From positions 868,001 through 932,000 of the forward strand of contig WHVD01000010.1 in assembly GCA_015178975.1 (NCBI GenBank): a stretch of 64,000 bases of DNA, read 5' to 3'. Each line of letters begins with the position of its first letter. Positions within the stretch are counted from its first letter, which is position 1. Shown here piece after piece: positions 1-64,000 of this stretch. A program made the translations under genes and the position numbers. The notes below the pieces were generated by a model, which worked only from the letters and a program-made list of their open reading frames with translations, was not told where the DNA came from and did not search any database. Source of the DNA: Hysterangium stoloniferum. Lineage: Eukaryota; Basidiomycota; Agaricomycetes; Hysterangiales; Hysterangiaceae.

Positions 1-591
1 TGATCCGTGACATAGGACCACTCACATCCACGTAGGTTAAATGCCACAGCACGAAGTCCCAAACCACCCTCATGAGTCGGTTTAGTGAGCTGTGCCACAG
101 CTGACCGAATGTACGATACATGTGAACCGCCTAAAAGACCATGTAGAACAATCACGATAGGAGTATCGGGGGGTGATTTGCTTGAGATGGGTGGTGTGAT
201 GTCCATGCTGATGCATCCGCCATCGGGAACTAGGATGTATTTTCTAAGGCCGAATGGATGAGCAAAATAAGAGAGAAGGAGGAATCTGAACGAATACCTC
301 TCGTAATGAACTCTCGGTTCTTTCCTACGATGAAAGACGCTGCTGTATATGGTTTGCAAGTCGCCTCTGTGCAAAATTCAGCATGTACATAGTGAGACGT
401 GGTGATCCAGCTCACAATGGCATCCACCATGTAGGCGTATATGGCCGAAAGAGAGCAGGAACTTCTTGCCGTAGTAGTACATGAAGGCTGTCTGCCTTCT
501 CACCGATGAGAGCTAATGGCGCAGTTGTACCACCATGAAAAAATCGGGAACCAGATTGGACTCGAAGTGGTTTTCCAAGGGATACGGCCAT
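1..591 (-). CDS. YheT/ABHD1-3-type alpha/beta hydrolase, N-terminal part (runs off the window)
   Basis: Spliced model: exons 416..591, 298..366 and 1..243, read leftward; the rest lies before base 1. Start chosen at the ATG at 591. The junctions restore family motifs: TPTWWMPLGDLQTIYSS spans the first intron (family form PTWW..GHLQTIY), then a strand ending LVPDGGCISMD, then VIVLHGLLGGSHVSYIR (about residues 112-127). HGLLGG is the oxyanion-hole loop, followed by AVAFNLRGC. In this family (bacterial YheT, yeast EHT1/EEB1, mammalian ABHD1/3) members hydrolyse or transfer medium-chain acyl or phospholipid esters. The nucleophile Ser, Asp and His lie beyond the edge and cannot be checked. The His of the usual GHLQT motif is Asp here (GDLQT). 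Family assignment is firm; the substrate is inference. Confidence 0.85.
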
Positions 592-2090
592 GGAGATAAA
601 CGCGGCGTACACAATCTGTAATGCATCTAGTATTATATAGCAATAATAAAACATTTTAAAGAAATTGGGAGGGTAGGAGGAAATGAATGTAGGGTGCAGA
701 ACACAAGATGGAAGCTGTGGAGGTACCTGGGCTACCTAAAGAAGCTATGAGGGCGGCAACGCAGGTACGGATATAAGGCCGTGGGGGTTATGAGCCGCTG
801 GTCGAAAATAGTTTGGCATATGAAGCCCAGCGCATCGATTACAACCAGTGGACCGAACTACTGGTGATTGATAGGTAACTTAAATGCAATAAATCAAGGA
901 TACTTTTCAGTTACCATTGTGGCTGTAAACGTCACCCAAAGGGGGGCTATTTCTGGTAGCTTGATGGCTGTGCGAGCTGACACAAGGTGTCGATCAATTA
1001 ATTATACATGTGGACATGCGATCGGTCTCCATTCCATATATACTTCGCTTAACCGAGAACTATACAGTTACTTCTGTGTTTGTTTCTTATCGGAATTGCC
1101 AGTCCATTGTCTCGACTGGCTCCCTATACGAGTAGTCTGGTTGCAGTCTCGCGTTGGTGAGACCTGATATCAAGAGGATCATCGACTCCCTGGTGTGTGT
1201 CAATGTCAATCATAATCCGGTCACCGGGGTCTAAACAGTGCACAATCCTGGCCTAGCCTTGGCCAAATCCCCTGATTAGGTAATAACTAATCCATTGAAT
1301 CGGTGCATTGCCACTCCATTGCGGATCCAAGGATCTCTAGGTATTATAACCCTGGCGGATAGCAGATTTCCATTACATAAATATTTTATATTCTTGTTCA
1401 ACAGATTATATATGTTATATCAAACTTCAAAAATTGCAAATTCCCTAAATTTATCAAGTTGAACTCAAAAATATATTAGCATTAACTAAACCTGCGGCAG
1501 GCAACTCAGTAACTTATATGCCATCACACATGCCCGTTGATGAGTGGGCCAAAATCTCGGGAATTGCCATAAGTCACAAATCAAAATCAAGTAACGACAC
1601 CTTCGGTGTCATAATGATGCTAACTGTCATCTTCGTTTCGAAAACAGGAATCCAAACCATCTTTACTAGATGCTACTCCTAGGTACACGCCCATGCTCCC
1701 GTGATGCGCGCTGAACTGTACACTAGTTAAGTGCAAGTCAGGACCGAGAAGTACCGGGAAAACTGCAGGTGTGCTGAGGACAAATAGAACCTTGTGTCAA
1801 CTGTAGCCATGTGCTGCCCCCGTTTAGACTCTGCCCGCTCTCAACTCCATTGCCTCATAATATATATTTATCATGTCAAGGCGTGGATAAACGATGGTGC
1901 ATAACTCTTCTATAGCTAGCCTAGGGACTCTCCCCGTCTTCGATACCATCAATGGCTATTCAGCCTTCTGGTAGTTAAGACTTTGACCAGATGTTACTTG
2001 ACCATACTGAGGCGAGCCTTTTAGTTGAATAGCAAAGCTGCCAAAACCTACCAGCGCCTCTCAACGTTCAATAATAATAACGCGCCACCC
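592..2090. other. Intergenic DNA upstream of the hydrolase gene
   Basis: No supported gene. An open frame at 868..1167 (+) has no family motif, and its composition looks like non-coding DNA. The stretch next to 591 should hold the hydrolase promoter. Bases 1380-1480 are very AT-rich. A dispersed repeat copy sits at 1552..1650 (listed separately). Confidence 0.5.
1552..1650 (+). repeat. Dispersed repeat, copy 1
   Basis: About 95 bp shared with 4066..4165 in the same orientation. Shared blocks include AATCTCGGGA, AGTCACAAATCAA, AGTAACGACA (AGTAGCGACA in copy 2) and CATCTTCGTTT, and both contain a small hairpin-like core around GACACCTTCGGTGTC. Origin unknown; possibly a decayed MITE fragment. 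Confidence 0.5.
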
Positions 2091-2755
2091 GCCACAGAGC
2101 CAGTCTGGTTCAGAGTTCCAAAAACAGCCAACGAAAGCTTTAAAATGTCCAAACTTTACATACATTTGTTTCCCATCCGTCCCAGCTGACCAGCGTAGTT
2201 GACTAGGAATGTCGGAGAGTCTAACGGCAATACGGTGTCCACTGCATCCAATGCCTCTTGTCACAGAGCCAGCCTGGTTCAGAGTTCTAAATTCCACATA
2301 CCTTTGACATACATTTGTTTCCCATCCGTCCCAGCTGACCAGTGTAGTTGACTGGGAATGTCAGAGAGTCTAGCGGCAAATATTGTAGTCTTCGCTGAAT
2401 CCAATGCGCCTCCCGCCACAGAGCCAGCCTGGTCCAGAGTTCAAAAAACAGCCAATGAAATATTTCAAATGTCTAAATTTCACATGCCTTTGTTTCCCAT
2501 CCGTCCCAGCTGACAGCGTACTTGACTGGGAATGTCGGAGAGTCTAGCGGCAAATGCTGTAGTGTTCGCTGAATCCAATGCGCCTGGATCCTGCCACAGA
2601 GTCAGCCTAGTTCCGAGTTCAAAAAACAGCCAATGAAATCTTTAAAATGTCTAACTTTCACATGCCTTCGTTTCCCATCCGTCCCAGTTGACCAGTGTAG
2701 TTGACTGAGAATGTCGGAGAGTCTAGCGGCAAATACTGCAGTGTTCGCTGAATCC
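2091..2755 (+). repeat. Tandem array of four imperfect ~154-178 bp units
   Basis: Units begin at about 2091, 2261, 2415 and 2593, each near GCCACAGAGCCAG. Each carries TTTCCCATCCGTCCCAGCTG and then TTGACTGGGAATGTCGGAGA, ending near TTCGCTGAATCCAATGCG. Units differ by substitutions and small indels. No open frame runs through the array. It may be a local satellite or a decayed repeated exon; function unknown. Confidence 0.85.
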
Positions 2756-3068
2756 GAATTCATTCCCTAATTTGCCAGTCAATCGACAAGAAGGATTTCG
2801 CTCATTTCTTTGATATTTTATCTTGTCAAACCATTTATAGCCTTGGATGCCCGTATTGAGTTGCTGGAGCACTTGACTCTTCTTTGGACACTGGGAAGCC
2901 ATTCACAGACAGCGTCGCCACGTTGACAGCTACTGCACGTTAAGTCCTTGTAGGGGCGAAGGTGACTGCCCCCCAGTAACATCAGACTTCTGTACTCACC
3001 TCTTCTCTCAGAAATCTAATATATCGGCTTATGACGATCCCAAGGAAATTCTTGCCAATATACAGAAT

Positions 3069-3437
3069 ATGTCAAAGACAGTTCTCTCAATCGCCACTGC
3101 CGCTACCGAAAAGAAAGAGGTCATCGATAGCTATTACGTCGGGGGCACTCTATCTTTCCTAGAAATTTTGAAAGAATTCTCTCAGGTGAGAATGAGTCAT
3201 TCAATTTTCGAAACAATGCCTACAAAAATTGAATTAGACTATTTCGAAGGTACTGATAACGGGGGGGGGGGGGGGGGGTGATGGTGCCCTCGTCAGTTGG
3301 TGTTTTCTTATCCTTCCTTTCACTGGCTTACTCTCCAGCCTGTACAGTTCAAATCCATTCCCTCTGATGTCAACATCACCCTATTAGAACTAAAAAAATA
3401 TATGCTCAACACTTTGCAAAACTTGGGAAATTCTTGA
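3069..3437 (+). CDS. Possible small spliced gene or gene fragment, unrecognised
   Basis: Two exons, 3069..3185 and 3348..3437, joined by a GT-AG intron that keeps frame, would encode about 68 residues. The frame is also open upstream of 3069 (from about 3014), so the true start may lie in an earlier exon. The peptide is mostly helical in composition and matches no family I recognise. The intron contains an 18-base G run. A leucine-rich open patch at about 2845-2915 could be another exon, but I could not join it in frame. This may be a gene remnant. Confidence 0.3.
3261..3278 (+). repeat. G18 homopolymer inside a putative intron
   Basis: Eighteen consecutive G residues. It could form a G-quadruplex and is a likely place for sequencing or assembly length error. 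Confidence 0.9.
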
Positions 3438-4411
3438 GTTAGTAGTATGCATTAAGCATCTTGTACCGACATAAGCTTCCATTTTGAACCAATATAAACA
3501 TCTTGTACCCATGCATCAGGTATTTGGGAATGTTTGGGGAAATTATATCTGCTATATAAATTACACAGACCCTACCTACACTACCTACATATATTGAGAG
3601 CTATCACATCGACCGGTGAATATGTCCAGCCACCACTCTGTAGAAGCTGAATTCTGAGAAGAACTGTGAAGATTGAATAAAGGAGAGCACTAGCTCCGCC
3701 GTATACGCGTAAGAATCCTTGCAGCGCAGGAGTTCTTAGCCCGTGCACAGTCCGAGGTCTTCTTACAATATATAATAATAAATTTATTCAAGACATATAG
3801 ATTGTAGAATGAGCGGGTGGTTGAAAGAATTGAACAAAGCTGGAAATATAGCATGGAAAATGTCTGCAGACGGTATTTTGAAAGGTAAAGGTAGTTGCGT
3901 GTGAGAAAAATCGTAGGGTTCATCATGATTCTTACCACTTGACTGGACATTGAGTGCCATTTTGCTCCGGCATGATAGGAATTGTACAGCTTGCCATTCA
4001 TCACCTATTTTTCGCTAGTCACTGGACTAAAGTACATCATGAGACTGTTGATGTCGCCGCGTGGCGAAATCTCGGGACGCCCTCGGCCCATCAGTCACAA
4101 ATCAAGTAGCGACAGCTTCCGTGTCATGATGTTCTAGGTGCCATCTTCGTTTGCAAAAGTTAGATGATCAGCACAGCGTTAGAAGACTGATTGTTCTACA
4201 AAACTCCCAGGCACTCGTCCTGAACCCCTTCCATTACGATCAGCCCTGAACCCGAAGTAGTTCCAAACGTCAAGATTCACAAAATCCAATATCTAATCCT
4301 ATTAGCCGACGGGGGTAAGGACTTACAAAAGAATGTATAACTAGCGCTACATGTTCATGTTTCATGTCCAATGAGAAAGAAAAGTCCATCATGACGGCCA
4401 CATTGCCCCAT
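3438..4411. other. Intergenic DNA downstream of the protease-like gene
   Basis: No supported gene. The 104-residue open frame at 3690..4004 (-) has no motif. Contains the second dispersed repeat copy (4066..4165). The stretch just below 4412 should hold the 3' end of the protease-like transcript. Confidence 0.45.
4066..4165 (+). repeat. Dispersed repeat, copy 2
   Basis: Partner of 1552..1650; about 95 bp of clear but imperfect similarity starting at AATCTCGGGA and ending near CATCTTCGTTTG. Confidence 0.5.
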
Positions 4412-6020
4412 CTAAAACCCATTGGAAGCAAATCCCAGCCTCCCCCCATCAACGTCCCACACAGAATAATAATGCTTAAGTAGCGACACACCAATAATCC
4501 CGCCCGAAATATCAGCGCTGCTAATAACCGTCTGGCAGAAACTTGGGTTGTCCTGGAACCGGCCCACGCTGAGGTCTCGCGACGGAATCGTGAGGTTCAC
4601 AGGAGCACCAGAGGTTGATTTAAACGTGAGCGTAATTTCCGCAGGATACGAAGGTACTTGGCTACACGGAAGGCCGAAAAAACCATCCGATCCGATGGGT
4701 TGAATCGCGGGGGATATTCGAGAGTTCATTGCCTAAAATCGACATGTGAGAGGTCAGACTAAGTGAACTGAGGGGGGGGGGGCGTAAAAACGAGGTATGT
4801 ACAGCGGCCAATTTTCTCCCCATGATGACATGCGTCTCTCCAGAGTGAAAATTGATCAACTGTCCTGCGAATAAGCTACGATCCAATTCGACGTGATTAA
4901 CGAAAATATGGGTTGGAGACAAAGACCAGTTGTTTTTCGACGTAGTGGGATCTGTGACGGAAAACCAGGTTAGGTTCGATCCGTTCAGTTTGGAGTTGTC
5001 AATTCCGCCGAGGATGAATTCGGAACCGACGTAGTGGCTCGGGGTGAGATACAACCCGAAGAGAGCTGACAGTACTCAGTGATCAAGTCGCATAGCCCCG
5101 TCACGGAAGTATGAATATATATATACCTGAAAAGCCATTGCGCTTAAGCGAGTGGTAGAGAGGGGCATTAGGATCGTAATTCAAGCCTTGTGAATACAGT
5201 ATGAGCTGATATGATCATCATATGGACGCATATACCCACCAATAATACCGTCATACACGTTGATGAACTTGAATGAAGGTTCAACTAGTCACCAGCATGA
5301 GTGGCAATGCACTCACAAATCCCGCAGTCTGGTTGGTAATCAAATTGAATTCCGCATCCGGAAAAGGCCTGCCAAGGAGCATCATAGTATCTTTGGCCTT
5401 CAAAACATCGAGGGATTGAAGATCCTAAGCAAAAAAAAATTAATAACAGTGAAAAAGAGAGACCGACACGACACAAGAAAACCCACCACTACCGCCAAAT
5501 CAGCCACTCAAAAACACGCCCCGCAAAAAAAGAAGAAAAAAAAAAAGATACACAACGTACTAGGACCGCCCGTGTGGAAATGAATCGTCTGCGTCTCGCC
5601 GGTATTCACAAACGTCGAACTCGTCGTCCAATCGAACTGGCGCTGGTTCATGCACGGAATGGTGCACATCATCCCCGGCACCTTGATCCCCGACGAGCTC
5701 GTATCGAACATGACGGTGAACGTCTGCGGTGGCGTGCCAAACCCGACGTTCCCGTAGTACCTTTGAGGCAAGTGTACGAAATAACATTATATGACGGGAA
5801 AAAGTGAGGGAGGGAGACGGGGAAACGGGAACCAGGAGACATACTGAAGATCCGATCCATCCAAGCCAGCGTTAAGCAGGGCTTCGCTCGCAGTTTCCGG
5901 TGTGGGTCTGGCTCGTCGAATGAGGGGAACGGTGTGGAGTTGAAGTTGATGAGTGTTCTGGGAGGGAATAGCCAAGATCGGCGCCGCGCCGAGAGCAATT
6001 ATATAGAGGATAGAGTACAT
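4412..6020 (-). CDS. Secreted A1 (pepsin-like) aspartic protease homologue, probably catalytically inactive
   Basis: Seven exons: 5845..6020, 5561..5760, 5317..5424, 5240..5284, 5127..5186, 4803..5065, 4412..4732 (about 390 aa). Residues 1-17 form a signal peptide, followed by a short pro-region. The N-lobe has YYGNVGFGTPPQTFTVMFD and a DGIIG strand; the C-lobe has EFILGGID and LLKHYYSVWDVDGGRLGFA near the end, all typical of fungal A1 proteases. Both active sites are altered: the first reads D78-T-S instead of D-T-G, and at the second site the expected D-[ST]-G reads H270-S-G. Exon 3 (108 nt) resembles the family only in a frame that its flanking splice sites do not support (LGRPFPDAEFNLITNQTAGF), so it seems shifted. 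Most likely a decaying gene or a non-peptidase homologue. Confidence 0.8.
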
Positions 6021-6781
6021 GGTAAAGGAGCATTATAATGTCACAGATTGTACGCTGGCTTTTAAATACCTTCGAGGAGTTGTCGATAAACGGCACGTGA
6101 CATGCACGTGATTGCGATGTCGCGTCGCGTCTCGTCCACCACCAAACCACACGACACAATGAGGATTAAATAGTAAATTTTATTGGCCTCAGAGAGTACG
6201 ACGACGATGCAGAGTATGCAATTAATCGGGATTACAGACAACCCATTGTTTACGTAAACAACAAAAGTGTAACCATGCAAAAGATGAAATGCGGCCGTGG
6301 GGTTCGGAATCAGAATACGGGTTGAGATGGAGAATAGAGGCGGAAACTGGGAATTAGATGATGAATAAATTTGGTGAGATGGATAATTAATTGGGACGAG
6401 GGCAGATGATGGAGGGGATGAGAATGACAAGATATGAGATTTGGGATGATTGAATGTTCTTTGCATAAATGTGGCACAGGAGGAATACAATTGGAATTGA
6501 AATAAATTCATATGGATAAAATCTTGACGTCCGTTGGACGCGGCAATGCGTTACTTGTCGGGACTGTGAGGGCAGCTTGGGAGGATTGTCGCAGGCTCAG
6601 GGGGAAAAGGACGATGTCCAAGGCTCCGTTACAACACAACCGATGTTGCGGCCTGACAACCGTGGCTATAGTGAACTCCCCGGGATCAACGGATTGGAGA
6701 GCTGAGAGTGACAAGCAAGACGCACACCAAGCGCCACCAACAAACGGTGTCCCCAGCTGAAGGTCAGCACCCACCCAAAAA
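6021..6781. other. Intergenic DNA between protease-like gene and FKH-A
   Basis: Upstream of the protease-like ATG (6020) and downstream of the FKH-A stop, so it should hold the protease promoter and the FKH-A 3' UTR. The open frame at 6062..6511 (-) is pyrimidine-rich with no motif and is more likely UTR. No structural RNA or repeat seen. Confidence 0.45.
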
Positions 6782-9028
6782 TCACCTCCTACTCCTCCCA
6801 GCCGCAGGACGATAATCATCACTATCATCCTCCATATCGCCCTCCCTCTCCGACTCCGACTCGTCCTCCTCAGCAGAAGGAGCAGCCATCCTCAGCCTCG
6901 CTCTCGCCTCCCCCCGCGCGCCCGCGCCCGCCCTCCTCGCCCGTGAGACCCCCAGCCCTGGCCCCCCAGTCCCCCGGGCCCCAATACCCTCCCGCTCAAT
7001 CTGCGCAGCGAGAGCATTGAACGTGCTGTTCAGCGCAGGTGCGGGTGCGGATGCAGTAGCGCGGGCGTGCGAAGCACTGGCGGTACGAGTGCCAGTAGGG
7101 GAAAGTGGGTCGAATCGTCGACGCGCCCTCGTAGGCTGAGTACGATCCGGTCCGATGCCGCCGCCGACGTGGGAACTGGAACTGGAACTAGGCAGGCTCG
7201 ATTGCGTTTGAGGCGTAAGACCGGTGGCGGCGGCGGCGGCGGTGGTCGTGGTCATGGTCGTAGAAGGAGCAGCAGCAGTCACACCAACGGGGGCGGGCAC
7301 AGACGGCATAGACGGCTGTCCAAAATGCGGCTGAGCCAACGCAGGTGAGGTCTGCATCTGACCCACACCGACACCCGGACCCGGACCCGGACCCTCCCAG
7401 ACCGTATAATACTGTCGATCAATCGGCGCAGGACTGCACAACATACCCGTAACAGCCGCATAGCTGCCCGCATTCGCAGGCAACGTCGCATAGGGGTGCA
7501 TGAGCGCCCGCCCCGCACCCACACCAGACGCCGCGCGAGGAGACCCACTCGGCGCGACCACGCCTACGCCCATCTCTATGAGGCTCGGGTCAATGGGGAT
7601 CGGGGAGTCATGCCCGGAGGTCGTCGGCGTGGCTCCAGACGCAGACGCGGGCTGGTCCTGGCTGGACCCCTCGCCCCTCTCCTCACGCGCCTTCTGCGCC
7701 GTCTCAAGAGCCTGTTGCGCAAGAGCACGCTTGCCGAGTGGCTTGTTCCTCTTGCGTGGCCGCTTGTTCCCCTGCGGCCGGTCCTTGGCGATGACCCAGT
7801 GATTTCCTTTCCCGGGTTCAGTGATGGGGCGCGGCACTCGCTCGAATTGGTTGTTGAGTGAGAGGTTGTGGCGGACAGAGTTCTAAACAAATTTAAAAAA
7901 AGGGTAGAGAAGGGTAAAGTTAGCGTATTGAAAATTGATTTGTGTGGATATAAAAATATAAAAATAAAACTGGGAGGCGACGTACTCTCCATGATTTTTG
8001 GTCGGCTGTTCTGTAGTACGGGAATCTGAGCTCCATGGCGAGATAGATCTCGGAAAGGGTGAGGCGTTCTCGTGGCGACCCGCCAATAGCGCATTTGACG
8101 ACGACTGGGATAGGGTATGCGGGGCGCTCTCTGGGATCGCAGTCTTGCAGTCTATTCAACCCAGCTGCGGCGCGCTGGGCGATAGTCCCTACATAAACAA
8201 ATAAGACGTTTCAATACCATTAAAAAGCCAAAAGATGGGAAGAAAGAGAAAACACATACCCTCCTCCTTCCTGAGCTCTTCAAACTGCATTTGTTGATGA
8301 GCAGTAGGGTAATATTGCCTATTCGCTAATTTATGCCCATACTCCGAGGTCATCAGACCCTTCTCATCATCATCAACGAGGTGTGGGTCCAACCCCTGCC
8401 CCTCAAGCTCATCCATGTACCCATCGTCGCCGCGGCCGTAACGCTCGTCGGTGTCCAGCGTCCGGTTCGACCCAGACCCAGAGCGAGAACGGGCACGCCG
8501 CCGTGCCTGCTCCTGCTCCTGCTGCCAATGCCTCAGCCGGTCGTCATCAACAGGCGACGGCGGGGACGTCGTCGTCTCCCCATGATTCCCACTAGAAGAG
8601 CCACGAGAGCCGCGAGACCGCCCGCGACTCCGTGTGCTGCTCCCATTGTAGCTTTCCGCCGCAGTAGACGGCCTGGAGTGGTTGGCAGGGTGGGAGTCGT
8701 ACTTGGTTTGCTGTCTATAATACATGAAGGTTGGGACTAGGGAAGGCGGCAAGTCGGGAGTTTCGAACGCGGGACGGTATTGCTGTTGAGGGCGGGGAGG
8801 CACAGGCGGCGCTGGAGGGTGAGGGTGAGGGCATGGATATCGATTTGGAGACGAGGTGAAGCTGGAGTAGTACGGCTCGACAGCGGTGCGAAGAACGGGT
8901 TCTCTGATACTTAGAGAAGGGGTGAAGGCAGCGTTTAGCACGAAACGTCCGGTGGAGGACTCGGTACTCGAATGGGGGGTTTGAGAGTTGGATCGGGTAG
9001 GAGGGGACCTGGGTGACGTGGCAGCCAT
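6782..9028 (-). CDS. Forkhead (winged-helix) transcription factor, FKH-A
   Basis: Three exons: 8260..9028, 7986..8188, 6782..7882 (about 690 aa). Start is the ATG at 9028; the frame is open upstream only through a GTG. The N-terminus (1-230) is low-complexity, rich in Pro/Ser/Arg. A tyrosine box, [13 protein letters not shown], lies at about 237-249, just before a phase-1 intron. The forkhead domain runs from about 279 to 350: [39 protein letters not shown], recognition helix [10 protein letters not shown] (325-334), then the wing GKGNHWVI. The base-contacting Asn and His are both present. A basic patch (KRPRKRNK) follows, then a long disordered tail and an acidic stretch near the C-terminus. 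A nuclear DNA-binding regulator is firm from the family; targets are unknown. Related to FKH-B, -C and -D in this window. Confidence 0.93.
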
Positions 9029-11127
9029 TTTTGTATACACGAAATATAACTGAATAAGTTGTTAAATATTAGGCTGCAAGGATGAAAGAGACATGAGCAC
9101 GAGATAGCACGCATGGCGGTTGAGGTGAGCAGAGTGGAAAAGAGAGAACGGAGCGCAAAGTCACGGCGCCTGGCATTACAGCACGAAAATCACGAACACG
9201 TCCGAATAGCAGAAAGAGCCATAACAATTAATGAAAAGCAGGTCATTATGACTCTAGTCTCGGAAGGACTTGCCAGCGTAGATGCGAAGCATTCGCAATG
9301 GACGTGAAGGCTTTTCCTTCCGCCGACGACACGCATAACGACCACGCCACGAACCCCAAGTGACACAGAACCAAAGCAACAAAAAGGATACGGTTAAAAT
9401 AGACTCACAAATTACAGATCAGTCTCTCAATAAAACCGGGGAAATTGTCGGTATGTAGGGGCAGGATGGTGCGTGGATGGGTTTGTGTACGTGTCTACGC
9501 GATCAAGGAAGTGGGAAATCTCAACACGCGGGTATTTAAAGCGAGCCAGTGACGTATACGAGCTGGTCGTTGTGGTGCGCGTTGAGAACGAGGTGTAGGT
9601 GTAGAGGAAAGGGCAGAGAAAGGGAGGAGATGGAGAGAAGATGAGGAAAGATGAGGTCGGATGGGAAAGTCGCAGAGTGTGGAAAACGTGAAAGGAAGAA
9701 GCGCCTCTCGACAATAAAGTTAAGGGAAGAGAACTGCTTTCAAGCTTAGGATGCGCTTTTAAAGCTGTCGAGTTCCGTGTACCTTGTGTGTGGAGGAAAA
9801 AAACGAAAATAAACATGGTGGCAGCCCCATTGTGTTCGAAGATTCGTTCCACAAATCTTCCACGCACACAAGTCTCTTACTTAATGGCTTCAGATTTGAG
9901 AGATATAGGCCACGATGTCTCAGAATATGTCCAGCACTGAACCGCCTCTTCTCCCCGACCACGGCTCAATTCAATCATTTTCTCATAGCCACACAAGCGT
10001 GTAAACACACAGAAACAAATACCACAACTATCTTCATGCGATCCTGTTGCCCAATTTTCAAAAAATGGGCGGCAAATCCGATGGGGGACACTCACGAGCG
10101 ACTAATTTTGATGGGTTTCCTACGCCATGAAGAAACATGGACCTACACGCGCATCCACTATCAATCCAACTTCGGCATCAATCCAAACAATCCAGTTCGG
10201 TTACAACAGGGCTAAATCACCCGTTCCAAGCGTAGAGCTTATCCATGTCGCTATAGCTCGAAATTCACCAATCAGTCTCCCATAACTCCAGCTCAGCCAT
10301 ATCAGATATTTTTATTTTCTTCATTAAAATTTGTTCCCCCATGTCCAAGCAAACATCCACCAAGGAACTCAGCCACAACCCACAAGAACAATAGATGGCC
10401 CACGTTACTGGCTAGATTTTATGGCCGCGTTTGGATCCCCGAAGCAGTAGAGCAAATAGGCATCCGCCAGCCAGCCAAGAATTAATAACACAAAGGGACC
10501 GGGTCCAAGCACCAAGAACAGCCCCTGCACGGGCTTTAACAACGTCGGTGGGTGTAAAACCCATTATTTTATTGATAGTGGTCCATAGCGACCCACTCCC
10601 CGATCACTTTGCCCTTTGCGCCATTGTTTCGTTTTGTTTTGTCGTTTGCTGCCCCACCGCAATCATCGAAGATTCTTGTCTTTCAAAGTGACTAGGTCTT
10701 ACTGCTTATTGAAATATACCCTACCTGTACTATCCGATCACACCTGGACCACTTTACCAACAGCGGAGTAATCCACTGCTCTTCTCCATCATTAGAAGCC
10801 ACTCTGAGGTTCTGCCTTTCTTTTCGCGAGCGTTTTCTGGCGTTCACTACCACTGATTGTGGCAGACGGAAATACGAAGGTCAATACACCTATCGATTAT
10901 CTATCTTACCAGTTCATGGACTCCTCACTCTTCCATCTCCCGAGCCAAAGAGCAGTCACCCTCCGAAGTTTCCTGAGAATTATCAACATCGACAGGACCA
11001 AATCGAATTTAGAATTCCGTTTTCAGTCCAAATGAGCATCAAATCTCGCTCACAATATTCACTACGCGAGGGCTATTTTCTCATCAACCGTTTTCGGTTC
11101 TGGTATCGAAGATAAAAACCGTCGACA
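9029..11127. other. FKH-A upstream region and gene-free DNA
   Basis: No supported gene. Bases 9530-9720, read leftward, are pyrimidine-rich with a TTTAAATA-like element near 9535, and a donor-like GTGAGT near 9410 suggests a 5' UTR intron; together these look like the FKH-A promoter and leader. Open frames at 9427..9867, 9784..10215 and 10431..10691 have no recognisable motif. From about 10.2 kb nothing distinctive is seen. Confidence 0.4.
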
Positions 11128-12260
11128 ATGAGGACAAATCTAAAGCTATGCTCTCAAAAGCAATTTTTACCATGTCTGTTGGTTCCCTCGGGCTCTCTCC
11201 TTCTCCTAAGCGAAGAGCCTATTCCGAGTCTGTCCAGGACGCTCAGTCAAAACACGGCGATATATATAACCATGCCGATTTCCCAGCTTTTTCTCTCGAA
11301 TGGACTAATGTCGTTGTCGATTCCCTCTCAGACAGATTGACAGGACAAACATCTGCGTAGCTGTGCCCCCCCTATCCACACCCCGCACCGCGCCGCACGA
11401 AACTGGTAGAGCAATTCAGCCGCCACTGCTGTTCCATTTCCAATCATTTAAGAATTCAATAGACTTGCATTGCCACCAGCGAGTGACCCAGCTTTTTATC
11501 TTGAATTAACCAATGTCGTCATCGAGTCGCTTTCTGGCAAATGGACAGGACAAACATCCATGTATCCATGCTCTTCTTTATTTCCGCCTCACATCGTACC
11601 GTATGAAACCGGTAGCAGCAGTTGGGCCGCGTTGTTGTTGTAGTTCAGCCACATTACCGTGCCATTCGCGTGCCCATTATAACTCGGCTAATACTCACTC
11701 GATGTTGCCACAGGTATGTGCGATGGGCTATACAACCTAACGTGAATTTTTTTACGACTAGCGATTAACCGGAGAAATCTATAGACTTGCAATGCCCGGG
11801 GCGATGCTCGGGGCCGTGCTTATGCGGCAGCACTTCAGCTATCATTGCTGTTGTAATCCAGCTCCCTGCACTCCCTCATTCGAAATGCTAACGATCACAT
11901 CCTATCCGAACGGGAGCCTATTCTTTCCAGGATGTTTAACCGAAACATCATGATATATATATTGCCAAGCCACTATCCCGTCGTCGTCGTCTATGCCCTC
12001 TCAAACAGATGGACAGGACATGCATCCATCACGATGCTAGCCACGCTTCTCCTTATCTCCCGCTAACAAAGTCCTGCCATTCATCCACCATTTCTATTGT
12101 ATTCCAGTCATTGAAGACAATCCATTCACCGTCTTAGTGTCATGCCCATTACAGCTCAGCTGATACTCAATCCTCACTCGATGTTGCCAGCGGTATCTCA
12201 AATGGGCTATACAGCTCAAAATGAATTCATTTACGACAAGCGCTGGGTTTTAGCAGATGT
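11100..12260 (+). repeat. Decayed duplications of a short unit
   Basis: Similar segments recur at about 11270-11365, 11480-11600 and 11960-12060 (sharing blocks like AATGTCGT, GGACAGGACA and CATCCAT), with a second shared block at about 11690-11800 and 12160-12250 (ACTCACTCGATGTTGCCA, ATGGGCTATACA). Weaker echoes occur near 12360 and 13840-13930. The first copy holds a 70-residue open frame (11148..11360) with no known motif; later copies are broken. This looks like an old duplicated gene or repeat in decay. Confidence 0.55.
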
Positions 12261-15258
12261 ATCAGGGAGTGAGTACCAGAACCAGCACTAGCACCACTGC
12301 TAGTGTCACCGAAATCTCAATTGATCATTCATACCTTTACCGGTTGCAGCCATGGCGATTACTGGGAGAAACCAATAGACTTGCAACTGTGGTTCAGTAC
12401 CCACATGTATCCATAGTAGTCCTTATCCATGGCTTTGGTTCTGTCCACCGTGTGTTCAGTCACTCCAGTCTGTGTCTGTGTCTGAGTGGTGGTCTATTTG
12501 TCCACTAGGTCGCTATTTTGTGCTCCGATCCCCCCCTCTATTCTATCATTCTAACAGCAACATCAAATATGAGAGTCGGGCTGACCTTATGTCTGAGTGT
12601 CGAATTGCCTATGCTCAGCAACTAGGGCCAGCTGTAAGATCCGGTCCATCGGCACGGAAAGGCCTCCCCGGTTCAAACTAGAAAACAGTATTGACGGCTA
12701 CAGCCCTCTATAAAGATATTATATGCATATTATTGCAAAAACTGAGCAACTCGTAGTAGGTTATTGTGTTTGCGGATTTACGTGATCTCTATACGAGTGA
12801 AATCATCAAAGGGGGATCACCGTGATGGACAACGTCCATTCTCCCCTGTTAAGTAAATCACGCCCTTAACATGTCAACATATACCGCGGCCCATGAACCA
12901 ATTTGGGAGTACGGAGCAGGGTGCTGTCCAAGGAAAGCGCTTCCGAAGCAGCCTTGCCTTCTAGCATCATTGGTTATCCCTGAATTCTTGCTTGTGTCAG
13001 GCGGGTACACAAGACTATATGACACATCTCATGTCTCGCCGCTTACAAACGCCTGTCTTCACCCAAGTTGGGAGACTCAGTACTGTCGTTCTTCCGTAAA
13101 ATTGTCCCTCCTGGTCATCATACATACCCTTTACAAGCCACATCAACTGTTGGACAGGGATGGTTGTTGGATTAAAAGCAAGCACTCACAAGCTCAAGGT
13201 TTTAGCAACGAAACCAACTTTGGAGGATGTCTCGTATGTAGGACCGTCTGGATCGGATACTCAGGCAGTACCTCTCTGATCGTGCCATGATGGTACAAAG
13301 GCGCAAACTGGCTAGCGGGCACAACCATGGTAGCCACTTACTTACTTCCCTTAGAGACTTTCACACGTTTGATGCAGGTTGATATGTTGAAAAAGTGGAG
13401 CAAACTGACAAAGATAGAAAAACGCCTTTTCATTTGATCTGAGCCTGCATGTGATTCTTGACTTGCCTTTCGATGTTAGTATTTCGCATCAAGATGTATT
13501 TATACACAGCCCCAAGTTTCGGTCAACGATGCCAGTGAGTCTTCTTTCATTTTGGCTTCTCGGTAATCCCTCTCCCTTTGTGCCCAACAAGACATCTTGC
13601 CTACGTCGCTAGTATGTATTCCCGTACGCCACACCCCTCAGGCAGACGATCAATCCCGGAAAGGAGAATTATGTTGCATACCGTCCAGCTGGGCGCGCTA
13701 TTGATTAAAAATATCAAACAGCTGTGCGTTCCAAATTTAAATCATTTCCAGTCGATTTTGTCCATTTTCATAAGTCTGAGAAGTCAGTCGGATCCCTCAG
13801 GCTTCCCACTGCACCCACTATGCTTGGCACACGACTGTTAATCTCCCAGCTTCTGCCTCGCTACCCGAACGGGGATTTGCGATGGGCGGTCCTTCTCTCT
13901 GGTGCATTTTTTTTTACGGCAAGCGACAGGTCCTATTTGCCTTCCACCAAAAGCTTGATGGCATCTTCTGCAGCACGCCGACAGGGCGCCACTGGGAAAA
14001 AGTCGCATGCCAAGCTACACATGACCTGGCTTACCTCGGGTGATTGATTGCAGTCTGCGTAGTCGGTGTTTGTGAGTTCCGGCTCCGTGTGTGCATCATA
14101 CGAATGAAGTACTGATATTGTATTGCCCCCCATCCTGGGTGGGCTAGTTGTTCCAAAATCATACATTTTATATTTGATCTATTTACAGTTGCTATATTAC
14201 TGATGGTATGTACTTCTCAATTGTTGAAGAGTCTCGGAAAAAACCACTTCTCAGCAGTCACAGAACACCTATCCATCCGTCTGTGATCATTTGGAAGAAT
14301 GAATTCCATGTCACGATCCCATGCCACATCGCGATAGATTATCCTCAATTAGTCCGGCTCTCACCTTAAACACCAATGCACTGAAAGAGATGACCAAGGG
14401 AGGGATTCTAACACGAGATACATCTCGCCACATTGCCGTAATTCCGAACGTCACTGAGCTGAAGCCGGTTTTAGTCCAAGGATTTTTGAAGCTAGTGTCT
14501 GAAATAGATGCCCAAATGTTAAGCAAACTTCGGATTTACCTTGGAGCCAAAGGTCTGCAGGGGGCGCTGTCTTCAGCCAATGCCGTACTTGATTCCCATT
14601 CGTGTGACCGTTTACATAGCTTCAGAAACTCGAACTGGCGTCTGCGCTGCATCTAGATGATACGCATTGTGATATGGATAGTGTAGCCAAGATTCCTTCG
14701 TTTTAATGTAATTGCTACATACCAACTATTAATAGAAAGCGCAAGATAATGCAAATGGAGGAATGACCATGTCCATAGGCAGAGGAAGAAGGACGATACA
14801 TAAGAAGATATAACAATACAATATGACCGAAGGGAGAGAGAGAATTCTAATATACAGTGAAGCGATATTGAACCGTTTCTGGGACAAGTATTGGCGTCAG
14901 GTGTGAATCTACGAGTAATCGATGGAAGACAAACCAGGCAAGGTCTGAAAGACTTTTTGTCAGGCCCAATCACGCCAACTTCTTTAGACACGAATGGCAA
15001 CCAGAGGTTATCGATTTAAAGGAGCTAAAGGAAATACCGAAAAGCTCCGAGTGTTAGTCAGACGGCCCAGAGACAATAAAAAGAGCCCACTGATGGCTCG
15101 CAACATCTCATCCGTCAACCCTCGAATCCCTGAGCCCGAGTCGTGGCATGCACTCACTACAATCACCATACCATATGTCAGACCGCACTTACGAGAACGG
15201 CGACGACATAGCAGTTTCACCATACTCGTGTGTCATATTTGGCATGTGGGTTATGAGA
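12261..15258. other. Gene-poor stretch with unsupported open frames
   Basis: Open frames at 12871..13290 (139 codons), 13578..13841 and 14321..14656 (111 codons), all plus strand, start with ATG but show no motif, no convincing splice structure and no composition signal. They are recorded as not supported. The stretch just below 15259 is the 3' flank of FKH-B. Confidence 0.4.
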
Positions 15259-16677
15259 CTAGCACGGTGCAAGGTTCCAACGTCTGGGGCTCGACGGATA
15301 GAGAGGCTGGTGGGGTCGGCGAGTCGGCGGCGGCGGTAGCGCAATATAGTGTCGCCCTCCATGACGTTCAGTAGGAAACAGGCTTCCTGGTCCACCAAGT
15401 CCACTGATGATTGGTGTTGGGCTTTGCGGAGTCATAGAACGAAGCAACAAGCGGTTGTGGGAGAGGGGGAGGCTGGAGGGACCGGCAGCAGTGTTTAGTG
15501 GGGAAGAAACGCCCCTATCCAAAATCCTATCAGAGGGTTTAATCAAAAACGAGTCAGTCCGTCGGACGCGCTTCCGAGCGCGATTGGCAGGCGCGGCGTT
15601 ATGGTTTATAGACCAATATCCGCCTTGTCCCGGGTCGGGCCGCTCGATGTTTTGAAAACGCTCTTTCTTAGATAGGTTTTGGAGGAGCGTTCGCTAGATA
15701 AACAAAACAGTATTAGAAATCGTGGTGCTTAGTTAAAAAATATAGAGATTCAAAAAAAAGAAGGTGAAAGGCATGGTGCATCGTGGCAAAAGGCAGTCGA
15801 TTCAAACGCGTGCCAAAGTTTGAACGCTAAACAACCAGATTGAGTTCGAACTTACTTCCCAAGACCTAACCCCCTTCTCTTCCTCTTTTCCATAGTAGTG
15901 AAAGCGCTGTTTAAGAGTAATTCTCAATTCAGCAAGCGTGAGTTTTTGTTGAGGAGCTCCGAGAATAGCACATTCAATTATGAGCGGCATCGAGTACAAC
16001 GGCTGCTGCTCCAAATCCCCATCCAAACTGTTGAGACCGACGCTTTCTCGCTGTTGTAAGAAAGTAGCTAAATGATGAGAGCGAATTAGTTGAAAGATTT
16101 ATATGGCACATTATTCGACAAAGAATAACTCACGGTCCTGTGCAGCCATGGCGTCGAACTGTGCTTGGTGATACGAAGTTGGGTAGTAATCTCTATTGTG
16201 CAATATTCCTCGGCCTGTACCCCACCCTCCAGATCCCGAGCTTGTTTCGCCTGGTGGTTTATTGTGAGAAGATGGTATTCGGATTTCCTGAGAGTTTGGC
16301 CGCGGTGAGGGTCTATAGTCTGAAGCTGAGTGTTGGGAATGAGAGCTGAGTGGCGACTGGGTACGGTTTGTCGATTGTAAATGAGAAACACCAAGTTGGG
16401 CAGAGGTGTGGTCGTATCGTTCATCATGACGGACGGTATAATGTTGAGGATTCAAAGAAAAATTGTCTCTGGTATGTGGAAGAGGTTGGGATGTGGTGGG
16501 AACTGGCCGAGAGGTATCGGTTTCTTGTAGTAGGGTGGAAATACTGAGCGATCTATGGCGGCGGCCACTCCATGGTAATGCTGCAGATGGATTTGCTGGT
16601 GGCAATGAAGGGCGGCGCCATTCCCGGGCGTTCCGACCTTGTTGCCTTCCACTTGGGCTAGCACGCGGAGAAGACAT
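15259..16677 (-). CDS. Divergent forkhead-domain protein, FKH-B
   Basis: Exons 16134..16677, 15856..16067, 15259..15693 (396 aa); phases close exactly. N-terminus rich in Ser/Pro/Arg. Tyrosine box RDYYPTSYHQAQFDAM at about 162-177, then a phase-1 intron, then FLQQRESVGLNSLDG. Winged helix about 205-290: MPLIIECAILGAP, LTLAELRITLKQRFHYY, SWE, then a phase-0 intron. The recognition-helix slot reads RTLLQNLSKKERF (from 253) where FKH-A has [10 protein letters not shown], so the base-contacting Asn and His are replaced by Arg and Gln. The wing keeps GQGGYWSINH and is followed by a basic ARKRVRR patch. The C-terminus has HYIALPPPP and PSSPRRW, matched in FKH-C. Homology to FKH-A and -C is firm; whether it binds DNA is open. 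Confidence 0.88.
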
Positions 16678-18733
16678 CGCTGGTTATGTAGACAATGCAC
16701 TACGGGGCAAGACGGAGCTTTACAGAGTGCAGTTGCGAAGCTCTGTGGGAGCGTATTTAAAGGAATGTGAGGTATTATTGCTTTAAGCAAGGTGCAGGTG
16801 CAGGTGCTTTCTACCACCGAGTCTGCCTTTTTTTGTCTTGTTCGTGGCGGTGAAAATACAGATCAATACTAACCCGGAGGACTATTCTCAAATATATTGG
16901 CAACACATAGTAGCTCCCACTCACTTTGCGCCTGCTCTGTGAGGTATATGTAAAAGGCGAGGCAACAACGTGGTCGTGTCGTAATTAGATTGGCGCTGTG
17001 AAGACAACGTCAACATGGGAAGGGGTTGTTTGACCGTAAGCTTAGAGGGATTCCACCCAGGGGCCCTATGAATTTATTCGGTGGTCGTTAAGCAAAAGGC
17101 AATTAGCAAGAAATTAAATTAAGTGACGCGGGAGGGCAGAAGGAAGCGCAGTAGGTCGGCATGTGGACCACGCATTTCCTTGAGGTTAAATGGCGGCGTG
17201 ATGCACTGACGTCTGCATTTGTTTCAAACAGAAAATAGAGTGAATTCTGAATAAGGTGTATTGAAAATAGCTTCTCGTCGACTGACTGACGCACCACGAG
17301 GAATGCGCACGCCATATCGCCGTCTATTCAACTCTAGGTCATCGGGAAATCGTTATCAAGTGCCAGGAAGTAGTTATCAAGATAAAAGAAGCAGACATAG
17401 CGTAAAGCCCTGCCATACACGTTCTATACCGAGATGGTTATTGGACCTTTGCCTACTTCCGAGTGCGAGGTTTTAGCCGAGGCACAAATGGCGGGTCGGC
17501 TGGAGCATTGAAACAAAATTGTGAGGACTCATTAAATACATGATTAATCGACAAATGAGATTTTTCCTATATTCCTCAAAAATCAATTTTTATACCTTCC
17601 TCTGCGTTATGGAAGAAGAATGGGTCGAAGGTAGGCCTAGGGCACCAATGAATGTCAGCTGATAAGCCCATGCTTACGGCAATAGAACAACCGACGAAAG
17701 CTTTAAGTGTATTAAGTCTGTAAACGACTGAGCTAAACTTCTAAGGTCAAGGAACTCAAATGCAATCAAACTTTACTTACCTATGACATCGATGTTGACG
17801 CATTGACGATGTATGATCTTCAATGATATGTACAGGGTCATAATTATTATCATCACATTCATGCTTCATTCATGAGGGAGCCAATCATGGCTTGCCTCTG
17901 GTAGTGGTGGTTTAGGCTGATAACCAATCAATTAAAATCAACAATCTCACATCGGTAAGCTGCACACCTTTATCTATCTACAAATTATGATGGAAATACT
18001 AGTAGCCAGGTTCAATGGCGCTGCGTGCCACGCAGATTCGTAAATTCCGGTAACAGCCAATATCCACCATCTACATTTTTTAAAAGGTACAGCTGTCAGA
18101 TGGCTGCTAATCGAATATTAGGAAATGCGATGTCTTCATCAAAAACTGAGTAAGCGCACCGCCTTGTGATGATGGAGCCTGAGTATACTAGTACTGCCGC
18201 ACATCGCAAATTGGAAGGCAAATCTATCATGAATAAGGGAAATCTATCATGAATACTTGCTTCATGTCCTGTCACAGCTGTGGTCACTGCTTAAGAATAA
18301 TTAGTAATAGGGTAATATGACTTAATTAAGGCGTCACACGACTGGATTTATTAAAAGTTAGTCATATAATATCAACTCTTGCGACAGAATCATGATCACA
18401 AGGTGTTAGAGAGCCTTGGAATATCAGGAACCGATTCTATAATAATTAAAGCTACGTCACGGTAAGTCGACTGTAAATAAATGCTGTATAGGGTAACTTA
18501 CCTGAGATGTGGGTAACGATAATATAAGGTGAACCTGATTAAATAATAGTGACTTCATGCTGATCCGCCTACGACCCTGACTTGTACGGCTTGACCGGCG
18601 GGTGTCTCTGTTGTTGCTGTATAAGTACCTTTGTGAGCCATCGCATCTCTAAATTAACTCATCTCTAAACTTTGCCCCTGCTTTCCTGACCGTCACAACA
18701 TTTTTACTGGCTAATACTTTTTACATTGTAACT
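16678..18733. other. Intergenic DNA between FKH-B and cyclopropane synthase
   Basis: Should contain the FKH-B promoter (just above 16677) and the synthase promoter (just below 18734). A small direct duplication of AAATCTATCATGAATA occurs at about 18222-18256. No gene, structural RNA or transposon recognised; the open frames present are short and featureless. Confidence 0.45.
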
Positions 18734-20809
18734 ATGAGTATTTATTCCACCCAACTCCTTCGTACATCTGCTATCCATCGTGGGTCCATAACGGGCGTTC
18801 TGGATGTTTTGTGGAATAGAACTTCCGAAGCAGTCGCCAATCTGACGTCTGCTTCATTCCCAAGGCTCGCGCAGGCCCTTGTCGTTAGGTATTTGAAACA
18901 CATAATTAACGTCTATAAATAATTCTGGAATTGAAATGATACTTGCCAGTACATTGAAGGAGCTGAAACACGGCGAGTTGCGCGTTGTGACTGCCACGGA
19001 AACGATGTGTTTCGGAAGCCACCAATCTTGTGATCTAAAGGCCGAAATTCGCGTCAAATCTCCAACATTTTGGACCAGAATTCTATTTTCCCAAGATCTC
19101 GGGTTTGCTGAGGCATTTATGTATGGAGATGGTTAGCCAAGCCTTCACAAATTGTGATTTAGTTCGGCGTCATTAAACTCTTTCGGTTTTAGTCGACTGT
19201 GATGATGTGTCTGCCCTTCTCCGGGTGAGCATCGTTTACAGACTGATGCGACAATATTTGATATATTGATATATACTGTTTGAATAGCTCTTCATTGCCA
19301 ACAAGCAGCATGCCAAGTCTAAGACATTGGTCAACACGATGTTATCTGCACCCAAATTTCTTACAGCTGTTCGTTTCTTGGGGGATATTACTAATTCTCG
19401 TGCAAATATTTCTGCACATTATGATATCGGAAACACGATGTGTGGTGACTGTTTCTTGTCCCGATAGAAACGGGAATGATAATTTTCATAGGTTTACTGC
19501 GTTTCTAAGCTCTGATATGAATTATTCCAGCGCCATCTTCAAGGACTTTACCGAAGACATAGAGCCTAAAGAGGGCCCGCGAGAAAGTCTGGCGGACGCG
19601 CAGATACGAAAAATGAGGTAGATGTTTCAATGTTACCAGAAGTGTATGTGAATTAACATAAGGTTTTTGGCAGAAACATAATTCGCAGCGCCAATATTCA
19701 AAAAGGGCACCACGTCCTTGAAATAGGTTGGTTATAAGCTTGCATTTCAGCATTCACTAAATGGCGTGCCAGGTACCGGTTGGGGGGCACTCGCGATCAT
19801 GGCCGCTGAGATGACAGGCTGCACTGTTGACACGCTCACACTATCCTCTGAGCAGCAAGCCTTGGCGGAAGCGCGTATAAAGTTCGCCGGACTCTCCGAC
19901 AAGATCACAGTCCATTTGATGGACTATCGGGATGTTAAGTCTCGTCCAGAATGGGAACACAGCTTTGATAGGTTCATGAGCGTGGAAATGATGGAACATG
20001 TAGGGAAAGACTTTTTTGAAACCTACTGGGAGGTGGTGGACTGGGCGTTAAAGGAGGATGGGGCTGTAGGATGTGTGCAGGTAATCACGTTGCCCGAGTC
20101 GAGTAAGAAATTTCGGAGCGATGATGGTGTGAAGATAGAATGACTCACCTATTTACCTCCAGGGGTGAAACTGTATGATCGAGATCTTGACTTTGTCCGG
20201 AAATGGGTAAGTGGCTTTAAACTACAGTATTTTCCTTTACTTATTAACTAATTGGTAAATTACAAACAGAGTGAGTTATACTTTTGTTTTCTCCCCGTAG
20301 CGTTAATAATGCAATTTTGTTTTCATGTAGTTTTCCCAGGAGGATATCTTCCAAGTTGCAACCTCTTGATTAGCAGCATGGCAAATGGCAGCTGTGGACG
20401 TCTTATAACTGATTCAGTATCGAACATCGGTCCACATTATGCACGCACGCTGCGTGAATGGAAATGCAATTTCATCCGCAACTTCCAATCGATCATTGCC
20501 CCCGCACTGCACAGGGAGCATGATCTTTCTCCAAAGGATATGGAGATATTCAGACGGAAATGGATATGTGTGTCCGCCTATTTGAAATTATGTTCTTTGA
20601 AGTCTTACCAGCACCACCCTATTCCTAATGATAGATTACTTGTGAGTGATCCCGCGAATCATCTCGACAGACACGCGACTGACATTATTTCTAGCGATTA
20701 TTGCGAAGCTGGTTTTGTAACTAAGATCTTGGGGGACCACATTATTTCATTCACTCGAGAGGGCAATGTCGCATTGGGCTGCACTTGGGACGATTACGAT
20801 AAGTTCTAA
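18734..20809 (+). CDS. Cyclopropane-fatty-acyl-phospholipid synthase (SAM-dependent)
   Basis: Exons 18734..18888, 18950..19131, 19193..19224, 19288..19439, 19492..19617, 19674..19726, 19773..20102, 20163..20206, (20270), 20331..20571, 20695..20809 give about 476 aa. The enzyme transfers a methylene from S-adenosylmethionine to a cis double bond of membrane phospholipid acyl chains. Seen: NISAHYDIGNTMF, the SAM-binding LEIGTGWGALAI (about 231-242), SVEMMEHVG, a [VI]FPGG motif, DSVSNIGPHYARTLREW, RRKW and GDHIISFTREGN near the C-terminus, all in family order and at normal length. To keep frame between exons ending RKW and starting FPGG, a one-base exon (A at 20270, flanked by AG and GTGAGT) must be assumed; otherwise the gene carries a frame lesion there. 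Function is firm if the gene is intact. Confidence 0.85.
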
Positions 20810-23800
20810 TTTACTGCGTCTATACTGGCGAGATTTTAACCCAAAAGCTATTGATATGATACTATGTAATGTATTAACACAGCCATAATTCGGTTATTTG
20901 AATCGGTTAGATACTTGAACTCGTTTTAGATGCATGCGCAGATCTCTACAAAGATTCGATGATTCACGGTCCGGGGCCTACATGGAAGACAGCCAGGAGT
21001 AAACATATATCCGCCTCGACTTTTTAGCATGTATTACTTCAAAGGGGTGAGGCGCAGTAAACACGCCTTTTTTAACAGATAAGGGAGGCATTCAAGGCTC
21101 AAGATATTCAAAGCAGTACACGTGGAAGTGACATGCGTTTGTAGCGTGGCGCATATCTGAGTTACTGAATTACATCTTCTAATGACCCCTGACGGGCACG
21201 CCTTGTTTACGCAGTGTATATTGAGCGATCCTGCCTTACTGAGAAGATGAGTCAACGCTGCTTCGAGGTCTATTGAAGTCGGTTAAAATTTATCCAGGAT
21301 CAACATGCGTTCTCTATGCTTGTGTAGTAATTCTTTGGACCCTTCTTGTCACGCCACATCATTGCTGCACATAGGCGGAGAGGATTAGAATACAGTGAAA
21401 TTCAATGTTCGTGTACGGCAGAGTTAACGCTCAGGTGACGTCCGACCCTAGGGACATGAGGCGAAGGCATCTAGCTCCATGCCACCATGCCTGTAGGATC
21501 CGTAGGACAAAATTACCACCAACGCCGCATGGAAAAGGGGCTCTATCATCTTCCTAGCGTAAAGATTTCAAATATGGACTTTTAAACTAAACTTTAACAA
21601 CATATCTCCATCCTTTGAGTCAGACAGGTTCAAAAGACTCAACTCAATCAGTCGCATGTTTCGAACAGCCGGGCAGGAACGGTGTCCATATTAGCTTCGT
21701 AAATTCAATAAACCCTTTAAACATGACCCCATCTACGCTAGACTCCGGGCAGCATCCGATATTGATAAATAGTATACACATCGTTTGGTGACAGCGTCTA
21801 ATAGCAACCCCATTATTACAAGTCAAGCCTATTATGATGGTCTCTTTTTCGTCCGTGTAATAAAAATAGCTTTGTGATAACTAGGTCTATGAGACTATAG
21901 TATATTCTTGATTCTAAGGCAAATTGCAAGCACACCTGCGGGTTGATTGTGTTGCCAAGGAAGCTACATCATGCATTTCGGACCTTTCGTAACACCTTGA
22001 AGGTTTTAGTTTCATCATTTCTATCTTACTTTGAGGGTATGCATAGCCCTGTTAGATATCGCAAGGCACTATAAGTGGAAGAAAACTACCCTAATTTCGG
22101 GAGCTGTTTCGCGCTCACGTCGCTCTTTTCCGCGTTGCTCTGGAAACATCCTCCAACAAACTATGGCGATTAAGCGTGAAATGCATGCGTGAAGTGGGAG
22201 TGGCGGCCGCTCTGAACACTACGTAAAATTTTGTTGTATGACACAGCGGGTAAACTGGTAGGAAGTGTCTCACAACCGAAAGCAAGGAACAAATGCTATT
22301 GTGCTAGCACTACCCTCAAAATTTACTTCCACAGCAGACAGGTGATCTCTGCTAGGTCTCTCAGGCAATCACCAGCCCTGTTAAAGCTACTGGAAAAGTA
22401 GAGCCCTGTGCCCAAACGATAAATGGGACCCAATGGTTATGACCGCATAGCCGACTAGGCCATATCATAGGTCTTAGGCTCGCTTTCGAATATGTCTTTT
22501 TTGGGATTTATATGGGCTTGCGAAATCGGAAGGCGGTGTGGAAGGTTGACGGGAGATCTGGCATTTTTAATTCCACTAAGCTCTTCTGACCTTAGGTCGT
22601 GTACACGGCATGTTTGTTCAATAGTATCTTCAAGGGCTGCAGTAAAAGCCTAAGTCCTCATGATAAACGGCTAGAAAACATTCACATATGGCCAGACAAA
22701 TATACTCTCGTAGGGGTGAGTAGTATAGAGGGATAATATGACCAGGAAACTTAGCAATTAATGACTGCTATTGGGTATAGATTAAAGCCATCCGGAGGTG
22801 TCCATCATGCGAGGAGTCTAGACATGTTGCCTGGCCTCAAGACTATGAAGTGTGACAGGTCAATTAAGGCTGTAATATTTTCCTTACACCTGCATAGCTG
22901 TTCTTTCCAAGTGGTTATGTACGCCACGGCGGATTTAACGGGTCCATAGCCCTTGCAAATACAAACTATGACCTGGATCATGGCAAGCCGATTGTTCGCC
23001 AAGGACATCATTTCTCATGAATTCCATACACAGCTACCCTCTCCCTGACCAGCGCTGGAATTTCCAAAGTTCAAGTTATGCGTCCCGAGCGGAAATTTCA
23101 TGAATATCGTTAGCTTCAGCTGTCGGGAGTTGGAACTGTGACCACTGAGTCCGTCCGAATGGATCGACTCTGACTGCACTGTCAAATCGCATAGAGTCGC
23201 TTTTCCTGTTGATATTTGTCCGTTGATCGGGTGCACATAAATCTGGCATCTGGCGTCCGTTCAACGATGAAATATTTTACAAATTGGTGCTATTGGAGCG
23301 GGATGTGTCAGTACTTAGTCCGCTGAAACGAGGACCGAGTAACGGATACCTAGGCAAGCGCCACAAAGATGATGAATGATCCAATAAGTGCCATGGAGCA
23401 TGCAGACAGAAGACCATCCAAGCCAGTGCGCTGTAGTAGTAGTAACTCTGATGACCTATGTTTGAGTTTCAGTGGATACTTCAGGCTAATGCATGGATGA
23501 GTTCTGACTACGCTGCGGGAAGATGTCTGCGGCTCGGGTCTGGGGAGGCGTCGGCCCGTGTATCACCTGCGTTCCCGACAAACGCTAAGGAATAAACGAA
23601 TCAAGCGAACAAGCAGTCAAAAATCAAATATGGTATCATTCCTAAATATAACAGAGTTCACGTGCCGGGTCAAAGCGCTGCAGCCCCCGCCTTGAGCGCA
23701 TGTTAGGCGCTCTACCAGTCCAAGAGTCGGAAATAATCTGCTAATAATTCGGGTATGTTGCATAGAGCCGTAGGAGTGATAGTTCGAATAAGGGGACAAT

Positions 23801-23969
23801 AATGAGATACACAGCTATTCGTGGATCAAGTGTTGGAGTCAATTTTTGGTGGCGTGGTGGTGAGAATGTTTGTCTTACAGAGTGTGTTCAATATTTGGAT
23901 CCGCGGCTCGGTCCTCTTGATCTCCACGACCACAACACGACGGCGAGAGTGCCGCTGCTTTCAAGGAGA
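20810..23969. other. Long gene-free stretch
   Basis: About 3.1 kb without a supported gene on either strand. Open frames are all below about 80 codons and lack motifs. No tandem repeat, LTR or inverted repeat was recognised. The end near 23970 should contain the promoter of the TPR gene. Confidence 0.4.
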
Positions 23970-25742
23970 ATGCCTGTACGTCCATCAAAGAAGACACGGT
24001 CTAAGCGTAGGGAAGCTGTTGACGATGAAGAACTTTTCGACCTCCATATCCCGCCGTCGTTGGACACTGGAGTCGCAAAAACAATGGCCTCCATTGCACA
24101 GATGGAGCGCTGTATTGCAAAAATACTACTTCTGAGATACCAGCAGGACATATCTCGGCTCTTCTCTACGCGTATACACAACGTCGCCCTCGAACACCTG
24201 CCCAAATTGATCCATCATTGCGTTGCAGTGTCGGGTCCAGGCTGGGTTGCACACAATGCCGACTCGGAAGAAATTAAGGATTATTTCAGGGCAGTACTAG
24301 CGATGGATCTCAGGCAGAGCGGGGAGCGTGTGGCTACGAAATCGGTCTTGTGGTCATATACAGCAATACGGCATTTTGTACGTAAACATTTTGTCATAAC
24401 CATCTAGGCTCTAATTGCTCACAGGCTATCTCTCATAATATTCACATCTGTGATAAACGGGGCCTGCATTCACTCCGACTTCTACCCTATTATCCTCATC
24501 TAAAAGCCCATCTCCGTTCGCTCGAGGCCGCCCCTGCTCCTACTTTCAACAAGCCACCTCTCCTCGGCCCTTTGACTCCTGGGTTAGAACTTTTGGAACG
24601 ACACTGTCTTCTACGAGATAAATCACGAACAAATCTAGCTTGGGTCGATTGGCAGTCAAAGCTCAAGATCGGATACGAGCGCTTAGTTGATACACTATGG
24701 TGCACAGCACGCGAGTTCGATGTTCGTGGGTATGGGCTTGTCCTACGAGAGAAGCTCACCACAAAATGGTGTGATTGTGGGTGCTCCACAGACCACTTGG
24801 GCGAGGTTTGTGAAAGGACTGTCAGAGAGGATGAGGGGGAAGCTGGGAGACGTGCTGGAAAGGAGCGTGAATGGGATGGGAGAGGGTCTGGCATTTGGGG
24901 TTGGGAAACTGAAGAAGAAGAGGATGTTTGGGAGTCAAGGCTGGATTTTGGAGGGCTTGAAACTGAAGAATGTCAAGGCGTTGATGATATGTCAATAGGC
25001 GAGCTCATGGAATGGCGATATATTAAAGCTGAGCGCGCTAAAGAAAAAGTGAGTCTAAGACCTTAGCCTAGGTAACATTATGTGAATGCCTTTATTCCAG
25101 GGAAATGATGCGTTCAAGAAGAAAGACTTTGCACTAGCGATTCGACATTACGTACACGCACATCAAATCGAACCAGAACTTCCACACTATCAATTGAATC
25201 TTGCTGCCGCACATTTAAAACTTGAAAAGTGAGTTTGTCGAAATAATTATGGTTGTTATTGACTGTGACTCTTGTGTAGTTGGAGCGCGGCAGAACGAGC
25301 ATGTACAATTGCTCTTGGACAGCATAAGAGTACCAAGGGCTATTGGCGCCGTGCTAAAGCTCGAAAAATGCTAAATCGCCCCGGTGATGCTGCTCGGGGT
25401 ATACACGACCACATTTTTATTGATCAGTACTCATGTTTTTTTCTAGATCTTCGAATGATTTTACGACTGCAGCCAAATAACGCAGAAGCACTCGCTGAGC
25501 TTTCTACTCTCGTTTCCCCATATAGCGCATCATCCCCCTCAACTTCCTCCTGTTCTCATCTCTTACATATACACCCATCGCCGCCAGCCAAGCATGAAAA
25601 ACCACCATTACCTTTTGCAACCCACGATGTCGATCGAAGGCGGCTGAAGGTTGTTCTACTCCCACTCGATTTACCAATGCCAAAAATGGACCTGTTAAAC
25701 TACCCTAGTTGGGATAGGTTTGAAGTACGCAGGATTGATTGA
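23970..25742 (+). CDS. TPR-repeat protein, otherwise uncharacterised
   Basis: Exons 23970..24377, 24425..25048, 25101..25228, 25280..25398, 25447..25742 (524 aa, phases close). Start is the ATG at 23970 opening MPVRPSKKTRSKRREA, a basic, possibly nuclear-targeting N-terminus; an in-frame ATG at 23802 is less likely. Residues 1-340 match no family I know. They include a short Cys cluster (TKWCDCGCSTDHLGEVC) and a charged acidic stretch ending EWRYIKAERAKEK. From 345 a tetratricopeptide block is clear: GNDAFKKKDFALAIRHYVHA, then LPHYQLNLAAAHLKLENW, then a repeat ending RMILRLQPNNAEAL. This resembles TPR modules of co-chaperone-type proteins. Residues after about 450 are Ser/Pro-rich. Role is inference: protein-protein scaffold. 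Confidence 0.85.
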
Positions 25743-26067
25743 TGACAATGTTTTTTTTATTAGTCGGTGTGAGAAAACGGGATACATTTTATCGTGCCCC
25801 CTTTGTATTCCTGACTTGAACCTTTGACAATATCCGCTTACCTTGTTGTGTTTCGTGATTATGAGTACACTCGCATTGTACATTTGTATATCGTAGGTAT
25901 CATATACCATGCTTTATGATAGCTTCTGTCCCCCGCCTGCAAGTTTTCCAAACGACACTGATACATCTCCCGTGTCACGTAAACACAAAAATAGAAGTAT
26001 TATTACCAGATAATAACTAAGCGTCGGACTAAGAACGGGAGCCATAGAATTTTCGTATTGGTAGAAG
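25743..26067. other. Convergent 3' flanks of the TPR and coiled-coil genes
   Basis: Short AT-rich spacer between two convergent stops. No feature seen other than expected 3' UTRs. Confidence 0.5.
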
Positions 26068-26813
26068 TTAGTACCAGTCTGTGTCTATATAGTCGGTGTC
26101 CATATACATGCTGCTTCCCCAAACTTCGTCCCCCTTGGTGCCCACAGAGCTGTTGAGCAACTCTTCGAGACGAGATCTAAGACGTTGATTCTCTCGCTTT
26201 AGATTTTCCAACTCGCGTTCGATCTTGTCCTGATCGGTCTTGCTAGCCGCCGTCTGTCTCGTAATTCGCTCCTGGTCAGCCTCAGTGCGGGACAGAGCCG
26301 CATAAAGAACGCGCAGCTGCTGCTTGAGCTGTTTCTCCGTAAGGGGCGTGCGCGGGGCAACAACATCGGCTGTGGTGGGAGCTATTATTGGAGGAGTCAC
26401 GCTAGTGGTCGGTGTGGGATGGGTAGTCTGGAGACGGGGAAGTCGCCGGGTGTCACTCGGCGTCTGTGAGCGGCGGTTGGGAACCATCGTCTCGCCATGT
26501 TCCTCATCTGGAAATGGTTTCGTCGAAGAGGGTGTCGGACTCTGGAAATAAGAAGGTGGGGGAAGCGGCCAGCAGGAGTCATCCTGAACGCTGATGTGCC
26601 CGGAGGATCTATGTGATGAAGAGTCTTTTGCTGCTGAGGGGTTGGAGTCATATTTGGGAGGGGTGACATTTCCCGTTGGCCTTGAACTTTTGGGGATGAT
26701 ACGGACGGGTTTGGAAAAACCGAACGGTCTGTAAGCGTGGATATCAGTATTTAAAAAACAGCCAGAGTATTATTTTAGACTGTAACTCACATATACGTGG
26801 AAGCATTGGCCAT
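26068..26813 (-). CDS. Small coiled-coil protein, unrecognised
   Basis: Two exons, 26791..26813 and 26068..26728, with a phase-2 intron give 227 aa starting MANASTYIPFGFSKP. The first 130 residues are Ser/Pro/Thr-rich and likely disordered. From about 140 to 205 there is a long heptad-like segment (LTEKQLKQQLRVLYAALSR; LENLKRENQRLRSRLEELL) that should form a dimeric coiled coil. There is no basic DNA-contact region of bZIP type in front of it, so a bZIP factor is unlikely. The C-terminus is acidic and aromatic (MDTDYIDTDWY). No family is recognised; a scaffold or adaptor role is a guess. Confidence 0.7.
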
Positions 26814-28711
26814 GAAAGATATTATATTAAGAAATTAAGATGTATTATAATGGAATGTAGCTCTCCAGAAATAGTGAACTGGGAATGTTCCTCACGAGAA
26901 GTTTAAGAAGTAGAAGTATAGAAGAAAGAGCACAGGGAAAAATTGCGGGGTAACGATGAGAGAAGGTACGCACTGACAAAATAATGATAAAGCAAGAATG
27001 TGTCTTTCTTTTCCCATTGTATCCATTTCAAGATGGCAGTGTTTGATCTTCACCGATTAGGCAGGATAAACCAGCAATCCCTGTCTGGCGATCACATTGA
27101 CTGTACACGTAAATAAATAGAAGGAGTTCCAAATAATAAGCTAGACGGGTGGCTTCGCCGCCACAAAAAGAGATTTGAGGAGACAAAAACATGCGCTATG
27201 GTCCTAGTTATTGTATAAAGGGAATACAATAAGGCAAGTTTATTCTAACTCCGATCATCGCCCATTTTGAATATATATACTGCGTACTGCGTTCGTTTTG
27301 ATCCCTTCTTTTCTTTAGAGTTCGGATAAAGCTAACAATGAGACTTAATTCAGTTTATCAGATTGTCTGAATTGAGTGATGACATACAACTCCGAGATCC
27401 CCGACTACAGCTACGCCAATATATGCTCGCATCATAGAAAATTCTATTGTATTCAGAAACTATCAATAACCAGCAGGAGGACTATTTTTACTTCTTTGGC
27501 GACACAGCAAATTGCATATCAGCTTCAATTGTTGCTAGGATCTGACGAGTTCATTTGTACATCCTGATTATCAGAGCTTCTGAGAGCGGATGTTAACTTT
27601 TTATTAATAGTACACCAGGTGTTATCAAAAATCACGTCATGGTCGGTTCCATAGGATTCTGCATCATTCATCGATGGTCTGGAGTGCCATTTTATATTTG
27701 AACAGTATGATCTATAACTGAGTGTGTGCTGCTCCATTTTTTTGACTTCTATCTCAAGAACGCATGATATGCCCTAGACGCAGCCTGCCAATGTACAGGA
27801 AGGTGACCTGAACCGAGGGATAATAGTTTTCTCCTGAAGCTGCGGATCTTTTTTCAGGTTTTGTCCACGCCTACTAACCAATGGTTACCTGTTGTTAAGG
27901 CAGATGGCTAGTGAGAGAAGTAGTATTATGGGCTTGTTTACATGAAAATAATTTTCAATGATGTAGTAGATCGTTATATTATTATGTGCATTCTATCATC
28001 TTAGAAAGTTACTCCGCCCTCAGGCTTTGGTATGTCTGCCCACGCAATTGACTGTCCACGAATTCTGGTCGACCAGCTCCATTTGGATCAACAGCTATGT
28101 ATATCATTGTACGGATTTACTGCCTCGGGTGTTTTCTTCACATTCTATCGGGCTGAAGTGATCCGTCCCAAGATCGTCATCAGACTCGGCCTTTGCGGTC
28201 ATATGTCAGAAATTATTCATCAACAAATGTAACCAATACTCCTCCAACCTGCTGCGCATTAGCGGACTCGGGCCAGATCGAGCCGGATTTCTTAAGAATC
28301 GAGGGTGGTCGTGTAATTCAGTACAGCTCCCTTTCATCGCGACCATGACAAGAAAGTATATACGAGAGAAGTACCTACTAGGAACGCCATCGGCAACGTG
28401 TTTTTCTCAACCCCGACATAAGGCTGAGGCCACGTTCCTTCCTCGTTCCCCCCACACATGTACTAAACAAAAAAGGAAGACACCACCAGCATATCAATCT
28501 GGTGACTTCATCATTTCATCGGACAAATAAGAGCCACCTCATTCTTAAATTAAACAATAACGCCTCCATTTTGTATCCGAAAGATCTCGAGAATAGTACG
28601 TGTTGCTAGTGGTTAAAGATCGACCGCTGTGTTAGATCGATCCAGCTATCAAGTATACCACCCCTTCACCCTTCAACCACCAGCTAGAGCTTGAAACCTT
28701 TCGCATTGAGG
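26814..28711. other. Intergenic DNA upstream of FKH-C
   Basis: No supported gene. Open frames at 27376..27567, 27525..27737 and 28032..28232 are short and without motif. The two ends should hold the promoters of the divergent coiled-coil gene and FKH-C. Confidence 0.4.
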
Positions 28712-30067
28712 ATGCTCCATTCTCAGAACCAACACCTTGCGGAACAACGGAGCTCAGGCAATCAACGGCCGGTATTAAATCTTGGTTGTTTACCTTGTGT
28801 CTATACTTGTAACATTAATATCGCCCAGATCCTGTTTGATGAACCGCAACCTTTGCGAACTAATGACTGCGACATGATGGATGTTGATGTGAGGCTCCCT
28901 AAGCCCCGGACTTTTCAGGCGAAGCCTGCCACTTCGAGGTCGGCCTCCTCGATTACAAGACACAACGGTCAACACAACAACCAGATGAAAACCAGCAATA
29001 CTCAGGTAGATTTGCCATCAAGACGATCTCCTAATTCCCCCCATTCCGATATTCATATGCCCTTTCTACCGACGGATCAAACAAAATTACATGCGTCTCG
29101 GATGGCGGCTCAACGACCTGTAAATCGACCTGACGGAAAGCTTTCTAACCGATGTTATTATCCTTCACTACGCCATCAGGAGGCCTTCGACATACTTTTG
29201 TCTACAAATCGTGAGTGCAAGAAGAAATGCCCTTGTAAATATGTTCATCTCTCTTTCTTTTATCGATAGCGATTGAGTTTGAGCGACGAGAAAATGAAGG
29301 ACTCAACGCGCTCGATGGCCGCTTGAGGGAACCGCCTATCTACGCTACGCCCATCATAATTCAATGCGCCATATTAGGAGCCCCACATCAATCCCTGACT
29401 CTGTCGGAATTGCGTGTGACTCTCAAAATCCGATTTCAGTATTATGACGTGGCGGATGTTACCGTTGTTAAATCTTGGGAGGTAAGTTATTCTATGCTCG
29501 TTACACCGTCATGTAATGGACTTGCTTTTGGTCTACCATCAAACCACGTCTCTTTTTCGTTATGTATTCATAGCCAAGTCTTGGCGACGTCTCATCCAAT
29601 GCTGGCCGTTTGAATCCACGCTAATGACATTTCTTTATGGACAGCGAACTTTGTTGCGAACGTTGTCCGACCATACCCGGTTTCAGTGCTCAAAGCGCAT
29701 GGGGCCGTCAGGCGCGTCTTGGACCATCAACCACAGCGCGCCGCCTATCAAGTGCATTCCAAAACGACAATGTCACATTCGCAAAAGAAAAATCTGTCCT
29801 GCTGACCAGCCAAACCATCTCGCGAATACTACAGTGGACAATGATACGACAGAGAGTGATGGCACAGCTTCCACTGTGGGCAGATCTCCGAGTATTTCAG
29901 CCGATACTGGGTATGGCCAGGTCCGAAGCCTCTTCCCCGTACGTCCTGCATCTGCTTCGCATGGAGGGTACATCGAATTACCGCCACTGCCGTCGAGTAG
30001 GCAAGAATGGTGCCCCACGAGCCCGAGGTTGTGGTCTCGCTCGGAAATTTCTTTCCAAGAATTTTGA
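28712..30067 (+). CDS. Divergent forkhead-domain protein, FKH-C
   Basis: Exons 28712..29210, 29270..29481, 29645..30067 (377 aa, phases close). A further in-frame intron at 28772..28828 (57 nt, good splice ends) is possible and would shorten the N-terminus by 19 residues. Tyrosine box RCYYPSLRHQEAFDIL at about 147-162, then a phase-1 intron and FERRENEGLNALDG. Winged helix: TPIIIQCAILGAP, LTLSELRVTLKIRFQYY, SWE, phase-0 intron, recognition slot RTLLRTLSDHTRF, wing SGASWTINHSAPP, then a basic KRQCHIRKRK patch. Exon 2 is exactly 212 nt, as in FKH-B. The C-terminus has GGYIELPPLP and PTSPRLW, matching FKH-B. Canonical base-contact Asn and His are Arg and Arg. Closest relative here is FKH-B. Confidence 0.88.
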
Positions 30068-30820
30068 AGTTAAATTCACTTTATGCAAATCACTGGGATG
30101 ATTTCGATAAGTGATGTAAGCCTAGAGTATCAGTGCGCTGTCAACGTCGCCAGCAAACCTGAATATTATCATGTTTCGGAGTTCTATCATTGTAGTACAA
30201 GAATCCAACGGTACGGGGCCCCTGAATTTATAACGTAGTATTGTGTTGTTCATGAATCATAGAGGTGAAGGGATTTTGGGGGGGGTATTCCTGTAAAATG
30301 TTGTCACCATCGTCCTTGTGTTGGTTTCAATGATTCGACATATGAGAATGATTTCATGCTGCATACTGCTCCAAATTATAGCGATATCCGTGGCACGTCC
30401 ATGAGTGGTCCTGGTTTGCCTCAAGACTAGCTATAACGGCATAGCCTAAGATTTTTCAAGAATTTCAGGCCTTGCCAACATCATGAATCTTCCCGAAATT
30501 TCAGATAGCAAGCGTACACCCCTATATGCAAGATGTATTTCGCTTTTTATCCATTAAATACTGTCGACGTTGGACGAGTGCGTGAAAGTTCCCGAGTTGC
30601 TTTGAACTGAATCTTTAGCTTCCAAGTTAGAATCTATTTGGCTGCCGAAATATGACAATTCTACAGATATATTTCAAGATTCCGAGAGTAAAAACAGTCC
30701 TAAGAAGGAAGCCAGGAAGCCATAGCGAGAATCAGGCCTGGACAGATATATGGTAGATATTGGGAACCCCAGTGTGACGCAAGTGTGACCACAGGTTAGT
30801 TGGGTCTCTTTGCTAGACGT
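30068..30820. other. Intergenic DNA between FKH-C and the enoyl reductase gene
   Basis: Holds the FKH-C 3' end and the promoter of the following gene. No other feature recognised. Confidence 0.45.
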
Positions 30821-32213
30821 ATGATGGTTAAAGTGACAATATCTGCCCGTGGAAAGCCGCCAGTTGTTGCAAGAGCTCTGCCTGTTTCTATTGATGTATC
30901 TCAAGATGCGACAATTGTGGATGTTAAACAGGCACTTGCGAAACATTTCCCTAAGGTCGGTGAACTCGACGCTTGGATTCGATACAGTCTGAAACAACCT
31001 GATGCAGTTCCAACCTGATCGTCAAAAAGTCTCTTTGAAGAGCGATAGCACTAATAAGGCCCTAGATGATCAGGCAACTTTGGTTGGCTTGGGGATCAAG
31101 TCCTCAGGGGAACTCGTTGTTAAAGATTTGGGACCACAAATTAGTTGGAAGACTGTTTTTCTGGTGGAATATGTAAGTTATCCAAATATTTACATAGAAT
31201 TGCCTCTTTAATATGACTGGGATGCAAGGCAGGTCCCCTGGTCATCCATCCATTATTCTACTATTTCCCGTCAGTAATATATGGACGTGAATTTGAACAC
31301 AGCCAACTTCAAAAGTATGCGGATATGTCTATACCCCCTCCCGTTAATATTAATTTATTAACTCAAGCTTCACATTCGCGATGATTATGGCTCATTTCAT
31401 CAAGCGCGAATTAGAGACGCTTTTGTAAGCCCTCACTTGGATTATTTCTTAATGCACTGACAAATACTCGGGCAGTGTGCACCGCTTTTCGCATGCAACT
31501 ATGCCTTTCTTCAATATTTTTAAAAAGTAAGCCAAATGACAAACTTTAGTCAGGCCGTTAATTCATTCATGCAGCTCTGCACACTACCATCTTGGTAGCG
31601 GTGAGCTGTCACCTTTGGACCTTTTCGCGGGATGAGCTGAATTTGTTATTTTAGGATTTGCCATAGCATGGGGTGTCTATCAACCCGCCTATGGCGCTCG
31701 AAAACTAGTGGGAAGCATCCGGGATGACCCGAATTTCTTATGGGGGTGCGTGGCTGTATGGGCCGTGAGTTATCTCATTCGAACTTGATTCATGAGCCAT
31801 AAATTGACCTTCGACTTCTCTGCTAGTTGGCAGAGTTTCTCAATTTACATTCCCACATCATACTTCGAAACCTCCGCCCACCAGGGACCAAAATTCGTGC
31901 CATACCGAAAGGGTTTGGGTTTAACCTTGTTTCTTGCCCCAATTACCTCTGGGAGATTGTTGGATGGGGTGTGGTGGCAGGCATGACCAATAACTTATTT
32001 GGTGCGTATCCTACGTCATTAGTATCATCCCTCTTACTTTTTGTGACTTTATTTCATGGCTACTAAACACATGTTCATATAGCATATGGGTTCTTCGTCA
32101 TATCTGCCGGTCAAATGCTCATTTGGGCTCTTAAGAAGCACAGCGCTTACAAACGCGAATTTGGTAAGGACTATCCCAAAGGTAGATCCGCCTTGTTTCC
32201 CTTTGTCATATAA
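30821..32213 (+). CDS. TSC13: Very-long-chain trans-2-enoyl-CoA reductase (Tsc13/TECR family)
   Basis: Nine exons: 30821..30955, 31008..31172, 31229..31314, 31368..31424, 31476..31526, 31575..31600, 31655..31764, 31827..32001, 32083..32213; all phases close to give 311 aa, the usual family length. It catalyses the last, NADPH-dependent step of each elongation cycle of very-long-chain fatty acids in the ER membrane. The N-terminal ~90 residues are the ubiquitin-like domain of the family (ending LVVKDLGPQISWKTVFLVEY). Then come AGPLVIHPLFYYFPS, REFEHSQLQ, KRELETLFVHRFSHATMPFF, IFKNSAHYH, several membrane segments, CPNYLWEIVGW and the C-terminal YPKGRSALFPF, typical of the steroid-5-alpha-reductase fold. 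The start may be either of two adjacent ATGs. Assignment is firm. Confidence 0.95.
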
Positions 32214-32722
32214 GGTATAAAGTGGGCTTTTTTTATTTTATCTATCCAAACGACTAAGTCTACTCATACCAAGGTCTATTACACCGAATTTGTTAGTGTT
32301 AAAACTGCCGTGTACTGCATCGTTGCTAGTGCACAGGACCCTTTGAATATGAGTTCGTAATGTCGACGATATTTCTCGACTGAGCTGTCTCGTGCATTTC
32401 CTTTCCTGTGACATCTTCTCCGGTCCATTCTGAACTTTTTCTTGGCTAACGCCGCAATAATAAGTCCTGTGGCTGTTGAGTTTTGTTTACTCGTGGCGTA
32501 CTCGCATTTATTCGTGCAAACAAATATCTAATCCATCTTGCCTGTGACGTCTACTCGGTTTACTCTCGTCAAAAGAAAAATTCCACCCAGTGCTAGTTTA
32601 TCGGGGTATCCAATATCCAAAGTATGCAGATCCATCGTGTTTTATGTTGAGCTAACTAGGGTCATCCTAAGTCCATCCACAAACACTAGCACAAATGTTC
32701 AGACTCGTCAACTCGGCATCGT
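32214..32722. other. Convergent 3' flanks
   Basis: Spacer between the enoyl reductase stop (+) and the stop of the small minus-strand gene. No feature seen. Confidence 0.45.
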
Positions 32723-33327
32723 TTACCTTCTCTCGGGGCGCTCTGAGCTTCGACGTCGTTTCGGCAATCCAAACGCCGTCGCCGTCGTAGCCGCTACCCT
32801 CCCCAACTTCGTCGACATTCGCTTCATCTTTCCCCTTTTGTCTTTTGGGAGGTCTGGCGGCAACGCACCAGTGGCAGAAATTGAAGTATAGGGTATACCC
32901 CACAGATCTTCATGAAGAGTCTGCTCTGAGGGACGATTTTCTGAAGCGTGTAGAGGGGGCCGTTCCCGTGACGGTTCGTTGGGTGGCCCTATACCATGAG
33001 TTGCGCGGAAGAAATGCAGAAATTAATTAAAAATGAGGAAATGAATGCCTCATGGGAGTTGCATACGGTCTAAGCCACTCACCAGTACCCTGTGATTTGC
33101 GCGGTGAGGCATCTTTCCCTACGCCATATGAGCTCGGTTCCTCGACCAGCGCGAGTTCCTCTTCTTCTATTGGGCTCTCATCTGTCTCATCGAGGATTCG
33201 TTCAGAGCCAGATTGGATTTTCGGCTCGTTCTCATTGTACTAGAAGTGCAGTTCTTAGCATATATAAACAACCAACGCTTAACATGCTACTTACATTGGT
33301 TACGAAATGAACTGGGAGTGAAGCCAT
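32723..33327 (-). CDS. Small hypothetical protein, unrecognised
   Basis: Three exons: 33295..33327, 33083..33239, 32723..32988 (151 aa) with clean GT-AG junctions and closing phases. Start MASLPVHFVTNYNENEP. The middle is acidic (DETDESPIEEEELALVEEP) and Pro/Ser-rich; the end is strongly basic (GKMKRMSTKLGRV, PKRRRSSERPERR), suggesting a nuclear or nucleic-acid-binding role, which is only inference. An alternative donor six bases downstream (33089) would remove two residues. No signal peptide, membrane segment or known domain seen. Confidence 0.6.
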
Positions 33328-34353
33328 TGTTGTACCTGGATTTGACAGGGGGGCCTATGATAATGAGGAGTGTAATACCTCGTACGACAGTCATTTTATA
33401 CTACCACTCGCCACCCTGCAATGCTGCCTCCTCTTACCGGCGTGGCATCGATATCATAGCGCTACTGGGCACGTGAAAATATACACTTGGATCAATGTTT
33501 CACTATCTCGACCAGATTTTCAGTGACAATGCAGAATGAGGTGGAGAGAACCCTCATGTCAACTTCAGCTTAGAAGAAGTCTGTGGCGCAAAGAAATTAA
33601 TTAGTGATCATGGCAAAAATCAATATTCAGACTTACTGGTATTCATAATGCCTATCGAAGTTATTAGCTCATGTTTCCAGGCTTCCTCAACTTGCTCACT
33701 GAATAAACATTGAATCTACCAAAATGTTATGGTTCAGATCTATATTATAATATTCACATGACCAGCAACCTGGGAAGTAAGCCCTATGGTTGGGCTCACC
33801 ACTTCTTTGTAAATATCCTGAATTGCAATCCCTAGGTCTCTTCAAAAGAGAACCATTACAGCTTAAAACCCCGGAATAGATAGTGATGGAGAGTGCTTCC
33901 AAGTCACCGGACTACTTTCATTTTTGGTCAAGGTTTGAGTCACATAAACGTTGATCCATGATAGCAAGTCCGCCCTCATCGCCAGAATACCAGGACGTTA
34001 TGAAGACTTACCTTAATAACTTTCAAGAATTTTCCAAAATCGTCGGAAGAATTTCCATTGTAGGGGAGACGCCTCTCTGAGCTACGAACTCGAGGTTACA
34101 AGACCAGGGAGCTGGGAGAACTATATGTACCGCTTGTTTATGCTATAAAATTACAAATAGACATCTCAGAATACAAAAACATTTCATCACCCATGACCTA
34201 CTATTTTTAAAGGTCGGTGTCGTCATCATGGAAACGAAAGAGAATAAGGGGGCGTTAGAACCAAGCAAAACGGCTGACATGGGCTAAAAGGGTCAACAAT
34301 ACATAGGAAATTCATAGAATCGATTAAAGCTCCTCATCCAAGAGAGCTTGGAT
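33328..34353. other. Intergenic DNA, no supported gene
   Basis: Lies between the start of the 151-aa gene and the stop of the next minus-strand gene. The open frame at 33696..33902 (-) is short and without motif. Nothing else recognised. Confidence 0.4.
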
Positions 34354-35446
34354 TCACATCAGAGGTATGCGTGACATCTTTTCTAAGACATTCATGCACT
34401 CTCTATAGTCGACTTCGTGAAGACCACCCTGCGTGTAGAGATACCCGTAAAAGGCTGAGATTTGCATAAGCTCTTTGTATGAGACTTCTCCAGACCAGCT
34501 CTACATGAAAATAAAAGGGTTTGTTTGATTCGGTGATGAGAAAAGAAGGAACCCTCACCTGTGACCATGCCCAGGAGAAAAAACGCACAAAGGCGTTGCG
34601 TACTGCAATCATGGCGGTAGGGCTACTCGCTCTGGCCGCCATTACATAACCGCCATTCATCGTACATCCCATGACTCCCAATCTCTTGACAAAGTAAAGA
34701 CAGAAGTCTGCTATACGAGCATTCCAAAGAAAACCGCAATCTATGCCACGGCTTACGATGGACTCAATAATAATTGACATGACTACATCGACTCCACATG
34801 ACGACTTGATGGATAGTAGATTAATGTAGACTGATAGGTTTGTTGGAAGGGTTCCGTCCAAGCGGTCTAGCTGCTCCGTCACAAACCTGGCAAGTGTTAA
34901 TTCTTCGTGACCCCAATGACTAGATGGGGTTCGAACGTCGTAGCCAGAGCATTTGAGATTACAGCTAGACCAGAACGGTGCGTTGTCGTCCGCAAATATA
35001 ACATCGCCAAACCCTTCGTTGAATGAAGGAAGTTGTCTCTGCGTTTGCTCATAATAGCTTCGTATGATGTGAGGTTTCTTCTAAGAGGACATGTAGCACT
35101 GTGACTTACGTGAAGGAAGGGGCGCAAGGAAGGTTTTCCGTGATCTTCTGAACAGGATTGACGACGGGTAGATCATCACATGACGGAATGGAATTTGAGA
35201 ATCTCCCGGAATCTATGGGGTCACTACGTTGTCTATGACACGGTTGAACATATTCAACGGAAGAGGTTTGAAGAGCTCGTGACCCTTGGAAGGGGATCGG
35301 CTGAGTGTTGGGGTACGGTTGGGGTTGAATGTAGAAGGTGTTTCAGGCCGAGTCGGAAACACCTCGAGTTCTACATGTGGAGTTACAGTTCGAGGTGAGT
35401 TAAGGATGGCTAGAAGGGTGAGACGATAGTCGATTGACGGGCACAT
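34354..35446 (-). CDS. Hypothetical helical protein, unrecognised
   Basis: Best model: exons 35242..35446, 35110..35147, 34559..35080, 34354..34500 (about 303 aa); lengths close in frame. The first donor (GTGTCA) is weak and the 5' end is less certain than the rest. The N-terminus is Pro/Thr/Arg-rich. Exons 2-4 form a continuous, mainly helical region: PSLRPFLHKKPHIIRSYYEQ, SSHWGHEELTLARFVTEQLD, LSVYINLLSIKSSCGVDVVM, LYFVKRLGVMGCTMNGGYVM and ELMQISAFYGYLYTQGGLHE. The pattern of amphipathic helices is reminiscent of HEAT/MIF4G-like folds, but no diagnostic motif is seen, so no function is assigned. Confidence 0.6.
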
Positions 35447-36455
35447 CTATTAGAGAACGGCCAGTGGGGTAGAGTACGTCTGTATGAAAGATTTGAATTA
35501 AGAAGTAAAAAAAAATCGTTTTTTGCCCAGGAAATCAAGTACTATCTCAAAAAAATCCATTGTGGAAGGTGGCTGTGGAAGTGGCTAAGTTCCATGATTA
35601 ATAATGTCAAATCTCTTTAACAACTAAAATCTTCTTGTCAACGCAATGGTGTTCCACACATAGCATATCTTTGATCAGAATGGGGGTGGTCGCTTTGGTC
35701 ACGACATGTATATGCAGAACAAACAAAGCCACCATAGTGTGGCTGTAGAGTTTGGATTTCAAAGAACCTCTTCCATCCACAAAGGAGTCTATAATTGTTT
35801 AAACATCCACCCAATACTATCCTACTCTATTTTTTTAATCCTACCTTATTTCCCCAATCCTATTAAAGAAATATAACCTAATCCTATACCACTATTTTAC
35901 CTACTACTCCACAGTCTGTCTGTGTGCCACAGGTTGCTCGCCCAGCAAGCCATTGTCTTTATGGTTTCCAAGAATGAAAAAGAGCTCATTTTTTCTGGCA
36001 GACCGCTAAGTTTACTGATATGTCTAATTTTTCCAACTCTAATGAAGGTCACAATATAGTATGCATCAGTGTGGAGGGCCATTCCCAACAGCGCAAGGTG
36101 GATAACTTGGTGATAGAGAATGGTTCAGAAATCAATCAAAATAACTCTTTGGTATCGCTGGATGAAAACCTTTGACAGACACACTGGGTTCTTCTCACTC
36201 TATGCCAGATATACAACGAATCGATACCTGGGACTTGGTGTTATGAAACAGGAATTTCGAGTAATTGTTGATCACTAGGTGCAATGGTGAAATATAAATC
36301 TGTGATCTTTGATCATCCAAATACTTTAGTGTTTCTTTGTAAATATTTGTCATAACTTTGTCTACATATAGAAAGGCTACAGAAAATGAGGCTAGAAAAT
36401 GAGGATATATGTATGTCAAGGATTATCATTTGGAAAATGTTATATGTGGGTCTAC
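35447..36455. other. Transition from gene DNA to CpG-depleted transposon DNA
   Basis: No supported gene. AT-rich, with simple tracts near 35500-35530 and 35810-35870. CpG becomes rare from roughly 36.0 kb rightward, marking the edge of the old transposon block. Confidence 0.4.
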
Positions 36456-36720
36456 CAGGAGAGTATCTGGGAAATACTCTGGAAATTATTGGAATATTTC
36501 CAGGGTATGGGAAGGACTTGGCTTCAGCTTATGTGCTTTGCCCTCATGTAAACATTCAAGTGTCCTAATTTCAAATTATCAGATTCCTACATGAGATAAG
36601 GATAACTGGAGTTCTGAGAGTTTTTGGTATCAAGTGTACAGAAGGGGATGAGGAGTAGACTAAACTAAGTCATAAAATACAATAAACAAGTGAGTGAATA
36701 CTTGTCAGCGACAAGATACC
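36456..36720 (+). repeat. Decayed LTR fragment of the gypsy lineage
   Basis: Contains GGACTTGGCTTCAGCTTATG, the same signature found in the intact LTRs (41695, 50332) and in the decayed copy near 60752, followed by a stretch collinear with 60752-61045 (a TGTCCTAATTTCA-like block, then GTGTACAGAA, then ACTTGTCAG). CpG-depleted. The ends are not definable. Confidence 0.6.
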
Positions 36721-37260
36721 ATATTGTCACAAAATATTCAAGGTAACTTTCAACAACTCTTTGACTCATCTCTGACAAAAACTCTGACTCAACATTCTAT
36801 TTGACATCTTTGACACCCTCAAATTTATTTGATGATCATTCAACTTACATTCAACTTGTCTCATTTCGACGTCATATATGATTTCATTCATAGATCATAG
36901 TATAATCATAGCTTAACAAAGAAAGGCATAAAAGGGCAATGAGAAGAGTGAAGAACCTCAGTCAGAAAATCTCTCCATTGTACATACATTAGTTATCTGT
37001 ATTATTAATACATATCTCATCTTTTGTAATTGTTGTAACTGTTTGACATTAACATCAGTGAGCCTTCACGTCTAGTATTAGCCTCTCACTTTATCAACAG
37101 GACAAAGTAATACTTCATTGAACAAGGCTTCTGGATTCAGTTTAGTAGAATAAATTATGATTAATATTCAACTACATCAAAAGAAATTCAATTCATGTCA
37201 GTTGAAGACTAAACAGGGGTAATCTAAGTCAATATTAGAACTAAATAATAGTAGTATATA

Positions 37261-37465
37261 CAGTGGCTTCCAAAACTGTCCCAATGTTTTGGTAATTCTC
37301 AATAAATGCTTTATAACCTACCAAATAAATTTTTTAAAATAGTGAAATTATTCTCACACATACCTTAGCATACTAGCTTTGATATACCCCAATATTACAT
37401 AATATAGATGGATATTGATGTCACAGTGAATATTTAAAAATGACCAATCATTGGGACAGTTTTGC
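37261..37465 (+). repeat. Left terminal inverted repeat of the Tc1/mariner element
   Basis: Pairs with 38650..38861 in inverse orientation, including the box CCAAAACTGTCCCAATG at the outer end and ATTGGGACAGTTTTGCAACC at the inner end. Confidence 0.88.
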
Positions 37466-37607
37466 AACCCTCTCTTTTCACACATTTCATTATATCATAT
37501 TATATTCTAGAGGGCCAGGAAAATTACAGGAAAATTCATGTGACATCTATTTGATGTTCTAATTAATATGTGACATGAAACATCACATTTTAACTATCAT
37601 TCTTATC

Positions 37608-38623
37608 ATGAAAGCTATTTCCCCTCTCAAAAGAGAACAAGCCATCTCCCTCCTACAAAATGGACTCTCCAATAGGAATGTAGCCTCTACAACAGGTCTT
37701 AGCAAATCTACTATCAGTAGAATTGCTCAGGAGATAGAGATAGACAAAGAAAACCTGAAAGGAGGATGTCCATCCAAGCTTTCTCCTACTGACCAAAGGA
37801 GGATCATATATATATCAAATCACCTCTGGCAAACTAGATAATGCTGTCCAGGCCACACACTACATTAATTCCATCAATAAATATCATGTCTCACCCAAAA
37901 TAGTCAGAAGGACCTTGAAACAGCATGGTTTCAAAGCTGTAGTCAATGCAAAAAGACCTTTGCTCAAGGCTCAACATAGAAAGGCCAGGTTAAGCTTTCC
38001 CCTCAAGTACCAAAACTGGACTGTGGATGATCAGAAAAGGGCTTGTGGTCTGATGAGACCAATATCAATAAGATTGGGTCAGATGGACATCAATATGTGT
38101 TGAAGAAAGCTGGAGAACCACTTTCTGATAGGACAACCCAACTTACAGTCAAGTATGGAGGTGGAGATATCATGGTGTAGGGCTGTATGGGTTGGAATGG
38201 AATGGGAATGCTTGCAGAGATTGAAGGAAAAATGGATTCTGCACAATATGTGGAGATCCTGGTTCAGAATTTGTCCCAGAGCATTGAAGATTTGGATATT
38301 CCAGCAGATGAGGCCATTTTCCAGCAGGATAATAACCTAAACACATCCAAGATGGCACAAAAATGGTTTTTGAAAATCATATTCAGGTGTTAGACTGGAC
38401 AGCACAGTCTCCTGACCTGAATCCCATAGAAAATCTTTGATTCCACTTGAAGAAACAGCTCCAGAAATATCCTTCACCATTAAAGGGAGTTTAGGGGTTA
38501 TAGGAGAGGGTGGAAGTGGAATGGGCAAAGATTGAGCCTCAGAAGTGTCAGAAACTGATTGAAAATATGCCCAGAAGACTTGATGCTGTAATAAAGCCTA
38601 AGGGAGGCCATACAAAGTACTAG
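37608..38623 (+). pseudogene. Tc1-family transposase pseudogene
   Basis: Begins at the ATG at 37608 with SPLKREQAISLLQNGLSNRN, a Tc1 helix-turn-helix, followed by TTGLSKSTISRI and PSKLSPTDQRR. Later, in shifting frames, come the DDE-domain landmarks: a damaged form of the WSDETK block near 38040, FQQD near 38320 with the usual NDPKHTS tail damaged, and [10 protein letters not shown] at about 38410-38440, where the normal Trp codon has become TGA. Several frameshifts and stops; no active product is expected. Confidence 0.88.
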
Positions 38624-38649
38624 AATAACAAGATATCTGATTCAAAAAG

Positions 38650-38861
38650 GGTGGTTGCAAAACTGTCCCAATGATTGGTCATTTTTAAATATTCACTGTG
38701 ACACCAATATCCATCTATATTATGTAATATTTGGGTATATCAAAGCTAGTATGCGAAGGTATATGTGAGAATAATTTCACTATTTTAGAAAATTTACTTG
38801 GTAGGTTATAAAGCATTTATTGAGAATTACCAAAACATTGGGACAGTTTTGGAAGCCACTG
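38650..38861 (-). repeat. Right terminal inverted repeat of the Tc1/mariner element
   Basis: Inverse of 37261..37465; ends GGAAGCCACTG before the TA duplication. Confidence 0.88.
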
Positions 38862-38863
38862 TA

Positions 38864-39560
38864 CATGACTATGGAAGACTATATAGATGTTCCAATTATT
38901 GTACTACTAATCTAGGAGTATAATAAAACCTATTTGGAACTGTTTTCAAACGAAGCATATAATAACAAGTCAGATAAATGAGGAAACAAGGATGGTGACA
39001 GATCAGGGAATAAGAGCAAGAACAATAAACAGATGAATGAACATCTGTCAACCAGTCAGTACCAAATGCAGAACAAAGGAAGTGAGTCAGAATATCCATG
39101 GATATCTGATACTATCTGGAAATGGATCCTAACACTATAATGACTAAGTGTGCATATTTCCAGGAAAGCCATGGGTTCCAGGTGGGTCAGAACATTGGCA
39201 TAGAGAAGTGACAAGAGTTGACAGGGATGATTGAGTGAAGGTTGGGTCATGGATTAAAGATGTATATAGAACAAATGTGGGGAGTCTGGCTGGAGTCTGG
39301 ATTGGGAAATGACCAAGGACACATGGTGATGCTAGCTGGGAAAGGGTGGAGTCCAATGGGTTCCAGGTCATAACAGGAGGTGTCTAGTCAAGGGCAGGAT
39401 ACCAGAATGGGATTTGAGTTGAAGAGCACTTGAGGGATGAGGGTTGGGTTCTGGTGGATTCTGGATCTTGATACTAGTCCAGAAGATGGTTCAGAACTTG
39501 ATACATATGATGTCCAGGAAATACTCTGTGAAGTCTCTGGGAATGGATCTTCACAGGGGT
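38864..39560 (-). repeat. Inverted repeat arm 1 (decayed LTR), partner of 40625..41165
   Basis: The reverse complement of 40625..41165 matches this arm with indels: ATGACTATGGAAGACTATAT next to the Tc1 end corresponds to its inverse at 41141-41160, and TTCTGGTGGATTCTGGATCT (39448) to its inverse near 40710. Essentially no CpG for hundreds of bases. Probably two LTRs of an old element family in opposite orientation. Confidence 0.65.
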
Positions 39561-39639
39561 ACTGATAGCAGGATGCTGGAGGGTGAGGAGGGTAAAATGA
39601 GGTTGCAGAGGGCCAAATGACATGGATCCTAACAGAAGT

Positions 39640-39780
39640 AAGCTCATGTTCCATGTCATTGGCTTGATTGTAAGGTCCAAAATTAGTTTTTAGTTCTTCA
39701 ACAAATGCATCCCAGTCATTAAGCCAAAGGGGTACTTCATCAGATATTTTGGAAGGTTGTTAAGGAGTTGAAGACAAAGA
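39640..39780 (-). pseudogene. Gag fragment of a decayed gypsy copy
   Basis: Read leftward it parallels the Gag capsid region of the intact element at about 48290-48360; on the plus strand AACAAATGCATCCCAGTCAT corresponds to CAACAAACGCCTCCCAATTT. CpG sites are lost. Flanking sequence up to about 40.6 kb is similarly decayed and cannot be assigned further. Confidence 0.5.
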
Positions 39781-40624
39781 GGAGCTAAATGGAAGACTGG
39801 GAGGTCTGTACATACTTAACCAGGGGTCCAGTTCTAAGACAAGAGCTTGGCTTCAACTTATATGTTGTGCCCTTACATAAACTGTCTGGGTGCTCTAGTA
39901 TTTCAGAAACAAGCAAGAAGTATGTATGTTCAAACAAAGTAATCAACACTTAGCTGATAACTGGGTGCTGGAGTCTAAGGTTGATGATGATTAGGGTCTT
40001 GGACTTGCTGAAGACCAGAGTATGAGACACTAATAACAGATTGGGATAATACTTAAGTCAATATTCAAACTGAGGAATAGTAGAGTACAGGTAGAGATTT
40101 TATGCTAACTAAGTATGGAGAAACAGAGTGATATGGAACATGGCAGAGTTCCAAAAACGGGATTATGAAGAATGATGGAAGAGTGGGACAGAGCAAACAA
40201 GTAATGGATCAAAATATGGGTAGACAGAAAACAATAGGAGTGTAGAAAAGGTGAATAACACAATGGAATGATATATGGAATAGCAGAGAGTTGTTGGGAC
40301 AGAAGCAGAAGAGCATGGCCCAAAAAGGAAACAGCTTGAGTATGAGTTGGCAGGACACCATCATCAGGGATGCCAGTGTCAGAGGCACTGAATGGCAGGT
40401 TGCTGGAAAGATCTACTAATACAGCAAGACAAAAAGATGAAACAGGCAAACAAGAATGATACAGGGTAGACCATACTAGGAAGAAGGATTGAGATGGAAT
40501 AGAAACAAGTCCAGGGGACACAGTAAGCAAATGAATAAATGCATGTGTAAGGGTAACCTCACTGGAGACTTACACAAGGTTAGCAGAGGGATATCCAAAG
40601 AGAAAAGGATAAGGAGGGTGGCCT
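39781..40624. other. CpG-depleted transposon debris
   Basis: A second trace of the LTR signature (AGCTTGGCTTCAACTTATAT at about 39846) is present. The 141-codon open frame at 40105..40530 (-) is compositional and has no motif. No gene. Confidence 0.4.
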
Positions 40625-41165
40625 CCTGTGAAGATCCATTCCTGGGAACTCCACAGAGTACTTTCTGGATACAATATCAGGTTCTGAACTATCTTCTGGA
40701 CTAGTGTTGAGATCCAGAATCCACCAGAACTGACCTTCATCCCTCAAGTACCCTTTACCTCAGTCCCCAGTCAGATATTCCACTCACAACTAGACATCTC
40801 ATCTCATGTCCCAGAACCTGTCAGACTCTGCCCTTTCCCAGCTAGCTTTCCAAATGTCCTTGGTCATTTACCAACCTGGACTCCCAGTGTTCCTATAGAT
40901 GCTTCAGTAATCCATTTCCAGACAATATCAGATATCCTGTGGATATTCCAACTTGATTCCTTTGTCCCACATTTAGTGTTAACAGATGTTCATTCATTTG
41001 TTTATTGTTCTTATTCCCTGATCTGTCCCCATTCTTGTTCCTCATTTATCTGACTTGTTATTATACACTTAGTTTGAAACATTTCCAAATATGTTTTATA
41101 TTATGCTTTCAGATTTGTAGTACAATAATTGGCACAACTATATAGTCTTCCATAGTCATGTGCTT
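40625..41165 (+). repeat. Inverted repeat arm 2 (decayed LTR)
   Basis: Partner of 38864..39560 in inverse orientation with about 1.1 kb between the arms. Bases 41166-41342 to the right are unassigned CpG-poor DNA. Confidence 0.6.
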
Positions 41166-41342
41166 AGCTCTCCAGTTTGTATCTTGAATTAGTCTTAATT
41201 GGTCTAATCTACTCCTTTGCTCTTTTGGGCCAAGTCAGATACTGAAGGTATGTTTTGATGTTATCACATAAGGACTGGGGTTGAGATCAAGTTTCAAGGT
41301 GAGGGTTTGAAAGGGGAAAATTGGAGCAGTTGAGGGCAGATC

Positions 41343-41637
41343 TGTTACGACCGGAATTCCCGCCAGACTCCGGGCACTAACTTATATGCACCTGTGCCCT
41401 ATACACACCAATTGTCAGTTTACCGGAATTCCTGCCAGACTCCGTACATCAGACTTGTCTATGTTCGACTTCATTACATTGTGTGTATCAGTCACCGGAA
41501 TACCCACCGGGCTCCATCCCTGTCTATGTCCGACCTCGTCCCATGCATCAGTCACCGGACCCCTCTCGGAAAACCCGTCACCCCTCTAACTGAGCCCCAT
41601 TCCCACTTTAGTCAAATGACCTATCACGATTCAGACT
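41343..41637 (+). mobile_element. Older solo LTR, left part (split by the gypsy insertion)
   Basis: Begins TGTTACGACC after a 5-bp target site AGATC (41338-41342). It is the same LTR family as 41638..42463 but in opposite orientation and clearly diverged. It continues at 51091 after the gypsy element. The two parts together are about 826 bp, the same as a complete LTR. Confidence 0.85.
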
Positions 41638-42463
41638 TGTTAGGATACACACACAGGCCAGGTTTCCGGAGAAACCCACGGGATATCCGGTAGGACTTGG
41701 CTTCAGCTTATAGGCTGCGCCCTCGCTAGATTGTGTTGTCCAATTTCAAACGGACAGACGGGGATCCCGGGGAGTCCGGGCGGGGTTCGTGGGTCGTAGG
41801 TCGTAAGTCGGGGGTCGTGGGTCGTGGGTCGTGAGTCGAGTTGGTTGAGAGAGATAGATGTGCCGGAGCCCGTGGGCTCCGACTAGTGCGAGCGATGTGA
41901 ATTGAGTAAGGTTTTAGAGCGGAAAATATTATTAGATTACTGGGGGGAATCTAAGCTAATTTTCTGACTGGATTGTATGTACAACATCTGCCAGTTTATA
42001 TAGACCATGGAGTGAATGACATACCAAATCCAGTAATGGCGAAACGAAACTAACAAAACATGAAACGGGAATAGTAAACACCAAATTGGTGTTAGGAACG
42101 GAACGGAATGGAGCGGAGTCTGAATCGTGACAAAGCATAACCCATAACGGGAAACGGAGCGGGAGCGGAGTCCTAAATCGTGACAGGTCATTTGACTAAA
42201 ACGGGAACGGGGCTCGATTAGAGCGGCAACGGGATTCTAAGCGGGGACCGGTGACTGATGCGTGGGACGAAGACGGACATAGACAGAGACGGAGTCCGGG
42301 GGAAGTCCGGTGACTGATATGTGTCGTAATGAGGTCGAACGTAACGAGTCTTGACATAACGGAGTCTGGGCAGGAAATCCTATAAACAGATGATTGGTGC
42401 TTGTAGCGCGTGGGGGCGTACGGGTTAGTGCCCGGAGTCCGGCGGGATTGTCTGGTCGTAACA
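41638..42463 (-). repeat. 3' LTR of the gypsy element (826 bp)
   Basis: In the coding direction it runs TGTTACGACC...CCTAACA. On the plus strand it starts TGTTAGGATACACACACAGG and ends CTGGTCGTAACA. Includes a G-rich block of short CGTGGGTCGT-like repeats at about 41787-41835. Confidence 0.92.
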
Positions 42464-42613
42464 GTATCCTCCCTTTATGCCGAAGTCCCAAAGAGGCTCT
42501 AGACCTAAATAAGGTTCTTGTTGGCTACGCGCATGTGTCAAAAGTCATGTCAGTTACACGTATGTGTCAAAGAGTCATGTGATCTGGAAGGTAAGGTTCA
42601 AACGCGACGAGCC

Positions 42614-42620
42614 TATATAG
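42614..42620 (+). promoter_or_regulatory. TATA box of the antisense element gene
   Basis: TATATAG, 52 bp before the ATG at 42672. Matching TATA boxes precede the same gene in the decayed copies (59110..59117 and about 61278..61285), which argues for a real plus-strand promoter. Confidence 0.6.
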
Positions 42621-42671
42621 AAAATTGAAAAAAGAAATTTCTTCTTCTTCATTACCCCCATCTTCGTCACT

Positions 42672-43656
42672 ATGGGACCAAAACCAACACCACGCAAGCC
42701 AATGCCTATAGCAGGGCCCTCCACGGGCACTCCGTATCGGGTGCCTTGGACGGCGGCCCAATTGTTGGCACGGTGAGAAGAGCAGCGCCAGCTTCGTGAA
42801 GCAGCAGAGAGAGAGGTGAGGGAGGCTGAGGAGGCCCTGGACAGAGAGTACCAGGAAGCGTTGGCCACGGAGGAAGAGGCTGCGAAGGAGAGGGAACGTG
42901 AGGCGGAGGAGGCTGCGCGAGTGGCCACGGAGAACGCCCGGGTGGCTGCGGAGAAAGCCCGGTTGGCCACGGAGAGGGCCGCCATTGTTGTGGGAAAAGT
43001 AAGTCCCAAATTCACTTGTCGACTTTTACTGACTTGTGATTTTCAGCGCAAAGCGACAGAGGTGGAGTCGGAGTCCGAGGGGGAGCCAGAGAGCCCCCAA
43101 AAGGTAGGCCTCATGTCTGTGGAATACCCGCGGAAACTGACCATATCAACAGAAGGCAAGGAAGGCGGCGCCAGTCCGTCTTCCGACGCAGAATGAGCTG
43201 CGGTGTTCCGGTTGCAACGACCGGAACACGGAATGCAACCGAAAGGCCGGCCAGGGGCCGGGATGTTATCAATGCACGCACCTCAAGGCGAGGTGCTCGC
43301 TTGTGCACGAGCAGGCCACGGGGTCTGGGACACGAGATATAAGCGGAACGGACGGGTTGTCCGGGTTGGACGAGGTCCTTGGACGGATTGCCGAGGGCAT
43401 CGAGGCCCAAAACGAGTTGCTCCGGAAGAGCAACAAGGTCCACATAGTGGCGGCGAAGGAGCTGTGCGGACTCCGCGAGGAATTTTGGAAGTTCCTGGCA
43501 GAGTATGGTGGCTATGTTTATGAGGAGCTGCAAATCGGGAGTTCCGAGGATGCCGGATCAGATGAGGACGGGGTTGACGCGGAGGTCGCGGAGCTTCCTG
43601 AGGAAGTAGCTGAGGCGGCGGGGAAAAAGCACAGCCCCATAGAAATAGATGAATAG
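42672..43656 (+). pseudogene. Antisense element gene: coiled-coil protein with Zn2Cys6-like cluster (one internal stop)
   Basis: Exons 42672..42998, 43047..43103, 43153..43656, opposite in strand to gag-pol. All junctions are GT-AG in phase 0; about 295 codons. N-terminus MGPKPTPRKPMPIAGPSTG; residues 35-110 a highly charged coiled coil rich in Glu/Ala/Arg; an acidic patch (EVESESEGEPESPQK); then six Cys at 146, 149, 156, 165, 168 and 175, spaced C-x2-C-x6-C-x8-C-x2-C-x6-C, which fits the fungal Zn2Cys6 pattern, though the usual basic residues between the Cys are weak. A second helical stretch and an acidic tail ending IEIDE follow. A single TGA at 42774 interrupts codon 35. The same layout recurs in the copies at 59160 and 61370. 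Function unknown; a DNA-binding or silencing-related accessory is inference. Confidence 0.75.
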
Positions 43657-43861
43657 AATAGAAAATAGAACTTAATACTAATTGAAACATAAAAGTAAAA
43701 CGTGAAAAACATAAAAAATAAGAGTCAAAGCCAAAGTCTGCGGAGAGTCCGCTTAAAGACTTGACAAGACATGTCAGAACCTGTAAAAGCAAAGAGAGAC
43801 ATAGGGCGACAGAGAATAATGTAAATGAGTCCAAACATAACACGGGGTCCGCGGAGTGCGG

Positions 43862-46800
43862 TCAGAGAGAAGATAATGGTCCAGATTTGAGCGGGTAAGC
43901 TGTATGAAAGTCAGTAACGATTTCCGTGGCATTACCGAGTTCCGTGGCCAAAATCCATGAGGTTTCTTCATCGGTGCCCTCGTAACCTGCCCACGTGACC
44001 AAGTAAAGCAGTTTACAAGTGCGTCGACGCTTGTCTATTTTTGAATCTAAAATCTGTGAGATTTCAAACTCGGGTTCTCCGTCAATGACGACAGGAGGAG
44101 GCGGAGATTGCATGTGATCCGGGATAGTGTTAGCAGTACAAGGTTCAAGCATAGAAACATGAAATACTGGGTGTACCGCACGCATGCTATCCGGAAGCCA
44201 TAGGGTCCAAGAAACTGAACCTACTTGTGCGATAATTTCAAACGGACCTAAATATTTTTCAGCAAGCTTCTTTGATGGACGGGTAGTCCAGAAGAATTGA
44301 GCTTTGACATAAACACAGTCGCCAATCTTGAAGTTTGGTGGCGGGATCCGGTGTTTGTCCGCTGAATGTTGGTATTGCTCTTGGGCGGACAATATTGCAG
44401 TCCGGAGTTCCTCGTGGAGCTTGTGGAGGTCCGTGGTGAACTCTTGAGCACGAACAGAGGCGAGATTTCGTTCTGGATGTACTGTAATGTTTGGATTATA
44501 TCCTTTATTTGCAAAGAACGGGGAAACGCCAGTAGTGGCCGAGGGTGCATTGTTGTAAGCAAACTCTGCAAGTGGTAACAAGGTTTTCCAATTGTCCTGT
44601 TGATAGTTGCAATATACGCGGAGGTATTGTTCCAATGTCTGGTTGACGTGTTCGGTTTGTCCGTCACCTTCCGGGTGATGTCTGGACGTGAAATGTAATG
44701 TCATGTCCAAGGATTTTCCGAGGGATCTAAAGAAGTGAGACACGAACTCTGATCCTCTATCGGAAGTCACATGGGACGGAACTCCGTGCTTGGAAAATAC
44801 GTGGATAATGAAAAGTTCCGCTAACTGCACGGACATAATTGTATCATAAGTAGGGATGAATATACCTTGTTTTGAGAATCTGTCAACAACGACTAGAATA
44901 GCAGAAAAGCCTTCGGAATCCGGTAGGTGTTCAATGAAATCCATAGATATAGAATTCCACGGGTGTTCCGGTACCGGGAGTTGTTTCAAAAGGCCGTATG
45001 GCTTGTGTCGCTAAGATTTCGAGCGGGGACAAGTAGTGCAAGATTTACAATAGTGCTTAACGAATCCACAGAGTCCGGGCCAAGTATATTCTCTTCTTAT
45101 TAATGATAGAGTTTTGTTGTACCCGAAATGTCCTGAGAGTGGATGATCATGTTTGTATTGAAGGATCCTGAGGCGGAGGCCGTCGGAGTCCGGTACATAG
45201 ATCCTATCGTCAAGTCTAATGAAACCATGTTGATCAAGAGACCACCGAGGTTGATCGGGGTCCACGGGATTGTCCAGATGAGCTTTAGTAACTGGGTCTG
45301 GCGGAATTGCCGATAGAATATCTTGATGTAACTTCTCGATATCCATAATGATAATTCCACGGACAATGGGATTGACGAGGAAAGTTGCACGGACCGATGC
45401 GGTAAGTTGTTGATTCGTGAAAATAGGTTTCAGGTTGTGCAGATTTACCGTTGCATAGTCGTTGCTCCCCTCTTTAGGATAGACGTCCCATCGTCTAGTT
45501 AAAGCGTCGGGTTTGCCGCCGAGATGGCCGGGTCGAAAACGGATAATCATGTTGAAGGTGGAGAGATATTCAGACCAGCGGGCCTGCCGGCGGGTCAAGA
45601 GTTTTGTGGTAGAAAAGTATTCCAGGTTTTTGTGATCTGTTACAATGTCAATAGGAGCTCCTGAACCTTCCAAATAGTGTCGCCACGCTTTGAAAGCTGA
45701 AAAGATTGCCAGAAGTTCTTTATCATGAACGTCGTAGTTGAGCTCTGCTCCGGTAAAAGTCCGGGACAGAAAAGCCACGGGTTGGACTTGTCCGTCGGAG
45801 TCCTGGATAGAGAGAATGGCTCCAAGTGCATAGTCGGAGGCATCCGTTTCAACAATGAGCGGGAAGTCCGGTTTCCAATGCGACAGAATAGGAGCTGTAG
45901 AAAAAGAATTTTTTAAAAGATTGAAAGCTTTTTGACACTTATCATTAAAGTTCCATGGAGTACCCTTACGCGTAAGACGGGTAAGGGGTACCGTGATGTC
46001 GGAATATCCACGGATAAAACGTCTGTAAAAATTGGCAAAGCCGAGGAAGGATTGTATATCTTTAACTTTTCGGGGGTTCGGGCCAATCTTTGATGACTTG
46101 CACTTTAGTTTCGTCCATGCGGAGTCCATCAGGTCCCATCATGAAACCTAGGTATTCCACGGAGTCCGTGTCAAAAGTACATTTTTTACTATTTGCGAAT
46201 AAACCATGTTGCCTGAGCCTCCGGAGAACTTCACGGACTTGTTTGTCGTGTTCTGCGGGATTCTCGGAGTAGATAAGAATGTCGTCCAAGTAAACAATGA
46301 CGCATACATTGAGCATGTCGGAGAAAATGTCGTTGATAAAACGCTGAAAAACAGACGGGGCATTAGTGAGTCCAAAAGGGATGACCAACCACTCGAAGGC
46401 CCCATAGCGGGTTCTAAAAGTGGTTTTCCATTCGTCGCCCACGGCAATCCAGACCAAATGATAGGCGTGCTTGAGATCTATTTTGGTGTAAATCCGGGCA
46501 TTCCACGGAGCATCGAGCAGGTCAGATATAAGTGGGAGTGGATATTTGTCCTTTTTGGTGACAGCATTGAGTCCTCTAAAATCAACACATAGTCGAAGGG
46601 ATCCATCCTTTTTTCTGACAAACAGAACAGGTGCTCCAAAAGGAGACTTTGAGGGTCGAATAAAACCTATGGACAAATGTTCATCCAGGAAATCACGGAT
46701 TGCGGATAGTTCCGTGGACGAGAGCGGGTAAATATGTCCTAGGGGTGGCTGGGTGCCATCTTCAAGATTGATTTTTAAGTCATATTCTCTATGAGGCGGA

Positions 46801-47720
46801 AGCCGGTCAGCTTTTCGCTTGCTAAAAACATCCTCAAAGTCATGATATTTCTCCGGGACACCTTCTAGGTCAGCGGCTTGCTCAGATTCAGATACCGGGG
46901 TTGAAAAACGTCCAGTTGCTTCATCAATTTTTAAGTTGATAGTGAACACCTGGGACCCATCCATTTTTGAAGCCCTAATAAAAGCTGCAGCATTAATCAG
47001 AGAAATGGATGGAGGTGCCGTGGGTTCCGGGGAAGCTATAGGTGCCGTAGGGATCACAGGAGTCCTCGAGACTGCAGGTGCCGGGAAGGCCATGGGTGCC
47101 GTGGAGGCCGTGACAGGCGCAGTTTCCTCGGTCGCCACAGGAGTCCGGAATGTTATACTGTTAGCTATCCAGTCAATCAACGGATTGTAGTGGGTAAGCC
47201 AGTTATGTCCTAGGACCACCGAGCAACTTGAGTCTAACTGGGTCACATAGAAAGTGACCAATTGAGATGTTCCACAAGGGAAATTGATGGGTAAATCACA
47301 AGCTTGGGTAACAACCGAATTACTTGTGCCATCGAAGAGGCGGAGAGCGACGGGATTTATTGAATAAGTTGACAAAGAATTTTTTTGCATGAATTTTGTA
47401 TCTAAAAAACAATGAGTCGAGCCGGAATCTATGAGAGCTGAAAAAACGAATTTCGGAATCATATTAGACATAAGTTTAACGAAAAATGAATCAGAATGTG
47501 AAAGAGCGGATGCGTTGAGGCGAGTGAACTCTTGAATGTGCGGAGAGGCAATGCAACCCCTAACCCGCGCGGAGTCCGCGGGGTTGCTTACTCTTTTTTC
47601 GAATTGGCAGCCGGTTTGTCCTTCGACGGGGCTTCCGTGGAGGCTTTGGCTGATCGACCCTTTGAAGAGTTTGCTTTTGCCAGCAGACATTCCGGGACTC
47701 GATGACCGGGTTTCCCACAC
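43862..47720 (-). pseudogene. Pol polyprotein (PR-RT-RNaseH-IN-chromodomain), two lesions
   Basis: Overlaps gag by 133 nt in the -1 frame. Protease motif ALIDSGSTHCFLD near 47430; reverse transcriptase with VDFRGLNAVT and the YLDD box near 46290; RNase H with VETDASDYALGAIL near 45830; integrase zinc finger HxxxH/CxxC near 45050-45140; catalytic core with MDFIEHLPDSEGF, TSDRGSEF and PEGDGQTEHVNQ; C-terminal chromodomain LLYLVTWAGYEGTDEETSW near 43990. Two breaks: one extra base in a C5 run (46072..46076) ends the RT frame at 46062, and a TAG at about 45011 separates the integrase zinc finger from the core. Apart from these the frame is well kept, so inactivation is recent. Chromodomains in this class direct integration to heterochromatin. 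Confidence 0.93.
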
Positions 47721-48880
47721 AAGAGACAGAGGTTGTTGTCCATACGACGTTGTCTTTCTTGTGGAGTCAATTTGCCATCGGGTCCAAGTTTGCCTGAGAG
47801 GTCAGGTTTTCCGGCTTGCTTGCCGGACTGTTGACCCTTGTTGTTGTCCTTATTGTCCTTATTGTTGTTGTTGTTGTTTGAAGACTTTTTATCATTCTTC
47901 TTGTCAGATTGCATGGAGTTCTGGTTGCTGGTTGACGAATTGTTGTTATTGTTTTTGTCCTTGGACTTGTTTACTTTGTCCGCGGATGTCTCACGGGCAA
48001 CTTCCGCACGACATTCCCAATAACGTGCGTCCGCGTTTTGAGCTTTGAGGCGCATATGGGACAGGGTTTTTGGCTTGCCATCTTCTCCTTTCGAGACTTC
48101 GTCTTTAAGGCGGGACGGCAGACCGGCGTAGAATTGGTGGCGGAGAGCGGGATCGCCCCACTGACAACGAGCTGCAAGATTATTGAATTGGACGATGTAG
48201 TCCGTGATGCGCTGCGTGTCCTTCATACGAAGATTTGTGAGACTATTCTCTGCTTCTCCTGTCGGGTCATATGGGCCGAAGTTGGTTTCAAGCTCCTCAA
48301 CAAACGCCTCCCAATTTTCAAGCCAGAGTGGCTCTTCCTCGGATATTCCGCTAAAAGCCGGTTCGAACCATTTCAACGCGGATCCCGATAAATATGACAG
48401 TGCGTAATTGACTTTTCGGGAGTCCGTGGAGAATGCAGCAGCACGATCACGGAAGTTGAAGCGACATTGCATGAGGAAAGTAGAGAGTTTGTTTGGGTTG
48501 GAACCCGTGAAGGGTTCCGGAGCATTGACTTTTGACCGTGGAGGTTCTTGTTCCTTTTTCTTTCGTTCTTCGAGCAGGTGCGTCATGAATTTATCTATGG
48601 TACCTGCTAAAAATTCAGAAGTAGAATCCTCCAAATGCGGTCGTTGAACAGGCGGAGGATTTTCAGGAGGGATTTCGACACCTTTGCCCTTGTCGGGGGC
48701 CACGGAATTGTCCTCACGCTCGGATTCGTCCAGGTCTTCCGGGACTTCTTCGATGCAGGCTTCTTCCATGGGTTCTGACTGGTTCGCAAGTGTCTGACTG
48801 GTATACAGAGTTAACGGGGAATGAAGAGTCGACGGTCCAGGTATTGATGACTGTGCGCATGTACTTCTTCTTGGTGGCAT
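47588..48880 (-). CDS. Gag capsid/nucleocapsid protein of the gypsy element
   Basis: Intact 430-codon frame from the ATG at 48880. The N-terminus is acidic and Pro-rich. The capsid-like retrotransposon Gag domain (KVNAPEPFTGSNPNKLSTFL, ALSYLSGSALKWFEP, NFGPYDPTGEAENSL, YIVQFNNLAARCQW) lies at about residues 115-270. An Asn/Lys-rich low-complexity linker follows, then a zinc knuckle CLLCGKPGHRVPEC (CCHC). Binds and packages element RNA in virus-like particles. Pol follows by a -1 shift. The leader between the LTR and this ATG is only 36 nt. Confidence 0.93.
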   Translation of the reverse strand: MPPRRSTCAQSSIPGPSTLHSPLTLYTSQTLANQSEPMEEACIEEVPEDLDESEREDNSVAPDKGKGVEIPPENPPPVQRPHLEDSTSEFLAGTIDKFMTHLLEERKKKEQEPPRSKVNAPEPFTGSNPNKLSTFLMQCRFNFRDRAAAFSTDSRKVNYALSYLSGSALKWFEPAFSGISEEEPLWLENWEAFVEELETNFGPYDPTGEAENSLTNLRMKDTQRITDYIVQFNNLAARCQWGDPALRHQFYAGLPSRLKDEVSKGEDGKPKTLSHMRLKAQNADARYWECRAEVARETSADKVNKSKDKNNNNNSSTSNQNSMQSDKKNDKKSSNNNNNNKDNKDNNKGQQSGKQAGKPDLSGKLGPDGKLTPQERQRRMDNNLCLLCGKPGHRVPECLLAKANSSKGRSAKASTEAPSKDKPAANSKKE

Positions 48881-48978
48881 AATGAAAACAATCTGCGAGT
48901 ATTAGTCAGAAAATACTGTTAGGATACACACACAGGCCGGGTTTCCGGAGAAACCCGCGGGATATCCGGTAGGACTTG

Positions 48979-50330
48979 TGTGATGTATCAACATTATCTC
49001 ATAATATTCTCTTAATTTTCTTTGAATTATTTAATATTTTCTTTAATTTCTATTGTATTTTTATTATGTTTATTGTGAAAAATAGGCCTTATTCCTTTTA
49101 ACTTTGCATAAATAATAGCATATATGAACTCATATTATGCTATTATATCTTAGTTAATTTATTATAATTTTTAACTAATTATTTATATTTTATTTACTTA
49201 GTTATTACCTTTCGGCACCTTGTGCAGCCTAGTTTGCGCATTTTTGGAGTCATGTGACTTATTACATAAGCCTCCAGTGTCGGGATGTCACACGAGTCAC
49301 GAATGTCACTACCCGAGTCACACAAGTCACGAATGTGACTACTCGAGTCACACAAGTCACGATTGTGACTACCCGAGTCACACAAGTCACAAACGTGACT
49401 ACCCGAGTCATTATTAGGTTCCGCCGACTCATCGTTTGCTTCCGTCCCGGGACCGCGGCCTTGAACCTTCATGTTCAAGCAAGAGGTTAGAACCCTTGTC
49501 TCAGAGAAGGGAATCACATGTTAAACAAAGGGTAAATAATGAGTAGAATATGAGGTCATTATGATCTCACTAATGACCTCATAAACTAAATAGTTAGCTA
49601 ATCATTGAGTTGTCAAAATGTATATAAGGAGGGCCAAGTTTCCAATAAAATCTATCTCACACATATTTTACAGTACAGCACAGAAGCTTACCTCATCATC
49701 CTAAGTACAATAATAGCCTTAGTCTGATACACTCACTGCAAGCACCTACACTTGCAGCATCTTGAATCTTTGTCAGCAACTCTTGGACTTAGCTAATCAT
49801 CTAAGTTCCCCAGCCTCACAGCTACCCTTTAGGCTTATTAATTAGATAATAAACCTAATAAGTATCTAAGTATCCTTACTGAAATCCCTGCCAATACTAG
49901 ATTACTCAAGGCCCAGCCCTAAGTTTATTGAATTAATCAAGTACAAGCACTCAGATAATCCAATACAATTTATTGTCTCTATTAATAAATTATTTAACAA
50001 CTTGTTAAATAACTATTAATAGTTACAAATAAGCATACAAAAATCCGAAGCTCTTATATCAAGTCTCTGCCAAGTTACTGCGCATATATTCAGCTTCCAG
50101 CCCCTATTCTCAAGGAATAGTTCTTGTATTTGCTAAAAGAGTCATACACAGTTCTATTGAACCTTTCAATAATCAAAATAAGCATTGATTTGAGTTGTTT
50201 AAGCTTCATAGCGCAGCTCATTAATCTATCAGTATTTAAATTACTGGACCTTTGCTTGTTTTATTGTTGAAGCTCTGTGACACTATAGCATCTATTGAGC
50301 TATCTAAGAGAATCCCCTGAATACATTACA
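48979..50330 (+). mobile_element. Solo LTR of a different retroelement, nested in the 5' LTR
   Basis: 1352 bp with TG...CA ends (TGTGATGTAT and ATACATTACA, near-perfect inverted termini) flanked by a perfect 5-bp duplication ACTTG (48974-48978 and 50331-50335). AT-rich, with a TATATAAGGA promoter-like motif at about 49621 and no coding capacity. A short tandem array sits at 49291..49410. Best read as a solo LTR left by recombination; orientation assigned from the TATA box. The superfamily is unknown. Confidence 0.85.
49291..49410 (+). repeat. ~30-bp minisatellite, four copies
   Basis: Unit resembles AGTCACACAAGTCACGAATG followed by TGACTACCCG. The GTCAC and GTGAC half-sites make each unit partly palindromic. 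It lies inside the solo LTR, upstream of its TATA box. Confidence 0.85.
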
Positions 50331-51090
50331 ACTTGGCTTCAGCTTATAGGCTGCACCCTCGCTAGATCGTGTTGTCCAATTTCAAACGGACGGACGGGGA
50401 TCCCGGGGAGTCCGGGCGGGGTTCGTGGGTCGTAGGTCGTAAGTCGGGGGTCGTGGGTCGTGGGTCGTGAGTCGAGTTGGTTGAGAGAGATAGATGCGCC
50501 GGAGCCCGTGGGCTCCAACTAGTGCGAGCGATGTGAATCAAGTAAGGTTTTAGAGCGGAAAATATTATTAGATTACTGGGGGGAATCTAAGCTAATTTTC
50601 TGACTGGATTGTATGTACAACATCTGCCAGTTTATATAGACCATGGAGTGAATGACATACCAAATCCAGTAATGGTGAAACGAAACTAACAAAACATGAA
50701 ACGGGAATAGTAAACACCAAATTGGTGTTAGGAACGGAACGGAACGGAGCGGAGTCCGAATCGTGACAAAGCATAACCCATAACGGGAAATGGAGCGGGA
50801 GCGGAGTCCTAAATCGTGACAGGTCATTTGACTAAAACGGGAACGGGGCTCGATTAGAGCGGTAACGGGATTCTAAGCGGACTGATGCGTGGGACGAAGA
50901 CGGACATAGACAGAGACGGAGTCCGGGGGAAGTCCGGTGACTGATATGTGTCGTAATGAGGTTGAACGTAACAAGTCTTGACATAACGGAGTCCGGGCGG
51001 GAAATCCTATAAACAGACGATTGGTGCTTGTATCGCGTGGGGGCGTACGAGTTAGTGCCCGGAGTCCGGCGGGATTGTCCGGTTATAACA

Positions 51091-51626
51091 AGACTCCACT
51101 CCTGCTCTGTTTCCCATTATGGTTTATGATTTGTCACAATTCGGACTCCGCTCTGTTCCGTCCTGTTCCTAACACCAAATTTGGTGTTTACTATTCTTGT
51201 TTTATGTTTTGTTAGTTTCGTTTCATTATTACTGGATTTGGTATGTCATTCATTCCACGGTCTATTTAGTCTGGCAGATGTTGTACATACAATCCAGTCA
51301 GAAAATTGGCTTAGATTCCCCCCAGTAACCTAATACATTTTCCGCTCTAAACTCCTACTTGAATCACACTGCTCACGCTAGTTGGAGCCCATGGGGTCCG
51401 GCGCATCTATCTCTCTTATCTATCTCGACTCACGACCTCTCAACCCATGACCTCTGACCTATGACCCTTCGACCCATGAACCCCACCTGGACTCCCCGGG
51501 ATTCCCATCCGCCTGTCTGAAATTGGACAACATGATCTCGCGAGGGTGCAGCCTATAAGCTGAAGCCAAGTCCTACCAGATATTCCATGGGTTTCTCCGG
51601 AAACCCGTTGTGTACGTACCCTAACA
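51091..51626 (+). mobile_element. Older solo LTR, right part
   Basis: Continuation of 41343..41637; ends CCTAACA at 51626 and is followed by AGATC (51627-51631), the perfect partner of the target duplication at 41338-41342. Confidence 0.85.
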
Positions 51627-51631
51627 AGATC

Positions 51632-52632
51632 CTAATAAATGGTTAATACCTTCCCATGCCAACACACAGTTTGAAAATGTGCTCTGTGTTCAGGGATACA
51701 TGCAGTGACTAACCAAGGCTCCCTGCTCAAAAAGCAATTATCCTGCAACACAACAAAAAGTCAAGAACTCTGGAATATTCTACACAGAGTCTCATCCATA
51801 GTAATACTCCTCAGTGCATTTCAGCATTTCAAATAAAGAATTTTTTTCAAAAGTCCTTCCCTCTCCTGCACAATAATCACTTTAGACACCCTCATCCAAG
51901 GCCTTTGTCTGTTCCAGATTTTCTCCTGACATCATTCAGCCTAGCTGCAATTTTTTCCTCAACCACAGTAGTAGATGAAGTATTAACCAAAATACAGTGC
52001 AGTAGCATTTCCAACAGCTTGATTGATCTCTCTTCGCTCTTTCCCTCTCTGATCAAACAGCCAAGGTCCAGACCAATCAGTCACTTGTAGCCATAGCCAT
52101 AGACAGCAAACTAATGGACGGAAATTCCCCAACCATTTATGTAATTATACATACGCCTTAATAATTTGCCTGCTTATCTTTTTATCCACCCCCTCACCCC
52201 CTATTCCCCCCATGATATCATTATCTTTTTTATTTTGAAAAAAAAAGGCATAGGATTTGATTTTGGTATCTATATATCAATCGATACTGATCTCACCTAA
52301 TATAGTTGAAAATTGAATTATATCTATTCTAGAGGCTATGAATATTCTCAGCTTGAATTGCTTCCGTGGCAGTGCCAGAGTTGTTACCGCTCTGCTGTAA
52401 CCACATAAAGCCTACTTCCATTTTCCACTTGACTTGTACTAGCAATACGGTAAATTGCTGTGACTTCTAGTAAAGACCCTTGTGTCGATTATTCGATTAT
52501 CCTTATCCTTTCGCTGCCAGCGGCAATCGCAAATTCGCACAGCCGACGTTCGCTTAGTCTCCTGTTAACGACAGAGCATTACTATTACTTCTATCACCAC
52601 CAGATTTTTTCCGGGTTTTCCGCGCACTCATA
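51632..52632. other. Right edge of the old transposon block and DM9 promoter region
   Basis: Bases 51632 to about 52130 are CpG-poor like the substrate left of 41343, so both are halves of the same old sequence. From about 52.3 kb normal base use returns. The last few hundred bases should hold the DM9 promoter. No gene. Confidence 0.45.
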
Positions 52633-53205
52633 ATGGGTTATGATCAAGCAGCACCGGCGCCATCCACACCGTCCCAAGTCCCACCAATCCCACCCCCCGC
52701 GGGACATCGATTCCCACTCTCCACAGACGATGCATTCCCTGCCATACAGTCCCTACCCCCAACCTCACTGTACGATCTTGGAGGCCCACACCAAGTCGTC
52801 TATGTAGGTTCAGCAATATTCGGTTCATCCATACATCCTTGCAAAATCGCACCGCATCTTGACCCGCCAGTGCGTGTTCCATATGGCGGTGTAGAACATG
52901 AGCACAGGGGACGGTATGATCTGCTGCCAATTGATGATAAGACCATGGAATGGGTTAACACGGGCCACGGGCGGGTTCCTCAAGGAAGGAGACCCATCGA
53001 AGGGGGATATGAAGAAGGAGGAAATAGATTATTTCATGCTATTGCATTTATAGAGGGAATCTGGATTCCTGGAAAGACTGGGGAGCATCTCGTTAGTGAT
53101 ATTAGTCTCTATTCTTGAGTATTATGCATTGAAACTCTATAGGGAGGGGCTAATATTGCTTTTGGGGGAGAAAGGGTTGTTCAAGATAATTATCAAATAC
53201 TGTGA
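52633..53205 (+). CDS. DM9-repeat (DUF3421) protein
   Basis: Two exons, 52633..53091 and 53143..53205 (173 aa). The GTTAGT...TATAG intron restores the family motif EHLGGANIAFGGE across the junction. The N-terminal 45 residues are Pro-rich. Then two DM9 repeats: VYVGSAIFGSSIHPCKIAPH with VRVPYGGVEHEHRGRYDLL, and GNRLFHAIAFIEGIWIPGKT with GGANIAFGGERVVQDNYQIL at the C-terminus. DM9 proteins occur widely in fungi and animals; some animal members bind mannose-type glycans. No signal peptide, so it is probably cytoplasmic. Its biological role in fungi is not established. Lies close to the transposon block. Confidence 0.88.
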
Positions 53206-56200
53206 GTGCTTAGTGGTTCTGAATCTGCAACTTCCAAAGATAATAACCGTCCGTTCAGGTGTTGGCGATACTGATTATATCAAGAAAAATGATTCAATAT
53301 AACTTTTGTGATATGTATTGAGTTTGCTTTCGATGAATGCTTTGATTGTTTAAACGGTTACAGTCTCAACGTGTTGGTATCGAGGCTTCAGACCGGCCAC
53401 AGTGCACCAGTCGACTCCTGCGGAGTACTCCCGGCAGTCAGAATGAGCGGAACGCGATTATTCTCATGTTAAAACTGAATCAGGGATTTAGCTCATTGAG
53501 ATTAAGCATTAGAGAATGCGAGGTTAGAAGGTCCATTATTGGTCCGAGATACTTCCACGTATGTGCATATATATCTAATACTATTCGCGTGTTCCTCGAT
53601 AATGTCCGTCTTGTCTCTTGCTCATACCCAGAATCATAATGCAACGCTAGGGATACCTGTCTGGTCCACTGCTGTGCCTTCTGATGACGTTAATGTACGG
53701 CTGCCACTCGATTTGCACTAATCTCATTGTTGGAGGCTTGCGTCATGATCTCCGGCAGCTCTGTTTGCTTCATTTGCTTTTTCGAAGACAGATGAGTTAC
53801 TCTTGCAGTTCCTTTATCGCCAGGGTCAACAAAGCTATTGGATGTTCCGTCTCAGTTTGGATACTTTACTACAGCACGCATAATTGTACTATATCGCAAG
53901 GTTTGACAGCACCTTGCGCTAACCTCGAGGTAAGCTGCTGTTCCCTAGTCGGCAGCCAAATCACAATGTCAACCCGACCTAAAATTATTTTCATTCATTA
54001 AATCCCCGGACTATACTAACCTTGCCTGTGAATTATGCACATCAAGTTTCTACTTTGGTCCACTAAGCATGGTTTGAGAAAGCCTGGCGATACACAACCA
54101 CTCGAAATGGATTCATTATGGCTATTCATTTTTTCTGTTTAGAACCATTAATGTAGATAATCTTTCACGTAAGTACATGTCGTCAGGTACGTTGATTTTT
54201 CATGCAATTTTATTTTCTTTCTTGGGTCGTCTAAGTTCAGCTCTCTGAAATTTGTGGCTTCTCCGGTAGTGAAAGTTTTAATGCTTTCTTCGTCAATAAT
54301 TATCTTACAGTGGTCGCCGCACCTCAAAACTGTCTTCTGTCCTCGTCGAGTTCGCAGACTACTCAACCCTATGAGCCGGCTCATTCACAGCAGACGCGCA
54401 TAATGGAACGACCGCTCGAATCCTTCGTACCGTGCCTGCCATATCTTTTGGGTTATGCCGATATAGCTTGTTTCCTCTTCCTGCAAAAATTGTCCCACAA
54501 CGTATCATTCTAGACAGCTTCCTTTCTGCCCTAAATCCAAACTGATAGTTGCCGAGTCATATTTAACCTGATGCCTGCAGTCTAAGGAAAACTCTTCATT
54601 TTCTAATTATATCCTGGCCGTGCATCATCAACATGCTCTCCATGTATCTTAGATACGAAGCACTACGCGCCGGCCGTCAGAATTTGGACTTCGAAGTGTT
54701 GCACAGGAACCTGGGTATCTGCGCTAATACACCAGAAAGATTCCAAACGTGCTTCTTATTAGAAAGCCGGATTCGTACGGGTAAGTGATGCATAGCCCCA
54801 GTATTTCAAAAGCAGTTCATTTCCACTGTTCATTGCTAGCTGTATTCAATTTCGAATTGAAACATCTCTAGTTGAGGAGCGGAGGCCGGTTGAGTCTAAC
54901 TCTCTACATTCATTCGATGTGGTTTCCTTCCATTATATAGAGTAGTAGTGATCCACCATGCCAGCTGCACCGCTTTATCTACAGATTTGTATTTCTGTAT
55001 AACAACGTTGGAAACACGTGCCTGTCATGTCCCTGCTTCCTAGTAGCAAAATCACCTTTGTGGTTTCTGCACAGCAAACGGTATCGTACCCGTCGTGGAC
55101 TCGTGGTGACCATTAGCCAATGCATGATTTTCAAATCAACCTAATTATCGAAGAAGCAGATTGATACCAATATTACCTCATTAATGCCTTTCTGGTAGTC
55201 CTATATTTATGCCGGATTCCCGTTTTCGGATGTTTGCAAGCCAACACTTTGCTTACGCCCACTCATTGAGAATTGCATATTGATTATCAGGCCCTTCTTT
55301 ATCGGGGAGAGTCACTACGAACCGCTGAGTGCCCAATTTTGGACTGTAGACAGTGCGTAAGCCAGCCATCAGAGAGTCACCAGTTCTGATTATATTGGTG
55401 TTCTCTGGCACAGATCAGCGCCCGCCAGCTCGGTACCGCAGTTTGGCTGCTCATGATAATTGTGTCAGTGGCCTCGAGGCAGAAGCATGGTAAGACCGAC
55501 AAGTAAGAGTGTTAGATCCTGTTGGTTTGGCTCTATGTCCGGTCCCATTGGCCTACAACGTATTGTCATGGCCCAGTTTGGTTCGCGTGAGCTTTCTCCG
55601 AATACGATCCCGCAAAGGCTTGAGATAACATGCAAGTAAAATGTGGCATGCGTGAGGTGCGTGAGAGTTGGTACCGGATATAGCAGCCATGTACCTTTCC
55701 TCACTAGTACAAGGGGCAGTGCCCGCTAAACACTTTCAAATGATGCTGAGCTTTCAAGAAATCATTGTCTCGTATCCCTTTTATGTAGTGTTGGGTCAGC
55801 TGGCTTCCACCCATTACGCCGCCGGCCAATCATCTTGCTCGTGGTATATAACTCCAGGTCCCCTATATCCAAATTGCGGTTCTTCACACCCACCCCATCT
55901 TTTTCTCCTCATTTCACCCATACTGTCTTCCCGCTGCAGAGAAGTCGACGACAACACCTACAAGTAGTAAGACCCAGCCGAAATTCACGCCACTCCGTCT
56001 ACAATACCCCCCAAAAACCAGCAGGCACTTTACCTCACTGGCTATCAGAACTAGCAACGTAACAGGTGCACCGTATAGACATACAGCACTCAATATTAGC
56101 ACAACCATAATTTCTCGCATCAACCAGCACACCTGGTATACTTTACCATCGTGGCGCTCCTCTCTGACTTGACCGTGACAAACAGCCTCCCATTATTCTG

Positions 56201-56317
56201 TCAAATTCTGTTAAATCGGGAGCATACTTCATCATTATTCGGTGCATATTTCCTGGAAGAACTGTGTAATCACCCTTATAACCCTCCGCAATTCAACTGG
56301 CGCATCTAGCATCTAGC
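53206..56317. other. Gene-poor stretch upstream of FKH-D
   Basis: No well-supported gene. A possible remnant begins at an ATG at 54633 (MLSMYLRYEALRAGRQNLDF), reaches a GTAAGT donor near 54780 and can be joined to a short exon near 54839, but the product would be only about 60 residues. The minus frame at 54148..54384 has protein-like composition but no motif. The promoter of FKH-D lies at the right end. Confidence 0.35.
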
Positions 56318-57285
56318 ATGGGATCCAAGAACGCTGACTCGAAGCTCGAGAAGTAGGTACCGAGAACGACGGATGTACCATGAACTAATCGATGCATATT
56401 GAAAGGTACTTTCCTCTAGTGCGGCAATACCAACGGGACGACGGCCTGTACCCCAACAGATGGTACTATCCATCAGAATACCACCAAGCCGCGTTTGACA
56501 CGCTTTTGTCGCTTGATGGTCAGTTATTCTTTGTTTTGACTGAGGTCCATGGCTTATAGCTCTTAGATCAATTTTTACAGAAACGAGACCGAATAGGTCT
56601 CAACTCGCTAACAAGCAAAGTACCCGAGACCCCTGAAAAACCTCCACAGCATACACTTCGGATAGTCTTGGAATCTGTGATTCTAGGTTCTCCGAATCAA
56701 ATGCTTACATTCGGGGAGATCTGTTTCGCTCTTAGATTGCGATTTCCCTATTATGAAAATTGTAACATGAAGCAAACGCGGTGGCGGGTGAGTCGTTACT
56801 CGATATCTACATAGCACCTTGACTCAATATATTCCCAACAATAGAAAACTCTTACGAGGCTACTCCCTAGAAAGTTCATTCACGTTAAATTTGATGATAA
56901 ACATTATTGGAAAATCAATAATGAACTTCAACTTCGAAGATGTAAATGTGGTGATTATCATGGGTTAAAAGAGTCTGAGCAGAGTACGACCTATTATTTC
57001 ACTCCTCAATCATTGACTACTGGCAGTGAAAGCATCAAGATGGATTATAGTCCCTCCAGTAACTACCTGGAGGTTTTTGAGACGGAAGGCAGCTCCTCGA
57101 ATAGTATACTGGATGATAGTGATGCTGAAGACTCGGAAGACGACTGCAACGGTGGACTGGGCAGTCGTTACAGTAACTTTCCTTCGGTTCCAGCCGAATC
57201 CATTCCCGGAGGGCCCTCCGGCATTTCATCACGCCGGTGTATTCTTCTCCCCCCTCCCGTGGACCTAAAGTTCCAAGCCCGCTGA
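56318..57285 (+). CDS. Divergent forkhead-domain protein, FKH-D (shortest paralogue)
   Basis: Exons 56318..56352, 56406..56518, 56567..56787, 56845..57285 (269 aa, phases close). Tyrosine box RWYYPSEYHQAAFDTLLSLD at about 30-49, a phase-1 intron, then DQFLQKRDRIGLNSL, nearly the same as FKH-B. Winged helix: RIVLESVILGSP, LTFGEICFALRLRFPYY, RWR, phase-0 intron, recognition slot KTLTRLLPRKFIH, wing DDKHYWKINNE. No basic patch like that of A-C follows; instead there is a small CKCGDYHG segment and later a strongly acidic stretch (DDSDAEDSEDD). The C-terminus has RRCILLPPP, echoing the ILxLPP motif of B and C. Canonical Asn/His of the recognition helix are Lys/Arg. Most derived of the four; may act without DNA contact (inference). 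Confidence 0.85.
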
Positions 57286-58569
57286 CATATCGATCCACTG
57301 GATACATTCCGACCACGGGCCCCATCCTCTACACCTCACTTTCTTATCTGCTCTAGTGCTTTCGTTGTTCGTTTTCGAACCCCGTTTTGAAACCGCTTTC
57401 GACCAGATCGACCATAACTTTTGACCACCGAAGTCTCCCATCTCAGTATTCTTCTCTAACCATGACCCATTGTATGAGTAGTATGGATTGAGGCCCAAAT
57501 CCCCTCCCGTTATCGCATCCATACATTCCATTCAAGTTGAATGCCTTGGAGCCTGGAAACTATCTGCTAATGTTTTGCTATACGTAGTTCATTCATAACC
57601 TATAAAATTTTCCAGCAGACAACATCGTGATTCTGCAATTTGAAGTTGGTTATAATGGTGGGATAGATTGCTCAGAAATTTGAACACGCGGGGATAGAGA
57701 CCAACTGTGGAAACTTAAATTGCAGTTCCGTCTAAGTCGGAACTTGCCTAGTACTACTGAAATCCTATGTAAATGTCTGTCTCTCTGTAAGAATACTATT
57801 CTAGAGAGAAAAGGGAACTCAGACCTACCAATAGAGTACCTCAGGACTGACATTACGATCACTGACAGGATATTTAAAAAACATTAAGTGCTATACTCAG
57901 ATGCCGTATTTATTGGCGGCAGTCCACTGGAGCTCGTTTATGAGATCAGACATGGCGTTTTACCTTTAAGCTAGCCCTGGTCCTTGTCTGAAACCCCTAA
58001 GCACGATGAATTCAGTCCACAAGTAATTTCCCGCTAGTGTACTATGAGTGTAATCCTGACCATCTTACCACACAGATCCCATCACCGATCACTCCATCAT
58101 TATCTCTTGATCATCCTCCATTGTCCTGCCAATCCAAGCGAGATCTATTGTTCTTACCGCTCCGCCTCGATCGTCCCCTTTGTTTTTCTATTTCTTATTG
58201 TTCTTCTATTTTCCTTTTGTTCACACCTTAGCGACACCACCTTTATTGTTGACCGCACATGTGTTAACCCTTCCGAAAACGCACAAAAAAAGAACTGTAC
58301 AATTTTTACCTACTGTCTACGAAAAAAAAAACCTTGTCCTGTCTGTTATTGACCGATTGAGGTTAATACTACAACCTTTCACTTTTTTTTTTGACATCGA
58401 CAAAACCTATTGTACCACGTGTGTCTCGACTACCGTCGACCTACACCACCACTCACCCGGGCGGAAACGAGACGGAGACACCAACTTGGACTAAACCCTT
58501 TTTCGAACACCAATTCCACCCCACCTTCTCCCACGACCGAACCAAATGTTCCAAGAATATGCTATGTCA
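57286..58569. other. Intergenic DNA right of FKH-D
   Basis: No supported gene. Overlapping open frames at 58037..58648 (+) lie in pyrimidine-rich DNA and show no motif. Confidence 0.4.
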
Positions 58570-59109
58570 AGTTGGAATGCCCATGGGCTCGAATACACTG
58601 GTACTGGTTCTTAGAGTGAGAGATAAAATACTATTTATGCTAAGTTGATTTTCTGATTGGATTGTAGGTACATGTTTAACTAGACTATATAGAGCTGGAG
58701 ATTATTGTACTACAAATCCAGTAAGACAAAAAGACAAAATGGGTGAACAAGAAAAGACTGGGCATATCATACATACTAGGGACAAGGGTCAAGACAAAAT
58801 AGGAACAAACATGGGAGGCATAATAAACCAGATGTCAAATGGGATCAGGGGTGGATCAGGACAAAGATCTTCAAGCATCTAAGGCTCCAGAATATCCAGG
58901 CAAAGCCCAGTTGGTGAGTTGTACTGTAAAAGAGAGTGAAGTGCTTGTAGGATGGAGTCCAGGACCCAGCAGGTTTTCTGGTCCTAACAGTACCTTCCCT
59001 TTAAGGCTGATTTCCTAAAGAGGCCTTTGAGCTTGATAAGGTTTGTCAGTTACATGTATGTGTCAAGATTTCAGGTGATCTGGAGGTGTGGTTCAAAATG
59101 TGGGGGCCC

Positions 59110-59117
59110 TATAAAAA
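59110..59117 (+). promoter_or_regulatory. TATA box before antisense gene, copy 2
   Basis: TATAAAAA, 50 bp before the ATG at 59160, in the same position as the TATA box in the younger copy. Confidence 0.5.
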
Positions 59118-59159
59118 ACTTGAAAATAATAAAATATCTCTTTTCCTCAAGCCACCATC

Positions 59160-60107
59160 ATGGGCCCAAAACTGACACCCAGATGCCAAACCACCAATCC
59201 CATTTCCCATGGTACTTCCATGGCACCTGGTATCAGGCCCCCTCTCACTGCTGCTCAAATTCTTGAGCAGTGTGAAGAGCAAAGATGGCAATGTGAGGAG
59301 GCTGAAAGGAAGGCCAAGGAGGAGGAGGAGTTTGAGAGAGAGTACCAAGTGGCAGTGGCCACAGAGAAAGAGGAGGAGGAGCAGAAAAAATGGGAGGAGC
59401 AGGAGGCTGCTAAGAAAGCAGTAAAGGAAAAGGTGGAGGCTGCATGGGCTATGGTGGAACATTCCTGGATGCCTGGAATGTCCATGGGAAAGGTAAGTTT
59501 ATACATATATATTTGAAAATTCATTTTAACTCCAAATTTAGTGCAAGGCAGCTGAGGCAGAGTCAGAATCCAAGGCAGAGCCTGGGACTCCACAGACAAA
59601 GGTAAGTGATGGATTCTAGAGACTTCCAGTACTAACAGGGTTCTCACAGAGAGCCAGGACCCACAGTGCTCCAGTTGTGCAGACCAGAACATGGGGTGCT
59701 TCTGAAAGGCTGGCCAGGGCCCAGGGTGTTGGCCATGTTAACACCTCAAGGCTAAGTGGTCATTGGTGCAAGAGGCCATGGGGACCAGTAACTGGGAGGT
59801 TGGAGGGGCTGTGGAAAGGTTGGGTGGAAGAGGCCCTGGGGCAGATAGTGGCAGGGATAGTAGCCCAAAATGCCTTGTTGGAGGAGGGGAATCAGGTGCA
59901 AAAGGCCATTGTGGAAAATCTCTGGGAGCTCTGCAGGGAGTTCCAGGAGTTTCTGGACAACTACTGGTTGTCCAGGATGTGGATGGTACCTATGAAGCAT
60001 CAGGGAGCAGAGAATCAGAGGAGCCCATGGGGTCTGAGGAAATACAGGAGTTGGTAAAGGAGAGAAAAGAAGGGGGTGCCAAGCCTGCTATAATAGAAGT
60101 AGATTAA
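59160..60107 (+). pseudogene. Antisense element gene, copy 2 (decayed)
   Basis: Opens MGPKLTPRCQTTNPISHGTS, parallel to copy 1, with the charged coiled coil intact to about 59490 and the same two intron positions (GTAAGT near 59492 and 59602). The cysteine cluster at 59667..59759 keeps C-x2-C-x6-C-x8-C-x2-C, but two in-frame stops have appeared and the last Cys is Trp. The coding end IIEVD before a stop at 60105-60107 matches IEIDE of copy 1. Confidence 0.75.
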
Positions 60108-60213
60108 AGATAATAATAATTTTTAATTCAAAGTGTAAAAAAAAATGAGAAAGCCATGAAAAACCTGCTTTAAACAGAATTAAAGACAAGTCAAAAAATC
60201 TGTAAGGCAAAGA

Positions 60214-60660
60214 GAGACATAGGGCTACAGGAAAAGATGATATGAATCCAAAAAGTATGGAGTCCAGGGGTATTGTGGCTAGAGGGAGGATAATGGGCTG
60301 GGTTTTTTAGGGTAAGCCATATGAAAGTCAAATACAATTTCCATGGCATTCCCAAGTTCTGTGGCCGAAATCCAAGATGTTTCTTCATCAGTATCCTCAT
60401 AACCTGCCCACTTGACCAAGTAGAGCAGTTTACAAGTGTGTCAACAATTGTCAATTTTTGAGTCTAAAATTTGTGATATTTCAAACTCGGGTTCTCTATC
60501 TATAATGACTGGAGGGGGCAGAGGTTGTACATACATGGTCCAGAATGGTGTTAGCAGTGCAAGGTTCTAACATTGAAACAGGAAATACTGGGTGTACCAC
60601 ATGCATGCTTTTGAGGAGCCAGAGGGTCCAGATACTGAACCAGCTTGTGCTATGATTTCA
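60214..60660 (-). pseudogene. Pol C-terminal fragment (integrase tail and chromodomain), copy 2
   Basis: Read leftward it follows the chromodomain region of the intact Pol, including the LLYLVKWAGYEDTDEETSW-like block near 60410 and the region matching FEISQILD near 60475. Interrupted by stops and small indels. Confidence 0.75.
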
Positions 60661-60680
60661 AAAGGTCTGTTAAGTGCTGT

Positions 60681-62090
60681 GTCAGAAACCTATTCCAGGA
60701 ACTATTGGGAAATAACTGGGAACTCAGATACTTCCAGGTAGGATCAAGACTTGGCTTCAGCTTATGTTCTGCACCTCTATGCAAACACTTGTGTGTCCTT
60801 AATTTCAGAGGGCTGATAAGTACTGAGGAGCTTACAGATAATCAGAGTTCTGAATATTGAGTGTACAGAAAGAGAAGAGGAATGGGCTAACATCAGATCT
60901 AAGGTGTAAGTACAACATGTGGAAACTAATATACACTTTCTAGTTATTGTACTACAAGTTGAGATCACAATAAGATGGATTAGGATAGGAGTTCTGAATT
61001 GGGAACATAACAAGCAAGCAAATGAATACTTGTCAGGAGACAAGTTACCAAATATGGAACAAGGACAAAGTTCAGAGTGTCCAGGAATTGATAGGTTTTC
61101 AGAGGTGGGGAGCATATTGGAATATTGAAATATCTGGGAATGAATCACAACAGTACCCCTCTGTTAAGGCCAAAGTCCCATAGCAATTAGGTACAAAGCC
61201 TTGGGCTGTCAGTAATCCATTATGTGTCATAGGAACACATGTCTGGAGGTGGATAGTTTTCGAGGCCAGGTCCAAAGTATAAAAATCCCAAGAAATTCAA
61301 ATTAGCAATTTTCTATCTTGTTCTTGAACTTGTATGTTGATCCATCTTCCTCTCTTTACCAAAACACCCATGTCTTCCAATGCTGAAACTCCTGAAATGT
61401 CAAAGGTTGATGAACTTAAAACTGAAATGACAGAGGATGGAGGAACTAAGGCACAAGCAGGAAGAGGAGGTAAAGGAGTTGATGCATGAGTTGTAGGAGG
61501 TGGAAGATGCAGAATTTCAGGAAAAAGAATAGGTCAATGCAGAACAGAAGGAGGTGGTTCAGAGGTTAGTGGAAGAGCAGAGGTTGCAGGAAGAGAGGGA
61601 GAAGAAACTGAAAGAGGAGGAGGAAAATGGTTGGAGGAAAAGTGGGAAGGGAAAGTGAGTGATGGCCTATCAACTTTCCATTCAATAACCCATTTACCAT
61701 GAATTAGCAAAAAGCTGTTGAGATGGAAGAGGAAGAAGAGGCTGGGCCTTCGAGTCCAAAAGGAAGTTATTTGTTTGAAGTCTGGAATTTGTGTCTAATA
61801 TCTGAAGCAAAAACCAAAGGTCAGAGTTCTGGAGCGGATAGATGAGATGAATGAAGTTCCATGCAAATGGTGTGAGGATTAGAGAATCAAATGTGGAAAA
61901 CAGAAGGCTAAATGAGGTGCCTCTTGTTACCCTTGTGTGGTTAACAAGGTTCTGTACATGCTCACTGGGCTTTGAAGAATGGTGAGAAACTGGGGGAGAC
62001 AGATAAGGTGGAAAAAGTGGAGAAAATGGAAACCACAGGACCATTGGAAAATTCTGGGGCATTAGAACCTCAACCTAGTGCAAGGGAGTT
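60681..62090 (-). mobile_element. Decayed gypsy copy 3 (LTR plus 3' internal part), CpG-depleted
   Basis: An LTR remnant containing ACTTGGCTTCAGCTTATGTT (60752) runs to about 61152, where ACA is followed by GTACCCCTCTGTTAAGG, the counterpart of the internal sequence next to the intact 3' LTR. The antisense gene follows at 61370. It belongs to a more distant subfamily than copy 2. Confidence 0.7.
61370..62080 (+). pseudogene. Antisense element gene, copy 3 (decayed, divergent)
   Basis: ATG at 61370 (MSSNAETPEMSKVDELKTEM). In shifting frames it keeps the Glu/Lys-rich coiled coil (about 61530-61655), a donor GTGAGT at about 61656, an acidic exon ending in PSSPK, and a Cys cluster at 61862..61955 reading CKWC...C...CYPC with two in-frame stops. 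The order of parts is the same as in copies 1 and 2. Confidence 0.6.
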
Positions 62091-63250
62091 GTGTGATCAC
62101 CATGTGTGAGAGGTACTGCGAAATATACTGCGAAATATAGTCCAGACAGGCCCACACTATATTTCCATTATTATTTCTATTTTTCTCTCTATTTTATCAT
62201 GTGCATATATTTAGTTCGATGGCCTATGCATTCAGTACATTGACTCTTGTGGGCACATACACACCAGACTTATGTATTCTAGCACTGGTAGTTAGAACTC
62301 AGACACTTTTTACCCCACAACCACGACTTACCCAGACACCCAGTTAGTGTCCTGTAACTTGTGATTGGGGTATCGTCTCGACTGTCACAGATGGGCTTTA
62401 ACTACTAGCACAATCAGACCTTTGAACTATACTAGTCAAAACTCAAACCATTATCTCAATCCGCGTGGACTACATCTGCACTACTCTGTTATTTGACTCT
62501 CTCGTTATTCTCTTCAACACTCGAGCAGTCATTCAGAATCATACTTTACAGTTGATTCTCCTTTATTCATTTTAGCTCTCTATTCTACTTTAGATAGCTA
62601 ATTCACTTGACCGTATTGAACTAAACAGTCAATACACATTCGGTCTTTATTAGACTTAGATAGTCAATACATTGTCATGTCATACCTAAACGGTCGATAT
62701 TCTTTGTATATAGAATGGTTAGAACTTCCACCACTCTTCACAGTGGTGATCTGGGCCAGACCATACTTTCCCTATGAAGAAAAACATTTTATTTAACTAT
62801 CAAATTCTAACTACACAGCTGCAAGAGTGTCAGCATTTGCGACTTCACAAACACTGTCTGGAACTCCTTGCACGCTGAGCATTGTGAATCTGGTTAAATG
62901 GAAGGTAACTCAAACTTCGAGCAGTCGAGTCCCTTGGAAAGGCAAAATGCTCGCTCCTTCACTAAGGATACCCTAGACTTCCCACCAAGACAGGTTATCC
63001 TTAGACACCATGGCCAACCACTTTATTCGGAGCCTGTCAACATGAAATGGGGCTCTTACTATGCTTCTCGAGTTTTGAGGGATAAGGTTGTCACTGCCAC
63101 AAAGGATTACAAGACAAGGTACCCCTAGGTTGGTATCATGGCATCATATCGGCATATATTTTGATGGGGGCGTAAACGGAGTTTGATCACCGTGAAAGCA
63201 TACATCAGTGTCGGGAGACCGACGGTTTCCAATGTGATGACTTGAGCGAT
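62091..63250. other. CpG-containing patch within depleted DNA; possible younger insertion
   Basis: CpG returns between about 62.1 and 63.25 kb and vanishes again after it, which suggests a later insertion. The 76-codon open frame at 62898..63128 (+) has no motif. Short repeats such as AGTCAATAC and ACGGTC(GAT) occur near 62620-62700. I could not identify convincing termini or a target duplication. Confidence 0.35.
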
Positions 63251-64000
63251 AACTTGAAATGTCTATAGGCAGCAATAACCTTGGGGACCATTGGGTTGTG
63301 ACACGGTCATAACAGGTAACATGGTCCTGAATTGGTAGGACATGGCACTCAGAATATACTGTATGGGCCTTGAGGACATGTGGTAAATTAGGAAGAAGGG
63401 ATATGGTTTGGATGCACTGAGAAGCCTGGAAAGTGTGATGAACAGCCTCAGAAAAGAGTATGTTAGCATAGAAAACAGAGGGGACAGGTTGAACTCACTG
63501 GGGACTACTGGAACATAAGGTGATGACCTTGAGAACACATCTATTAGGTAAAGAGCCCAGTTTGGAGACTCAGCCATCACATTTTAGGTCACACATTGGG
63601 ATAATATGTTGATCAACAATAAATAATAGTGGAGTTGATGTCCAGATCTGATAATTATTAGTTGCAAATACTCTCTTGGTTGAATGAGCAATGGTTGACC
63701 TGGATATATTAATATCTTACTGATGACTAATCATCTCAGTAGTAACTGGTTCTTAATAGAACTACTCTTAATGGCCTGATAGCTCAGGGGTTAAGAGCAC
63801 TAGACATGTAATCCAGACATAGTGGTTGCTAGTTCAAATCCAGCTCAGGTTAATGCTTTTCACCCTATTATGTAATTATAACATCTCTATTGTCATACTC
63901 ATGATAAGCAAGTTTAAGGTCGCCAGAAGTGATCATGAGAATAGAACAGACTCAATTCTCAATTTAAAAGAGAGTGATGAAGGATGCCACAGTCGCATTT
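63251..64000. other. CpG-poor DNA at the window edge
   Basis: Transposon-like base composition, no coding region recognised. Contains the tRNA-like sequence at 63773..63852. Confidence 0.4.
63773..63852 (+). tRNA. tRNA-like sequence (tRNA pseudogene or tRNA-derived SINE head)
   Basis: Has a 7-bp acceptor stem (GGCCTGA with TCAGGTT, two G-T pairs), a D arm GCTC...GAGC, an A-box-like TAGCTCAGGGGTT, a T arm GCTAG-TTCAAAT-CCAGC and a B box (GTTCAAATCC). The anticodon arm is irregular: a CACTA/TAGTG stem encloses about 17 nt, or a shorter mispaired stem would present TGT with no T before it. TTCAAATC instead of TTCGAATC fits CpG decay of the surrounding DNA. A functional tRNA is unlikely. Confidence 0.45.

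What the first reader, a model, noticed from the sequence alone, without database searches (positions are those of the whole stretch)
6782..57285. Four forkhead-domain paralogues in ~50 kb sharing an undescribed tyrosine 'YYP' box and two intron positions
FKH-A (6782..9028), -B (15259..16677), -C (28712..30067) and -D (56318..57285) all have R-x-Y-Y-P-[ST]-x3-[HQ]-x2-F-[DE] some 10-20 residues before a phase-1 intron, then a GLN-[SAR]-L linker, then the winged helix. All four also split the domain at the same phase-0 intron just after SW[RE] (RWR in D). Only FKH-A keeps canonical forkhead residues. Seen directly: motifs, intron phases, and exon lengths 203/212/212/221. Inference: a local, fast-evolving gene family born from a forkhead factor, with the YYP box as a new interaction module.
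Basis: partly seen in the sequence, partly recalled or inferred. Interest (0 to 1): 0.9.

Follow-up and report, generated by a model that had tools for sequence, protein, structure and literature searches.

The report
Fungal forkhead family with added YYP module
Four neighbouring genes of a truffle-like fungus, and several more elsewhere in its genome, make forkhead-type proteins with an extra conserved piece (the "YYP box") that our searches met only in stinkhorn-group fungi, and one of them carries a reshaped but strictly conserved DNA-reading helix.

Summary
All four genes are forkhead-fold genes, with the motif, both intron phases and exon-2 lengths (203/212/212/221) as described. The host is Hysterangium stoloniferum (Phallomycetidae). 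The box is not chance: left out of the profile, A, B, C and D score 21.0, 41.8, 25.4 and 29.1 bits, against at most 1.7 in 120 control forkheads and 2.4 in shuffles.

Corrections. (1) The family is not only local: four more intact-looking YYP genes, two weaker members and several relics or copies lie elsewhere in the genome. (2) The phase-0 intron is a general fungal forkhead intron; only the phase-1 intron looks diagnostic. (3) B is constrained: named relatives in three further orders keep its non-canonical recognition helix (15 of 16 positions invariant over B and five relatives). C and D are the fast ones. (5) Descent of B-D from A is not shown.

AlphaFold predicts the box as ordered helix before the winged helix in two subfamilies. 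Function is inferred, not shown. New variant of a known kind.

The parts
6782..9028 (-). FKH-A: canonical forkhead with YYP box, 3 exons (8260-9028, 7986-8188, 6782-7882), 690 aa
   Evidence: Forkhead 86 bits
8276..8323 (-). YYP box of A ([16 protein letters not shown])
   Evidence: left-out profile score 21.0 bits
8189..8259 (-). A intron 1, phase 1 (diagnostic site)
7883..7985 (-). A intron 2, phase 0 (general forkhead site)
15259..16677 (-). FKH-B: YYP forkhead with altered recognition helix, 3 exons (16134-16677, 15856-16067, 15259-15693), 396 aa
   Evidence: (45.4 bits)
16150..16197 (-). YYP box of B (NRDYYPTSYHQAQFDA)
   Evidence: 41.8 bits left out
16068..16133 (-). B intron 1, phase 1
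15694..15855 (-). B intron 2, phase 0
15262..15393 (-). C-terminal SLFP...LP...SPRxW module of B
   Evidence: 26.3 bits with B and P0002 left out
28712..30067 (+). FKH-C: divergent YYP forkhead, 3 exons (28712-29210, 29270-29481, 29645-30067), 377 aa
   Evidence: 20.7 bits
29147..29194 (+). YYP box of C (NRCYYPSLRHQEAFDI)
   Evidence: 25.4 bits left out
29211..29269 (+). C intron 1, phase 1
29482..29644 (+). C intron 2, phase 0
29918..30064 (+). C-terminal module of C
   Evidence: 20.0 bits left out
56318..57285 (+). FKH-D: most divergent YYP forkhead, 4 exons (56318-56352, 56406-56518, 56567-56787, 56845-57285), 269 aa; first exon and start codon uncertain
   Evidence: 22.5 bits
56455..56502 (+). 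YYP box of D (NRWYYPSEYHQAAFDT)
   Evidence: 29.1 bits left out
56519..56566 (+). D intron after the box, phase 1
56788..56844 (+). D intron within the domain, phase 0
57163..57282 (+). C-terminal module of D, without the SPRxW end
   Evidence: 21.5 bits left out

Best explanation
These are members of a forkhead subfamily, met here only in Phallomycetidae, in which an N-terminal extension (YYP box plus GLN-x-L linker) is built onto the winged helix to make one larger folded domain. Shown: homology of the box across members, the phase-1 intron that goes with it, and clade I (B, C, D and relatives in further orders) with its own C-terminal module. Predicted by model: the box is ordered helix in both subfamilies modelled, and in B the linker too. 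Inferred: the extension is a structural cap or partner-docking surface common to canonical (A, L019) and non-canonical members. Inferred: B is a nuclear regulator that still holds DNA through its wing and basic tail (RxRKR) but reads a different site, or binds only with a partner, because its recognition helix was replaced once (NSIRHNLS-type to RTLLQNLS) and then kept. C and D are faster-diverging duplicates of the B type.
Against: No DNA-binding, expression or interaction data. Packing of the box on the winged helix was not seen: only pLDDT and secondary structure were returned, and both models used the same 32 proteins. The P0130 linker falls to block pLDDT 71 and is not helical. C and D fall below Pfam's cut-off and lack the RxRKR tract, as does P0007. 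The L025 box is not significant (-0.4 bits) and L023 is weak (6.1 bits; best shuffle 4.8). In the free tree L025 falls among non-YYP rows, as a very long branch. The canonical forkhead L003 and its Gautieria match P0028 are far more alike than B and its relatives, so B is constrained but not extremely so. B's own end branch (0.0066) is short partly because a 94% identical sequence, P0002, is in the tree.
Confidence: 0.62

Rival explanations
1. B, C and D are decaying or dominant-negative forkheads that lost DNA binding; the box is a leftover of a formerly canonical factor.
For: N, R and H of the recognition helix are lost in all three. C and D have long end branches, sub-cut-off Forkhead scores and no RxRKR tract. 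Relics of sister genes exist in the genome: L022 with both donor sites apparently lost, a shortened copy on C431, a truncated B copy on C46.
Against: B's altered helix is invariant at 15 of 16 positions over B and five relatives, and B keeps the basic RxRKR tract. C and D keep open frames over their exons and the C-terminal module.
Confidence: 0.2
2. The box is a short linear motif in a disordered tail (for example a tyrosine docking site), not part of a folded domain.
For: Short, aromatic, with R-x-Y-Y-P pattern; the rest of the N-terminus has low pLDDT; the P0130 linker is not helical and drops to block pLDDT 71.
Against: The box itself is helical with block pLDDT 94-96 and 89-92 in models of two different subfamilies.
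Confidence: 0.15
3. The box is ancestral to agaricomycete forkheads and was lost or blurred elsewhere; the linker is the same segment as the L-x-x-L-x-D-x-P-x-G before other fungal forkhead domains.
For: A pre-domain segment such as NLDSLRDGPPGSKP or SLWSLPDPPPGEKP precedes the domain in L002 and many agaricomycete proteins and resembles GLNSLDGD by eye; L002 has a lone SYYPD upstream.
Against: Profile comparison gives probability under 1 in all six YYP-versus-other comparisons, but that test is weak for so short a segment: the two other sets, which visibly share it, reach only 2.0 with each other. No control scores over 1.7 bits in the single-gene leave-one-out runs, or over 3.0 in any run.
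Confidence: 0.15
4. The four genes resemble each other by chance or convergence.
For: C and D are weak against Pfam alone.
Against: Full-length A-B, A-C, A-D BLAST E-values 2.5e-28, 4.5e-20, 3.5e-15 in pairwise comparison, shared phase-1 intron, box scores.
Confidence: 0.01

Closest known systems
Forkhead (FOX) winged-helix domain, Pfam PF00250
   Different: Extra predicted folded extension before the domain; B, C and D replace the N-S-I-R-H-N-L-S recognition helix.
Clacol_002931 and Clacol_002928 (Clathrus columnatus), M422DRAFT_27072 (Sphaerobolus stellatus), JB92DRAFT_3117131 (Gautieria morchelliformis)
   Same: Box, linker, SWERTL[LM]QNLSKK helix and C-terminal module as in FKH-B.
   Different: Deposited as hypothetical or fork-head domain-containing proteins. 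Which of them, if any, is an ortholog of C or D was not resolved.
Other agaricomycete forkheads (Rhizoctonia, Suillus, Mycena, Exidia and others; in this genome L001-L004)
   Same: Forkhead domain; phase-0 intron inside the domain in L002, L003, L004 and four other proteins where visible; a segment just before the domain.
   Different: No YYP box in the 41 fungal-type rows printed or in 120 controls.
BU17DRAFT_65761, BU17DRAFT_80809, BU17DRAFT_99208 (clade II, H. stoloniferum)
   Same: YYP box, linker, both intron phases.
   Different: Their search met only H. stoloniferum proteins (3); extra intron before the wing; no clade I C-terminal module.

Membership tests
Forkhead family (PF00250), genes A and B | Profile match over the curated cut-off | tested here: met
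   A 86 and B 45.4 bits, cut-off 27
Forkhead family (PF00250), genes C and D | Profile match over the curated cut-off | tested here: not met
   20.7 and 22.5 bits, below 27, though E is 4.4e-4 and 1.2e-4; their place rests on homology to B, clade I and intron sites
Forkhead family | Winged-helix fold | tested here: met
Forkhead family | Canonical recognition helix NS[IV]RHNLS | tested here: not met
   Met by A only; B RTLLQNLS, C RTLLRTLS, D KTLTRLLP; 115 of 120 controls carry it strictly
Forkhead family | Binding to a forkhead DNA site | not testable with these tools
   needs a DNA-binding assay
YYP-forkhead subfamily (proposed here) | YYP box before the domain | tested here: met
   A-D and L008 left out singly, L015, L017, L019 left out as a group; L023 weak; L025 not significant
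YYP-forkhead subfamily (proposed here) | Phase-1 intron between box and linker | tested here: met
   A-D and 6 of 6 modelled relatives. The junctions of the relatives were chosen by eye with the family in mind; P0130 and P0131 confirm two exactly, while P0132 reads through this intron of L017
YYP-forkhead subfamily (proposed here) | Single origin | tested here: inconclusive
   free tree needs 2 changes; one clade not rejected, p-AU 0.217

The most novel reading that the evidence does not exclude
Box, linker and winged helix form a new composite regulatory domain that arose in the ancestor of Phallomycetidae. In the B line its recognition helix was rewritten once to RTLLQNLS and then fixed across the subclass, giving a forkhead factor with a new DNA or partner specificity, while Hysterangium went on to amplify the box-bearing family, including a unit now in four nearly identical copies.
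Probability: 0.35. Interest if true: 0.72.

Novelty: new variant of a known kind. Interest (0 to 1): 0.5.

Why it matters
The forkhead recognition helix is very conserved: 115 of 120 control proteins here share one eight-residue pattern. A factor that replaced it and then kept the replacement in several fungal orders is a natural experiment in how DNA specificity changes. The YYP extension offers a defined module to test as a new part of a DNA-binding domain, and a possible lineage marker for Phallomycetidae.

Tried and rejected
Considered and rejected: chance resemblance; a box-like relic elsewhere in the window (the 11.5 and 10.0 bit hits are motif fragments); the phase-0 intron as a family signature (and read-through introns); FKH-A as demonstrated parent of B-D. 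Left open: whether the GLN-x-L linker is the L-x-x-L-x-D segment of other fungi (one search gave no support but is a weak test for so short a segment).

Led nowhere: literature. Eight full-text searches gave no paper on this family, judged from listings only; four of them returned no or one paper. One paper was opened for passages alone (PMC7550596): it names H. stoloniferum and G. morchelliformis as ectomycorrhizal Phallomycetidae genomes and has no 'forkhead' in its main text. In the structure comparisons most listed chains begin at the forkhead domain itself, so the box region was barely tested there; no conclusion is drawn that its fold is new.

Limits: one search listed only 120 of 634 hits, so absence of the box outside Phallomycetidae is shown for those only, and many of the 120 are animal proteins. 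No protein search was run with C or D as query. Genomes of other fungi could not be read, so the Clathrus neighbourhood rests on two locus-tag numbers and one contig length. The tree used 36 rows; relics, repeat copies and most listed controls were left out. L025 was left out of the box profile after it failed. In the run that left out clade II, L023 was not among the best 400 rows kept.
Full report
WHAT WAS CHECKED. The window is G000:C2:868001-932000 of a 111 Mb genome in 554 contigs. A deposited protein of Hysterangium stoloniferum (P0001) is 100% identical to FKH-B over the searched region, and its contig has the same length, 1501424, as C2, so the host is that fungus (Phallomycetidae, Hysterangiales). 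I rebuilt the four genes from splice signals. All four have a phase-1 intron shortly after the box and a phase-0 intron directly after W[RE], with exon-2 lengths 203, 212, 212 and 221. D needs an additional 53-nt phase-2 intron to join its ATG at 56318 to the box exon, so its first exon is the least certain part. Pfam scores each as Forkhead: A 86 bits, B 45.4, D 22.5, C 20.7 (cut-off 27).

THE BOX IS REAL. Each gene was left out of a 24-column box profile and then scored with it: A 21.0, B 41.8, C 25.4, D 29.1 bits. The best of 120 control forkheads (the 120 listed of 634 hits of the FKH-A search) scored 1.7 in these runs and the best of 200 shuffles of each protein 2.4. With all of clade I (9 rows) left out its members score 14.4 to 34.3 bits, against 3.0 (controls) and 6.2 (1800 shuffles). 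With clade II left out, four of five score 8.3 to 14.1, against 2.3 and 5.1 (1000 shuffles), and L023 was not among the best 400 rows kept. Weak cases: L023 6.1 bits on its own (best shuffle 4.8), L025 -0.4. A profile comparison of the 62 residues before the domain links clade I, clade II and A (probabilities 88.9-96.4) but none of them to the same segment of two sets of other agaricomycete forkheads (all six under 1; the two other sets against each other 2.0, so the test is weak for short segments).

THE FAMILY IS WIDER THAN THE WINDOW. Searches of the whole genome and reading of the loci gave: intact-looking box genes L008 and L019 (C346), L015 (C334), L017 (C66); a member with a degenerate box, L023 (C431); a forkhead with a shifted, non-significant YYP, L025 (C50); and relics or copies: L022 (C334, both splice donors apparently lost), a shortened copy of L023 (C431:462.7 kb), two inverted copies on C356, a 95.5% copy of B's upstream region and exon 1 on C46 that ends 8 bases before the exon-1 boundary, and a box gene in four places on C431 and C58, the three others 96-99% identical to the query copy over about 1 kb (four weaker partial matches were listed too). 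All six modelled relatives have the phase-1 and the phase-0 intron at the same places; the junctions were chosen by eye, but deposited proteins P0130 and P0131 equal two of the models exactly. P0132 differs from my L017 model: it reads through the phase-1 intron and uses another acceptor at the second. A search with the box alone gave 13 matches: A-D, the C46 copy, four clade II loci and the four repeat copies; none is a gene that I recognise as anything but forkhead-like.

WHICH SIGNATURES ARE DIAGNOSTIC. The phase-0 intron after W[KE] is also present in L003, L002 and L004, non-YYP forkheads of the same genome; L001 lacks it and L026 has only a likely donor. It shows as read-through introns in P0038, P0039, P0041 and P0042. 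It is therefore older than the family. No intron was seen at the phase-1 site in L003 or L002. Box plus phase-1 intron are the family's marks.

PHYLOGENY. On the domain alone (36 rows, 91 columns), B, C, D and six relatives (P0002-P0007) form one group at 98/98 with a long stem (1.29). Path lengths: B to the Clathrus, Sphaerobolus and Gautieria relatives 0.32-0.38; C to its nearest row 1.14; D to its nearest row 2.94. B's end branch of 0.0066 is short partly because the 94% identical P0002 is present. A does not join them. All sixteen YYP rows as one clade are not rejected (p-AU 0.217), but the free tree needs two changes; L025, a very long branch, falls among non-YYP rows. The named relatives come from Clathrus (Phallales), Sphaerobolus (Geastrales) and Gautieria (Gomphales), which suggests that the B type predates the split of the four orders; P0002, P0003 and P0008 are unnamed. 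Clathrus has two of them with close locus tags (2931 and 2928), apparently on one contig, which hints that the B-C neighbourhood is old too. The clade II search met only H. stoloniferum (3 proteins among 130 candidates).

A REPLACED BUT FROZEN RECOGNITION HELIX. 115 of 120 control forkheads carry strict NS[IV]RHNLS, and 120 of 120 a relaxed form. B and its relatives carry SWERTL[LM]QNLSKK; from SW to ERF, 15 of 16 positions are invariant over B and P0002-P0006, against 77 of 139 over the whole segment. P0007 was not in that count and has M at one position. The basic RxRKR tract behind the wing is present in A, B and P0002-P0006, absent from C, D and P0007. That base contacts are made by the N and H of this helix is recalled knowledge of FOX-DNA structures, not tested here. 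C and D carry further changes.

A SECOND MODULE. B, C, D and their relatives share a C-terminal stretch, SLFPS-x-P ... [IY]-x-LP ... SPRxW (D lacks the last part). C and D left out together score 16.3 and 21.1 bits; A, six clade II-type models and 120 controls score at most 4.3 and shuffles at most 7.5; left out singly C scores 20.0 (controls up to 6.7, shuffles up to 8.5) and D 21.5 (4.8, 6.4). It also shows that the frame used here for the end of B is the conserved one; the deposited model P0001 departs from it after residue 322.

INTERPRETATION. Best reading: a Phallomycetidae forkhead subfamily with an extended winged-helix domain, one branch of which (B) fixed a new recognition helix, with C and D as fast local duplicates. 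The YYP extension occurs both with canonical helices (A, L019) and with altered ones (B), so it is unlikely to be a mere by-product of lost DNA binding. Its role, cap or docking surface, is inferred. No published description was found in eight searches of an open-access library; papers outside that library were not seen.

Noticed in passing
G000:C431:77549-78549, C431:147452-148424, C58:49001-50001, C58:154904-155916 (L084-L086): A box-bearing forkhead-like gene lies in a unit present in four places, the three others 96-99% identical to the query copy, two per contig in opposite orientation; recent amplification of unknown kind.
   Followed up: partly
G000:C46:229.4-230.5 kb (L020): Recent 95.5% copy of the B upstream region and exon 1 (window 16142-17128), broken 8 bases before the exon-1 boundary, followed by sequence that does not match the window.
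   Followed up: partly
G000:C356:510.7-513.0 kb (L082): Two inverted copies of a divergent LYPFPHLQAEFD box gene about 1.6 kb apart.
   Followed up: partly
window 46065-47801: Open frame with reverse transcriptase and aspartyl protease matches, in a run of long minus-strand frames from 43865 to 48901 that were not scanned; looks like a retroelement between C and D.
   Followed up: no
window 37759-38100: Tc3-type transposase match.
   Followed up: no
window 19727-20806: Two frames matching CMAS (cyclopropane synthase-like methyltransferase) between B and C.
   Followed up: no
window 52558-53115: DM9-repeat protein match before D.
   Followed up: no
L008, L015, L019, L023 C-termini: Clade II models share a short C-terminal stretch like LPS[LI]xxxGLxA, seen by eye only; P0130 has a predicted helix at its C-terminus, 480-489.
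   Followed up: no
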